NCBI GenBank assembly: GCA_963971425.1
Contig: OZ020514.1
Location: 24,602,602 to 24,666,601, forward strand
Direction: 5' to 3'
DNA length: 64,000 nt
Source: Bryoerythrophyllum caledonicum
Taxonomy: Eukaryota > Streptophyta > Bryopsida > Pottiales > Pottiaceae
Every line of letters begins with the position of its first letter. Position 1 is the first letter of the stretch. Of the stretch, positions 1-64,000 are shown in pieces. Below the pieces are notes generated by a model. It was not told the DNA's origin. It did not search any database and was given only the letters and a program-made list of their open reading frames with translations. A program made the translations under genes and the position numbers.

Positions 1-470
1 AGTGTTTACCAAGTTAACGGTACATGAGCTCTAGGGCATACGGTGCATGATACGTCCCGGTTAATAGGATACATCATGTATACGGTTTAGGGTTTCGTAA
101 TCTGGGTTCAAGGTTCAAGGTTTCATGCTTAGGGTTCAAAGTTTAGGGTTCAAGTTTCAAAGTTCAGGATTCAAGGCTCAAAGTTCAGGGTTCACGGCTT
201 AGAGTTCTTTGCGTAGGGTTCAGGGTCCAGGGCTTAGGGCTCAAGGTGCAGGGTTCACAATATAGGTTATAGGGTCTACGATCTAGGTTAAAGGATCTAC
301 GATCTAGGTTATACTAAGGGTCTACAATCTAGGTTATAGGATCTACGATCTAGGTTATAGGGTCTACAATTTAGGTTATAGGGTCTACCATCTAGGTTAT
401 AGGGTCTACGATCTAGGTTACAGGGTCTACCATCTAGCATTCGGGGTTCAGGGTGTAGGGTCTATTCATT
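1..470. repeat. Telomere-like and 21-bp tandem repeats
   Basis: Positions 60-260 are dominated by degenerate AGGGTTCA/AGGGTTTA words, close to the plant telomere unit TTTAGGG but strongly mutated. From about 262 to 435 a roughly 21-bp unit resembling GGTCTACGATCTAGGTTATA is repeated about eight times. No coding potential is visible. This is an interstitial or subtelomeric satellite by appearance only; the window gives no proof of chromosome position. Confidence 0.7.
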
Positions 471-1371
471 GGCTTGTATACCCATAGCCTCTATGATATC
501 TTTTTTGTGTTTAAAATTTTTCATAAATTCCATGGACTTGAGAGGTAGGCCAAATGAGGTGGAACTTGTTTAAAATACTTGTTCAGAATTGCATTGGCAA
601 TAAAAAATTAATTACGTCTTTGTGCTTGAGATTTAAAGCTACCAAAGCATTGTGCATTATATTTAATATAGATGATGTGCATGGTAATAACTTAAATGCT
701 CAATGAGACAAATATATCTTCATGTGGACTATTAAAGAGTTTGTAGACGTCGTTCAAATTATTATAGTTATTTGAATACCATTGTTATACATAAGAAGAA
801 CAATGTTGCATTTTCAAACAATTTGTACAAGGAATACAAATGATAATATTTGCAATACATAACATTAATCAAATTTAAGTGATTTTATTTGCCTACGAAA
901 TGTCCAAAATTCTTGATGTCCTAAACATTGAAAACTAATTTGTGTCTTTAATTTCTAATAGCCTTCATTGTTTCATCTTAAATCTACTAAGCATTGTTGA
1001 TTCAATGTTACTAATTTGTGAAATCAAAATATTAATGAATGGGAATGTTTTACACAATAATGTAGTCGAATAATAATTTGCACTACACAAGACCTAAATC
1101 CGATACCAACGTATCAAGCATGATGTTAGTTTCCTATTTGCCAATTTTATGATGTAGAAGAGGGGTTTATGCAAGGAAAGGGGGTTTAAAAATTGCCAAC
1201 GCACGTTTTATTTTTGTGTAAACTTAATATTTTTAGACTGATAATCCAAAAGGTCAATAGGAGGTTCATACCACATATAGTTGTGGAAAAAAGAAAAAGT
1301 TACAAATGAGAAGATCTCTAAGTTTCATAAGCAAATGAAGAAGTCTTTTTGGAACCTTGCCCGACAATGTG
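471..1371. other. AT-rich spacer without a recognised gene
   Basis: No convincing open frame, repeat array or RNA gene is seen in this stretch. Base composition is AT-rich, like the other spacers in the window. Confidence 0.5.
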
Positions 1372-1435
1372 TTACAATGTGTGAAAATGATTGACTTGGG
1401 CTAGTATACTATTTTTCACTGAAGACAAGAATTTT

Positions 1436-1612
1436 CTTTGACAATGTGAAAGGCATTTTTTTTTACTTGATAGTATTGAATTTTTTTTTGACAATACGAA
1501 AGGCATTTTTTTCACTTGATAGTATTGGAGTTTTTTTTTACTTGATGGTATTGAATTTTTTTTTTTGACAATACGAAAGGCATTTTTCTTTACTTGATAG
1601 TTTTGAAAATTA
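1436..1612. repeat. ~60-bp tandem repeat, poly-T rich
   Basis: Three imperfect units each contain TTTGACAATACGAAAGGCAT followed by a T run and ACTTGATAGTATTG. The 88-codon minus-strand open frame across it (1372-1638) is a product of this repeat, Lys-rich and low in complexity, and is not called as a gene. Confidence 0.7.
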
Positions 1613-1839
1613 TAAACCAGGATGTAATTAAACTTCAATCAAAAAGAAGAATTTTATTCTTAATAGAAAAAATTAGTTATTGAAAAGATAAACCAAAGTC
1701 TCGATTGCAATCATGATGAAGAAAGCATAATGATTAGAGCTAAATAGCACTCAGCGGTCGAGCTACTCAGCAGTACGAGGGCTACATCTAACTACGAGTA
1801 ATCATGTGTTGTAATAATTTTTTTCCGCGTGTGTCATCG

Positions 1840-2215
1840 TGTCCTTCCAGTTTCCGACTTCCTATCCCTCACTCTCACTTTGTCTCTCCTGTCTCTCTCA
1901 TGTCTCTCTCTCGTCTCTCTCACTCTCTCAATCCCGTTTTTCCTGTAGATTTTCATGTTGTACAAGCTCACAGCTTTGGATTAGGTTTACTTTTGCAAAT
2001 TTGAGTCTGTGAGCGAGGGTGATTCTGTGACAATATTGTGGGCGATTCTGTGGTCAATTCTGAGTGTAATTTTGTGGCGATTCTGTAGGGGAGTGTCTTC
2101 GTGAGGGCAGGGATATGGTTTTTGGTTTAGCCATGAACGCCGTGTGATTTCAGTGGGTGTGGCTTCAGCGACCGCGTCGTTACGAAAGGGTGCAGCGATT
2201 GAATTCCTTTAAGAG
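1840..2215 (+). promoter_or_regulatory. Possible 5' leader upstream of composite gene 1
   Basis: A CT-rich tract (about 1860-1935, TCTCTC words) is followed by GT-rich sequence with repeated GATTCTGTGG words. It ends at a plausible donor, GAGGTGAG, near 2215. Plant 5' leaders often look like this, and composite gene 1 lies downstream on the same strand. A similar CT/TTCGTG-rich stretch lies upstream of composite gene 3 at 56.09 kb. The assignment rests on composition and position alone. Confidence 0.25.
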
Positions 2216-2730
2216 GTGAGACTGTTAACTAGTATTTTATTTTCTCTCTGAAGCACCATCCAGTTTTGCTTCGACAGCTCAAAAGCATAGGTAATGCACT
2301 TAGATTTGCGATACTATGAAATGCAGATAGCGGTCAATACTATGACAATTGTTGCTAATTCATCTCAATTTGAATTAGTTGTTCGATTAGTATTTCAAAT
2401 TGGCTTTCTCGTAATAGTTTTTGTGATCCCAATGTTTGTCTCCCGCGTAGTCCTTCATAGATAGAAGAATAGCAGGCGTGGTGCTAGACCTGATTGAGCG
2501 GCCAAAATGGCTAAATTTGTAAGTTTCCATAACCTGTCGATCAAGATGAAATAGGATCTAGCATGCATAGTTTTTTAGAATATTCTACAAAAATATCAGT
2601 ATGCTAAGAAATGCTGTAATTTCATTTCATTCGATTGCATTCCGGCCCGGTGGTATGAATGTACATGTTACGGTAGAATTAGAGATACGGTACGCTATAC
2701 GGACAACCCTTTCATACGGTCATCCACTGT

Positions 2731-3130
2731 GATCAACGGATCCTTCAATCTAAAGGGATCGATGGATCCTCCGATCTTTTGGAATTGATGGACTCATCGT
2801 TCCTCTAAGATTGATGGATCCTCCGATCGCCTAGAAATGATGGTCCCTCCGATCATCTAGGATCGATGGATCTTCCAATCGTCTTGGATCGATGGATCCT
2901 TCAATACCCCGGGTTCATCATATATCCTGACATGAGATCGATTGATCCATCGATCTCTCGCCTATGAATCCTCTTGCCCCATTCAACACTATCGGTTATG
3001 GGAATTTTTGGATCGGAGGATCCCTCGATTGTTGCAGATCGACGAGTCAATTTATCGTACCAATTTTCAATGGTGGAAGGTGAGTGATAAAGTAGAGTTT
3101 TCGAAATAATCAGGAGATCCATCGATCCCG
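2731..3130. repeat. Array of GATCGATGGATCC-type palindromes upstream of gene 1
   Basis: At least eight imperfect copies of a 20-bp palindrome centred on GGATCC (consensus GATCGAAGGATCCTTCGATC) occur here, for example near 2757, 2810, 2861, 2887, 2937, 3010 and 3113. The array ends about 100 bp before the first exon-like segment at 3227. Further single copies sit in the introns and downstream of the same gene. Confidence 0.8.
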
Positions 3131-3226
3131 TTTGGCAGTCTTGTTGAACGATGTCATAGTGCCTGGTATGTTCGTTGGTGATTATATGGATCTTAACTTT
3201 ATCGATGTGGTTCTCTAATTGTGCAG

Positions 3227-5430
3227 GGCCAACTCGATCCCGACGGATTCCGTGAACCTGGACTAGTGCCCTCTGAAGTTGTACATGGCGGTCAGTTGTG
3301 GACTCAAGAAGATTAAGTATGATGGGCCTTAAGACCCACCGTTGTTTTTCATGGTGGATAATGCCTACGAATGGGGATTGGCATGGGAGCGAGATACCGC
3401 AAAGGAGAAAGTTCGCATCGCGCCAGTTCTCCTAATAAACAACCAAGAATCGCCGGCTGGAGATCCCATATCGCTCACGACAAAGAACCTTGAGGTGCTG
3501 AACCTGGTGAAATCCGACTTCGTCAACCTGTACCTCCTTGTCATTAGTGAGTTTGTGACGAGTTCCGGATGTTCGAGGTTGTGTGGCCTTGTGATGAATT
3601 CCGCTACTTTGAGCCCCAAGTATTGTACGACGGTGAAGGATTTCAGATTCCTAATCAGGGGACGCAAGGGATGCTAGTAGCTTTTGCATCACTATTGTGT
3701 AGACAACACTCGACAAATTTTCGACCCTCTTTCACTACTCGAGGGTTCTGAACCAGGATCTTGTTGGGAATCGTAGCGAAGGTAATTACCTTAGACAGCT
3801 GGAAACTGCAAGGAAGAGCTGGAGAGATGCTGGAAGGCCAAAGCCGTCTATTCGTGGCGCACCAAACACTGTTCAGTTCAAGGTAAGTCGTCTCATTTCT
3901 CTTTTATCGCTGGAATATAGGGTCACTCTTGATTGAAGGATCTTTCGATTTGAGTTCTCTGTTTTGGATTCTGAGGCTTCGTTTCAGTGCAGACGTGGGT
4001 GGAGAAACTTGGGGCGATATTCACTAGATCAGATAAGAAGCTCAAAGTGGAACAACACGGTGGTCAGCCTAAACTTCCTCTATTGTACGAGCCCAACGCC
4101 CTCTTTGGAATGTGGAAGAGTATCCAGGATAGCTGGATTGAAGGACTGCTTCCCCACTTGTTTGGGAAGTATTCAACTTTTCCAGGCGTTGACGAGGACG
4201 ATGACGACAAGGACGACAATGTGGGAAGTTCGGCAAAGAAAAAGAGGCTGGCTGCAAAGTGATTTGCCTCTCAAGCTGTGAAGCAAAACAATTTGCAACC
4301 ATTGTACTCGATGTGGGATAGCGAGATTGAGAAATTGGCCAAGATGGTGATTGCGAAGGTGATTTTGATCAAATCAACAAAATCGCTCAAGAAGCCAGCC
4401 ATTCTTCCTGGACTCCGCAACCAGTGTCTCGTCGAGAAGAAGTTCTAGCTTCTGAAGAATGAGATGATGCACTACTTCAGACAGAAGCCCTTGCTAGCGA
4501 AGACAGTCAAGGAGTTGTATTCGGAGGAGGAGTATAATGAGCTTGCTACTAAGCTTAAGGTATCCGACAAGATACTCCAAACGTGGCATGACAGACTCTT
4601 GAAGGACGATGGTGGAGGTCAATTTTTCAAGAAGCGGGGGGCTAACTTGAACTTCTCTAGCAAGTTGGAGGACATCGTCCCATTGTTGAAGGCCTTATCT
4701 GATTAGCGGCGGACACTTAGCGGCACTGATTCAGTGGACGTGGTCGTCGAGCCGTCTTCTGGGTCCTCGTTCGTAAGCCAATACAAATCCAAGCACATGG
4801 TGACGAAATCAGGGTTGTTGAAAAGATTCTTAGGAAGGATTCTGTCCTCAAATGGATTAAATCGGATGCGACGGTTGTGTTTGTCTATTGCTTCGTCGAT
4901 CGCGAGACTTAAGGAGTTCGATGGAGTATTACAGATCAAGTGAACCAAACTGTGGGTGCTATGGAGTGGAAAGATTCATAGAGGTTCAGGAGTGCTCCAA
5001 ATCTTGAAGTTTATCACTGACCATGATGGAATGGTAGAGTTGGCAAATGTGGTGTCAGGGAGGAGCAAGCCGATTGTGCAAACACCAACCTGGGATTTTA
5101 TCTCCACAATGTATATCACGTCAGGACCAGAGGGATTTATAACTCCTCCAACTCCTGAGCCCACCTTAGGCTTGATCTTCAACTTCCTATATGGTCACAC
5201 TTCTGATACCAATGCGGAAATCAACTTCCGGTCATTTTTTGGAAATGACATGCCATACCAACATATGATATCCGCATCGGATTTTAAAGATGCTCCTACA
5301 CAGTGGGCATAGAAAGGCAGGGCCAATTTTAATATCCATGCGGTTAACCAAGTAATTTGCACACTTGGGCGGGCCAACACTGTCATTGTCAACGTCGGTA
5401 GGGGGTCTTTTGTCACTTCGGTTGGCCAAG
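3227..5430 (+). pseudogene. Composite gene 1, 5' exons (unknown domain plus possible methyltransferase motif-I region)
   Basis: The first exon-like segment starts after GTGCAG at 3226 and ends at donor AAG|GTAAGT (3882/3883). The second starts after TTTCAG at 3986 and runs to about 5430. Readable peptides include VHGGQLW near 3285, LFGMWKSIQDSW near 4105, an acidic DEDDDDKDD stretch at 4190 and ELYSEEEYNEL near 4518. Near 5325-5415 the peptide ending TVIVNVGRGSFVTS, reached after a TAG at 5311, aligns by eye with the segment of composite genes 2 and 3 that I read as amino-methyltransferase motif I. In-frame stops occur at about 4260, 4446, 4704 and 5311; the last three read naturally as CAG-to-TAG changes. 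The upstream domains are not recognised. It is probably a broken gene. Confidence 0.45.
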
Positions 5431-5552
5431 TAATATCATCGGAGGATCCTTCGATCTCCTTCTCCTTCTCCTTATGTTGCAAAATAATTTGCTGATTCAT
5501 ATGTTCTTTGCACACTCGCATTTCATTTATGGTCTCGTTTCTTTGCTCGCAG

Positions 5553-6120
5553 GCGAAAGGCGCACAAGTCATCGAGATCATCCATTCCCTGGACAATGAG
5601 AAAGATGCCCTACGTAGAGCTCTTGAAATATGGGACTCTCGATTGGTTCTTAACCATGCTGTTCCTTTACCACCTTCACCAACTTCGAAGAAGAAGAAAA
5701 CTCCGACGAAGAAGAAGGAGAGACACGTGACAATGCTAACGCGGCACTGAGAGAAGAGGAGTAAGAGGAATCTCGACTTTGATACCACCAATGCTCGGAC
5801 GGCCGGTGATGACAAAACCGACAAAGATGAAGGCCGCCATGGAGGCTCTGACTTGGGGCTGGATGCTACGTATGTGCCTTCAGAGTCCGAGGAGGAGCGC
5901 GAGGAAGAGAAGAGTGAAGAGCATGACTCGGATAGGGACTCTACCGAGTCGTCAGAAGAACATGGGGGCTAGCAAGAGATGGCCCTCGCTCAGATTCCGT
6001 GAGAGGCGGGGGAAGATGTGGAGGATGGAGATGAACAAGCCCGTCGGGTGCGCCGTGGAAGGGCTCGCCGGGTCAACAACAAAAGAGACAATGATCCCCA
6101 GTGTGCAAAGCACTAACACT
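5553..6120 (+). pseudogene. Composite gene 1, acidic middle exon
   Basis: The segment begins after the acceptor GCTCGCAG (5552) with a helical, coiled-coil-like stretch (IIHSLDNEKDALRRALEIW) and a Lys-rich KKKKTPTKKKE run. In a second frame it continues as an acidic segment (ESEEEREEEKSEEHDSD) around 5880-5960. A TAG at about 5970 and a TGA near 6000 interrupt it. The preceding intron carries one gene-1 palindrome at 5438-5455. Composite genes 2 and 3 also have acidic, disordered linkers between the methyltransferase-like and HAD parts, so this is likely the equivalent linker. Confidence 0.4.
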
Positions 6121-6271
6121 GTATGATACAATGACTACCTCCTAACTCTATCTGAACGAGACATAAAACAATTTTCTGGATGTTGTAGATAATTTTTTAA
6201 TGGACGGTAATCTCTTCATGTCTATTTCTTCGTATTCTATGTTTTCATTTCCGATATTCCTCCTTCTGCAG

Positions 6272-6325
6272 GCATTTCAAGGTGAAGATGATCGCCACAT
6301 GTGTGCATCTCCTTTGGATCCTCCG
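6272..6325 (+). pseudogene. Composite gene 1, short exon
   Basis: A 54-bp segment lies between acceptor TTCTGCAG and donor CTCCG|GTAATG. It encodes a short hydrophilic peptide (FQGEDDRHMCASPLDPP). The following intron holds two gene-1 palindromes, at 6367-6386 and 6464-6481. Confidence 0.35.
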
Positions 6326-6537
6326 GTAATGATTCACATATCACTACTTCTCAAATCGGTTAATTGGATCGGAAGATCCGTCGATCTCTTTCATTGGAGT
6401 CTTCTTTTTTTATTTATTAAATCCGCCAATGAGTCGTGACTTGGTCCTCAGTTAGATTGTATCATCGAAGGATCCTTCGATCTCCATGTGTCTCACCTAC
6501 AATTCATGTTTTATGCGGTTTGCCATCGCGGTAAATA

Positions 6538-7602
6538 GGCCATACGTTTTGCCCGATCCAGAGTTGTTTCGACTAGATTTCCACTTTCGCCCAACTTTAA
6601 TGTTTAACGACGGATTGGCGTTTGTAAATCCCGACTTGGACGATCAACTTACTGATCGTTACTCATGGGCGCAGCTTCCTGGTTCCGAATACCATACCCC
6701 TGGATCCCTCCAATCTAGGCTCTCTACTCCAGCTGCGGCGCACTATCCCAGTATTGTCCACGTCTCTCCAAGGCGAGATATCCTGCACGTCCACCATGAA
6801 GACAAAGGGCCTAAGGAGGTTGAAGAGGAGGACGAGGAGGAGGTGGAGAGGGAGGAGGATGAGCCGGAGGTGGATGTCCTTGAGGAAGATGTAAGGAGAA
6901 GAGTTGAAGCTGATGAGTGTAGGCAAAATGAGGAGGAGCAGTTGGAATAGGAGGAAGCGGAGTGGGCTGAGAGGCCTTCGTGCTCCATGTTGCCAACCCG
7001 GATTGAGCCGGAGGTGGATGACCTCGAGGAGGATGTAAGAAGAAGAACCGAAGCTGATGAGAGAAGGAAAATTGAGGAAGAGCAGTTGGAATAGGAGGAA
7101 GCAGAGTGGGCTGAGAGGCCTTGGTGCTTGCCGAAGCCAACAGTGACTAATTTTGGCAACAAGCGGGGTTCTCGAACTAGAATTACTTGTAAGATTGTAC
7201 GTAATTCTATTCCACCTGGCAATGTTGAGCCTTCCACATCCGGCCCTATAGCAATGGAGTTGGATGTAGTTGAATCCCAACCTTCCTCCAACCACGGAGT
7301 GGAGTCTGTTTCTGACCCTCCGCAAAACTTAGCAGAAACAGAGACACTGGCTGCGGCAACTTTGGCAAATCTGGTTGGCATGTTGCCACTTCTAGTTTCT
7401 CAAGGCCTTCACCAAGCTGAAACAACTTCTACGCCTATCGATACGAACGAGGAAGAGGTTCATCATGGCGTATTCCAAGATGCTAGCGAAGATCTTTTAG
7501 CCTTCAACCCCCCTAGATTCATTCCAAGGTCGTCTACAGCTCATGTTGGTGGAATGGGTGAATCATCCGCTCCTCATATTGGTTTGACATCCTCTACAAA
7601 AG
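6538..7602 (+). pseudogene. Composite gene 1, coiled-coil exon with internal duplication
   Basis: One frame is open across about 1 kb apart from two TAG codons (6948-6950 and 7092-7094), ending at donor AAAAG|GTGAGT (7602/7603). It encodes a proline/aromatic stretch (VLPDPELFRLDF), then a Glu/Arg-rich coiled coil, then a Ser/Thr-rich linker. The coiled-coil part is a direct duplication of about 140 bp (about 6855-6998 and 7000-7133). Both copies carry the same QLE-stop-EEAEW junction, so the stop probably arose before the duplication. Large minus-strand frames over this region are Ser/Pro-rich shadows. Confidence 0.5.
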
Positions 7603-7725
7603 GTGAGTTTCATATCCGTTTTTCTACTTCACTATCTTCAGTTCCTCATATATATATGACTTGCTCGAAGGATCCTCCGATCGCCATGCGCCTCACTCAT
7701 GCTTACATGTTTGCTTAACCGTAGG

Positions 7726-8420
7726 AGTAGTATGAGGAGATACTAGGCCTGCATCCCCCCGCGATTCAAAGGTAAGGCAACCGAGGTACACTGTTGTCCT
7801 CGACTTGAATGGATTTTTGATTTATAGGACTTCTCCGCCGCGCAGTAGTATTCCTAGACCCGACTGTCGTCTCTTTCGAGAGTGGTTGCACAAACTCGCT
7901 AATATTGTGATATAGAGCTGTGCGATGAAGATGAATGTCGATAGCATGTTAGTTGATGCCCTGAGGAACTCTATCCTGAAGCCAGCTCACCTTTTAGTTC
8001 TGTCCCAAGCTGATACTACAATGTCAACCTTTCCTAGAAAGGAGAATCCATCCAAGCGTTACATGCTGAAGGACCTTAGGAAATTTGCTCTGCTTCATGA
8101 TCACGTGGAGATTGATCTCACGTTGCTCATAGACGACAGTCCAGAGAAGAACCTCCTCAATGGCGAGTTCAATGCTATACATCCTTGTCCTTAGACTGGT
8201 GATTTGAAGGACAGGGTTCTTGCTACACGCCTGATGCCTTGGCTGACGAAAATGTTTTCGTCACGCATCCATGTAGCAGAAATTGTTTAGAACAATCCCC
8301 TCCATGAATGTCAGAACGGTTGTACGTTGAGGACGACTGATCTTTCTAGGAATATTATAACAAGGTGCTCTCGGAAGTGGAATCCCTCAATCCCAGGATT
8401 TCAATGACACTTCAGTCTCA
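7726..8420 (+). pseudogene. Composite gene 1, first FCP1-like HAD phosphatase domain
   Basis: HAD-type phosphatases of the FCP1/NLI-interacting family remove phosphate from proteins through an Asp nucleophile in a DxDx motif. Here VVLDLNGFLIY (about 7790-7820) is motif I with the second Asp replaced by Asn. A TAG in VI*SCAMK occupies the motif II region, where paralogues read VVWSSM, so Trp was probably lost. LTLLIDDSPEKNLLNGEFNAI (about 8118-8180) is the acidic motif III with its Asp pair, followed by the typical Phe-Asn-Ala-Ile strand. The family call is fairly firm; activity is doubtful because of stops. The intron before it carries a gene-1 palindrome at 7663-7683. Confidence 0.65.
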
Positions 8421-8649
8421 TTGATGACGTAAATATTTTTTATATTTTTTGAAGATATTTTTGTAGCCTTTAAGGATGTTCTGTTCATTTACAAAACAAC
8501 CACTATGTTTATCTCCGTTGTTTTATTTCCTAATTTGCCCCCTTTAATTATCACATTCACGTGTCTTTATTCGTCGCTCGTTGTTTTTCTGGATGATCGA
8601 AGGATCCGTCGATATTATTTATAACCTCTCGATCTTTTGTCATGTTCAC

Positions 8650-9240
8650 AGCTATTACACAACCAAAAGAAAGTTATTGTATTGTCCCTCAATAGAGTCC
8701 TTTGTTTCAAAAAATACGATTACTGTACCCTACAATTGTAGTTTGTCCTGGTTTCCTAGAGTTCTTCAGGATCCTTCTGAAGTCCTTTCATGTCGATATC
8801 TGGTCTCCATGATTCCGTTGTGCCTGAAGAAGGTTCTTGATGTTATCCTCCCCGAAGATATTAGGACTCGACTTCTTTTTGTCTATGGCCGGAACAAGTG
8901 CTCAAGGCCACATCTTTATCCTATCTGCGACAAGGTCCTCCGGAGATTATCAACTGATCGGAAAACTAAGACTTTTTGTCTCCCTGACAGAGTATTGATG
9001 GTTGATGACTAGCCAATGTGGCATGTCTTCAACGGAGACTTTGCTTGCTACTTTCCAAAGCCATGGCGTGGTGAAATAGCCCTCGCCAATGCCCGCAACA
9101 TTATACCTAACATTGGAACGGCCTTGCTTCCGTTCATTCTTCCCCTACGAGCTTCTAGCTTGGTGAAGGCATATTTTTGTGCACATGAGATGGATGGAAA
9201 GTTTAGACGAAGACTGCTTGAACCATGGCACTTTGAGTGA
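8650..9240 (+). pseudogene. Composite gene 1, second HAD-like region lacking motif I Asp
   Basis: After an acceptor TTCACAG near 8649 one frame runs to TGA at 9238, interrupted only by TAG at 9010-9012. The segment VLDVILPEDIRTRLLFVYGR (about 8827-8890) and RVLMVDD*PMWHVFNGDF (about 8990-9040) match the second half of a HAD domain, including the V-D-D acidic motif. The N-terminal part where DxDx should lie (LLYCPSIESF, about 8672) has no Asp pair. So gene 1 appears to encode two HAD units in tandem, the second a likely non-catalytic copy. The intron before it carries a palindrome at 8595-8613. Confidence 0.5.
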
Positions 9241-9535
9241 GTATGGCGTACTTTATAAATGGTTCCTAGATTAAATAGGTACTCCTCCATCTTTCTTATC
9301 AGTACTTGTCATTGAGTTATTTATATGAATAAAGCATCAAACGAGTTTCATCATATTCTTCCTATTAACTTGAGTGTATAATAGTTGAAAGATCCCTCGA
9401 TGTGACTTGGATTACTTCAAACGATTTTTTGAACACATTTCTCATTAGAGGCATTGTTTCTCATTGAACTTCAATAACAGTTAATTCTCAACAGAGTGTA
9501 TAACAGTCGGGAGATCCTTCAATGTGACTTGTATT
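9241..9535. repeat. Gene-1 downstream region, repeat split by the CACTA element
   Basis: A segment of about 85 bp at 9412-9497 (starting TTACTTCAAACGATTTTTTG) recurs at 14742-14826, directly beyond the CACTA element. Two more gene-1 palindromes lie at 9384-9401 and 9506-9523. Confidence 0.6.
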
Positions 9536-9989
9536 CACTATAAGAAAACCGTGTTTTAGGTGGCGTCAAGCTTGCAACGTGTTGTGCTTTCTGAGATGTC
9601 AGACGTTTGTCGGACAAAGGCCGCAGTATCTGAATTTTTTTTTGACGTTGCATGAAACGTGTTCATGTTAAAGGCAAAATGTGCAGATGTCATTGTAGAC
9701 AGACACGTTTTGGAGGACGTCAGTAACAAAGTGGTCACGTCTGACCCTCTGAGTGCAACGTCATAGAAAATGCAGGAGGTCCACGTTAGCCACTGCATTC
9801 ATTTCACTGTGGGATGACTGCAGACCGCTGCCCAAAAGTAAAACACTTGAGCAAAATAGGCAGCTCTTCTACATAGATAGGCAAAACTTGTTTGTATGGA
9901 AACATTGGCTTTGCTTACACGGGATAAATTATTCTGATGGACTTACAGGAACACATAAAACTAAAAATTTATTAGTGGCTCAACTTAGA

Positions 9990-12240
9990 TGCACATGTTA
10001 CATTATACATATATTTAGTATACATGACATTTTTAAGTTGATAAAATATGGGATTATTTGCTCATTAATTTATATTGGATCACACAACATGCATGTTAAT
10101 ATAGCAGTTCTAGTCATTCATTCTTTAAATTCATTTTTTCATAAGAATGAATTCAAAAAATGATAAATGTTTAGGTGGTCTTGGGTTGTTAAAAATTATA
10201 AAAGTGGAAAAAAGAAATGAGGAAGGTGTAAGTGGTCTTGTGGTGTTTCAAATTCTCAGAGTAATTAACATAAATTGAGAATGGACAAACTATTGTAAGT
10301 TTTCTCAGTCGCTCTAGAAATTTTCTTAATTTTCTTAGTCGCTCTTTAAATTTTTTGTCTAATTTTCAAATTTTTAAAACAACCCAACAACTCTAAATCT
10401 TACCCATTTTTTTTAATCCACTCTTTTCAATTATTCTAAAGCCAAAGACTACTTTCATCTTTCCCATTTTCTTAGTTGCTCTTGAAATTTTTATAACAGT
10501 AGTTTTTAAAACTCACAAGAATTGATAAATTTATTAGAAAAGGCATCGTAGGTTTTCTTTGGGTACGTGTTTACAAGTTACAATATTTAAAAGAGTGGGT
10601 ACAAAAATGAACCAAGTGGCAATGGGTCTTGGAGTGTTCTATACATAAATTGAGTGATTAAAGACAATGGAAAGGTGAAAGTGGTCTTTGGATATCTTAA
10701 AACTCACAAAAATAAATAAATTCAGTTAGGTAAGATATAAATTGTCTTCTCGATAAATTATTTAATTCACTTACAGGAACACTTGAAACTAAAAATTATG
10801 CTAATGGCTCAACTAAAATGCACATCTTACATATATTTTGTATACATAATATTTTTAAGTTAATTAAATATGGGATTATTTGCTCATTAATTTAAATAAT
10901 ATCATAGAGCATGCTTGTTAATATAGTAGTTCTTGTAATTCATTCTTTAAATTCATGAATTTAGTGGCAAATGTTTGAGTGGTTGTTAAAAAATTGCAAT
11001 AGTGGGGGAAAAAATGAAGAACGTGAAAGTGGACTTTAAGTTTAGGAAAACTAAAAAGAGTGTTTAAAAAAAAATGGGTATGGTTTAAACTTTAGAGGTG
11101 TTGGGTTGTTTTAAAATTTGATGACAAACATAAATGACAGCCTACTACCTTAAAAAAAATAAATTTAAAATGGAATGAATGATTTGGCCTTGGGCTTCTC
11201 TGAAAATTGCAAGACTGAATGAAAAAAAAATGGAGAATGAATAAGTAGTCTTTGGTTTAGGAAAAGCTCAAAAGATTGAATAAAAATCAAAAGAAATGGT
11301 TGAATTGGTCATCAAGTGTTTCTTACATCTGAAGATTGTAAAAAAAATAAAAATGTGTAAGTGCTTATTGGGTGTTTTTTTAAATACAAATCCATTGAAG
11401 AAATATTTGAGAAACGTAGAAGTGCTCTTCATATGTTTGGAAACTTGGAAGGTTAAAAAAAGTAAAATGGGAATGCATGAGTGGTCTTGGGTAGTTAGAG
11501 AAATTGCAAGAGTGACTAGAAAAAATTGGGAAATTAAACAATGGACTTCTATTTAGTCAAAACTAAAAAGAGTGAATATAAAAAATAGAAAATGGGTGAA
11601 GTGATCTTGAAGGGTTTCAAAGATTTGAATATTGAATTTTTTTTGAAAATGTGCTAGTGTTTTTTGGGTCTTTTAAATTGCCCCAATTTTGAAGATAAAA
11701 ATGGGAAAACTTAAGGTTGTCTTAGGGGGTTTTAGGAGTGAATTAATAAGACACGAAAGGTTGAAGTGGTCTCGGTTGAAATGCTTCTTGATTGTCTTAC
11801 AAGTGAAAAGACTGAAAAAAATGGAAAAACTTGAAGTGCTCTTTTGATGTTTGGAAACTTAGAAGGTTAAAAACAACATAATGCACATGGATGAAGTGGT
11901 CTTGAACTATTATCAAATTTGCAAGACCGAATGACAAAAATTGGGAAATTGTCAAGTGGTTTACCGTTTACGCAAAACTCAAAAAAATGAATAAAAAAAA
12001 TGGGAAATGGTTGAATTGCTCATGGGTTTAGGCATAAGTCTCAATATTACATAAAAAAAGGGAAAGTGTGTAAATGCTCATTGGGTGTTTTAAAGCTAAA
12101 AACATTGAATAAAAAAAGGCAAAGGTTGCAAGAAAAATGGGATGTTTGTAAAGTTGAAATAGTAAATGCAAAAGTTCTACATGAGTGTACTTAATCAAGG
12201 AACATATTTTGCACTTCCTTATCACATTGTTTATTTTCTT
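9990..12240. repeat. Degenerate AT-rich tandem repeats inside the CACTA element
   Basis: Units built from words such as AGTGGTCTTGGGTTGTT, AAATTGCAAGAGTGAATAAAA and AAAATGGGAAATGGTTGAA recur irregularly with spacing near 60-110 bp. Short open frames here (for example 11296-11556 and 12028-12252) are low in complexity and follow the repeat, so no gene is called. Confidence 0.6.
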
Positions 12241-12594
12241 TGGCCTAGCCACTTCTTCGTAGTTTTCCTTTTCAATACAAACATTTCAAAATGCTGATGA
12301 ATAGAGTTGTGTATATTCTTCAATTACAGATTGGATAAATTTAAAATAGATTCAAAGAGCGGCCAAGGATGCAACGACTTGAAGAGAATAGATAACCACA
12401 CATGTTGTATTAATGGCTTCCCTACATTGCAAAATACACCATAATCAATAATATTCAAATCATTCACTTACAACTTGAAGTTTGTCAACTACAATTGCCG
12501 TTACAATTGCCATCGTTTAAGACTAGACATCATCGAAGACGACACCAAATATGTGTATGTAAATGTCACTACAAACATGGAGTATCCAGAATGA

Positions 12595-12712
12595 CGTCGC
12601 CCATGACATTGGTGTTGACATCCTCAACATAACTACGTCATCATCAACGGAACTACGTCATCCTCAACGGAACTACGTAATCCTCAATATAACTACGTCA
12701 TCCTCAACGGAA
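12595..12712. repeat. ~22-bp tandem repeat (GGAACTACGTCATCCTCAAC)
   Basis: Four to five units of GGAACTACGTCATCCTCAAC-like sequence lie within the CACTA interior. Just downstream (12790-13240) is a GC-richer stretch with AGCCATAGC/CAGCCATAG words. It could be captured host DNA but shows no recognisable protein. Confidence 0.6.
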
Positions 12713-14837
12713 TTGCTGTAGAAGACCGCTTAGAGCAGAAGTATTGAAATAAGGAGATGAATATCATCAAAGGTCGGATCACCTTTCATCCATAGTGGAT
12801 GAAATTTGTTGCATGGAAGGAAGAGCCGAAGGGCAACTCACACAAAAGCAACCTCCACATCACCCACACTTTACTTTTGGAAGTGTAGATGAGAGAAAAC
12901 TGAACTTAGGTGATAGCAATGGCAGGTGGGGAGTGGCGAAGCTCACTACAATGCTAAGAGGAGGGAGATTAGGAGAACAACAAGGAGTAGAGAGAGGTGA
13001 CTTGAAGGTTGGAGCAAAGCAATGGCGGCTATGGTGGCGGCTATGGCTAGAGCCATGAAGCGGCAAGGACGGAACTAGCTGGGAGCAAGGAAGGCAATTT
13101 GCGGCAGATCAAGACGGCAAGGGGAGAGCTTAAAGGGAAGAAGAACAAGGGGAAGAGGAGGTTTGGCCATAGTCAGCTAACCCCAGCCATAGCCAACCTC
13201 AGCCATGGCTAGGAAACCCTAGCCATAGCTAAGTTCGATGCTCGCCACCACGGAGAGGCTGCAGCTGCAGCAAGGGTGAGCTCAAGTATTTGTAAGTTTA
13301 CACGTTAGTACCTCCTTCTCCCGTGTTTTTTTATGCTCACAAAAAAATTATTGACGTTCTTCCTTGATGTGAATGTGTGCGCTTTGTCACGTAGACCATG
13401 GTGCTAGGGACGCTACCGTTCGACTCCGAGGTAGATGTGGAAGTGGCAAATGAGGTAGACATGGCATCTTCACGTCAGTTGTGACGTCCTGATTGACATC
13501 GCAAATAACATAGTGTTATGTCATTGAAGACGAGAGCAGTTCCTCTAATTTACATGGAGCGTTGTTGTGAAATTATAGATTGTCCTTTGCACTTTAATAT
13601 GTCATCTCTATGAACTCTTGCAGGAATAGAGTGAAGCACAAGGTGAGCCATCAACTCGCCCATGACGAGCTATGAAGACAGCAAAGCAGACAGCTACTGC
13701 GGTAGGAAGCAATGGCCCAATACCAAAGCGAGCCAATCTACCCAACCTCTACAAGTTATGTTAAACAAGTGATGCTAGCATAACTTCATTGATGTCACAA
13801 CGTACGGGCAGTGTCTTTTGGAATGTTTGAAACACCATCTTCTATTTTTTATTGCGTTAGATGAGACATGATGTATATGTCTTAGTTGGATTTGGTAGAA
13901 CATGAAGATGTATTATTTGTCGTTGTTATAGACGACGAATGCAATAACGGTGTTGCCGGGTTCACCACTGTGCATGTTACTGGAAATGTCAAAGCCAACA
14001 ACCGATGTTGATGGCATGTTCATCTTTCACATCAGCGCTAACATCATAGCTTCTCTGAACACATGTTTAGTCCACGCTAAAGTGGACACCACCTATTTAG
14101 CCATACTTGTTGTGGATGTTAAAATAAATGTTGAAATAAACAAAGAGAATGTGCAAGTGAACATGGACTCCAACATCGCAAATGTCAATGTGAACATATT
14201 GTCGGACGTGTTGTTGACGCTCAGCAGGAGCTCTCAATGTTTGATGTGGTGTCGTAGGAAACACGCCATCATTAAGGAAAACGTATTCCATAACATGGAC
14301 ATGTTCGACTTAACGTCAATTCTAACAACCCTGGGTGGAGATAAAATGCCCAAAAATTGATGACGTCAGCTGACGTGGACTGTACACTTCATGCCAAGGG
14401 GATCCACGTTAGCAAAGTACAAAATTTCACGCCATTGCCCAATCAGATTGGTGTTAAATGAAAAAAAGTCCCACGTGGCAACACCTAACCGAATCATTGC
14501 TTATGTGGACATATACATCGTCCACGTGGAGCCTTTTTCAAAGCAATTCGAACCTCGTTCTTTTGGACATCATGATGTTGACAACCCCAAATCACCCCTG
14601 TCACATAAAATTTGGCATATTTTTTGCCTGTCTAAGTAGATAGATTTTAGGTGACATTAACATTAGCGTTAGAGCATGTTTTTTTTTACGTTCATACATG
14701 TTTATGGGTGCATTACATAAAACACAATTTTCTTATAGTGATTACTACAAACGATTTTTTGACCACATCCCTCATCAAAGGCATTGCTTCTCATTGAACT
14801 TCAATTACAGATAATTCTCAATAGATTCTTTGTGCCT

Positions 14838-14935
14838 TCTTGAATGTTGCATTTCGTGCTCACCAAAATGTCGCATTTTGTGCTTACGTGAATGTTGCAT
14901 TTCCCTAAATCCTAAATGTTGCATTTTTTGCTTAT
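14838..14935. repeat. ~30-bp repeat, AATGTTGCATTT units
   Basis: Four imperfect copies of a unit with TGAATGTTGCATTTCGTGCT lie just beyond the CACTA right flank. A diverged gene-1 palindrome (ATTGGAGGATCTCTCGGT) follows at 15008-15025, suggesting this was gene-1 downstream sequence before the insertion. Confidence 0.5.
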
Positions 14936-15244
14936 CTATAGCTTTGACCCTACATCACTTGATAACTTCCATACTACTTGATGCAAATATTCTGTCACAC
15001 CGGTATCATTGGAGGATCTCTCGGTCCAGCCACTTACTCATATAAATGTGCCAGAGTCCAAAATTCATCTCAAAGTCCGGATTTACTTAAATGTGGCATG
15101 AAGGTGCCATTAGAGGTTGAAACAAGAAATGTGAGAAGGTGCCATAAGAGTCCACATTACTCTTCACATAGGGCTACAAATTTGAGCACAGTAAGGTACA
15201 AACCTTCAGAATATTTCCAAATCAAAGATGGTAGATGATTGGAA

Positions 15245-16226
15245 GACAAAAAGAGCTTACGTACTGAATCTATTGCGCTTCGCCACCGGTTGGATTTGGA
15301 TCTCGTCGGCAAGGCAAGGACTAATGGACGAAGACGTAGTAGGCATTAGAGTATCACGCGTTACTGCACGAAGAGGCTTCAACATGGCCTCAAAGACGTC
15401 ATTGTCTTGGTCCAAAGCTACAATGTGGCGCCCAATGTCCTTGCATGCCTAAATAGAATTTCTGACAAAAGTGAAGTGAATAGAATTGTTATTGATTAAA
15501 ATCGTGGATGCAAATTTAATGGATGAAAGCATATCAAAAGTATTACCTATAGACGGGAACGCATGAAGGACAAGTGAGCCCAGCTTAGTAAGAGCTACAA
15601 TGAGCATTTGAAGAACGATGGTATCTTTTTCGTGGGGACCCCTCCATGGGACGTTTCCATTCATAGACTGCGACTCCAGGGAGGTGTAATTGAAAATAAC
15701 ATCAGACTCGGAGACATCGATGTTTAATGCAGAGAGAGACTCATCTGGCGCAATGATGAAATCATCGAGTTGAACTACCTTGGGCACAAATAATTGAACC
15801 CTAAACCGTCGGGACTGCCAAAAATGAATGATAAAAGTGGGAAGATTGTATAGAAGTTGAAAGGAATGTATAAGAACTAAAAATTGATGATAATGATGTT
15901 TGTCTAATACCTTTACTTTTGGATCCACACTCCAATGCAACAGGAGCTCATTTATACCCCACCACTCCCGCAACATGTAGAAACCGTACGCATCGGCATA
16001 GCTCAGAATATCGATTTGGACCTTGGATAATTCAGGTGCAAAGGCCAGAATACTACCGTGACGGTGAAGAAATTCATGCCCACACTCGAAAACAGACTCA
16101 ACATCCTTCTTGTTGTAGTTGTTCCATGTAGGAACGATAGTAGGCTGTATGGATATTGAGGGTATTGGCATCCCATCGGGGAAGTCTCCAATGATGAGAT
16201 TGAAGCCACCGTGCGGGCAAGCCTCC
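15245..16226 (-). pseudogene. Permuted amino-methyltransferase domain (3' exons of the ParB-methyltransferase gene)
   Basis: Three minus-strand exons, about 16226-15911, 15814-15547 and 15451-15245, have GT-AG borders (AAG|GTATTAG; GGCAG|TCCCG; ATAG|GTAATAC; TTTAG|GCATGC). In order they show NLIIGDFPDG (motif IV position, DPPY-like but altered), HGSILAFAPELSKVQ, ADAYGFYMLREWWGINELLL, PWRGPHEKD, LVLHAFPSIGN (motif I, with Asp and Gly residues degraded) and IGRHIVALDQD (motif II with its acidic end). Motif IV before motif I is the permuted order of beta-class N4/N6 amino-methyltransferases. The altered IV and I motifs argue against activity as it stands. The last junction does not splice in frame. 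Confidence 0.6.
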
Positions 16227-16335
16227 GAACGTTCTGAGGTAGTGGTCAAAGCTTGTTTTTGCAAGTTCATAGGAATCGAGGATTAAAACCATGCAAGCAA
16301 ACAAATGAACGACTATTGAACACCAATAGTCTTAC

Positions 16336-17925
16336 CTCCAGGCATAACTTTTTCATGTTAGCTAGAACCGGGTGCACTTGCGGTAGAACATCCATTATCT
16401 TTGTGAGGCTCGTGTTCTCAATAAGTGTTGAGGACACCAAGTCCACGCCAAGTTGTACGGTGGATTTTCCAGTGGCCATCTTCCTCTTCAATCCTTTGAA
16501 ATCCATGGATATGGGACTGGACGAGTCCGTAGCTGAGTATGAGTAGCAGCAGAGATAGAGAAACCTTGCCGAGTCTTGGGGAGTGCCGCGAAGAAGGATG
16601 TCTCTTGAACATCATGATCATCGTCGCCATCAAAGGGCAAAGCAGCATGCACTTGTTGCCGTCTTGGTGCTGCGTCTCTTGCCGCGAGCTGTGCTTCCAA
16701 GGCTGCTGCTTTGCGTGATGCCGTTGCCTCCGCCGCATTTTCCGCATGTGGCTTTCGCGCCACCTCTTCTTTGGCCTCCTTCAACTTCCTGGCGACCTCT
16801 TCCTCAGGGGCTTTCTTCGTCTTTGCATCTTCCTCGGCTGCCTTTTTCCGTGCCCCTCTAGTCATCTTCATGGGTTCTGTCACAACTAAGACCAACTCTG
16901 TTCCTGCTAGAGCAGGCTGAATAGAATTCCGTAGTGGAATGTCAAACAAAGGAGGTCTATTCTTCGGACACTTTAAATACCATCCACATTTCTTCCAGTG
17001 CTCCCTATCCCAATCCTTCATATTCTCCTCAGTGAACATGCAGCTGTCACTAGTTGGATCCAGGTAGTTTGCGAAGAAAGGGAGAATTCTTGAAACTGCC
17101 TTTCTGGGAAGCAACACATAGTGGAAGGACCTGTATAAAGTCCGAATGACAGCCTTAGGCCAAAACTTTTGCTCATCTGGAGTGTTGTTTTTAGAGACAC
17201 CCTTGGTTGCCAACTCAGTGTTGAAAGCAATCTCCCAAAGGTGAATGCGCATTTGCTCAACCCAGTCAGCAATAGTTGGAATGGTATCTTCATCAACCGA
17301 GTGATAGTTGACAGTCTCGTTTAGTTCAGCCAATGTTCCATGCAGAAGATCGCTTGTTTCAAAAGAGATCTGAAATCCCATATAACGCATAAATTTAATA
17401 CACATGACAGTATCAAACATGTGAAAATAGAAAAAGGTATCTAAATCAACACACTTGTGTCCACCAAGTAGCTCGAGAGCGCCAAATGGGGAAGTTGTGG
17501 TCGTTGAATTTGGTCTCAGGAAATCTCACAGCTTTTCGAACAGACGGTTTCATGTTCCACCGCTCAAGCCACTTAACCTTCATCGCTGCGGACATCGCGG
17601 ATGTTGCCAAGTAGAACAACTTCTCTTGCGACATCTCCCGGTCATCTTCCCGCTTTTCGTAATGGATTTTAACCTGATTGAGAAAATCAGGAGTGTGCTT
17701 TGGATTAGAAGGAGGCAGCTGCTTCTTCACCTCAGTGACACAATCCTTCACCTTCTTCACCTTTTCCAAAACTTTGTGGTGCAAATCCCTCCTGTTCCAC
17801 TGAGTTGTTTTTTGTGGATACTTTTCAATGAACATTTTATTGGCATGCGCTGCTCCTTCACCAATCTCTTGTTGTACATTTCCAGGAAAGATGTCAGGAA
17901 TGAAACACAAAAATCATTAGAAGAC
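16336..17925 (-). pseudogene. Central exon of the ParB-methyltransferase gene
   Basis: A long minus-strand exon encodes a basic region (about 17910-17500), then an aromatic segment (DTFFYFHMFD, CIKFMRYMGF) and a hydrophobic/aromatic stretch (FHYVLLPRKAVSRILPFFANY). An Ala/Glu/Lys/Arg-rich coiled coil follows (about 16870-16640), and finally a helical tail ending LANMKKLCLE at donor GAG|GTAAGA (16336). Two frame changes, near 17500 and 16530, are needed to read through it. The segment has no motif I recognise; from its position it links the ParB-like and methyltransferase parts. Open frames on the opposite strand are shadows of the coiled coil. Confidence 0.5.
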
Positions 17926-18033
17926 CCTGTACAAGAGACTAGAGAACTACTAGAAGATTCTCCAACAGAAAGTGTCGTCAGCTGTACCACCCTTGAAGGG
18001 GGTTAGAAGGAGGAACCCCTTGTCACTCCAACA

Positions 18034-18300
18034 GAGGCGCCGCTAGCGGCACCCCTTTTCATACTCCCCCAGGGTACCTTGCAGCCTCTAAAAAAGTATC
18101 CAGAAGCCATCAACATACCAAGAAGAGGGTGCCGCTAGCGGCACTCTTTTTATGGGATGCCTTGAGCAAGACACTTGCACCTCAGAAGGATGAGCCACTA
18201 GCAGTTCTACCACTAGAGGCTGCCTCAAGAAAGCTTTAAGCATTCTGTAAGGGAGTGCCGTTGGCTGCACTCCCTTCAGGAGGTGTAGATGGCATACAAC
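18034..18300. repeat. GGTGCCGCTAGCGGCACC palindromes in a ParB-methyltransferase intron
   Basis: Three clear palindromes (18036-18053, 18128-18147, 18251-18274) and one decayed copy near 18190 lie in the intron between the exons ending at 18396 and starting near 17925. The 18251 site has different outer bases (GGGAGTGC at the left, GCACTCCC at the right) that still pair. Confidence 0.8.
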
Positions 18301-18395
18301 TACCTCCACAAGACATTTTCAAGGAGAATGATCAAACATTTGACTAATAATGATTGTCAGATAAATAAAATGTAGTTTTAAGAGGTAAATAGTAC

Positions 18396-19297
18396 CTGAT
18401 ATAGTACTCCAACGAGTCCTTTAACAATAAGCGTGTACCATGTTCGAGTTCTATCGTGTTTTGCAATCGCATCATCAATTTTAGCTTTGGTCACAAGGTT
18501 CTCAAAATAAGAGAGGGGTTGCCCAACAATTCATTGAATTCTACATAGCTTGTGGGCTAGATTTGATTTCATGTGGCACCTCTGGTTCCACCTGCACAAG
18601 GAGAAGGTGGAGTTAAAAGACAAAATAGAGAAATTAAAAAATTAAAAAAATTTCAAGAAATTAGAACTTACTAACCAACTTGGTGGAGTTCAGTCACGAG
18701 AGGTCGTGTCGAACCTGTTGGAACATCCAAGATAATCGACTCCACTACGTTATGTCAATCTCTGTCATCACCGTGGTCTCTGTTGATCATCTCCGGCCAA
18801 GCTTTGAGATGATGGTTCCCATCCCAAACATAGAATATCTTACCCAAGTACTTCATAAAGTCTTTATCTACGAGCAACTCTGCCTCAAACTCTTCATTCT
18901 TCTTCTTCCACAATGGACTCCAGCCAAGAATAATCTCCTCGCTAACGTCAAGTGTCTTTCCCTGATCATTTTGCAGTGCAACATAAAAAACGCCGTGACC
19001 CTCCATATACCCGGTACTCACAAAGTGAGCCCCTAAAGAGCTGACGTCGTTTGAGAGGGGCGGCCTCACCGCCAATACTTCCTTCATCCGACACAGTGGG
19101 ATATCAATCTTGGACTTCTTCCGTGGCTTCATCTGTAGCTTCTCCAAAACAAGACTTGTGTTCACTGATTCCTACAATACTAGTGTATCCATCTCTCTCC
19201 CCAAATCCTCGGCTGACATTTCTTCCCGAAGATCATCATCAACGTTCTCATCCTCCAAATTGATCTCATTGTCTTCATCGTCATTGTGATTGATCCC
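18396..19297 (-). pseudogene. ParB-like (sulfiredoxin/ParB fold) domain, 5' exons of the ParB-methyltransferase gene
   Basis: Exon 1 (about 19297-18676, after ATGCAG, ending at TTG|GTTAGT) begins with an acidic stretch, then KIDIPLCRMKEVLAVRPPLS, the usual ParB opening in which arguments are listed before the substrate loop. It continues with FYVALQND and IFYVWDGNHHLKAWPEMIN at about 18840-18780. The D-G-N-H-x-x-x-A element matches the ParB/sulfiredoxin D-G-x-H-R-x-x-A nucleotide-binding motif, with Arg changed to His. Exon 2 (18591-18396) carries KAKIDDAIAKHDRTRTWYTL. TGA codons at about 18755 and 18533 break the frame; the first reads naturally as a lost Trp. ParB-methyltransferase fusions are known from bacteria and phages; in a plant-like genome this pairing is notable. 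Confidence 0.6.
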
Positions 19298-19810
19298 TGC
19301 ATTTAGAGATTGGTTAAACAAAAAGTGGAGATTACTAAACCGCTTCCAACAATTCAGTTGCATTTTATACCTGAATTTTCTCAAATTGGAGGTTGCTCGT
19401 TGACTACTTGTTTGACTTCGCGTTCCACACCCTCAAACTCCATATCTGCAACAAAGCATTCGGGTTAACTATTATTTTAAATGCCAACAGTCTAACAAAC
19501 AGTAATTGATGATATGATTATATGAAGAAATAAGTGCATGCATATTCGTTGCCATCAAATCACGAATAAACATCACTAGTTGTCTAAATATTCTACATGC
19601 ATGATGTTGAATTTAATCATGCTATGGTTGAGCTCTATAATTGACAATTAAAAACCTGAAAGATCTCAAGTGAAGTGACCTTGACATGAAAGAAGATTGA
19701 ATGATTAGCAAACCCAAGGTACAAGCCTTGTTGAACATGCCTACAAATTATAAGTGAAACAATGCCAATATGCCAAACACGTGCATATAGGGAACACTCA
19801 CAAGTTTAAG

Positions 19811-20702
19811 AGGACCCCTGGAAGGAGGTGCCGCTAGCGACACTTGCTTCACAGGTGTCCTCGTATAATTCACCTGCTCATCCATTAAACCACTGCTCCA
19901 TTAATGGTTTCAGAACAAGGGGCATATCATCCATGTTTTACGTGAAAGCTGTGGCAAACCACGACTTAATTGCAAAGACGTGCAAATCAATTTTCAGTTC
20001 CTATCCTAAACTGTCAGAACTATATTAACGATCGCCATCATGGCCACAACTATATTAACGATACATCACCATCGCCGTAGTACCTAGCTTCTTGTTGAGA
20101 AGTATATGAGTATCTCACTCCAGTATCATAAGTTTCAGATCATTGTAGCCTCGACTCATCTCAACACTTTATTTCAAAATTCCAGTTCGCAAGCTAGATG
20201 CTACGGTATCTAACTTCTACTGCAGTATCTGACTTGCTACACAATAATTTACATTAAGTCTTTTACTCATTTCATGCAAGTATCATCAGTATTGTGCATG
20301 AAGAAGTATCATGAAGTATCATGAATATCAGAAGTATCATGAATATCAGAAGTACTCAATATTAGAAGTATCATGAAGTATCTTCAGTATTGCACATGAA
20401 GCAAGAGCCGAGAACACAATGTTGGAAATGCACACGACTAGCCAAAAAACGGTTACACAAGTTCAAGATGCTCAACATAAACTTCTAGTAGTAACCTGAA
20501 CTTCTACTTCTAGAGTGGACTTCAAATTCTAGTAGTTAACTTGTGACCGATTGTTTCATGAACATGACACAGCAAAATACGTCACTCTATTCAATACCGA
20601 TTGCAAACTTGTTCGGAAGGACCCCCGTGAAGGAGGTGCCGCTAGCGGCACGTCCTTCAGAGGTGTCCTCATACCATTCACAAAACCGGCCATCAAACCA
20701 CT
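19811..20702. repeat. Two ~85-bp direct repeats, each centred on a GGTGCCGCTAGCGGCACC palindrome
   Basis: Segments 19811-19894 and 20618-20702 align along their length, from AGGACCCC through the palindrome and GGTGTCCTC to ATCAAACCACT-like sequence. They lie upstream of the minus-strand ParB-methyltransferase gene, between it and the plus-strand MULE gene. Short open frames here are repeat-driven. Confidence 0.75.
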
Positions 20703-21960
20703 ATTCCTTTGGCTGCCGCCATTGTTGGCCACAATATTTCTTCTGTATATCATATTTTTTTAATTCAGTTATACGAGCAGAATCAAATCATGTGATTCTA
20801 ATGTTTTCTAATGTTGAAGATATGTTTGCTTGGGTCTGAACGAGGATGATTTGTGGTACGGAACGAGGTTCCTTCCTGGTACCATAATAGGAAGCGAAAC
20901 GAACCAACACTATGTGGAGTGCTGCCATGTTTGTTTGTTTGCTCTCAAAACACATTCAAATTTTTGTTAACTCGGGCTCAGAGTTCAAGCTAAAAAATAA
21001 ACGATAAAATATTCTACACCACCATCGCCGAGAACCTAGCTTCTTGTATCATGAGTATCATGAGTATCTCACCTAGCTTCTTGCCGACATGTATCATGAG
21101 TATCTTAGTGCAGTATCATGAGTTTCAGACCATTGTGCCATCGGCTCATTTCAACATTGTGTATCTAACTTCTTGTCGACAACCTAGATGCTACGGTATC
21201 TAGCTACTCATCTCACTGCAATATCTGACTTCAACTGCATGATAATCTACATTAAGTCCTCGACTCATCTCATTGCAGAATCACGAAGTATCCTCAGTTG
21301 TACATGAAGCATGAGCTGAGGGCATTATGAACTACTACTTCAAGAGTGCACTTCAACTTCAAGTAGTGAACTTGTAACCGATTCAAGAGTGCATTTCAAC
21401 TTCTAGTACTGAACTTGAAATCTACATTAAGTCCTCAATTCGTCTCATTGTAGCTGTACATCATGCATCATGTAGTAGAAGTTAGATACTTTGTGATACT
21501 GAAGTATCATGCAATGAGATGTAGTATCATGCAAAGAGATAATTTAGTTGTACTGAAGCATGAGACAATTGAATTTTCATGTACAACTAAATCTTCATGA
21601 ACAATCTGACTTCTACAAAATCTTCATGAATCTTCATGTACTTCATGAAGGATTTGACATGTAGTCATGACTTTTACTACGGTTAGAGAAGTTCATGTAG
21701 CGTAGTTTGTAGAAGTCATGTAGAAGTTCATGATCTACGATTACAGAAGTTCAAGATTCTCAACATGAACTTCTAGTAGTAATTTGAACTTCTAGTTCAA
21801 GAGTGCAATTCAACTTCAAGTAGTTAATTTGTAACCGATTGACTCATGTACTTCTAGTTCAAGAGTGCACTTCAACTTCTAGTAGTAAACTTGTAGTTGA
21901 TTGGCTCATTAACTTCTGTAACCGATTGACTTTTGAACTTCTGTAACCAATGTAATCTAT
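20050..21960. repeat. Degenerate short-word repeats (AGTATCATGA, ACTTCTAGTAGTAAC)
   Basis: Words such as GAAGTATCATGAATATCAG, CATGAGTATCTC and AACTTCTAGTAGTAACTTG recur dozens of times without a fixed period. No coding region or RNA gene is visible. Confidence 0.6.
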
Positions 21961-24520
21961 TACATGATGTGCTCTTTCAAACGTCCTCGCCATATGGGTC
22001 GCTATGTCATTCACAGACTCCACCTTATTTGAAAACTCTAGTATATATTCATTAATTCATCTAAAATTCTAGAGAATATTTATATGAATTTCTAGTATAT
22101 ATTTATCTAAACACTCCAGTTAACCCTTACCAGTAGTCTGCTGCATAGCATTTTACTTCTAATACTTTGTTGAGATCAAGATCAACATAATTATGACGTT
22201 CAAGCATTTCAATGACCTCAAAATGAATGATTTCGACAATGACCCTTCAATCTCAAGGTGAAAGTCTTACTAGATATTAATACAGGTTTAGTATTGTACT
22301 TTGCAAAAAATGAGCATGAATCATCGACTCCAAACAAACGAATATAAAGTGAACCTACATCTACACATTCTAAGTTAGGTATTCGAACTCAATTCAAGGG
22401 TTTCTGCTAGAAGTTCGTCTGCACCAGGATTGCTAGAATATCACACTTTTAACTCTAGCTAGAACATCACGTTGTTGCGGTAGTTCAAGATGATTCCATA
22501 AACTTGTAAGTGATGAACTTGTCAAGTTCAAGGTGTAAAATCACTGGGGATATCACGAAGGTACAAGCCTGAGCATTTCAGACTTGCGGGACATGAGAGG
22601 ACTCATAACTTGTCTTTGTATTTTTAAGAAGCTGAACTTGTTGATCAAACTTCGAAATTCAAGATAGTCATAGAAACTAAAATTCTTCTCTCTCACAACT
22701 CCAAGTTTCGGCCACTTATCACAACAGTTTTAAAAAACACAATTCCAAAACGTATACAAATCATGATGCGCTAGTTAAGACCCCATTCAGACCGTCTTTA
22801 CATTTAGTTCAGACCTTCTTTAGATTTAGTTCAGACCTTCGAAGTTAGGATGTATGTGGAAACATTCATAATCCAAATAAGTTAGCCTAGCAAAATAATG
22901 AACTGACCTGCCATGGTAATTCTTGAACGCGATGAGTTTCGCTTCCACCGTAGCTGCGTCTGAATCTCTCCTTCTTTGTCTACGGCAACAACAAGAGTTC
23001 AGCTCCCACCTTTAAACCTCCACACCTCTCCCTTGCAAATCAACATCAACAAATTCCAAGTTCAAAATCCTATTCCAAGTTCAAAACCCGATTCCAAGAT
23101 CCAAGTTGAAAACCCAATTTCTGAACCCTTCTAGTAGTAACTTGTTTCAATTCTAAACTCTGACTGCGAGCATCCTTCCTACTTCACTGTCAACCACGAC
23201 CTCAAACACGACTGCAAGCAACCTTTCAACTCCACTATCAACAACGACCTCAATCACCAACAACAGCTTTGACTAAACCCTATATCAGCCGCCTAAATCT
23301 GTAAACTTGAGAATGAAGAATCACACATGCTGACAATGAAGGAAAGTATTCATCCATCACTTCAATTTCCAAAAACACGACTCACAATGTAATAGAGAGC
23401 CACAACATTACTCGCAAACATCTCCAAGCTTGAAATTGACTGAAAACTGTATGCTAAAGTTACATCTTCGAAGCTGCAAATGAAAACTTCTCAATCTGTG
23501 GATTTCTTTGACTTCTAAACAATACGAGCTAAACACTTTAGGGTTATGTCATCAAGGACATGGAACAAAAACTTCTTGTTATCACTTTGAGTCTCTAGAC
23601 ATCTTGTCGCATTTATTGACTTCACATGTACTAACGTCTAGAAGGTTAATAATCATATACATTATCTGATTGCAAAGGAGGTTGCCTTGACTATAGGTCT
23701 CCAGATGCCATGTCTGCTCTGAGTGCTCAGCTGCGACTCTTGCTTCTACTAGGGGATCCATGTTCCAGTTGTCCTAGGCCCTGGACTACTACGGGAATAC
23801 TTTCGAAGTCTAGATTATCCACTTGACTTATTTTCTTAGTTTGAACAACATGATCGGAGAACTCTAACACTTTCGCCGTCTCACCAATCTCTGCAGCTCT
23901 AGCTTCTGCTTGTTTTCTCTCATCACTTTGTTCTTCAGCATGGTCTTTCTATTACTAAAACAAAATTTCTTCTTTGGCATTCTTTCACAATGACTCATTA
24001 ATTTGCATCCTAGCCAGACCACTTAACCTATCGAGGCAAACGTATCTGCCAGTAAACCACATCACTACCAAAAGATATTTGACTCAGCTGCAATCAAGAT
24101 TTCCCATACTTAACTAATATTGCCACCACAACCACCTCCTTAACTGATTAAATGATGAACCCCCGGCGATATTTCTATTACTATGCATCCATCACTTTTA
24201 ACTGAATTAGATAACCACGGTTCCTATTCTAACATATAGCCGTCTTTAGATCACTTTATTGGACTTACGTCCAAGATATATTGTATTTATTGTAATCTCC
24301 TAAACCGTCCAACCCGCCAAATGGAATTCCAATTCTTAATTTTAATCAATATCTGACATTGTTCCTTACTGATCTAAAATAAGAACATAGAGTGCGTGAC
24401 TCAACTTAACACACGATGGCGCCATTGAGAGCCAATTATCAATTCTGGCTCTATTGAATAGAGGCATTTTACTTCTCCGTTTATTACCATGTAATTACCT
24501 TGACCTTCAGGCTCTCGTAG
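21961..24520. other. Long spacer upstream of the MULE gene, no gene seen
   Basis: Only short unconvincing frames occur. The CAAGTTCAAAA/CCAAGTTC words near 23040-23110 are a minor repeat. I looked for long terminal inverted repeats of a MULE near its start and end and could not define a pair by eye. Confidence 0.45.
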
Positions 24521-24526
24521 TGAAAC

Positions 24527-24536
24527 CCATATAAGC
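24527..24536 (+). promoter_or_regulatory. TATA-like box before the MULE gene
   Basis: The sequence CCATATAAGC lies about 65 bp before the ATG at 24598 and is followed by a CT-rich stretch (TTCTTCCTCTTC), a usual plant core-promoter arrangement. This is position-based inference. Confidence 0.4.
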
Positions 24537-24597
24537 CTCCACATTCTCTTGTTTCTTCCTCTTCAAATTTTGTTGTGTTAATGGTCCGGTTATTGTC

Positions 24598-27500
24598 ATG
24601 GCTACTATTGAGGATCATCTTGGCCAGAGTGTACTCATCCGTGGAGATGTGCATGAAGTACCTATCTCATTCGATCTATCTGAGGATGGATACGCTGTTG
24701 TAAAGTCTAGTCGACTAGCTTCACGATTTCAGCTAGCAGAGAGAGGCTTGCAAATTGATAAGGATGTTCATCATAAGGAGAGTGGAAAGATTTCCAATAT
24801 TGTAGCTCAGATCTCTAGTATTTGTGAGGATTGCGAAGTGTGGTTGTTGAAATCAGAAGAGTACCGAGTGCATGGGACAAGGATTAGTGAATCCGGTACT
24901 CCATGTGTAAAGTTGACGCCTAGACAACCCTCAACTGTTGCAGAGGTGACATTGCTCTTGTCTAAGGTGAAAATTGAACCCAATGAAGATACCATACTTA
25001 TTCTCAGTGACAATTCCAACACTGAGTGCTTTCCTAGTAACCCAATTAGCACATTTCCAAAGTCGGAGCCTAGTCCACACATTCCGATTACGACTCCTTT
25101 TGTTTCTGCAGGCTCTTTTCAAATGAAACCACCCTTTGCACCGTCCAGACTAGCTCCTGCTAGTATAGTGGAATGCCTCCGAATTCTCAGCACCCGTCAA
25201 AGAGCTAGGTCGGTATTGAGTAAATTAGATTATATTGCCATGACAATAGAATAGAGGAACGTCCTTCTTGTTACTTTTGACGGTGACCAAATCTTTGAGC
25301 TTTTCTCACTGGGTAACTACACTCGATCGTCAAAGGCTGGACTTCTGGAGGGGATGGACAAAGCTTATGATGGTAATGCCTGGACCCAGACAATCACGTC
25401 CCACATTAAGTCCGAGTACGACCTCACGTTTAGAATGTCCTCTTGCTTGGAGAATCTCCAATGCACCAATCCCACTTATGACAACTTGAGTCGAATCCAT
25501 CGCACTTCTCCAAAGAATGAAACTGAATGGGAGGGCACCGTGGACTCTCCCTTTAATCTTGGTTGTGACCTTCCTCTTAAACTCCACTGTCGTCTGTTCG
25601 GTATGTCGGACCCCTCCTAGTTGCTTAAAAACGTGTCCCGCTAAAATTTACTATGTCCTCGGCCAGAGTCATCAGAGTCGAGCGTGTGTCCATCTGGGAT
25701 TCCATAGTCATTTGGTTAGGATGGGAATTTGCAGGGAATCAAAACACATACTCAAGACTCGCATTATTGAGCAGGTTGAAAGGACACCTACCGCAACAAA
25801 CTCGTCCATTGTCCTCGAGGCGAGCAAGGACTATCCTGGAGAGTTACTTCTTTGCCCTGATGGTATTACAAAGAAGACGCTGAGTTTTGTTGAACTTGTT
25901 CCACTTTTAGACAAATTCAAGCACATGTCCTCTCCCAGTATCCAGAACGAGGTGACTACTTTTAGGCACCTCCGCCGTTACGGTGAATAGGATAGCATCA
26001 CCAAGCTCAGAGGTTCCAGCAACTGGGCCTTTGTACAGGAAAACCGCTTTCTGGGGCAAGATAAAGAAGATGACAAGGTATTCATATTCAAGATGTCAAA
26101 ATTGGGACCAACGAGTAGCGTCGACCTGGTGAATCGAATGCAGCCTGGAGGTCATTTGGAGGAATCGTGGATGATGTTTGACGACGTTAAGCGCCACAAG
26201 ACATGCACTATGATGGTATGTCATGTGTACGACTCCACGTATTGTCGAGTGATGACAATCGTTGTGTGCGACATGATGTCTGAAGTTGCGAACGCCCAAG
26301 TGCTAATCTGGAAGAATCTCAACGCAATTGTTGCTTGCCACGACGTTGAAAATCCCAATTTCAAGGGATTTCTGGCTAACAACGCCCAATCAAACTGGAT
26401 TGCAATGCGCATAGTTTATGGGAATGATGACAAGACGGTCCTCATGCCCAACCGAGAACGCACGTGCCTTTTCCATTGGGTCCAATCTTTTTAAAAACAC
26501 ACATAGGCAGATATCAGGGCAGACCTACGCGATCAACACAAACGGCTCTGCAAACAATATAAGGACTCTAAGTCAATGGAAGAGGCTGAAACAAAGTACC
26601 TTGCAATCCGTTCATGGTGGTTATCATCAGGAGCAACAACACAGGAGGGCCTCCGACGTCTTGATCTGTGACTTGCGTTCTAGCATTCTCAATACATACA
26701 ATGGGGGGCCTTTATGGAACTTGTAAGTCTTCTACACTTGTTATTCTACATATTTTTTTAGCCTTACTCTTTTCCTATGATCATAAATACCCTGTGTACC
26801 CTTTTATGAAGGTGCTGCTAACGGCACCACCTCCAAGGTGGTCATTGTAAGAGTGTATGGTGACAAATCTTGAGCGGTGTAGCTGGATGAGTTTCCAAAC
26901 AATGTTCACCTCCACGCGACGTTACGTAATTATTATTTGGTGCTAACATCTTGTCATCTCCGCAGAATATGTCCCTATCCAAGTTGGCGGAGATGCCTTC
27001 TTGCAATCTTGCCGAAACCATCTACAACAAGTGGTTGCAACAAACATGCAAGAGAGGCAATGATTTGTATGTGGCAACCGTTGATGACATGGTACGTGCC
27101 TTCATGCAAGTTGTTGCGTACTATCAATTTCTAAAGGGTGAAAAGGCCGGGACCGGACCAACCAAGGAAGAACTTCGGCTACGTACCGCCCAACGTACAG
27201 CAGAGGGTCTAGAAATGCAAAAATCTCCACACGGCCCTCGCCAACATGCCTGGCGTTGCCACCTTCTGTACATGTGAACCTCACCTTGAAGGTGAGGAAG
27301 TCTTCCTCTCTCTAAAATGAAAGGCTGACCTCATTCCACGTTCGGAATCCGAATCCCACCGATCTGATAAGATTAGTGTATCACGGCCTCGGGTCAGAAC
27401 ACGATAAAGTAATCGCAAAATAGTGGACTTGACCAAGGAGGAGTGCACCCAGGAGTTGGATGCAGTGCCGGAGGTTGAACACAACGTCCCGTCCAAGACT

Positions 27501-28414
27501 CCACCTTCTTTCCCTCAAATTCAGCATGTCAAAGCAGTCAGGAGACCGTCTGCAATGAAAGGCAGTGGCATATCGCTAGACACCACAGCCGATCTGCAAA
27601 AAAATGTTTTGCGCAACAAGCGCAAATGAATAAGAAATGTGTTGGCTTGATCATCCAAGATGGTAAGCCCACCGCCGCCCATATGTACATTGGTATCATG
27701 GATAACTTCAAGAAGGCTAGGGAAGAGATAGTGCAATTCTTTTTTTGCAACGACGACATTGAGCGATGTGTGAAGGGCACAAGACGGAGGTAGGTAATGA
27801 CCAGGCCACAAGTACCAGACGTGTGGCCTATCAAGATGGGAACAAACCTCACAAAGAAGGAGATTCTAGCTATGGAGAATGCAGGTTTTTGCCTAGCTAA
27901 ACACATGGAGCTTTCCCCTCAAAAGCTTTTTGTTGACGAAGTCGCCTCGCTGGACCTCAAGGCCTATCCTTCCCCTCCCAACCCTGAGGAGCACCCTAAG
28001 AAGAGGTATAGTAAAAATATCCGTTGGAACGCCAATGCACCTACTACAAAGCAGCTCAACAGTTGAGCTTCTACATTGTCTATTGTTGGTAAGATTTATA
28101 GGATTCGTATGGTTTCCCCTACCGCATTGGGTTGCATTGTCACCTTCGAGTCCAAATCCATTTCACAAGTATCCAGGTATTTGGTTACCATTGGATAGTT
28201 TCTAAGCTGCGATTGTTCAGCGTTTACAGAGATGTCGAAGAAGTCACTTGACAAACGTGGGGCGTGGACATACTGTAAGCACTTATACTACATCCTCAAC
28301 ATTGTTTGTGGACTAGATCCGAAGGTAGATGTCTTCATCCACAGTCCTAGTTTTAGCTCGTACGAGATTATGCGGATTCTCGAAGTTCTGCTTCTAAAAC
28401 ATTATGGTCTTTAG
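24598..28414 (+). pseudogene. MULE (Mutator-like) transposase gene with SWIM zinc finger, broken
   Basis: The N-terminal part (24598-25620) is open apart from a TAG at 25252. The frame changes near 25620, then runs through the transposase core: VFIFKMSKLGPTS (about 26080), MQPGGHLEESWMMFDDVKR (about 26140-26195), VYDSTYCRVMTIVVCDMMSE, NFKGFLANNAQSNW (about 26358-26400) and RERTCLFHW. An intron (about 26725-26965, CTT|GTAAGT to CCGCAG) joins in phase to NMSLSKLAEM. The C-terminus has CDC at 28208-28216 and CKH at 28274-28282, 19 residues apart: the CxC...CxH of a SWIM finger, a usual DNA-binding partner in MULE transposases. Stops at 25988, 26492, 26504, 26669, 26678, 28063 and 28197, and a frame break near 27240-27790, disable it. 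MULE proteins cut and paste DNA; the order of domains makes the family call good. Confidence 0.75.
26811..26829. repeat. GGTGCTGCTAACGGCACC palindrome in the MULE intron
   Basis: This is a one-arm variant of the GGTGCCGCTAGCGGCACC palindrome found in and upstream of the ParB-methyltransferase gene. It lies inside the MULE intron bounded by GTAAGT near 26725 and CCGCAG near 26965. Confidence 0.75.
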
Positions 28415-29190
28415 TAATCTCAAGTGTATCAGAACTTTGTATTGTACTACTGCTCATTTATGAGAATGATGTGAGACTACAAGGGCCATAGCCAATGAGT
28501 TTTAAATAACATATCTCACTACTCTAAACCCTACATGCACCATTTGATGATGGAAAATACTTCCCTGCTATATTACATCCAATGCCCTTGTCTATATCAC
28601 TTTCCCTTGTCCATCCATGCCCTAAATCCTCAACCCTAAATACCACCCATACCTACTTCCTATTCTAAATTCTCCTTCTCCCTATTTATCCCTATTTCAA
28701 ACTCTCCATCTCTCTACTAATCTCAAAATCTGTCTCTCCAGTAGTCCCTAAACCTGCTTATCCGTGTCCATGATGTCTCCTAATTGTAATTTCCCTTATC
28801 TTCAATCCTCTCCATCCTGAACTTTCCAATTGTCTTGTTGTCCTTATCCAGAACTATCAATAATTCTCTGCGACCATAGAATATTCCTCATCAAAATTGT
28901 CCCTAAACTAGACAAGAGCATCTCCTTAAATGTCTCTTTCCAGACCTCTCCTTCACCGTAATCATCCACATCCGGACCTCTCCTTCTCTTTAACAATTCA
29001 TAAACCTTAAAACCTTTAGTTCTATACATACAAATGTACGGAGTGTTCCATCGTAATTTTTTACAAAAATAACTATAAGCACTAAAACTTTTGCTATTTA
29101 ATCCACGGTAATAGGTCCAAGTTTTATATTAAAATTTGAAATATCTTCATAAAAAATTACTACCTTTTACTTTTTTCTCTAACTTTTTGG
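28415..29190. other. Spacer between convergent genes, no gene seen
   Basis: This C/T-rich then AT-rich stretch lies between the end of the plus-strand MULE gene and the repeat at 29.2 kb. It contains CCCTA/CTCTCC words but no convincing frame. Confidence 0.45.
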
Positions 29191-29199
29191 CTTTGGGCT

Positions 29200-29700
29200 C
29201 ACGTCCAAAGGCTCATGGCTCACAACTCACGACTCAAGGCACGCAAAATAGCTTTCCCCTCCTTCGCGCTGTTTGGCTCTCGACGCTCTTTGCGGTTGTC
29301 GGCTCCGCGGTTCTCACACGGTTTCACGGCTGCTCTTCTCGTTCCTTTGGCTCTCACGCACTTCTCTGCTGCACCTCGCGCTGCAACGCTCCTCGCTCTT
29401 TTTACTGCAGCTCTCCTTGCTCTTCGCGGTTCAAATTCTCTCGTTGTTCGCAGTTGCGCTCCTCAGGGTTCATCTCTCCTTGGTCTTTGTGGTGCAGCTC
29501 TCTTCGCTCTTCGCAATTCAGCTTCCCTCGCTGTTTGTGGTTGCGCTCCTTGCGGTTCGGCTCTCCTCGTTCTTCGCGGTTCAGCTTTACTCGTCCTTTG
29601 CACTTGCGCTCCTCCCGGTGCAGCCTTCCTTACCCTTCGCAATTCGGCTGCAACTCTCACACGCGTCACGGCTGCACGCTTCTCACAAGCCGGGGCCCTT
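29200..29700. repeat. Minisatellite of GCGGTTGCGCTCCTC units, copy 1
   Basis: Units of roughly 30-40 bp combining CTTCGCGGTTCAGCTCTCCTCG and GTTTGCGGTTGCGCTCCTC repeat across this block. All three plus-strand frames and one minus-strand frame stay open for 120-250 codons, which is expected from a low-stop repeat and not evidence for a protein. A second copy of the block, in the same orientation, lies at 34590-34860. Confidence 0.75.
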
Positions 29701-29959
29701 TTCCGCACACCCTCACCCATGGTCGCACGCTTCATTTCGGACATTACTCCCCTTAGGACCTTCCCCTCTCTACACCTGACAATCTTGGTTGCTTTCTCCG
29801 CACACACAGTTGTCCAGAGCTCTCCACACACCGAGACAGACCGCAGCCATCGGCTTGCCTGCGCAACGATTCCCTGCCGCAGCCTTCCGGGAACCTCGTT
29901 TCCATGCTCGGTTCCTCAAGTTTTCCTCCTTGGACACCTCCTCCTAACGGCTAGCTCCT

Positions 29960-30250
29960 AAACAAAAAACACTAAATCCTATTTTCTCACTAATTCATCT
30001 TGAAACAACTTGCAATAACACCATATTCATTAAAATGAGACAAATCGTGAGATTTGAGACTAAAAGCCTATTACTTCGGACACAAATATCGTGAAAAGTT
30101 ATTGCAAACGGAGGCATACATCATATAACATACGAGAAACATCCCAAATCCAACAATAAAACAACATGATCATTGCGACGCTCCATAATTGCAATACACA
30201 AGACATACTATTAATAGATCTTCATAGAGAATATAATTCTACTATAGTCA
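29960..30250. other. Short AT-rich spacer
   Basis: Nothing recognisable is seen between the minisatellite and the last exon-like segment of composite gene 2. Confidence 0.4.
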
Positions 30251-30635
30251 AAGAGGAGGGCTATCAACAACACCATCATCGACCTTCTGTGTAGAAAAGT
30301 CCATGATAGCACAGAGAGCATCGGTTGCAGTGCACATAAGAAACGGCTTTGAATGGTGGGACTGGGAAAAACCTCCAGGAAGAGACCTAGAGTACTCAAT
30401 AAACGAGCCACAATTGAAGAGTGGTTTACTACAATCTCTCCTACATAGAAGAGAGATGGTGGCCTTCACAACTTGCAAAACACACATGTGATAAAAGAAG
30501 CCATGAGTAGGACATAACAACATCCACAGCAATCCAACGCATGCTCGACCCGAGGATAAATATGAAACCAGGCCCGAAGAAATACAGTTTACCTTGTTTC
30601 CACAATAAAAATAGTAAGCTCGACCAGAGGATTAT
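30251..30635 (-). pseudogene. Composite gene 2, 3' terminal segment
   Basis: A minus-strand frame from about 30480 to a TGA at 30251 encodes a Cys/Ser-rich peptide (CRRDCSKPLFNCGSF). It follows a segment carrying two half-decayed gene-2 palindromes (30543-30560 and 30617-30635). By position it could be what remains of the second HAD-like unit seen in composite gene 1, but I see no HAD motif in it. Confidence 0.3.
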
Positions 30636-30840
30636 CAATAATACTGAAAACAATGATAAATCCTTGAACGGACGGAAAGATGAATAGAAGCACATAGATA
30701 ATGATAAACATGAGACAATGCCAACAAGTTACAAAAACACTTGTTTAAGTTGTAAAATATTTATATATTCAAAATATAAAAGGGTGTTTTCAATGTCGAT
30801 ACTAAATGCCTACTATAATACAAAAAAGAAGCCTCTGAAA

Positions 30841-31589
30841 CTATGAAGCCGATGAAGTGAAACCATGTGGAATTTCATACCCAAAACCAACGTTCTTGCT
30901 TGAGAGCAACATCCCATCTACAATATATTTCATAAAAGGACTATTACGCGCCAACGGTGGAACCCCTATGCGATTGTTATTAACATAATCATGTAATTGC
31001 CCAACAGGGCATTCGGAAACCAAACGTTGCAGCCAAGGTACAAGTTCCTGAGTAAGGAACTGGTCATCACATGCCGCATGTCTCGAGGGACAAAGAAAAA
31101 TGGCATTTCCCATATAATTACAGACGCTCTTCTCCGGTTCTTGTCGATGAAAAGGGTGTTGTCCAAATCTAGGACCATCGACTCAAGTCGGCGCCTAAAT
31201 AAAGTTGATGACAAGGCTTTCAGAAAGATCATCTTGTTCGAATTATTCTGATCCATCAAAAACTTATTGGGCGAGGTTTCAATTCTCTCACAGCTCTCCT
31301 GACCAAGAACCAAAGCTGGAGAAGGCATGTCTGAAAAAAGATACTTCGCAATTTCAACTACAGTGGACCTCTTCATAGAGCTCCAGACGACAATACAACT
31401 CGTAATGTTTCGGATTTCCACCAGAAACGCACGATCTCAAGGGCGAGTATATATTGCTTTGAAACCTATGTACGCAGGGACGGTGCAAGAATACGCTGCT
31501 CGACTCCCTGAGCCTCTAGACAACTTTGGAGCATGCTCTGTCTCGCACATGATGCCAATAATATCCAGAATCAATTCAAAGGGAAGCAC
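30841..31589 (-). pseudogene. Composite gene 2, FCP1-like HAD phosphatase domain (degraded)
   Basis: After the acceptor CACACGTAG at about 31590, the minus strand reads LPFELILDIIGIMC (motif I position; paralogues have LDLNG), then YTRP*DRAFLVEI, ITSCIVVWSSMKRSTVVEIAK (motif II), LGQESCERI, and NTLFIDKNRRR where composite gene 3 has NTLFIDDSPIKN. A one-base frame change near 31130 leads to GNAIFLCPSRHAACDDQF. The nucleophile Asp remains, but the motif III Asp pair is lost. Alignment with the 63.3-64.0 kb domain holds through the whole stretch, so family membership is well supported and activity is not. Confidence 0.65.
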
Positions 31590-31999
31590 CTACGTGTGGC
31601 CGCCGGTTGAGGACAACGGACAAACTCCTTCGCAAACAGTCTTGGGACAGAACGAACACACATTAAAGTCAATGGAAATTACCTAGTGAAATGTGCATTG
31701 AGCAATATGCAAAGGAACTATCACAGATTACATGATTCCTCCTCCACATAGCGACTTCTGTAAATCATTTCCAATCCAAGGCTTCAATGCAAGAGGTCGA
31801 TAAACAATATCATCCATTCTCATATGAGAAAACAATTGAAGAAAATTGAATAGTTAAACAATTCGATAAATTGTTAGCAAATGCTTTTACAAATATGTAC
31901 ACTCTGCCTAATGCACATCAAAACTCATATGGATCCAATGCCTGCAGTCCAACACACCCATATAAGACCTACCGGAGACTGTAAGTAGGAATTTAAAAA

Positions 32000-33160
32000 G
32001 TACATGCTTGCAGCTCGTAAAATAGCCTTGAAAAAAATGGAAAAAAAGAGCTAGTCAACCTTATCAGAATCAGGAGCAGGGAGTGGAAGCGGGTTCTAGT
32101 GTAGGCAGACACCCGGCGTATCCTCGGGTCGAGAATACTCCATAGGAGGACTTCTTCTTGGAGATGGCACCTTAGAGGGAGCAAACGTAGGTGCTTCCCC
32201 AGGAATTGATTGCGGGTGATCAGCAGAGGAAGGTTCGAGAACAGGAACAGACGGCGAATTCTGAGGTAATCCAGCCAAAGGCTGGAGGGGAGTAGAGAGC
32301 CTTGAGTTATCTTCGACACGAGGATAACTCGTGTTCACAGGCACCTTAGAGGGAGGAGGATTATGTGATGTTGCCTCAGAATTCACAAGGCTCCTCAGGT
32401 ACATCTGGGCCAAGTCTGCCTTCATTTGAAGCTGAAGCTCAGCCTTGATGGTGGCCTCGATTCGCGCCTTCTCCAAAGCAAACTCCTTCCTCTGCTATTC
32501 AAGAGCAGCCTCCATCTCTGCCTGCCTGCGCTTGGACTCTTCCGAGCGGTCCAACATATCCTGCTTATCTTTCTCCTCCATTTGGCGTTTGTACGCGAGA
32601 TGCTGATAAAAATCACCACCAAGTTTGTACTTCACAACCTCTCCAGGGGGCGGGGCTTCTCCAGCAGTGTTGATAAAGAAGTCGGAAGCCTTAATCATAG
32701 TCGGTCGCAAAGGACGTTCTTCTCCGGGAGTATCAACATTTGATGGGCCAGTCACTGGAGGTCTAGGGCCTTTGTCGTCACTCGAATCTGAAAGCAGGAT
32801 GATGGCAGCATCCCGCTTCAAGCCCCCTTCAGCTTGTGTTGCCTCGTGAGATGGAGGCTCCAATATAGCAGAGGCGTTCTCTTGTGGACTGGGAATATCA
32901 CGAGAAGGAACCTCACGGGGGAGCACCTCAACGTCGATTCTAGAGGATGGTGGCACTGGTGATTCGCCTTCATCATCAACATCATGAGAAGATGGCCCAC
33001 GCGAATCGGGTCCAAGAGACAAGAGGTTCACACCAGTATTACTCCCATAAGTATCCAATTCCTGGGTATCCTCGTCAATTTCATCCGGGGATTCGGTGGA
33101 GGAGGAGATCGGCGCGAGAGTGGAGGGTCGGCATCAACCGCACGTTCATTGTCGATGCGG
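32000..33160 (-). pseudogene. Composite gene 2, acidic linker and coiled coil
   Basis: One minus-strand frame is open from about 33110 to 32096 except for a TAG at 32495-32497 (ALE*QRKEF). It encodes a Ser/Pro/Asp-rich disordered stretch (ILLSDSSDDKG, SSHDVDDEGESP), then a charged coiled coil (KRQMEEKDKQDMLDRSEESK; LEKARIEATIKAELQLQMKA) and a Pro-rich tail. The same order, acidic linker then coiled coil before the HAD domain, is seen in composite gene 3. Two gene-2 palindromes (32304-32331 and 32117-32140) lie inside this open frame and are read as NTSYPRVEDNSR and EYSRPEDTPG. Confidence 0.5.
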
Positions 33161-33186
33161 ACTGAATCGAGACTGATTCTAGTGCC

Positions 33187-33541
33187 TCAGCGATCGCTTT
33201 GTTCGCGGCTTGACAAACGAACACTAGAAGTTGCCCTGGCTCTAGGCCGATGAATGGGAGCTTCAGTTCCAGAGGTTGAGGCTGTTGCAGCAGCAGTCGC
33301 CAAAGTCCTCTCTGCAGAGCTTGTACGAGCGGCAGCGGTCCTTGAGAGCCTACGATCTAAAGTGTTGAGTGTTGGTGCGGATTTAGGAACATCCGAATCC
33401 GGCGGCACAGGACCAACATACGCACAATCCTTATGGAGGAAGTCGTTCATGTCAGACTTTTCAATTTTTTTCATTTTGTGTTTGTATAACATGCGATAGT
33501 CCTTGTCCACCAGACTGTAAAATGGCGTTCCAAACATCTGC
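33187..33541 (-). pseudogene. Composite gene 2, exon after the methyltransferase-like region
   Basis: The exon begins after CTTTTGCAG (minus strand, about 33541) with MFGTPFYSLVDKDYRMLYKH, then a basic stretch and an Ala/Thr-rich low-complexity tail. No family is recognised. It lies between the methyltransferase-like exon and the acidic linker. Confidence 0.45.
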
Positions 33542-33763
33542 AAAAGACAAGACAAAACAAATGAGTTAAACACGACAACCAAAGAAAACAAAAGTAGAGA
33601 GGCAAGCGTAAAAGTTATCCTCGACACAAGGATAAACAGTTTTTAATGGATACATGAAGAGGCATGATTCAGAACAACCAAAAATAGAATAATGTGAATA
33701 GGTGATTCATTAAGTTTATCCTCGACCCAAGGATAAACTTTGTAATGAAAGGGATCAATTACC
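33541..33763. repeat. Composite gene 2 intron with two TTATCCTCG/CGAGGATAA palindromes
   Basis: On the minus strand the intron opens AAG|GTAATTGATC and closes CTTTTGCAG. It contains palindromes at 33713-33740 and 33613-33638, each made of arms GTTTATCCT and AGGATAAAC around a CTTGGGTCG-type centre. The matching intron of composite gene 3 (61542 onward) carries a different palindrome, TTAGCTC-type. Confidence 0.8.
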
Positions 33764-34500
33764 TTACTCGCCAGCACCAGCTTGGAGCCACAATAAACTC
33801 TGAAAACTCTGCTCCGAGGCTTGCAGAAGGCTGATAGGAGCTCAAGGTAGAACTCCATCCGCAATTTGTAGCCGTAAACTGCGAAGCATGCCTCCAAATA
33901 CTTTATTTTTCTCGGTGTAGTATGGAGTATCTACGGCAGAGTAATTTAGATCAACCATCTTCAGTAGAGCAAGAGAATTGGGATGGTCGTCCCTTATTAG
34001 GAATAGCAGGAAAACCTCAAAACACTTTGACCTCGATGTCTCCAAATTGAGTTGCTCGTATGTGGATGGCATGTACCTTGACTAAAGGCACACATATTTG
34101 GACATCCTTCTCTTTGCATACTTTTCAGCTTGCACGACTCACTGTTTAGAAGAGGTTATCCACACCCAAACAGTTGGAGAATTCAGGGTGAGTTTGTTTC
34201 TCTCCGTCTTCAAGGTTTCTAGAAACGCAGAGAAGTATGGCTCTTCAGATGAGTTGTCCTTGGAAGACCACCCGGGGACCTGTCGAAGGTCAAGGAGACC
34301 AAGGGATCACTCTTTGTCCTCCGTAGGTGGATCAAAATATTTAAAGAACTCCGTTTTCTCCCCATCAAAATCGCGAAGCTTGGATGGTCCAACAACCGGA
34401 TCCATGTGGCTCTTCACATACAAAAATTTCCGAAAGAATGGAAACATGTTCGGAAACTTCTCCACCAATGAGATGCTCGCTTAAGCTTCCAAGCATTTGT
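33764..34500 (-). pseudogene. Composite gene 2, methyltransferase-like C-terminal part
   Basis: Reading the minus strand, one frame passes FLYVKSHMDPVVGPSKLRDF, FFKYFDPPTED, three stops, and LLKMVDLNYSAVDTPYYTEK. After a one-base shift near 33905 it reads YGYKLRMEFYLELLSAFCK and FRVYCGSKLVLASK, ending at the donor 33763. The last part aligns with KLRMAFFIKVLELFCK and VQLFNGTKLLTAS in composite gene 3. An aromatic helix, a Pro/Gly turn, a strand and a C/N-G-T/S-K turn resembles motif I of permuted amino-methyltransferases, with the Gly-rich turn degraded. The assignment is by pattern and is less certain than the homology between the two copies. Confidence 0.45.
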
Positions 34501-34589
34501 GAGCCTCATGGAGAAGAACTCCTTAATGGGCCGAACAAGGAGCATATTGTACGTTGCAGAAGACATGGAGGCTATGTCCTCACACAGTT

Positions 34590-34860
34590 TCACAACTGCT
34601 CTTCTCGTTCTTCGGCTCTCACGCACTTCACTGCAATCCCTCGCGCTGCAACTCTCTATGCTCTTTGCACTGAAGCTCTCCTTGCTCTTCGCGGTTTAAA
34701 TTCTCTCGTTGTTTGCGGTTGCGCTCCTCAAAGTTCAGCTCTCCTCGCTCTTTGCGGTGCAACCTTCTTCGCCCTATGCAGTTCAGCTTCCCTCGTTGTT
34801 TGCGGTTGCGCTCCTCACGGTTTGGCTCTCCTTGTTCTTTGCGGTTTGGACTTAAAGGTG
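34590..34860. repeat. Minisatellite of GCGGTTGCGCTCCTC units, copy 2
   Basis: This block aligns along its length, with scattered substitutions, with 29320-29600 in the same orientation. It sits inside composite gene 2 between the two methyltransferase-like segments and is absent from composite gene 3 at the equivalent place, so it is an insertion or a local duplication. Confidence 0.75.
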
Positions 34861-35025
34861 TGTATGGGCGAGAACATGGGACATCAGTTGCATTAAGTAA
34901 TATGCACTCCCTATTTTGGTAGTCTTAAGTCGGAAACTTAAGAACATGGTTATGCCGATTTGGTCTAAACTGTGCATGTTCTAAAAAGGACTAATACTAA
35001 GTAAGAGTGTAAGTGCTTAAGAACC

Positions 35026-36105
35026 TTAAGAATATTTTGAGTACGTTGACTGCAGCACATCGTACGCATGGTACAACGACGGGCCCGTTGCAAATGCCTT
35101 CACTTGAAGTTGGGACTGCTTGTCGCTGCAAATGAAGAGCCAGGTTGGAAATTCAGTGAGCCGGGGCTGCCTTTTTGATGCGAACATCGCCATGAACTCA
35201 TCGAAGAACGACTTCTCCAACAATGACCTTGCCTTCCCAGAGAAACCAGGAATATTCTGAAAGTCGATGATCTCGAGCTTCCTGTTGCAGCCTTGGTTGC
35301 GCCAGGAAGCTGAGGGCCACATCCCGAGCGAATTTGTCTGCGCCTTCTATGAACGAAAGTGAAAGGCCCCTTGTGGTGGAACGTATTGCGACCGCACATG
35401 GACAAAGACTTTGAAGAACTCCTTTGTATACGGCAAGAGATCCTCACATTTGGAGTTGCAATACTAGGTTTGCCTCGTGTCGGCGTAGTACAAATCCGGT
35501 GGACCCCAATCCAGAAGGGTACGCTTTAAAGCCTTGTTGTTGTTGTAGTTCTTCTTGAACTTTTGCCAGTTGGACCCATTGTACGCTCTAGCATTGTTCA
35601 AAAGGCCCAGCTCCAGCTTGATGATTTGAAGCTCCATTCGGATGACCTCCTTCCTCTTCCTCCGATCGACCCAGTCGCGGGCGGTGTAGCAATCTTTGAG
35701 TACAGAAGTTGGCTGCTTCACAACCACCTTAGGATAAGGCAATTTCCGCGATGGCCCTGATCGATTGAGAATGTGCTTACACATTTTTGCGTGATCAGCC
35801 TTGGTCATGTTGCAGAGAAACTTGAAGAACTCTCGTGACATCATCCCATCCTTCTCCGGGACCCAAGACTTCGCGTCTTTAAACTTCGCCATCGGCGTCA
35901 ATTTTAAATCGACGCCGAAGAGGTCGCCGTGCGCCGCCAAAGAGATGACCTCCGACCAAAGCTTGAAGGTATCGTTCGATGTGGTGATGATCTTCACCTT
36001 GTTTGTAAGCGAGAGCCCCTTTGCCTTTCCAGCTTTCTTGAGCTCTACCTAGCTCTTTGCAACGTCGATCATTGCGAAGCGCTCACGAACCGCGTTAAGA
36101 AATGG
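35026..36105 (-). pseudogene. Composite gene 2, exon homologous to 60174-61256 of gene 3
   Basis: The exon starts after the acceptor CGTGCAG at 36106, the same border as at 60174, and opens PFLNAVRERFAMIDVAKS. It stays in one frame to about 35030: FKLWSEVISLAAHGDLFGVD, KDAKSWVPEKDG, EFFKFLCNMTKADHAKMCKH, CYTARDWVDRRKRKEV, HVRSQYVPPQ, PTWLFICSDKQSQLQ. TAG codons at 36051-36049 and 35466-35464 face Gln codons in composite gene 3; another near 35350 faces Tyr. In reverse, gene 3 has stops where this copy has Trp (CYTARDWVDRR and NGSNWQKF). The biochemical role is unknown; WLFICSDKQSQLQ sits where ParB-methyltransferase has SILAFAPELSKVQ. An exon matching 58.5-59.9 kb is not found upstream, so this copy seems truncated at its 5' end. 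Confidence 0.6.
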
Positions 36106-36185
36106 CTGCACGTAACAGAAACATGGTTGAATAAGTCTATTCTTAGAGTATAAAAGTATCATGTTAAGAAGTACCCGTTAATTGC

Positions 36186-36945
36186 AGGTTAGCTCGAGTT
36201 GAGCTAACTTGCAACCAGACAAAATACAATGTAACACCAGATTTGTTATATTGGGAGATTTAGCAACTCCCAAATTAATACATGTAGAACATAAGAGCTA
36301 AAGTGCACATCTAAACTTTACACTATGGACGGATATGAGTTTCCATTAAATTGGGAGGTAATATTCACTACAAAAATCCCTAGAAAAATAAGTACTACGA
36401 TTTAGGGTTACATTACAAATCTAACTATAATATTGAAAAGAAGAACACATTAGTCAACACTTCTTATATACCACATGTGTTCATTGAATATGAATAGCTA
36501 AATATTCACACTGAAGCCTTAGAAGTTACAAAATTCTCTCGAACCTACTAACCCAGATTAACACCATGCTGCAAGTTAGCTAAAAGTGAGCTAAATGACG
36601 GACATAAAGCCACTTGTAAGAGAATTAGCGAAACATATTCTGATGAGTCTTTTTTTAACTCAAAAGAATTTCAGTTCACCTTGTGGAATACACATTCGCT
36701 AAGAAAATAAGTAACGAGTTTCAAATGATGGTGTTCAGAAGTAGAAAAAAAGTTGCATACACATTAGCTCTCTTCAAACTAAAGTGTCCCCATTACTTAG
36801 AGGTGCAATTAACTCAGAATAGCAATTCCACACACTTTAGCTCCACTTGACCTAAAGTGCGCACCATTACTAAGTGCAGTGAACTAAAAAGAAGATTTGC
36901 TCACACTTTAGCGCCACTAGAGCTAAAGTGCGAACCAACATTTAC
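36186..36945. repeat. TTAGCTC palindromes upstream of composite gene 2
   Basis: A single palindrome (GTTAGCTCGAGTTGAGCTAAC) lies at about 36186-36208. Three more lie in a ~64-bp-period block (about 36758-36945), with cores CACTTTAGCTC and GAGCTAAAGTG joined by variable centres and followed by GCACCATTACTAAGTGCAGTG. The same 64-bp unit recurs at 53.3 and 55.1 kb. Confidence 0.7.
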
Positions 36946-37735
36946 TTTCTATCATTTACCATAAAGGCAATTACTGGTGTTATTGGTTTCAAGATTAGAA
37001 GCAATTTACCACATTGTTATTTAAAAAAAGAAACAAAAACATACTGCAAATTATCACTAATATGCAAAAACAATGGAGAGAATATTTCATAGCAATCATT
37101 GGCATCAGATATAGCCATACAGAGTGTAATCGAATACAAATATCTATAATCTCAGCACCAATGGATCGAACCATACTACATGAAGTATCATGCATCAGAA
37201 TCTAAAATCTAGGAAAAAGAAAGTCCATTTATCTAAGTCTATTACGATTCAGACCTGGCAAGTGCTTCCAAGGAGACCTTGAAAATCCCTACTTGATCCT
37301 TCCGAATTTTTGTAGTTGAATCTTGTACATGACCTCCATCCCTCTTTGCGGACCTAGGTTTCGATGCTGTCAAGATTGAATCGGTACTCTCCCACGTTAT
37401 GGCTATCCCCTTTTCACCTATCCAGCAAAGGTTGCAATCTGTATCCCAATCTTTAGAGAGCTTCAGAACATCCCGATTGCGCAATATAGGGCGGAAGAAC
37501 TAAATACAGACGGTGTTTGGCATATTACGGTTGAAGTTAGGATCTGAAATTGCTTGTAGGGTTGTCTACATAGACGGACAGGGGCCCAAAGACAACCAAT
37601 GGATGGACAATCGGACGGACAGACATGACGGACAATACTTTTTGGCGGAGAGTCGCGTGTAAAAAAATTACAAACCCTAAATCAAATTTTCTACTTACTC
37701 CCTAGTAAAACACGTGTGCCCGACACGTCAAACGG
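36946..37735. other. Spacer with unconvincing short frames
   Basis: A minus-strand frame at 37484-37242 (80 codons) has mixed composition but no motif, and no visible partner elsewhere in the window. Nothing else is recognised. Confidence 0.35.
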
Positions 37736-37739
37736 CTTT

Positions 37740-38135
37740 CCACATCACATCAAGGGGCGGGCACTTGCCTTTGGACCGCGCGCGCAGCATTTGGGGCCGG
37801 GCGCGTACCAATCAGGCCTGGGCGCGTTCATGTACGACTGGGCGCATTCCAATTAGGGCCGAGCACGTACCAATTAGGGTCGGGCGCATACCAATTAGGG
37901 TCGGGCGCGTACATACAGGGCTGGGCACGCACCGTCAACGTCGGGCGCGCACCGTTAGGGGCCGGGCGTGCAGTGTACCGTTGTGGGTCACGCGCGCACG
38001 ACCCTACCTTAAACCGTTGTGGGTCACGCGCGCACGACCCTACCTTAAACCGTTGTGGGTCACGCGCGCACCTGTTTATCGGGCGCGCGCGGTTAAAGGC
38101 CGGGCGCGCGCGCTCGTGGGGAGCGTTTGCGCCTC
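37740..38135. repeat. GC-rich 21-bp minisatellite, array A
   Basis: Units such as GGTCGGGCGCATACCAATTAG repeat with a 21-bp period. The 3' end switches to a 37-bp unit containing CCGTTGTGGGTCACGCGCGCA. Because 21 is a multiple of three, a frame stays open across it (37714-38151), which is not evidence for a protein. Confidence 0.8.
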
Positions 38136-38392
38136 AAAAGGGCTGAGGTAGAAATAATTTGAAAGAATACAATTGTACAAGGGTGGTCTAACCTTAAATT
38201 TTTTTATTTCAATGTGGTGCCTTCATGAATGGGCACTCTTTACTCTAAGTACATATTTTAAGACACGATACTATTGTATATTGCAATCACCACACCACTA
38301 AATGTAGTTTCAACATGTAGTACCCTCGTATCCATCATCTTTTAATCATTTGAGCTCTTTGATTCTTCATTGTGTTTCCGCTTCCGATTTAA

Positions 38393-39190
38393 TCAGCAAA
38401 CATTTTGGGGAAGAGAGAGCCCACGAAGCACCACGGTATTGTTGCCAGGTACCTCATCGCAATCCTCATCGTCTGCATCATCGCCCGATGATGAGAAGTT
38501 CTTCGTTGAATTTTCCAAGACTGGTGCCACGTACTCCTCAATCTTCAAGGCCAAGTTTTGTAATTGTAGCTCGGCTCCAGTAGTTGATGCGGCGTTCACA
38601 AGTCATTTTACTTGGATATTCTTCCTTTTGTTTGTTACTCCATCCATGTTTTAAGAGCGGTTGCCTTTGGCCCCAATGACTCTCTCTGAGGTTCCGCTTC
38701 GTCAAGGTCCCGTGATAAAAGAGAGAGTACCATTGTTCTCGCCCCTTCGTGTCCCTGAATGGCTTCTCATAGTAGAGGACCCAACCCTTGCTGAGGGAAG
38801 TTGTGGGGTTAGTATTGCGCGCTCCATACAACCATTTGGGCCAAGTGCGCTACAGTGGACGGATGGCCAAACTATGGTTGAAGAGGTCTTTTTCTTTACA
38901 TGTACAAGAGTTTCTTCCAATTGATGTGGTACTTAGAGCACGTGGCCGCCAAAACAAATCTTGGAGTGGCATGTCTTCCTCTATGTCCGGTTCTATTGCT
39001 TAAGAAAAAACCTGAGTGCTCCTCACAACTTCACTGGACCCCGTGGTGGCCATTGGCTCATGGGATTCATTATTGTTTCCACCACTGCTCACTTTGTTGA
39101 CATTGTGAGGAAATGCATTGTGCGCTACAATGTCAATGCTATGACCGTCGGGATCCATGGTTCGAATTGGCGTGACGAGGTGGAGAAATT
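38393..39190 (-). pseudogene. Unrecognised degraded coding remnant
   Basis: Minus-strand frames between 39190 and 38393 give connected hydrophilic peptides (PDGHSIDIVAHNAF, AIEPDIEEDMPLQDLFW, LYYEKPFRDTKGREQW, QNLALKIEEYVAPVLE) separated by stops and at least two frame changes. One stop precedes AIEPDIEEDM and is TAA. I do not recognise the protein. The plus strand also has open frames, so strand is not certain. Confidence 0.25.
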
Positions 39191-39204
39191 CAAAGGTGGA
39201 GAAA

Positions 39205-39308
39205 TACAAAGGTGTCAATAGACACCTTAAAAAACTTCCCAAAAGTGCCAAGCAAGGAGCCGCCACGTGGCATGTACAGGCCAAAGCGCCTAGGAAGTGG
39301 GGCCCAAA
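39205..39308. repeat. ~100-bp dispersed repeat with GGTGTCAATAGACACC palindrome, copy 1
   Basis: The sequence from AAAGGTGTCAATAGACACC through GCCGCCACGTGGCA to GGAAGTGGGGCC aligns along its length with 41786-41886. Both copies stand directly upstream of a GC-rich 21-bp minisatellite, suggesting the two parts duplicate together. Confidence 0.8.
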
Positions 39309-39349
39309 ACTTGAAAATCCAATAATTATAGAATCAGTGACCTATGGCA

Positions 39350-39690
39350 AGCGCATACGACCAAGAGGCGCGCGTACGCGAGAGGGCTGTGCGCGTACGC
39401 AAGAGGGCTGCGCGCGAACGCTGAAGGGTTGCGCGAGTACGATATTTGCATGCGCGCGTACGCGAGAGGGGTGCGCGCGTACGCTGTTTGTATGCGTGTG
39501 TACGCGAGAGGGGTGTGCGGTTACGCGAGGGGGTTGAGCGCGATCGCGGAGGGGTTGCGCGCGGTCGCGATGAGGCTGCGCGCATACAAGATGGGGCTGC
39601 GCGCGTACGACACGAGGCTGCATGCGTACGCGACAAAGCTGGTCGGGCGCGTTCAAGCAGGGTCGGGCGCGCACATTTCTGGATCGAGCA
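39350..39690. repeat. GC-rich 21-bp minisatellite, array B
   Basis: About fifteen units like GAGGGCTGCGCGCGTACGC follow a 21-bp period. Arg/Ala/Cys-rich frames on both strands (39334-39751) stay open because of the period and are artefacts. Confidence 0.85.
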
Positions 39691-39699
39691 CCTACCTAG

Positions 39700-40800
39700 T
39701 GGAGAGAACTTGACATACTCTAATTTCCAAAATTCCATTTCTGACATGTAGAAATGCCAATGTAAACTTCAAACAAGTTAACATGACAGATCATCTACAT
39801 AAAATTACTAATTTGCAATTAGTACCATGAATTCTATAAAAGTAAAAGTTGCATAAAGTGGGTAGATTGGGTTTGTATATGGCAATTTTTTTCTCTGTTA
39901 CAATATATTACTACAATTTTGGCACTATTACAATTTAGTGAATTTCTTTGGATGGCTTCAATGATTTGATTTCTATCTTCCGGAAATCTATGAGCATGTA
40001 CAGAAAATCTGATTTACGTACAAAAAAATCATAAACAATAATATTTTTGAAATGTTCAAGGAAAGTAGTCAAACACTATAATGTTTTAAAAACATCGTCT
40101 AAAAGTGTTCTTAACACAAAACTTATACTTACTTAATGATTTTTTGAGGAGAGTTAGTACCTTCAATTAGCATGGAAAATGATTTGTATGGCAAACTTAT
40201 ACTCATATTTAGATATAATATGGATAATTTATATCGTAGAATGCCATCTCTTATCATTTGGAAGGCCATCGCAATTAGTTATATATAATTCAACCAAGAA
40301 TAATAATGTTGCATTAATATTGGGGATTTTGTTACATCCCAAATCATTTATTATGCAAGAAAGTAACATGATTTTTAGTGTTTAGTCTTATGATTGACAT
40401 GTTTGAGACAAAAATTTAAGTTTTATTCTTCAACACATGATATAAATTCCACTACAAAAAAATTCTCGATGATACTATAGACTATTGTAGTCGGTTATCA
40501 AATATTAGACAAAAGTGAATTTAATTTATTGACTAGGGTGCATGAAGTTGTACAATCATGGAAGATCATAATACAATCATCAAATATTTAATTTAAACGT
40601 ATACAAGAGTGTACAAAACATTCAATTTATTACATTGTACAAATTCAAAAACATGCTCAACCATACAAACTTGATTAACGTTTTCAACTAAAGCCATTTA
40701 CAAATGAAGTGCAATTTACAAAATTCACAAGGTCTATGATTTCAAAATGTTACAAAATTGCCCGTTTATCCTTCATGGCACTACTTCCACTGCTATCAAA
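39700..40800. other. AT-rich spacer, no gene seen
   Basis: The longest plus-strand frame (40179-40385) is AT-driven. CACTACAAAAAAATTCTCG at 40450 resembles a CACTA-type end, but no matching opposite end was found. Confidence 0.4.
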
Positions 40801-40802
40801 TT

Positions 40803-41756
40803 CTACGACTTTAAAGTAAACACCAACTTTGCGTATTCCTGGACTTGATCGTCCTTTTCTTGGAGTAGTGCGCGTAATTTTTGAAGTTCTTCTTTGTTGC
40901 GGTTGGCTTCTTCTACTAGATTCTTGTTTTCCTGTAAACTCTGCTGATATTTAGCAAGAAGTTGAAAATGAGCCTCTCGGCCAATTGGAACATCATCAGA
41001 AGACTCTAGATTTTCACTGATGTTCTCATATGCAACCGCGTCCATCTTAGTTGGATCTTCTTCCTTGCTGGAATCTTCTCCAATTGTTGACGTTTCTTGG
41101 AGGGCAGAATCTAGCCAGTTGCATTTAATAAAGCCTTCAATCTCCTTGGAAAAAGTTGAGTCGCACCCAGTGTCTGAGTTGTCAGTGGAAGTGTTAGACC
41201 ACACGACTTCCTCGTTTGGAACTTCAACTTCCTTTGCCTTTTTTCCTAGAGCTTCGCCTGGAAACTTGCGCTCTATTGGTAGTGTCGCCGTGGATACTGG
41301 TGTCATCTTGGAGTTTGGCTGTATTTCCATTGTCCTCCAATCGACTAATACTTCGAGTATAATTTCTACATACATTATACGTAAAATGGATAGATTCACC
41401 TCGTTCCGGTGAACCTTTGCCCTATTGTAGATGTGCTGGTACGCTTGGATGCACCATTTTTTGAATACTTCATTGGTGCAATAATTTAAATTTCCCTTGT
41501 TGTATTTCCGAAGTTGCGAATACCGCGAATGCGGCCACATTCGTCCCAAATGACACCAAGCAATGTACTTTGCACACTGTGTAAATGTCCACGGACTTGG
41601 TACATTTTCCCAGCCTTGAAATGCCTTCAGCTCACCATCGATGAATATGTGAATGCATTTCTTCTACTTGTGGTTGCGTACTTGTCCCGCATCATGCTGT
41701 CATTTCTTCATATTCTTCTCGGAATCCTGAATCATAGAAGGGCCACTTGAGTCCAT
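40803..41756 (-). pseudogene. Unrecognised single-exon protein, paralogue of 42232-43437 (member 1)
   Basis: From an ATG at 41756 one minus-strand frame runs 318 codons to the stop at 40803 with only two nonsense codons (TGA near 41700, TAG near 41667) and no frame change. Readable parts are KKCIHIFIDGELKAFQGWE, SPWTFTQCAKYIAWCHLGRM, YNKGNLNYCTNEVFKKWCIQ and VDWRTMEIQP. An acidic stretch follows, with a C-terminal coiled coil (LQENKNLVEEANRNKEELQK; LQEKDDQVQEYAKLV). The N-terminal 150 residues align with the neighbour (RMHVFNNLAKFAFEDWQ, NKANLKYCINEQFRN, VDWKTVRKTP). The TAG before KKCIHIF faces the Gln of LQKKRMHVF there. Function unknown; a Trp/Cys-rich fold plus coiled coil could be a DNA- or protein-binding module. 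Confidence 0.5.
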
Positions 41757-41785
41757 GCTTTTAACTAGCATGAAGGGGTGCCGGG

Positions 41786-41886
41786 AGTAAAAAGGTGTCG
41801 ATAGACACCGTAGAACACTTCCCAATAGTGCTTAACAAGCAGCCGCCACGTGGCAGTTGCAGGCCAAAGCGCGTGGGAAGTGGGCC
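41786..41886. repeat. ~100-bp dispersed repeat with GGTGTCGATAGACACC palindrome, copy 2
   Basis: Homologous to 39205-39308 in the same orientation, including the CACGTGGCA and CAGGCCAAAGCGC words. It starts just upstream of the 5' end of the minus-strand gene at 41756 and leads into minisatellite array C. Confidence 0.8.
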
Positions 41887-41929
41887 TATCGTGCCACGAT
41901 TTTCAAACTTATGGTATTGGTGCGCATGC

Positions 41930-42150
41930 CCTCCGAAGGCCGCGCACGTACGAGAAGGGAGAGGCGCGTACGAACATCGTGGTCGGGCGCGTGCAAATGG
42001 GGCCGAGCGCGCGCAAGCGCTTTGGGGCCGGGCACGTGCGCTTTGAGGCTGGGCGCATGCGACTGGGGGCCGTGCTTGTGCGAATGGGGGCCGAGCGCGT
42101 GCAAACACTAGTCGGGCCCGTGCGCTTTGAGGCCGGGCGCGCTCAAAGCT
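41930..42150. repeat. GC-rich 21-bp minisatellite, array C
   Basis: Units such as GGGGCCGGGCACGTGCGCTTT repeat with a period close to 21-22 bp. Open frames on both strands (41761-42152) follow from the repeat and are not called as genes. Confidence 0.8.
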
Positions 42151-42231
42151 GAACTAGTTTCGTGCTTGGATTGGGTGGGGAAAACAACAGAGAATCCTTG
42201 GTGCCGATGGAATCAACAAATGGCTGCGCTA

Positions 42232-43437
42232 CTACAGTTGGCGGCGGTAGAAATACGGACGGACGACTAGCGAAGCGTTGACGCGGTGGTCTCGTTCGAG
42301 TCTCAGCAAACAGCTAGTAATGTTGCCAACCAGATTGACAAAAATTGTGTCGTCCACACCTCGAGCAACACCGCCAATATTAGCCTCGCTCGCAACACGT
42401 TCTCGACGCAACTCTTCTATAAAGTTTGCTTGCTTGGTGATAATATCACCCTTTTCACTGGATTGCAGCCTGAGGTTCTGAATATCTTCTTGGAGACGTT
42501 GAATCATCTCATCCTTCAAGCTTATAGTATCCAAAAACTCCTGGTGAGCATCGACGATCGTACTTTTGGACCCTGTTGCTACATGCCTGGTGTTGGAAGT
42601 GGTGACTACGACATCCATCATTGGCATTTCATCCATAACATGGATGGATTCTTCATCTCCAACACCCCCAAGCCTCGCTATGGGTTCATCATCGCCAACA
42701 AGATTTACAATTGGTAAATCTACTTGGCCAATTCCTTGAACCATCAAAAGTCTTGCTTGGTGCAGCTTCACTCTTTGCCGCTTTTTTCGTGAAGTATGCT
42801 CCACTAGAGAACTGGATGAACGCCGACATACACGTCCATCTCAGTCCAAATTAGGTGATGAATCTGACTTTACTAGAGGTACTTCTTCTGGGCCATCCGT
42901 TTTCTATGGCCCTAGTGCTCTAAAATGAAACATTAGATGCTGCTCTCTAGGCACATCAGCATGCATCCACACCCTCGGCATTTTTGGAGTTTTCCGCACA
43001 GTCTTCCAATCCACTCGCTTATTGAGAAGGACCTCCGCATATACCATGCGAGCGTGATAGAGGGGACAATCATTGCGGGGCATGAATTCAAGCTCATATA
43101 AGTATTGGTGCGCTTGAAGGGCACAGTTTCGAAACTGCTCGTTGATGCAATATTTCAAATTCGCCTTGTTTGTGCGACGATTTACTAACTGGTGGTGTGG
43201 AGGAAACATCTTCAACACGTGGCACCACTCGATGTAATCCTTGCAAGTGACGGACGACCATGTCGATGGCTCATCTTGCCAATCCTCGAATGCAAATTTT
43301 GCTAGATTGTTGAACACGTGCATCCGCTTCTTTTGGAGCTTCCCGTGCCTCGCCCTATCTCTGTCTTTCTCTCTCTTCGTCTACGTGGTGGACATTATTG
43401 GTTGTTGTTGGGCTTCCGGCGCACTCTCACTTTCCAT
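42232..43437 (-). pseudogene. Unrecognised single-exon protein, paralogue of 40803-41756 (member 2)
   Basis: From an ATG at 43437 one frame runs 402 codons to 42232, broken only by TAG near 43390, TAG near 42911 and TGA near 42856. It starts MESESAPEAQQQPIMSTT and has a basic stretch. Then comes the Trp/His/Cys-rich region shared with the neighbour (YIEWCHVLKMFPPHHQLVN, QAHQYLYELEFMPRNDCPLY, VYAEVLLNKRVDWKTVRKTP), a Lys/Arg patch (SRKKRQRVKLHQ), an acidic part and a coiled coil (LKDEMIQRLQEDIQNLRLQ). The same order in both members and the head-to-tail arrangement point to a tandem duplication. No function is recognised. Confidence 0.5.
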
Positions 43438-43689
43438 AGCGGAACACTGTAAAAAAATCTACCAAAATATTCGTTAACTACGCTAAGCTCTATCTCAAAA
43501 AAACAAACGAAAATTACTACTTAGATTTCAAAATAATCCAAGGTAGTGATGTTAATTAAATCGACCCGTGAACAAAGGTAATGCAATATGTCCTAGTTAT
43601 GTGTGCAAATCTAGAGCCCCAATTGAAGATCATGCAATCAGCCACTTTAAAAAGATAGTTGACGAAAACAATTTTCGATTGGAGTTTGT

Positions 43690-44065
43690 GAGATGGGCTG
43701 GGCGCGCGCGGCCATTTATACTTCTAGGTCGGGCGCGCACGCGACATTGGGATTGGGCACATGCCGTATGCGGACCGGGCGTGTACGTTGGAGTCTCGCG
43801 CGTAGGATTCAAGATCTCGGGTATACGATTCCGGGCCTCGCGCGTAGGATTAGGGGTCGGGCGCGTGGAATCTGGGGCAGGGCGCATGCGGGAACGGGAT
43901 GGGCACATGCCAAAACTAGCCGAGCGCGTGCGCGAACAAGTAGGGCGCGAGCGATAATGGTTGGGCACATACGGGAACGGGCCGGGCGCATTCGGGAATA
44001 GGCCGAGTGCGAGCGGGAACGGGCCGAGCGCGTGGCACCTAGATCAAGCGCATGCGGACGCGCAT
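43690..44065. repeat. GC-rich ~21-bp minisatellite, array D
   Basis: Units such as GGGCGCGTGGAATCTGGGGCA and GGGCGCATTCGGGAATAGGCC repeat with a period near 21-30 bp upstream of the kinase-like gene. The four arrays A-D span 6.3 kb, each next to a coding remnant. Confidence 0.75.
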
Positions 44066-44086
44066 GCGAGGCCACGATTTTTCATT

Positions 44087-44096
44087 TTACTATAAA
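44087..44096 (+). promoter_or_regulatory. TATA-like box before the kinase-like gene
   Basis: ACTATAAATG stands about 175 bp before the ATG at 44266, at the 3' edge of minisatellite array D. The spacing would put transcription start near 44120 and leave a leader of about 145 bp. Inferred from sequence and position only. Confidence 0.35.
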
Positions 44097-44265
44097 TGGA
44101 ACAGATTCTAATCTCAATCACATAGGCTCCTCTCAAGTGGCTCTTTGTCCTAGTACTATTCTTACTTTGCTAGGAACTTAGAGGGGGGCCACCACACATT
44201 GGGTCCGGGGGAGGTTTTGATTTTTTTTTTAAAATTATAGTTTGTGTAGGGTTGTGATTATTGCA

Positions 44266-45852
44266 ATGGCCACTGATCGTAATACTGGAAAGCGGCCCGC
44301 GTATGTTGATTTAGATGCTCCAAATGCATCTGAGCGTCCACCTACTAGCCTTGCACAGTGGAGCCGCAATCTTTTCGCTCAACCGAAGGCACCGTCGAAG
44401 AGGGCGAAGCAAAAAATGTATGCGCAGAAGAAGGATGCCGGTTATCCACCAAAGGAGTATACTGCATTTCTTCGAGGTGTGGCAATACAATACTACCGTC
44501 GATGGTGTGAAACTGACGTGGTGCGATTCCGTCAAGTTTATTTGGAGAAGGGAGAGCCAGGAATCATGTGCCTACAAGCCGACCTCTAGTCAAAATTCGA
44601 GCGCGCTCTGGAGAGTTCTGAATCGTTCAAGGATGCATACGGCATGAACCACTATGCCTCATTCATGGAGAGAGTAATCACTCAATGCACGAGTAATGCA
44701 TCGCATGTATTCGATTGTGAGGTGAAAAAACCTCGCGAGGGCCAGCATCAGCCCCGAGACTTGGAACTCCGCAAGTTCCTCGAAGGTGTGAAGACCACCA
44801 TCGGCAGGTTTTCAAGTTCTCGTACGAGAGGCATGCCTTGGAATGAACATCAATTAAGTCAGCCATGGAGGAGCATATGTTGCACAGCATGCAATTTTTT
44901 CCAGAAGACAACGGAGTTTATGGACTTTCCGGATATGACGCCGTTGGTGGATACGGAAAGGTTCGGAAGGTCCGCATCGTGGGTGTAAGAGCCAATTCGG
45001 CATACATGGAGTTTGTCGGGAAAATGCCAACGGCGTCTCATCCGAAGGAGAAATTTAGACAAGGGGTCTCACGAAGCCATGATATGACATGTTGCACACC
45101 CAGGAGTTATAAAGTTTTGGGCAGTGAATACGGAGAATATGGGGGCGTACACATTGTGGTGGAATGGTGGTAGCTAGGCATATTTTAAAACCGTCGATTC
45201 AAAGGCAAATCTGGCGGCTTCGAGCAACTCAATTCTTTGAGCTCCATATATCTCGGCGGAGGATACAACACAAATCTAAGCCTTTCAGAAGAATAGAGCA
45301 AGACTTGCTTGGGCTTTGATGTGCACCATGGCCCAAGTCCACAAGGCAAATATCATTTATAATGACATCGCTCCCACAAACGTGCTTCTCCACTTTCCTC
45401 CAAAGAAACCAGGGTCCGTCTTCATTGGCGTTTGTGATTGGGGAATTGCGAGCCGAGTATCACACGAAGAGCCATCAAAATATGGATTTCGGACAGACAC
45501 GGAGCTGGACAATCAACACCGTAGACGACATTGGGTAGCTCCAGATTTGTTTTACAAATTCGGTCCACAAGATTTGGAAACGGCATTGGATGTGATGCAG
45601 CGGCGTCACCAATACACCCAGCTCGCCGATTCGTACTCCGTTGGGTGGATGGCTAGAGCGATTTGGGAGAAAGAATCTGACTCAACATTCTTCAAATCAA
45701 CCGTCAACTACGCAGCTTTTTAAGTGAAGATCGAGAAATTACTGGAGCGAGATCCCCTCAAATGTCCAACACTCTACAAAGTGGTTGACGAGCTAATGGC
45801 TAAACCATTCAACTTTGAAGTTCTGGACGCTTGCTTCCGCTATAAGATATAG
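44266..45852 (+). pseudogene. Atypical protein kinase-like protein, broken
   Basis: The N-terminal 200 residues (MATDRNTGKRPAYVDLD onward) are basic and unrecognised, with one TAG at 44587. After a frame change near 44870 a kinase N-lobe appears: GYDAVGGYGKVRKVRI is the Gly loop, and the Lys of EFVGKMP is the likely ATP lysine. A second frame change near 45190 leads to the C-lobe: IIYNDIAPTNVLLHF replaces the usual HRDxKxxN, keeping Asp and Asn but losing His, Arg and Lys. CDWGIAS replaces DFG, HWVAPDLFY is the APE region, and DSYSVGWM is the DxWxxG region. TAA at 45721 precedes a last helical stretch. Kinases move phosphate from ATP to proteins; this variant keeps the metal-binding Asp residues, so the ancestor may have been active. 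Confidence 0.6.
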
Positions 45853-46620
45853 CAATTTTGACTTAGCGTATTGATAGTGAAGGACAATTGTTGATCATTT
45901 TGCAATATGTATCGGCATTGTGATGAAACGGTGCGTTTTGCCCATCTCGTGATAATTAAAAGATTAACATTTTTCATACACATTGCGACATGAAGCTCAT
46001 GCATGTTAAGCAGTGAGAGAGCGCGCGCGACCCCTGAATTCAATACCCGTACGTGCGCATCCCCAAACGCCACGCGCCCGACCAAGCCCCCACCATTCCA
46101 CCAATTCCATCATTCCACCATTCCACCATTTTGCAACCGTAAGACCTCTAGGCTTACGCAAACCGGTATACCCATGGTGTTGAGCTGCATAACCACCGGC
46201 AGAGTCCTTCGCATTCCGATAGAAAGTACTCGAACTTACACCCATGATTTTTATTCAAGCATGGGCACAAACATCCACACCCTCTAGAGTCACAACCTTT
46301 CTACCTGCAGCGTTTCTATGAAACTGTCTATGAACGTCGAGTTTGATATGATTTCCAAATTGCACACTGGTCTCACTGTACAAGCACGTCCGGAGGACTT
46401 ATATTTTATCTCTAGGATAGTGTTGAACACAGTTTTGAATGCAACAACTATTGCTCGCAACTACGTTAATGGAATGAGGGGTCATGAGGAATTTAGCATT
46501 CTTGGACACTGTTGGACGTGTATTCCTTGAGGAATTGTCGTACAAACGGAAGCTCCCACCTTGAGGTTTGTTACGCTCAACCAACCAGACATTGTAAACA
46601 TCTTGTGGGAAGGCGTTCCC
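45853..46620. other. Spacer with an ATTCCACC microrepeat
   Basis: A run of (ATTCCACC)-like units lies at 46093-46130. Short frames on either strand (46003-46287, 46006-46245) overlap it and are not supported. Nothing else is recognised. Confidence 0.45.
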
Positions 46621-46621
46621 A

Positions 46622-49600
46622 CTAGCTTCCGGATCTTAACACCAAATCCGGAAAGAAATGAAGAAATTTTTTAAAAATTAGGTAGTTAGTTCAACTTTAG
46701 TAGCATAAATAATTTCATAGAAGAAATAAGGTTTTAATACTGAGCCAGAATCTTTAAATGAGGTAGTTACAACATTAACCTAGAAGTTGCGGAAATCGGA
46801 GTACGGTGTCAGCCGGATCCGGAACCGCCATTATGATGCGTAACGGTATCCGTACAACGCGTCAGATTTATAACGCGACTGCTAGCCCTGGGCGCCAATC
46901 TTTTAGGGCTTCATGTGCTCATTGTTCCTTCTCTTCCATGTTTTGTTCTTTGTGATTCTGTAGTGCAGAGTTAGCGTAGTATGAGGGACTTGGTGAGGTC
47001 AGTGCGTGCAGGCTTTCCGGTCACCATTGCGAGGCGCAAGTTCATAGAGAGGTGGGCCCAGATGGCAGGGAAAAAGAGCAAGGCTCCAGCAGGTGGAACC
47101 CTGCTACTGCAGATGGTGACGCCGTAGTAGCCAACTCCGGACAAGAACTATAGAGTTTTGGAGAGCTTCCTCAAGATAATGGGGTGCGCAAGCCTCCTAG
47201 GGGTAACCTGGGCTTTCTAGAGCGAGGCCATGGTGGTGGAGCTCCTAGGAAAGCCACCGAGCTAGTACGAGGGGCGCATTCAGGCACATCCGAAGATCTG
47301 GACCACGTCAATCTGGAGCAAAATCTATGGTCTCTGGCCCGGGACATTCAAGGTGGCGGAGTGCGACGACAACATCTTGAAGCGGGAGTTCCATTCAAAG
47401 GCAAACCCTAAAGACGGGTACGAACTGAGCGACGTCACCGATCCGGATGCAAGGTTAGTAATGGCATTCTTTAACCCTATCTTCCACCCCGAGAAACCTA
47501 AACGGATAGTGGCAAAGCTAGCTAGCTAAATTTTGGGATCGATGAGGGGGACACTGTCCGTGGATTGGAGAGCCGTAATGGACGAGCAGATAGACCGCAT
47601 GGTCAAGAACCTGCCGAAAGCCCGGAAAACCCCACAATCCTCTCCACCTACGTAGGTCACATGTATGCAAAGCAGAAGATGTTGAGACCGGAGGAGCAGG
47701 ACGAGTACGACAACCTGCTGAGCATCCAGTCATACGGAGGAATGGAGATGGAGGAGGAGCAGAAAGTTTCGGAGGACTCTGAGAAGGGAAGTCTGTCGTT
47801 GCCTCTCATCCTCAGGAGATCCTGGAAGCGGAGTCGTTCGGTTCAGAAGACTCCGGAAGCCGCCGGACCCAGCCAGCCTCCAGTAGTAGTGGAAGCTCAG
47901 AGCCCGACCAAGGCACCACCACCCGAAGAAGTTGAATACGAACGGTTCACGACGAGATCAAAACCGGGACGAAAGTGGGCCCAAACATTGTTGGCGACAT
48001 TCCGGTGGACATGTCGTAGCTCTGCAGGCATATCGTCTGGCGTACCAGGATCCAGGAAGGAGAAATCCGGGAACGGCATTCCATAATCCTGGCCGTTATG
48101 AAAGCGGTAGGTACGGAGGATTCTGATGACCTCATTCCGCGACTCACGTGGATGAGGGCCAAGGATAGGTCAATCGCAAAGCTGGAGCAGGAAAACGCCA
48201 ACTTCACCCGGACCAACATTCGGCTCTGGAAGCAGGTACAACAGGCGGAGGCCGCACGAGATGCAGACCAGCAAGCGAGAGTTGCGGCGGAAGCAAAGGT
48301 TTGGGCAACCACTCAGACCTTGATGGAGACTCGCGTAGCGCTAGATTTTTTGGTGGACACCATCAACTGGGCTCTTCTCTACACTAAGAGTTTTGAGAAG
48401 AACGAGAAGCTCATCACGGGGCAGATCATCAGGTTCCTCCTGGACCAGAGCCAGAAGATGGAGGGCACCTAGAGCAAGATGTAGGAACTTGTGAAGAATC
48501 TGACTACCGTAGCCCCTTCAATACCAGAGGTTCCAGTTTCGGGAGCAGCACTTAAAGCTCCAAACACAGCAGGTCCATCCGTATCCACTGCAGGGCCATC
48601 CAGATTTCCATCCGGACCGGTAGCCGGATCCCCGCCCAGACCCACAGCGGGCTCTTCACCCAGACTTGCAGGCGGCACACCCCAGACCCCTACCGGGAGC
48701 TTCAACGACGTCGTACGGACTCCGGATTTCAACTCTCCAATGAGTTGGAATGGAGTGGCCTTCCCGAGCACAGAGAGTATTCAGAAGTGGCAGGAGATGC
48801 CAGGAGATCCCTTGCACAATTTGCCGTTGCCTTTCCGGATTCCGTTAGAGTCTCCGTCTCCGGTTCCACCAAAGATGGCCCCTTTAGCTAGAAGCTCTGC
48901 AGCGATGCCCATGGATGTCAGCCCAAGTGGAAGCTTCCGGGACCTTCCGAGCCTTCAAGTCCAGACAACTACTCCACCAGCCCGGACAGCAACAACAGAA
49001 GATCCGGAAACGCCTTCCGGACTGAAGGAACAGGTGCCTGCCTCTGCCCAGATCGACCAGCTATCATTCCGGCACGTCCGAAACTTAGCGCAGCACCAGA
49101 AGAGGTAACCCCTACGCGTCGCAGCAGTAGAAAGAAGAACCAGGTTACACCATAGATAGGTCTTCTAGTCCTCTTAGTCTGATAGCTACTAAGGATGGGG
49201 CTCAGGGTTGTACTCGGCTATCACACCATAGGCTTGAGAAAAACCCTAACCTAGGTTTTTAGTTAGATCCGAGAAAACCGGATCTCAGATCCGTAAATTC
49301 CGGATCTAGATTTTGAATTCCAAATTTCTAGGGATAAGATCCCTTTTACGTTTAGAATAGGATTTTCCGGATTTTCAGCAGATAGGATAGGATTTTAGGT
49401 TCAAGAGTTAGTGGTTACTTAATACATGAGCCTTAGTCGGCTCATGGTCTTGTTTTCTCTTTCATGAAGAGTATTTTCTGTTAGTATACTTTCTCTTCCT
49501 GAATCTATGGTGATGGAGTACCAGTCTGTGGAGAGGGAATAAGATCCATTGTGGTTGATGTGTAGTGAATTATTTCTAATGTGTGAAGTGTTACAAGGGT

Positions 49601-50400
49601 TGCACCTAGTACAACCGGTTGGGGCTTGCTTTGAGAGATCTCCCGGAAGAGCTGAAGGAGAGATTAGGTAAAGTCTGACAATCCACAGTAACCGGAAGTA
49701 GCCTGGAGGGGGAGGGAGGGTACTGCAAGGGTGAGCCTGGTAGCTCCTAGGGCACGGACAATCTGTATGAACCCGGATTCCGGTTGCGGCCGGAATTTCC
49801 CCTTATGATAGAGGAAAAAGCCTGAGGTATATGTCTAGAAGGGAGTCTACTTGCAAATCTACCACACTCATCCCATAGAACGAGTGAGCATCAACGGGAA
49901 TGTCGTTGTAGTTCGGACGAATCTCTGAGTGACCGTATCCGGAAGGCCTTCCGGATGATGTGAGAGTGCGAATCCGGAAGCAACAAACCAACTACTGGTT
50001 AGCGAAGTAGGAAGAGAGGGGTGTCCAACCACTATTAGTCCCGGGGCAGTGGGTGTCTAGCCACTTTAAATCACAAGACAGTGGAGAATCCGGCCACTTA
50101 CACAAAACAAGATCAATGGTACCCGGCCACTCAGTTAAAAACTCCGTAAGAAAACTCCATCCGAAGCTGTCCGGAATTCGGAAGGATCTGGAAGTTGAAA
50201 GAAGGGACATCCAGAATCCGGAAGGATCCGGATAAGTAGATCGAGGGATGAATAGGAAAGCTAACCGATAGAGAAATAGGGTGGTAGTAGTTAGTTTTAA
50301 TTATCATTTGAGAAAGGAACAATAGGGCTCTATGGGAACAAATTTAGAGCGGATACTCCGGATACATTTAGCTCCAATTAAGTGTTATCCGGAGGAATAC
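46622..50400. other. CCGGA-rich locus, possible degenerate retroelement or mobile gene
   Basis: The word CCGGA/TCCGG occurs at very high density both inside and outside coding-like sequence (for example 46627, 46815, 48600-49030, 49265-49310, 49760-49960, 50160-50235) and is rare on either side. The borders are fairly sharp at about 46620 and 50400. I searched for long terminal repeats and could not find a pair. The coding-like part is described separately. The 1.2 kb from 49110 to 50400 holds no gene that I can see. Confidence 0.4.
46983..49108 (+). pseudogene. Gag-like or mobile-element protein remnant, unrecognised
   Basis: The plus strand reads MRDLVRSVRAGFPVTIARRK, GKKSKAPAGGTLLLQMVTP, then TAG-broken segments, KIWTTSIWSKIYGLWPGTFK, NILKREFHSKANPKDGYELS and FFNPIFHPEKPKRIVAKLAS. 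A frame change gives STYVGHMYAKQKMLRPEEQD, then an acidic region. A further change gives a coiled coil (AKLEQENANFTRTNIRLWKQ) and a Pro/Ser-rich tail to 49108. An alpha-helical basic N-part, a coiled coil and a Pro-rich tail recall retroelement gag or plant transposon accessory proteins, but I see no zinc knuckle, protease or polymerase, so the class is open. At least five stops and two frame changes. Confidence 0.4.
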
Positions 50401-50412
50401 TCACTCTACGAA

Positions 50413-50760
50413 CTACAACACCTCCCTAAGGCTATGATGGAAGAGACTCACTCCGTTTAAAAAGACTTGTTGAATTGGCCAGGACTTAAACGAGTACCTC
50501 CATTCATCAAGAGCTTCCTCTTGAACAAAAGTACTGGACACCTGTACAGCAACATTAGAATCCCATAGAGGACTAGAGGAACCTAGAATTGCACTGGACC
50601 AGACATTGCGAACCAGCCCCTCTGCAACGCGAACACTCGAACCATTGTGAAGCAAAACAGTCATCCCGACCCAGAGACAGCGAGGAATAACATCAAACTC
50701 AGGAAGGTCTGGGTTCACGGGAGCGTCAACATGAACATCATCGTCCTCCGAAGACGACAT
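50413..50760 (-). CDS. Small unrecognised protein below a palindrome array
   Basis: An ATG at 50760 opens 115 codons without interruption: MSSSEDDDVHVDAPVNPDLP, then LWVGMTVLLHNGSSVRVAEG, NVAVQVSSTFVQEEALDEWR and SFKSWPIQQVFLNG. The layout, a G-x-x-V-x-L strand, a V-A-x-G turn and a V-A-V-Q-V strand, resembles the small beta-barrel found at the C-terminus of some plant En/Spm-type transposases. That likeness is weak and from memory. The longer frame upstream (to 51048) reads through palindromes and is probably not translated. The TTAGCTC palindrome array at 50860-51312 lies directly upstream. It is one of the few frames in the window with no stop. Confidence 0.4.
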   Translation of the reverse strand: MSSSEDDDVHVDAPVNPDLPEFDVIPRCLWVGMTVLLHNGSSVRVAEGLVRNVWSSAILGSSSPLWDSNVAVQVSSTFVQEEALDEWRYSFKSWPIQQVFLNGVSLFHHSLREVL

Positions 50761-50859
50761 CCAGCATTCCAATGAGATAAATATTAGATAATCCTTCCAA
50801 TTAGTATGGGTGAATACCTTGTAGGAATGGACATCAATGAAGAAGCATATGAAGAGAGT

Positions 50860-51312
50860 AATTAAGCTCGAATCGAGGTAAGGTCTGGTGCTTGAAAAAT
50901 AACTTGCATTCAACTGAATTGACATTGTAGAACAGGGAAATTTAGCTCGACTCGAGGTAAAAACATATGGTATAATATGACAAAAATTCAATTTCATGTC
51001 ATCAGTTTTAATGCCAAAATGAAATAATCTCACCCTTGACAATGACATTTTAGCCCGACCCGACCTGAAATGTTGATTATATGATGGTATGACAACTTAT
51101 CTCGAGTCGAGGTAAAGTGACGTAGAAAATAAGGTATGACAGTTTAGCTCGACTCGAGCTAAACTGTCGTAGGAAATAAGGTATGATGGTTTAGCTCAAG
51201 TCGAGCTAAACTGTTGATATCAATATAGTTAGACAGTTGAGCTCGAGTCGAGCTAAACTGTCTTACCTTGTTTCCAACGATAGTTTAGCTCGATTCGAGC
51301 TAAAATGTCCTT
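50860..51312. repeat. TTAGCTCGACTCGAGCTAA palindrome array upstream of the 50.4 kb gene
   Basis: Six or more palindromes (about 50863, 50940, 51093, 51150, 51190, 51238, 51286) are spaced 45-80 bp apart. Several have outer arms GACAGTTTAG and CTAAACTGTC, unlike the CACTTTAG and CTAAAGTG arms at 57 kb, yet still self-complementary. Confidence 0.8.
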
Positions 51313-53325
51313 CAGTGATTCTCGGCGTCATTTTCGGGCTTCATATGGACAAACTCTTCAGCCTATGAATCTACCTTTTTATATACTAGAACCCAAATCT
51401 TTGCGTTAGTCGTCAAGAAACTTGCAGTGACGCTTCAAAATCACATAAGCAACTGGAACCAGAGCAATAAGCATCACTGTGACATCCTAATTGCTAGAAT
51501 ACACGGAGAATGCAAGAAGTAAACTTTGTGTACCTTATGAAGTAGACAGCTGGTGCGTTGTTGCCTCGCGCAAGCGACCTGCTGAACCGTGTGCAACCTA
51601 TAAATGTTGCCCTCCTCAACCTCCCACAGTTGTACCACCTCCAAGCCTGCCACCTACCAGCCTTGCACAGCAACCAAACTGAGAAGGAAAGAAATGAAGA
51701 AACTGGGCGAGGTTCGCCGAGGTCAGTCACGGACAGACGACCGTTTCAATTGCGGGCTACGATTCCATAATTGGCGAGAGGAAACTTTTCCACAACCCCT
51801 TAAAAAGTGCAAATTTGAAATCTCGGCGGGAAACTGAGTCAACTATCTCTCGGTTGACTAAAATACCTCGAATATACTCGCACATGCGAGTAGTATACAC
51901 GTAATTTTGGGATTAAGGGTTAGGGTAACGTTGAGGATTAGAGTTAGGTTAAGGGTTAAGGGTTTAGAGTCCTTGGTTTAGGTATTATCCTTCTGATGAT
52001 ATTTCATTTCAATTTAATAATACTTTGAATATTGACAATTTAACTAAGGTATAGGAAAATGTAGAGAAGATATTGAGATGATTAGAAAGAATTTGTATTA
52101 CAATCCGAATAGGACTTATCTATAAAGTTGAAAGCAAAGACCTTAATGAACGATAAGCATTAAAAAAAACAAAAAACAAATTATATGTGCGCGTGTATTT
52201 TGAGCAAAAAAGTATGTATTCAAACATGCTTTGGACATCATTTCTTTGGGGTTTTTAAAAAGTGCATCATGTTACTATTTTGTCATCAATTTAGAATGTT
52301 CATTCTTTTGGAAGAATCCCAAGTGTCCACATGGTCTGGATTTGGAATTGAAATTGCTTACTATCCACTAAGTACTCAAAGATTGAAAATGTGCGCAAAC
52401 TAATATTTGGATTTAAATATCTTATTCTTGAGTTCACATTGTATTATCATGAGTTTAGGGTGTGGCAATCTAAGCATGACATGAAAGATAGTGGAATTCT
52501 TGACCATACACAATTTATTTCATGTTTTGACGTGAAATTATAGACTCTGTCATTTGTAAAACATAGAGAATGGAACAATATTAAAAGATTTAAACAAGAA
52601 ATGGAGAGACCTCCTGATGACAAAAAAAGGATAATCAAAATATAAAATATAACTAATACAAAGTGTATCACTTAGTGCATCAAGCATAATTAATGTTCAT
52701 AATGTAAGTAATTTTGAATTTATTTATACATGCAAAAAAAGAATAATTAGTTTATGAGCACGTTCTAGTGGTTGCAAATTATATTTTAAATTCTCAAAAT
52801 TTTGTAGAAGGATGATAGAAGTCATGAAGCATATTTATAAGTAATTTATTTTCTCATTAAACGTCTTCAATAAAAGTTATGCTAGCCAAAAGAGAAACTT
52901 CTTGATTGCCCGCACGTCGGGCAACTTAAAAACCTTTTGCTATGACACACTATGGAATGTGATATTTTCAATACATAGAAGTAGTATTAGAACGTTTGAT
53001 ATTGTGGAAAAACATGTTACTTTTCTAGTGAAAAATAAGATTATATCCCAATTCATACATTTTCACACATTGTCACATATTTTTGGTTTAGGGTACCAAG
53101 AATACTTAGACTTCATATCCACTTAAGACTATAAGATCGTCGTATTTTTTGCTTTTTAATATTACTATTGGAGATTTAGGTCCACATATTTTGAAAATCC
53201 TTTTAAAATTCAAAAGATTTCTATTTCACTAGTGAAATACTTAACCATAAAGAGAAGTACGGAGTTCAAAATGATTGTTTGAAGAAGTGGAAATACACAT
53301 TGCACATACATCAACTCGGTTTTTA
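51313..53325. other. AT-rich spacer, no gene seen
   Basis: A degenerate AGGGTTAAGGG word cluster at 51905-51985 is telomere-like. Short frames such as 51491-51682 and 52185-52403 lack any motif. Nothing else recognised. Confidence 0.4.
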
Positions 53326-53327
53326 GT

Positions 53328-53545
53328 AGAGGTGTGCCCCATCACTACGTGCAATCAACTAAAAGGAGTGTGTGCACACACATTAGCTCCAGTAGTGCTA
53401 ACGTGTGCCCCATGACTAGGTGCAGTGAACTAAAAATAAAATACGCACAATTTAGCTCTAGTAGAGCTAAATTGTGCACCATCACTAAATGGAGTGGATT
53501 AGAAAGCAAAAATGCAATATGTAGCTCCAATACACACAAGACGGC
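53328..53545. repeat. 64-bp repeat with TTAGCTC palindromes, second locus
   Basis: Three units carry cores ATTAGCTC...GTGCTAAC, ATTTAGCTC...GAGCTAAAT and a decayed third, each followed by GTGC(A/C)CCATCACTA and GTGCAGTGAACTAAAA-like sequence. The unit is shared with 36758-36945 and 55135-55275. Confidence 0.75.
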
Positions 53546-54645
53546 TCCTAGTGTAGTGGACACTAAATAGGAATCCATACAATAACTGTAAAATTTACAA
53601 TAAGTGTAGTGACTAATCTATATTACACTAAATGTCAACTACTACACTAAATGTTAATCCTAGTAAATAGTGGAACATAAAGTTTTTTACTTGTGGACAG
53701 TTACTGTATGAAACCTTAATAATGATTTGATTACTTCTTGAGCATCAAAGTAAAGAAGGGTTGAGTGCATGTAGAAAAACAAGTATTTGCAAGAGAGAGC
53801 TTGGGAATAATAGGACGTAGGTATGGAGCAAAAGGAAAATCTCAAAAATTGGACAAAGTAGAATGTAAAATATGGAAGGAAAATGAAACTACAAGTAGAA
53901 GATTGGAAATATAAGAACATTCTTTTGGAAACGAAAGTGAGAAAATAAAGGAATATTGGAAAAGGAAAAAACTTAAACATACAATAAATATAGAAATACA
54001 AGTAAAATACTCATTAGACATCCATCACATATGCATTCAATGTGCATTACATATTCAGTAAATATTCATTAAATATTCATTGAATATTCAAATACACATT
54101 GATTTTAGATTCGGAATTATGCAAATATTCATTAACGATTCATTTGCAATACATTAAATACTCTATAAATAATTATTAAATATACAAATATTAATAAAAC
54201 TATCATAAAATATACTTTTATACCTCTAAATATTCATTAAATAATATTTAAATATTCTTTAATTGTTCATAAAAGTTACAATTATACAAATATACATTAA
54301 ATATTCTATAAAAATTCATTACAAAGTCATTAGTTATTGGCTAAATATATGATTATACATTAAATATTCATTTGATATTCCTTAATAATGTAAAAGGAAT
54401 CTCCTACGATGAGAATAGTTGTGAATAAGACGATAAGAATTTGAGGTTGAAGATGAGATAAGAAGAATAAATGCATGGCGACCGGTAGGCAGAAGATGTT
54501 AAGCTAACTCTATTTATCAAGTAACAAATTTGTGTGCTAGAGTAGGGTTTTGATTGAGGGCTAATACAAAATGAAGTGCAATAGATGAACGAATGAGGGA
54601 TAATATTCATGACAATGGCGGCTAAAACTAATTGCCAACTTGTTG
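53546..54645. repeat. AT-rich spacer with AAATATTCATT repeats
   Basis: From about 54020 to 54390 the word AAATATTCATT and relatives recur with irregular 10-25 bp spacing. The minus-strand frame at 53687-54001 is Phe/Tyr/Leu-rich from AT composition and is not called. Confidence 0.55.
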
Positions 54646-55079
54646 ACAAATAGTGTACTAGAAGAAGAGCTTCTCCACCGGGGCAGAGGGTCCGGGAGAA
54701 ATGCCGGAATGCAGGAATAAACACAGAAAAGCCCACTCCGCGAGGCCCAGGCAGGTGTCTCGGCCCACCGAGGTGGCGGCGCCGGTTCTTGTGAATAGTA
54801 AATTTACAAAAAATACTGGGGCCACCAAAATTCCCCGGGAGCATGTATCCAATCATGTAATGACACGAGGAAATTAAAAAAAACAATAAAAACCTAAAAA
54901 AAATTGGCCAACTACGGAGTCAGCGCCAAGCGCTAGCGTTCCCCCAGGGTAGCTAATTTGGGGATGGGTGCGGGAGGGGAAGGGTAATTCCATTCCCGTC
55001 ATCTCAAACTTAGGCACCTCTTCCGCTGGCATGAAAAATTTTCCGTTAGGGGTGGAGATGCTCTAACTACACTATTTGT
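54646..55079. mobile_element. MITE-like element with inverted ends
   Basis: The left end CAAATAGTGTACTAG... is followed by AGAGCTTCTCCACC, and the right end read on the other strand is CAAATAGTGTAGTT followed by AGAGCATCTCCACC. Two matching blocks thus face each other over 434 bp. The interior is distinctly GC-richer than the flanks and has no gene. GAGCATCTCCA-type ends are common in small plant DNA elements. No clear target duplication could be fixed, since the first block may itself be part of the flank. Confidence 0.55.
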
Positions 55080-55134
55080 ACAGTTACACTAAAAGCAAAT
55101 ATACTAAAGTTTAACATACTAAAGAAAAATGAAG

Positions 55135-55275
55135 TGAAATAAAAAGATAAAATTCACACTTCAGCTCAATTAGAGCTAAAGTGTGCACCATCACTGAATG
55201 TAGGGAACTAAAAAGAAAATATGCACACTTTAGTTCCAATAGAGCTAAAGTGTGCATCAACATTTATTTTAAAAT
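55135..55275. repeat. 64-bp repeat with TTAGCTC palindromes, third locus
   Basis: Two units with cores CACTTCAGCTC...GAGCTAAAGTG and CACTTTAGTTC...GAGCTAAAGTG are separated by GCACCATCACTGAATGTAGG and AACTAAAAAGAAAATATG. Each arm change keeps most of the pairing. Confidence 0.75.
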
Positions 55276-55924
55276 TATACTACTACAAGATGTGGTCTTA
55301 ACATACTTATCGTTTGTTCGATTCTCATAGTAAAAAATATCAAACTCGCAAAAAAGGAAAATTGGAATTCAAAGTAATAGAATCTTAAATCGTATTGTTA
55401 GAACTATTTTAAATGTGCTTCACCCTTCTCCAACACCTAATAATTGGTATAGGAGGAGCTTATATATAGCAATGGTAATGAATTTACACCTTGTATAATG
55501 CAGAAATTGAAATTGTGTCAAGTGAAAGCCAGCTGATCCACTCAAAGCATGAAAGAAAACCAAACACTTTAATCTTGTTTTCAACACTAAACACATGAGT
55601 CGTTCACGTCCGTGCAATCAAAGTTTGTGTATTATGAAGAATATGTCAATATACAAGTCTTAATTGAGATCATACGGTTGAAATTGGAAATATTTTATTT
55701 TCTTTGACTCCCGAACATTGCCTCAGAATATACAAATTTGTAGTGTTTTAGGCTCAGAGAAATTCTCTTGGAAACTTACAAGAAGAGATTTTGTAAACGC
55801 ATATAATACTAAAATTACAAGAAACTTTAACTTTTGTTAAAAACAAAATGGAAACTATGCAAAAAGCACGAAATCAAACTAAACATCGAAAAGTAAAAAG
55901 GTCAAAGAATGGTGGTGCATCCAC

Positions 55925-56015
55925 CGTAATACCCAAGGGTATTACCCCGATATCTGAGGGAGCATCCCGAGGGTATTGCGACGACCCCGAGGGTATCCTG
56001 AGGGTACCACGCGGC
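55925..56015. repeat. CCGAGGGTAT palindromic words
   Basis: A near-perfect 20-bp palindrome GTAATACCCAAGGGTATTAC at about 55926 is followed by three CC(G/T)GAGGGTA words. It is a further palindrome type not seen elsewhere in the window. Confidence 0.5.
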
Positions 56016-56089
56016 TATAGGAGCTGTACTCACGGCTTAGGGTTTGGACATCTTCGTGTACACCCTGGAATTGGGCCAAGAGCTAGCTT

Positions 56090-56235
56090 TTTCTCTCTCT
56101 CCTTTTCGTGTTCGTATTCGTATTCGTGTTCTTCTTTGTGTTCGTGTTGGTATTCGTCTTCGTGTTTGTCTTGCGCTCGTGCTCGTATTGCGATCGTGTT
56201 CATCTTGCGCTCGTGCTGGTGTTGCGCTTTTGTTC
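56090..56235 (+). repeat. TTCGTG/TTCGTATTCGTG microsatellite, possible leader
   Basis: A CT-rich start (TTTTTCTCTCTCTCC) is followed by imperfect 6-bp units TTCGTG/TTCGTA and then GCGCTCGTGCTCGTATTGCG. Frames across it are low in complexity. Located 2.3 kb upstream of composite gene 3, it could be part of a 5' leader. Confidence 0.5.
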
Positions 56236-56239
56236 GCGT

Positions 56240-57205
56240 AGAGTTTGCTGAGTTTGTGTTAGTAGGAGCGCTTTTGTTTTGAGTATGTGTTAGGGTTTGT
56301 TGAGCACGTTCTCTAAAACGTGTAGGCTTAGATTTTTCGCGGATAGGGTTTGTAGGAAGTGAGGGTTAGTATTGTGTGAGGTTTCAAGCACGTAGAGATA
56401 GAAACGCGTGAAGCTGTGAAGTATTGATGTGAAATTTGAACGAGGAGGAAGAACAAGAAGCTAAGGAAGATTTTCGATAATTAATGGTATGTGTAGAGAT
56501 CCCTTTCTTCTACAATTGTTTCATGGTTTTTATGGTTTGGTGAATTTATGTTTGATGTTTCGTGCTTTCTGGTTTTATGTTTGGTGAATTTATGGTGTTT
56601 GGTGTTTGGTGTTTGCTGTGATTGAATGTTTCCTATTTTTTTCTTCAGGTATTTGATTTGTCTGCATGGCTCTTAGTTTCTGTTTGTATTGAAATACGTT
56701 GTGAGTGCGTGTATTGATTGTTGTCTTGTGGAATTGGTGCTATTTTTTGTCGTAGTGTTGATACTAGTTCGGTTTTTAAAAAAAAATTGGTTTCAATGTG
56801 CTTCTTTCAATGAGTTGCTTTGTGTTCAATGTGCTGCTTTCGATGTGTTAAATGTTGAACGTGTTGAAACGTTCAATGTATTGAATGTTCAATGTGCTGC
56901 TTTCTATTTAGGTTTCTTTGTGGTTCTGCATTCTGTTTGCTTCTATGTGGTTGTATTTTTCTGTGTGCATGTTGTTTTTTTTTGGTTTTGGGATAGAGTT
57001 ATTGGTTGATTGATTGTGTGTGTGGGTTTGTTATTGTTCTTGCAGGACGTCTAGTTCCAGCAAAATATTACTGGAATTAAAGTTCATAATCAATGGCTAA
57101 AAAATAAAAACCATACCCTCACCTAGGAGCCCTAAACTCTACGGCTTGAAAATCATATGACGGAAGACAAATCTGCACAAACTGTAATAAATCAGCATTT
57201 CAGTC
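56240..57205. other. GT-rich spacer upstream of composite gene 3
   Basis: TGTTCAATGTGCTGCTTTC and TTTGGTGTTTGGTG words repeat loosely. The plus-strand frame 56689-57009 is Val/Phe/Cys-rich from composition. Possible splice-like sites (TTCTTCAG|GTATTTG near 56648) might belong to a spliced leader, which I cannot confirm. Confidence 0.35.
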
Positions 57206-57208
57206 AAC

Positions 57209-57660
57209 ACATTTTAGCTCGAGCCGAGCTAAAGTGTGGCCAATAGCGGACACTGTTGGCTCCACTTTAGCTCGAGCCGAGCTAAAGTGAGGCCAATGGA
57301 AGACACTGTTGGCTCTACTTTAGCTCGAGTCGAGCTAAAGTGCGGCCAATAGAGCACACTGTTGGCTCCACTTTAGCTCGACTCGAGCTAAAGTGCGGCC
57401 AATAGTGCACACTGCTGGCTCCACTTTAGCTCGACTCAAGCTAAAGTGCGGCCAATAGAGCACACTGTTAGCTCCACTTTAGCTCCAGTCAAGATAAAGT
57501 GCGGACAAAGATGCATTAGACCAGTACACTTTTGCTCAAGTAGAGCTAAAATGTACAGGTTCAGTGCATCTCTTTTCGCACTTTAGCTCGACTCGAGCTA
57601 AAATGTATGATCTGAATGCGTCTATGGTCGCGCTAAAGCCCGACTCGAGCTAAAGTGATG
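57209..57660. repeat. 53-bp tandem array of TTAGCTCGACTCGAGCTAA palindromes
   Basis: About nine units, the first six with a strict 53-bp period: a 27-bp palindrome (arms CACTTTAGCTCGA and TCGAGCTAAAGTG) and a 26-bp linker (CGGCCAATAGAGCACACTGT...). The linkers resemble one another, so this is a satellite and not a CRISPR array. Further single palindromes at 58083-58108 and 58404-58428 lie between the array and the first exon of composite gene 3. Confidence 0.9.
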
Positions 57661-57829
57661 ATATTATCTACTTTCAAACCATGTCTCTCGAAAAAAAAAT
57701 CTTTCTATTCATCAAAGCCAACACACTTAACCTCAAATCGAGCTACAGTGTAAAACAAAAGATCTAAACCACAACTCAAACACCACTACTTTCGGACCTA
57801 AAAACATGCCAGAAGTTAAACTTACTGAT

Positions 57830-58430
57830 GATATCCATGGCACAACTGAAGTCTACTTCTCGTTCACCTCTCAAAAATTGTACATGAGCTTTAGTCCGGC
57901 TCCAACCACTTGAGAACCTCAAAGAGAGAGGTTCGTGAGTGATTGGATTGGTTTGTAAGCTTTTTCACAGTTTCGGGAGTTGAACAAGAAGTAGGCATGA
58001 ATTGAATAAAAGGGTCTAGGAAAGCCTTCCAAAGGAATATTTAATGTTGCAGAGCTGTAATGACATACATTGTATTTGATAACACTTTAGCTCGAGTCGA
58101 GCTAAAGCTAAAGCATTAGCTTGAATACAACAATGTTACCATCGTGTAATTGCAGTCTAGTATCTCAACTCATGTCTATTTCTCGTTCAACTTTCTGAAT
58201 CGTGAATGAGCTTCAGTCCCGTTCCAACCACTTGTGAACCTCAAAGCTTGAGGTTCGTGAGTGACTAGATCGGTTCGTAAGCTTTTCCACGGTTGTGGGA
58301 GTTGAACAAAAAGTAGGCATGAATTGATTGAATGGGTCTAGGGAAGATTTCCAAATGACTATATTTTGTTGCAGAGTATTATTGACATACTTTGTATTTG
58401 GTTACACTTTAGCTCGAGTCAAGCAAAAGG
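57830..58430. repeat. ~330-bp direct repeat upstream of composite gene 3
   Basis: The block from about 57850 (TCTACTTCTCGTTCA) through TTTAGTCCGGCTCCAACCACTTG, GTTCGTGAGTGATTGGATTGGTTCGTAAGC and TTGAACAAGAAGTAGGCATG to the palindrome at 58083 is repeated from about 58174 to 58428. It indicates a local duplication of the promoter-proximal region including its palindrome. Confidence 0.7.
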
Positions 58431-58518
58431 GTAACCTCTCCATCTTAATTGGATGATCAATTTAGCAATCTAATATTTGTGCTCGGTTTCGTGTGTGTGC
58501 ACAACTGAGAGGGACAGG

Positions 58519-59945
58519 ATGGTGACTCAGCTGCAGCACTCCTTCCAGCAAAAGCCCGTCGACCTTGATGATGTCGATGGAGACGACAACAACCACTTGG
58601 ATTGTTGGGAGCTCAAGGACCCATCAATGACATTGAAGTTGACGCTTCTGTGGGCCACCTATACGGATAATCTAGTGTTTGGTCAGACCTTCGCCGGTGA
58701 TATTGTTGAACCCCAACACATCGACTTCACGACCAAAAATACTGATGTAGTCCACGAAGATAACGAGCACGTTAAGTTGTCGTGTGTGACAACCACTGAG
58801 TCTGTAGAGCCTTATATGTATATTATTGTAGTGAACAATGTTTCATCTCCCTTCTGTATCCGCGATTTAGTCGATTTGGTTAGGCCGTCCAAATTTGATG
58901 AAATAGTGGCGCAGGTCGACCACGAAATCTCACTAAAGAAATGGGAGACTAGTAGTGGTCAGCCGCTGAAAGCAAAGGCTATAGCGAATAAACTCCGCGT
59001 CTATCTATCGAGAATGAATACCTTTGCCGCTCTAGAGAAGGCAAAGACAATCGAAGAGAGGCGCCCGATAGAAATTTAGATAGTTTCGGGGGCTGTGACC
59101 GGGAGCCAGGAGTTGAGTCACGCGTCGGTACCGGTTTGAACAACTGGCGCAAGAACAAGTCGAAGCACCTTGCGCAAAACGTTGTCTGCTTCCCCCGTCA
59201 AAAAGCCCTCAGCTGCCAAGAAGCCGGAGACCTCTTCTAGGAAGAAGACGAAGCTCGTATCAGAGGAGGAGTTGGCCAATTCGATGGCCTCTGCAATCTC
59301 AGAGCTCCCTCAGGCGCTCGGGTATGGAGAGAGAATCAACTATAGCAACATCCAAGAGATTTACCAAAAATTTTGGACGGAGTGTCAGAGCTGCTTCGTC
59401 CTCGGAGACAGAGAGAAGAAGTTTGAGCTCAACGTGATGAGGCTGCATAATGCACCGCTGGAGTGGACGATCCGTGCTTTCGAACCTTGGGGCATGGAGG
59501 AGTTGATGCATTATTACATCAAAATGCCCGACAAGACGCAAAAGTAGACTCTCTGTGTCATGACTAAGCTGGATGTTATGCCAACAAAGGTTGAGGACCT
59601 CAACGACTGCGACTACTATATCATCAACGACCACCATAGCGTTGCAACATCAAAGGCGTTGATAAACGGCAACGTCCCGGAGATAATGAGAAAGCACTTC
59701 CGAACATGGTAGTGTTACATTGTCTGGACAGAGGATCCGGAGAAGCTGAGGAAGATGTCCACGTATTATAATCGCGTAAATCACTTGGTCCAATTCAAGC
59801 CGACGTGGGCAATGTCCTCGACTCTCGGGCTTTGTGGATCCAAGCTGGGAGACCAGTGCCGAAGCACTCCGCCGTGGGCATTTGCAGATCTCACAGGTTA
59901 GGTCAAAGAACTGCACTGGAGATTGCCAATGACAAGAAGTTTGAG
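58519..59945 (+). pseudogene. Composite gene 3, first exon (unknown N-terminal region)
   Basis: From ATG 58519 (MVTQLQHSFQQKPVDLDDVD) one frame is readable for about 1.3 kb with four stops: TAG 59077, TGA 59137, TAG 59545 and TAG 59710, each one transition from Gln or Arg. Peptides include LTLLWATYTDNLVFGQTF, YMYIIVVNNVSSPFCIRDLV, a Lys/Ser-rich linker (SPVKKPSAAKKPETSSRKKT), FWTECQSCFVLGDREKKFEL and FEPWGMEELMHYYIKMPDKT. A frame change near 59850 then gives TALEIANDKKFE up to the donor GAG|GTAATA (59945). The phase of that donor matches the next exon. The region with YIIVVNNV could be a BAH-like beta fold, but I would not rely on that. Confidence 0.5.
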
Positions 59946-60173
59946 GTAATATATCTTAACCAAGGTCATGCACGTTAGCTCGACTCGAGCTAAAGTGCAT
60001 GTTTACTCACTATCTGTGTAGTATTGTATATAGATTGAAATCGCTTATATTGTATACTCTCATGTTGCAAGTTAGCTTGACTCGAGCTAACTTGCAGTTT
60101 TCGGACCCTGCTGGTCATGTTTATTTTCTACTCTAATGATAATCTGATTCGACCCTGTTTATGTTTTGCGCAG
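59946..60173 (+). other. Composite gene 3 intron 1 with two palindromes
   Basis: The intron runs from GTAATATATC to TTTGCGCAG. It holds two palindromes, 59969-59999 (arms TGCACGTTAG and CTAAAGTGCA) and 60066-60096 (arms TGCAAGTTAG and CTAACTTGCA). The second pairs over nearly its entire 31 bp. Confidence 0.75.
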
Positions 60174-61541
60174 CCATTTCTTAACGGGGTTTGTGAGCGC
60201 TTTGCAATGATGGACGTTGCAAAGAGCCAAGCAGTGCTCCAGAAAGCCAGAAAGGCGAAGGAGCTCTTGGTTACGAACGAGGTAAAGATCATCACCGCGA
60301 CTGATGAGACCTTCAAGCTCTGGTCGGATGTCATTCCTTCGGCGGCACGGGGCGACCTCATCAACGTCGATTCGACTTCGACGCCCTTGGCAAAGTTCAA
60401 GGACGCCAAGTCTTGGATCTTGGAGAAGGATGGAGTGTTGACGCGCGAGTTCTTCAAGTTTTTCGACAACATGACCGAGGCCGATCATGCAAAAATTTGT
60501 AAGCACATACTCAATCGATCAAGCCCATCGCGAAGACTGCCTTACCCTATGGTGGTTGTGAAGCAGCCAAATTTTGTGCTGGAGGATTGCTACACCGCCC
60601 GGGACTAGGTCGATCGGAGGAAGAGGAAGGAGGTCGCTCGAATGGAGCTACAAGTGATAAGGCTCAAGCTAGGCCTCTTCAACAGTGCTAGAGCGTTCAA
60701 TCGGGCCAACTGACAGAAGTTCAAGAAAGACTACAACGTCAGCAAGGCCTCAAAGCGTGCCCTCTTGGATTGGGATCCACCGGATTCGTACTACGCCAAC
60801 TCGAGGCAGACACAGTTTCGCAACTACAAATGTGAAGTTCTCTCTCCATATGCTAAAGAGTTCTTCAGAGTCTTCCTCGATGTGCGGTCGCAGTACGTTC
60901 CACCACAGGAGGCCTTGCACTTTTGTTCGTACAAGGCGGCGACAAATTTGCTCGGGACGTGGCCCCTGGATTCGTGGTCCAACGAAGGCTGTAACATAGA
61001 GCTCGGCATCATCGACTTTCTGAACATCTCTGATTTATCTAGGAAGGCAAAGTCGTTCTTGGAGAAGCCCTTCTTCGAAGAGTTCATGACGATGTTTGCA
61101 TCAAAAGTGCAGCCTCCCCTCACTGATCTTTCAGCCTGGCTCTTCATTTGCGGCGATGAGCGGTCCCAACTTCAAGTGATGGCGTTTGCAGAGGGGCCGT
61201 CGTTGTGCCATGCATATAATGTGCTGCAACCGAAGTATCTTTCCTTCGAGAACTAGCGCTTGGGGGGATTCGCCCTAAAGAGTAACAATGCTCTCGACCC
61301 TATTGGCCTCCTCTTTTTCTTCAAGAAAGAGCTCATGCAGATCCTGGCTGTGAGGAAGACCTACGCAGCTCCGGAGCATGTGTTGCACATCAAGCTTCGC
61401 AAGTACAACGGGCTAGCGTACTCCATGAACATAAACAAGTTGAGGATGGCGTTCTTCATCAAGGTCCTGGAATTGTTTTGCAAGAGGGGGGAGGCAATTG
61501 TCCAACTGTTTAACGGGACAAAATTACTAACGGCGAGTGTG
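60174..61541 (+). pseudogene. Composite gene 3, methyltransferase-like exon
   Basis: One frame spans the whole exon with three nonsense codons (TAG 60606, TGA 60711, TAG 61254). The first two face Trp codons in composite gene 2. Key parts are ETFKLWSDVIPSAARGDLIN, FVLEDCYTARD, HVRSQYVPPQ-like VRSQYVPPQEALHFCS, IELGIIDFLN, AWLFICGDERSQLQ, NQRLGGFALKSNNALDPIG, LLFFFKKELMQILAV and KLRMAFFIKVLELFCK. It ends VQLFNGTKLLTAS at donor GTG|GTAAGT. I read IELGIIDF as the motif IV strand and VQLFNGTK as motif I of a permuted amino-methyltransferase, by comparison with the ParB-methyltransferase gene. The catalytic DPPY-type residues are not evident. Homology with gene 2 is certain; the methyltransferase reading is moderate. 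Confidence 0.55.
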
Positions 61542-61825
61542 GTAAGTTTCCCTGTAGTTTAGCTCAAGTTGAGCTAAACTATAGATCCCTTCTTGTCTCG
61601 TGCATGGATTATTTCAAAGAGGTTGTCCTTATGTTATTTGTAGCATAGCACTTTAGTTCGAGTCGAGCTAACTTGGCAGCCTTGACTTATATTCTTTTCT
61701 AGCAGTCATCAATCGCGTCGTATCCTTTCAAGATTTAATAAATGTGTTTTCGTATCACTATTATTTTGCATTCACTTTAGCTCGATTCGACCTAAAGTGT
61801 AACTTCTCTAATCCATTGGTGTGCA
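61542..61825 (+). other. Composite gene 3 intron 2 with three palindromes
   Basis: After the donor at 61542 the palindromes lie at 61552-61584 (arms CTGTAGTTTAG and CTAAACTATAG), 61650-61676 and 61773-61800. The 3' border is unclear: no standard AG stands just before HILDLEAFNIF, and GGAG at about 61841 is the nearest. Confidence 0.65.
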
Positions 61826-62730
61826 CATTTTGGATCTGGAGGCATTCAACATCTTCCACGACAGCTATGAGCGAGACCTCGACGACGCCGTAGAGGTCGC
61901 GTTGACGTTGGATTGGGCCAATTTTGTCATTGGTGCATATCACGTCATTGGGGAGATCTTTCCTAAGCTTGGCATGGCCGTTGCCAAGGGGAAGGAGAAA
62001 ACAAGTATTGACCTCGTCGATGTGGACCCGAGCCCCCTGGGTGTGTGCCCGAGCTCGAGCAGGCCACTCTGGATGATGAATTGCATGAGGACTTTGATGA
62101 TGCCACTTTGCCGGAGTTTGAGAGTGGCTCTCAATATGAAGCGGAAGACACAATCGGTACCTCACGGCAGCGACTCGAGTTCCCGGAGTGAGATGCGCTG
62201 GATATCTCCGAGAGGCCTCATTCAGCTCCGACCTTGAGCAGGTCATCCGCTTAGCCCGCGGCCAAGAAGAAGAAGGTCGCAAGTGCAAGCGGCCGCTCTC
62301 CATTGGCTACAGCGAGTAGCGCTCAGGACGACACCAGGTTGATCACCCTCCAGAAGAAGCTCTAAGAGGAGGCCACCCATCGGAGGTTAATGGAGTAGCG
62401 GCTGGCAGAGCGTGACGAGGAGCTAAGGAGCCAGCAGCGGAGGCGAGACGAAGAGATGACGAGGAACCAAGAGTAGAGACATGTCGATATGATGCTCTTA
62501 CTGGAGAGATTGATGGCGGCTAAGGTGCCTGCTATCGCCACAACACCACCTCCAATTAAAGTTGCGATGTCCCAGCCTCCCCTCTCAGCGGAAGAGGGGA
62601 CTGGAAGTCTGTCCCGCAGCTCACTGCTGCCGTCTCCGGCACGTTCCTCCGCCGTCGAACCGCCCCTTTTTCCCTCCGAAGTCGCCCGCTCGGGACGTAT
62701 TTGTCGCAGATGTTCCCAGCTCATCGTTAG
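61826..62730 (+). pseudogene. Composite gene 3, linker and coiled-coil exon
   Basis: The exon opens ILDLEAFNIFHDSYERDLDD, a plausible motif II and following helix of the methyltransferase-like domain, then LTLDWANFVIGAYHVIGEIF. An acidic linker changes frame near 62040. A coiled coil around 62290-62520 (RLAERDEELRSQQRRRDEEM) is crossed by TAG 62252, TAA 62363, TAG 62396 and TAG 62474. Each of the last three falls where Gln would suit the heptads. A Pro/Ser-rich end leads to the donor TAG|GTTAGT (62730). Confidence 0.45.
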
Positions 62731-62936
62731 GTTAGTGTAACGAAGTTGCGAGTGTAAGAGGCAGAATATTTTGTAAATGTCCAATTTTATATTCCAGTTT
62801 TTTTGTAAATATTACAGTGCTCAGCAAGCACTTCAGTTTGACCCGAGCTAAACTGCTTGACATCCGGCGACTATGACTTGTATCGTTGTCTTGTGTGTGC
62901 ATCTGTTGATAGGTTGAAGTTGTTGAATTTTTTCAG
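62731..62936 (+). other. Composite gene 3 intron 3 with one palindrome
   Basis: Bounded by GTTAGTGTAA and GAATTTTTTCAG, it contains a palindrome at 62829-62857 (arms AGCACTTCAGTTT and GAGCTAAACTGCT, with changes). Confidence 0.6.
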
Positions 62937-63176
62937 ATCTAAGTTTTGGTGATGAAGCGATCGCTCACTCAATCAAAGATGAGGTCGTGCAAACTACAGT
63001 CCCAGTCGTAGAAGAGGTTGTCCAAGCTTTGGCCGTGCTTGTAGACGAGATCAATCTTGATTTTGCTGTCGTAGAGCCACCTCTTCTTGTCCCGGAACCC
63101 CTTGGCAGCATGCAAGGTTCGTTGGGATCGATGGGGGTCCGAGATGAAATGATGCAAGACGATGAGGTTCTCGAGG
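62937..63176 (+). pseudogene. Composite gene 3, short acidic exon
   Basis: After TTTTTCAG at 62936 the frame reads acidic/hydrophobic sequence (VVEEVVQALAVLVDEINLDF, VVEPPLLVPEPLGS, MMQDDEVLE) to the donor GAG|GTATTC near 63175. It is uninterrupted over this length. No family recognised; it is a likely disordered linker before the HAD domain. Confidence 0.45.
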
Positions 63177-63310
63177 TATTCTTCTAACACTTTCCACTCT
63201 CCACCATGACGCCTCCCCCTGTTTGCCTCTTTTGTTCTACATTTTGTTGACCCGTCGTTGTTAATGAATCTTTAGTAATATTGTTCATTCTCCTGGCATT
63301 TTCGAACCAG

Positions 63311-64000
63311 GTCTGCAAGGCATCAATAAGTGGTGCCAATAATCTAGAAGAAACACCTAGAGTCCTATCAGATTTCGAGGGCAGGTGGTTGAATGTTGTG
63401 CTAGACCTCAATGGGATTTTATGCACGTGTGTGCCTACATGGTAGGCCACGGAATTTAGGAACTCTGACCTGTCCACTCACTTGGCTTTGCTGCCAACTG
63501 AAGCTGGCCGTCAACTAGTCCGAGTGCGTCCTGGTTTTGCTAAATTCCTCACGAAGTTGTCTAAGTTTGCCATCATCACGATCTGGAGTTCGATGATAGA
63601 ATCTACAACACGCCAGATATGTTAATATCTTTTTCAGCATTGTACTTCGTACCCTCTCAGGATCTTTGGTCAGGAGAGTTGCGATAGGGTTCCTGAGCGT
63701 AGAGTCAGTACTAGAACAATCTACATGAAGGAATTTGGCACTCAGAAGGACATCTTCTTGAAGACCTTATCGAACCATCTCTTCAATAGGTTGGGTCGTG
63801 AGTATACTCCAGCGAATACGCTTTTCATTGACGATAGCCCGATTAAGAACATGCTCAATTTGCCGGTGAACGTTCTTCTACTTCCATCATGGTCGCACAA
63901 TCATGATGGCACCAGAGAGGATTCGGAACTACTAGAGGAATTGCTGCCATATCTCTCGGACTTTCATATAATTCCGGGTGGTCTAGCGCAGTACAGGGCC
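63311..64000 (+). pseudogene. Composite gene 3, FCP1-like HAD phosphatase domain (runs off window)
   Basis: After the acceptor GAACCAG at 63310 one frame stays open to the window end except TAG 63443 and TAA 63623. The HAD landmarks are in order: WLNVVLDLNGILCTC (motif I, D-L-N-G, with Asn for the second Asp), VRVRPGFAKFLTKLSKFAII, TIWSSMIESTT (motif II), LRIFGQESCDRV, and TLFIDDSPIKNMLNLPVNVL (motif III with both Asp). A C-terminal helix region follows (DSELLEELLPYLSDF). This is the best-preserved HAD copy in the window. FCP1-like enzymes dephosphorylate proteins such as the RNA polymerase II tail. The Asn replacement of the general-acid Asp would weaken or change the chemistry. Confidence 0.7.

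Follow-up and report, generated by a model that had tools for sequence, protein, structure and literature searches.

The En/Spm protein TnpA is element-encoded, binds subterminal 12-bp motifs of its own transposon and has been reported to lower methylation. To our knowledge, VANC is the only known sequence-specific transposon anti-silencing system for which co-evolution of target and protein has been shown. In Hosaka et al. 2017 (PMC5735166) and of PMC10398659, VANDAL elements of Arabidopsis are described as carrying dense, family-specific short motifs, often in tandem, in introns, upstream and in intergenic regions. The former gives YAGTATTAY as the VANC21 motif and AGTTGTMC as the VANC6 motif, and states that VANC evolves faster than the transposase VANA and that related VANDAL families differ in motif. 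In fungal DNA transposons, TET/JBP dioxygenases constitute an accessory gene linked to methylation, according to excerpts of PMC12730594. The original prediction for the present locus knew of no described element class that behaves as this one does; VANDAL/VANC does (PMC5735166). No description of the present palindrome system appeared among the matches listed in the literature (the best 12 of 111 for moss DNA transposons).

The window, meaning the whole stretch of 64,000 nucleotides analysed here, contains 293 imperfect palindromes with 10-bp arms, compared with 122–153 per shuffle (five shuffles). Four recurrent palindromes each exceed chance expectation by far: F1 (GATCGAAGGATCCTTCGATC) occurs 13 times against a shuffle mean of 0.23, F3 (TTTAGCTCGANTCGAGCTAAA) 36 times against 0.23 and F4 (GGTGCCGCTAGCGGCACC) 6 times against 0.50, all at up to five mismatches, and F2 (TTATCCTCGNNNCGAGGATAA) 5 times against 0.17 at up to four (30 shuffles each). 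The strings first quoted for F1 and F4 are consensus-like: neither occurs in the window as an exact string. The coordinates predicted for the gene 1 palindromes were correct to within one base; F1-like sites are indeed present at 9384 and 9506, but they are weak and lie beyond the five-mismatch limit. Feature positions are collected in Table 1.

Table 1. Palindrome arrays, genes and transposable elements located in the window.
Feature	Position	Strand	Remarks
F1 promoter-side array of gene 1	2731..3030	+	spacing mainly 26 bp; seven sites with ≤4 mismatches
Gene 1 (accessory gene, F1 element; decayed)	3228..9240	+	splice borders judged by eye
NIF (PF03031) domain of gene 1	7767..8290	+	Pfam E 7.9e-10, read-through fragment
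Two weak F1-like sites, tandem unit 3' of gene 1	9383..9524	+	
Nested CACTA-like element	9536..14740	.	ends CACTATAAGAAAA/TTTTCTTATAGTG; 3-bp target duplication ATT
Methyltransferase-like gene	15.4–19.3 kb	-	methyltransferase PHROG E 4.5e-5
F4 sites 18036, 18128, 18254, 19827, 20635	18036..20652	-	in and before the methyltransferase-like gene
F4 site, 2 mismatches	26811..26828	+	within the neighbouring transposase-like gene
g2b, F2 element fragment (accessory gene)	30200..34650	-	F2 sites 33716, 33615, 32307, 32118, 30539
g2a, second F3-type accessory gene, fragment	35029..36216	-	F3 site 36188 in intron
F3 element	36233..64000	+	placed by aligning with copy A and by its terminal repeats
DUF7869-type gene remains, F3 element	46135..50757	-	tblastn with F2 homolog
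F3 array directly before the DUF7869-type gene	50862..51304	-	47-bp spacing from 51096
F3 variant sites, intergenic between both element genes	53382..55249	.	
F3 array before the accessory gene	57213..57747	+	initially 53-bp spacing
Gene 3 (accessory gene, F3 element)	58519..64000	+	exon borders judged by eye

Gene 1 carries F1 sites at 3931, 5437, 6367, 6463, 7663 and 8595, between its coding stretches, and is 40.7% identical over 481 aa to its relative L044 (56% over 167 aa in the NIF domain). Sites 2783 and 3108 of the F1 array are poorer. For F1, tblastn locates, left of the window, a gene homologous to the F2 transposase gene; the nested CACTA-like element is not part of the palindrome system. 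F4 is shared by two genes, as had been proposed for a ParB-methyltransferase gene and a MULE, but HMM searches support neither identity: Pfam gave no MULE match in the fragments of the transposase-like gene scanned, and a fragment of the other gene had no ParB match in Pfam or PHROGs, its Pfam N6_N4_Mtase match (0.012) falling under the cut-off of that family. Accessory exA pieces, several of them decayed, yielded no ParB/Srx match in Pfam, PHROGs or PDB, and the only remaining ParB hint is a short GQHxVAA-like string, which we take to resemble a ParB motif. One protein scan of a viral collection found no relative; F3 had no matches there, and the five single matches of F4 are taken as chance.

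The predicted gene 2 does carry palindromes, but it consists of two separate insertions, g2a with F3 and g2b with F2, and of the five F2 sites, 32118 and 32307 are situated within an open reading frame instead of an intron. g2b resembles an F2 element elsewhere in the genome (64–67% aa identity in exB pieces, 57% in the NIF part), while g2a shares 69% aa identity with gene 3 (dN/dS 0.385). Gene 3 comprises exA (58519–59943), exB (60174–61541) and a NIF part from ~63383 (E 5.5e-17, read-through fragment); its palindromes lie, as expected, in an array on the promoter side and within introns (59974, 60071, 61558, 61652, 61776 and 62832). The F3 element has its left terminal inverted repeat at 36233 and its right end beyond the window, at C1:24668124, and is interrupted by other DNA at about 37.6–46.1 and 46.6–50.4 kb; exon 1 (50431–50757) and the start of exon 2 (46135–46419) of its DUF7869-type gene are present. 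F3 sites are also present at 36.6–36.9, 50.9–51.3 and 53.4–55.2 kb. Two earlier observations are borne out: where the F2 and F3 genes have the same intron, it holds unlike palindromes (33615/33716 versus 61558–61776), and to each divergent gene family belongs a palindrome of its own, arrayed on the promoter side and repeated within introns.

The palindromes are family-specific and tied to transposon families, not to single genes. The proposal that the sequence tracks the gene copy and not ancestry is rejected: the close copies g2a and gene 3 have F3 in common, at the same intron place, and two F3 copies elsewhere in the genome, A and B, carry 29 and 32 F3 sites, respectively, with no F1 and no F2. 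Assigned by best match among the motifs at up to four mismatches, copy A has 28 F3 sites and one tie, copy B 31 F3 and one tie, the relative L046 13 F3b, three ties and one F3, the F1 element of the window 17 F1, and L044 nine F1b; the F2 element elsewhere in the genome has 19 F2 sites and no other motif. Counts across the 437-Mb home genome (up to two mismatches for F1–F4, F6 and F1b) were compared with the reversed pattern, which is again a palindrome of equal composition: 299 versus 2 for F1, 5,211 versus 4 for F2, 401 versus 13 for F4, 84 versus 0 for the imperfect palindrome F5, 403 versus 0 for F6, 1,256 versus 0 for F1b, 674 versus 0 for F3b (exact matches) and 12,832 versus 1 for F3; since F1/F1b and F3/F3b stand two positions apart, the two-mismatch counts of sisters overlap, that of F3 containing the 674 exact F3b sites. 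Genome-wide scatter, sampled for F3, was not seen: 14 of 15 loci (overlapping, from about nine places, first among the matches listed and all on contig C1) lie wholly or partly in F3-element sequence, and the fifteenth, L021, lies inside a cluster of F3b.

F1, F2 and F3 are parts of large DNA transposons, each element carrying some 17 to 32 copies of a single palindrome before the transposase-like gene, before the accessory gene and in introns, with F3 also intergenic. F2 and F3 share a layout of a DUF7869-type gene, the putative transposase (Pfam, 8e-44 in the F2 element and 8e-31 in F3 copy A), and a divergent accessory gene ending in a NIF/FCP1-like phosphatase domain. Among the F3 copies examined, copy A has 29-bp terminal inverted repeats (93%); the target duplications are of 4 bp, CCTA in copy A and TATG in copy B, with an imperfect ATGT/ATAT in the window copy. 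This duplication is the sole feature that fits the Sola superfamily, to which we take a 4-bp duplication to belong. Between F2 and F3 the transposases are 50.5% identical over 531 aa (copy B; 35–56% in pieces for copy A), compared with 39–42% over 99 aa or more in the accessory NIF part, 24–27% in exB and no match for exA at E 1e-3; by these comparisons the accessory protein diverges faster than the transposase. Pfam and PDB searches revealed no DNA-binding domain in the accessory protein.

A prediction set beforehand, that other DUF7869 families would each have their own palindrome cluster, was borne out only in part. Upstream of eight further DUF7869 genes, two had a strong array of their own, four a weak shared palindrome (3–5 matches versus about 0.4–0.6 in shuffles) that is not private to one family, and two none. 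The cluster-size score, taken by itself, also fired on a low-complexity control stretch, W38000–44000 (10 matches).

With coding stretches drawn from open reading frames and homology, none of the 29 sites in copy A is coding (35% coding, P 4e-6; 0/19 with arrays merged, P 3e-4), nor any of nine in L044 (56% coding, P 7e-4; 1/10 if the very weak site 7346 in the NIF exon, left out, is included), and two of 19 are in the F2 element (34% coding, P 0.02); L046 sites 3447, 3492 and 4967 stand in open frames read as running through introns and were not counted. The palindromes thus largely avoid coding sequence. Were each transposase to bind the palindromes of its own element and assemble a transposition complex there, the sites within about 0.7 kb of both copy A ends (3770; 22247, 22319) would be accounted for, as would motif divergence between families, which transposases share, and a helix-turn-helix match, though weak (HTH_7, E 0.018, under cut-off), was obtained for the DUF7869 protein of F2. 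We nevertheless consider this unlikely, as 26 of the 29 copy A sites are internal, at 4.4–17.7 kb of an element spanning 3.2–22.9 kb, and are massed before both genes and in the accessory-gene introns.

The outer flanks vary between F3 sites yet keep self-complementarity, with 71 of 144 positions paired versus 53.3 when permuted (24 representatives with unrelated flanks, first six positions; 0 of 2,000 permutations as high). F4 flanks behave similarly (17/24 versus 13.0, P 0.011), as do those of F2 (29/72 versus 21.3, P 0.026, weakening to 0.07 for six and 0.21 for eight positions), and many L046 sites reach TGCATA..TATGCA; F1 flanks have no symmetry (13/56 versus 16.3). Simple protein binding would not predict symmetric flanks that vary by site, and in F3, F4, F2 and L046 they would fit a role for structure, not sequence: hairpins formed by the RNA of introns and leaders, or cruciforms in the DNA, with effects on splicing, small RNAs or silencing. 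A hairpin, however, needs no single sequence across all sites of a family, intergenic sites and those beyond genes are left unexplained, and F1 without flank symmetry and the fading F2 signal do not fit, which makes this explanation a little less likely still.

Three further NIF genes (L044, L046 and L045/L047) were chosen blind to their motif, with no prediction set beforehand. Two are of the transposon type and carry F1 and F3 with a symmetric change at most of their sites: GATCG[A>T]AGGATCCT[T>A]CGATC for F1 to F1b (L044) and TT[T>C]AGCTCGANTCGAGCT[A>G]AA for F3 to F3b (L046); the third (C9:17188195), unlike the transposon type, has no palindromes. At F1 position 6 the window element has A12/G5 of 17 and L044 T9/A1 of 10, and at position 15 T13/C4 and A10, respectively; F3 copy A has T28 at position 3 and A26/G1/T1 at position 19 (n=28), against C14/T3 and G14/A2/T1 in L046 (n=17). 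In the sister families both half-sites have thus changed alike at most sites, as if each family marked itself for a DNA-binding protein of its own. It is improbable that the palindromes are a functionless by-product, spread by tandem duplication and gene conversion with symmetry kept by template-switch repair: fixed-spacing tandem arrays and symmetric flanks suit such mutation, but the near absence of palindromes from coding sequence, the same family-specific change in arrays and separate introns, and recurrence in F1–F3 and also, judged from counts and arrays, in F5 and F6 do not. Least probable are host transcription or silencing factors, which arrays before promoters would fit, but from which one would not expect eight motif types (sisters included), with reversed patterns at 0–4 except for F4 (13), each of those compared being private to one family in the elements examined.

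We favour the palindrome as the putative binding site of a protein of the same family. On balance, by analogy, the palindromes are probably family-specific cis signals, a VANC-like self-recognition that is palindrome-based and sits in another transposon type. A protein encoded by the element would sit on each palindrome in the form of a symmetric dimer, the likeliest candidate being the fast-evolving accessory protein, ahead of the transposase; dense binding over the element could keep it unsilenced or turn on its genes, in its own family only, as VANC does for VANDAL elements. Protein and site would then co-evolve, splitting families into lineages without cross-recognition, and the phosphatase domain might, speculatively, be the effector, acting for example on the tail of polymerase II. 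A bolder version, to which we give somewhat less than even credence, is a second, independently evolved self/non-self recognition in plant-type transposons. Here each DUF7869 element would encode an accessory protein with a phosphatase domain as the putative reader of a dimeric palindrome that marks its own family only. The protein would license the copies so marked to escape silencing by the host, and speciation would proceed through changes matched between the protein and both half-sites.

If true, this would be a second case, set in a different transposon type and relying on a different protein, and would show private recognition codes to be a general escape strategy; many transposon families would run private gene-control codes inside one genome. 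A direct test of the co-evolution is feasible with the matched families F1/F1b and F3/F3b, the long-open-exon relatives L044 and L046 and the thousands of sites, and the system could supply orthogonal pairs of DNA-binding protein and site.

Compared with known systems, the fungal TET/JBP genes are likewise transposon accessory genes, but enzymatic, with no family-specific palindromes evident in the excerpts available. En/Spm shares with the present elements repeated short motifs inside its own transposon, but those bound by TnpA lie subterminally instead of clustering ahead of both genes and within introns, and the transposon type is another. The nearest known counterpart, VANDAL/VANC, differs in having a MULE transposase (VANA), where we find a DUF7869 putative transposase and a 4-bp target duplication; the accessory gene here has NIF (PF03031), with no match to the VANC domains DUF1985/DUF287 at E ≤ 1 in the fragments scanned, and the motif is a palindrome of about 18–24 bp with symmetric co-change, whereas the VANC21 motif is not palindromic. 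What the two systems have in common is a family-specific motif enriched in the non-coding parts of the element, a motif that differs between related families (here F1/F1b and F3/F3b) and an accessory protein that evolves faster than the transposase.

The palindromes are private to transposon families in the fetched elements, where they lie in control regions and introns. All four types named in the original prediction (F1-F4) occurred in the window far above chance, with 13, 5, 36 and 6 sites, respectively, versus 0.23, 0.17, 0.23 and 0.50 in shuffles, F1 and F4 in near-consensus copies only; the site coordinates for gene 1, the F1 accessory gene, were correct to within a base. The 437-Mb assembly, in which the window occupies C1:24602602-24666601, was searched at up to 2 mismatches with the reversed pattern as a fair control, because a reversed palindrome is again a palindrome of equal composition. 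This gave 12,832 matches for F3 (1 reversed), 5,211 for F2 (4), 401 for F4 (13) and 299 for F1 (2). Fifteen F3 loci were cut out (the first listed, all on C1, overlapping, from about nine places), and 14 were covered wholly or partly by F3-element sequence (1,615 to 3,021 of 3,021 bases); the remaining one, L021, sits inside a cluster of the sister motif F3b (C1:6239530-6240085).

Comparison of two fetched F3 elements, copies A and B, revealed a length of 19.7 kb and 29-bp terminal inverted repeats for copy A, and 4-bp target duplications in both (CCTA in A, TATG in B); that of the window F3 copy is imperfect (ATGT/ATAT). A DUF7869 gene (8e-31) lies at one end and a divergently oriented accessory gene with a NIF phosphatase-like domain at the other. 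The fetched F2 element (L030) has the same layout and contains an open frame of 613 aa with a DUF7869 match (8e-44). For F1, a homolog of this F2 gene is located some 9.4-11.3 kb to the left of the window. Because it is sited between terminal repeats and widely spread, we call the DUF7869 gene a putative transposase. Home-genome searches scored 150 of 3,607 first-look candidates for DUF7869 and 150 of 1,885 for NIF, many of the latter being almost identical open frames of 281-284 aa.

Domain PF03031 (NIF) was matched by read-through fragments of gene 1 (E 7.9e-10) and gene 3, the F3 accessory gene (5.5e-17), by the fetched F2 element (1e-6) and, weakly and below cut-off, by g2b (0.069). The supposed single gene 2 proved to be two insertions: g2b, a divergent F2-type gene, and g2a, whose dN/dS against gene 3 (0.385 over 354 codons, 5 stop-bearing codons excluded) we read as suggesting past selection, then decay. 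Gene 1 contains a 144-bp tandem duplication in its coding sequence (6860-7141; TAG in each unit), and a CACTA-like transposon (9536-14740; target duplication ATT) lies inside its 3' tandem units. Direct repeats, 85% identical (29345-29581 and 34610-34846), flank the F2 fragment on either side, and a protein-kinase-like ORF (PF00069, 4.2e-9; 45280-45720) lies within DNA that breaks up the F3 element.

With up to 4 mismatches allowed and each site assigned to the motif it matches best, copy A held 28 F3 sites, copy B 31 (each with one more tied with F3b) and the F2 element 19 F2 sites, with none of the other motifs inside these three elements; a single F4-like match at 4 mismatches in the copy B stretch lies outside the element. 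The F1 element of the window held 17 F1 sites and one F4-like match at 3 mismatches. Within coding stretches, which we delimited using ORFs and homology, fell 0/29 sites in copy A, 0/9 in L044, a relative of gene 1 (1/10 with the very weak site 7346 included), and 2/19 in the F2 element. The window F2 copy likewise has two sites within an open frame, 32118 and 32307, where the palindrome translates to a peptide like SYPRVEDN; introns are therefore preferred, yet not obligatory. These two sites and 2473 and 2671 in the F2 element, which translate to similar peptides, lie in coding sequence at apparently matching places of the two copies.

In two pairs of sister families the two halves of the palindrome have changed together, as seen in a second out-of-sample test of three genes fetched from the NIF list. 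L044 (40.7% identical to gene 1 over 481 aa; NIF 56%) carries F1b, GATCGTAGGATCCTACGATC, which differs from F1 by A>T at position 6 in 9/10 sites and T>A at position 15 in 10/10. L046, related to gene 3 (exA 33%, NIF 47%) with next to no DNA similarity to copies A or B, carries F3b, TTCAGCTCGACTCGAGCTGAA, in which positions 3 and 19 of F3 have changed, T>C and A>G respectively, in 14/17 sites apiece; copy A has T in 28/28 and A in 26/28 at these F3 positions. Genome counts were 1,256 for F1b and 674 exact matches for F3b, each versus 0 reversed, the sister motifs' counts at ≤2 mismatches overlapping each other. The third gene (24% identical) was not transposon-type, and no palindromes were found in it. 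A third F1-like palindrome, GATCGAAAGATCTTTCGATC, occurs at 174-bp spacing in the home genome (C1:15815437-15815611 and 19468604-19468952); changed symmetrically, it may mark a further sister family.

We had predicted in writing, before fetching, that other DUF7869 families carry palindromes of their own, and examined eight upstream stretches. In L041, GTGAGGCATATGCCTCAC (F5) was matched 27 times at up to 5 mismatches (0.10 in shuffles), in two arrays located between an open frame of 507 aa and a homolog of transposase exon 1 (E 3.5e-4). In L036, GGGGTCGAGGCCTCGACCCC (F6) was matched 7 times versus 0.02 in shuffles, 5/7 at ≤1 mismatch, with two pairs of matches falling in a repeated segment. 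Genome counts were 84 for F5 and 403 for F6, each versus 0 reversed. Among the 150 scored of 3,607 DUF7869 candidates, four matches have F5 arrays some 1.7-4.7 kb on their upstream side. A weak palindrome common to L037, L039, L040 and L042 gave 5, 5, 5 and 3 matches (0.36-0.56 in shuffles), and 1 and 0 in L038 and L043. It is near CATCATGCTTAACATGATG, with ~350-bp spacing in L039 and L040.

Positions of DUF7869 matches with upstream F5 arrays and of g2a
Feature	Position	Remark
DUF7869 match, F5 array upstream	C1:3212543	source of L041
DUF7869 match, F5 array upstream	C2:37927589	
DUF7869 match, F5 array upstream	C6:25133894	
DUF7869 match, F5 array upstream	C9:7522974	
g2a	35.0-36.2 kb (window)	protein 69% identical to gene 3

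Outside the core, F3 flanks vary among sites yet remain self-complementary (71/144 paired versus 53.3 expected; 24 representatives with unrelated flanks, 0/2,000 permutations as high). F2 flanks are weakly so (P 0.026 at the first 4 positions, 0.07 at 6, 0.21 at 8), F4 flanks gave P 0.01-0.06 on 5-6 sites, and the flank permutation test found no self-complementarity for F1. A binding protein or a structure may reach past the core, or template-switch repair may match the arms.

Exact F4 recurs at three places in two regions (L006-L008), in further copies of the gene that carries F4 in the window (76-87% DNA identity), and falls between the aligned parts. F4 may be a similar arrangement in another type of transposon; the methyltransferase assignment of its gene is based on PHROGs (4.5e-5), and the ParB and MULE identities once proposed found no support.

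We propose that an element-encoded dimer would recognise the palindromes, the fast-evolving accessory protein being the first candidate, and that the effect would be family-specific activation or anti-silencing, modelled on VANC21 and VANC6, anti-silencing proteins of Arabidopsis VANDAL transposons. According to PMC5735166, the motifs of these proteins form tandem repeats in non-coding regions, and the VANC protein diverges faster than the transposase; in non-coding placement and tandem repetition, F1-F3 palindromes are alike. Since neither DUF1985/DUF287 nor a MULE transposase was found in F1-F3, unlike VANDAL/VANC, their system is not a member of that group, yet by analogy it is a putative functional counterpart.
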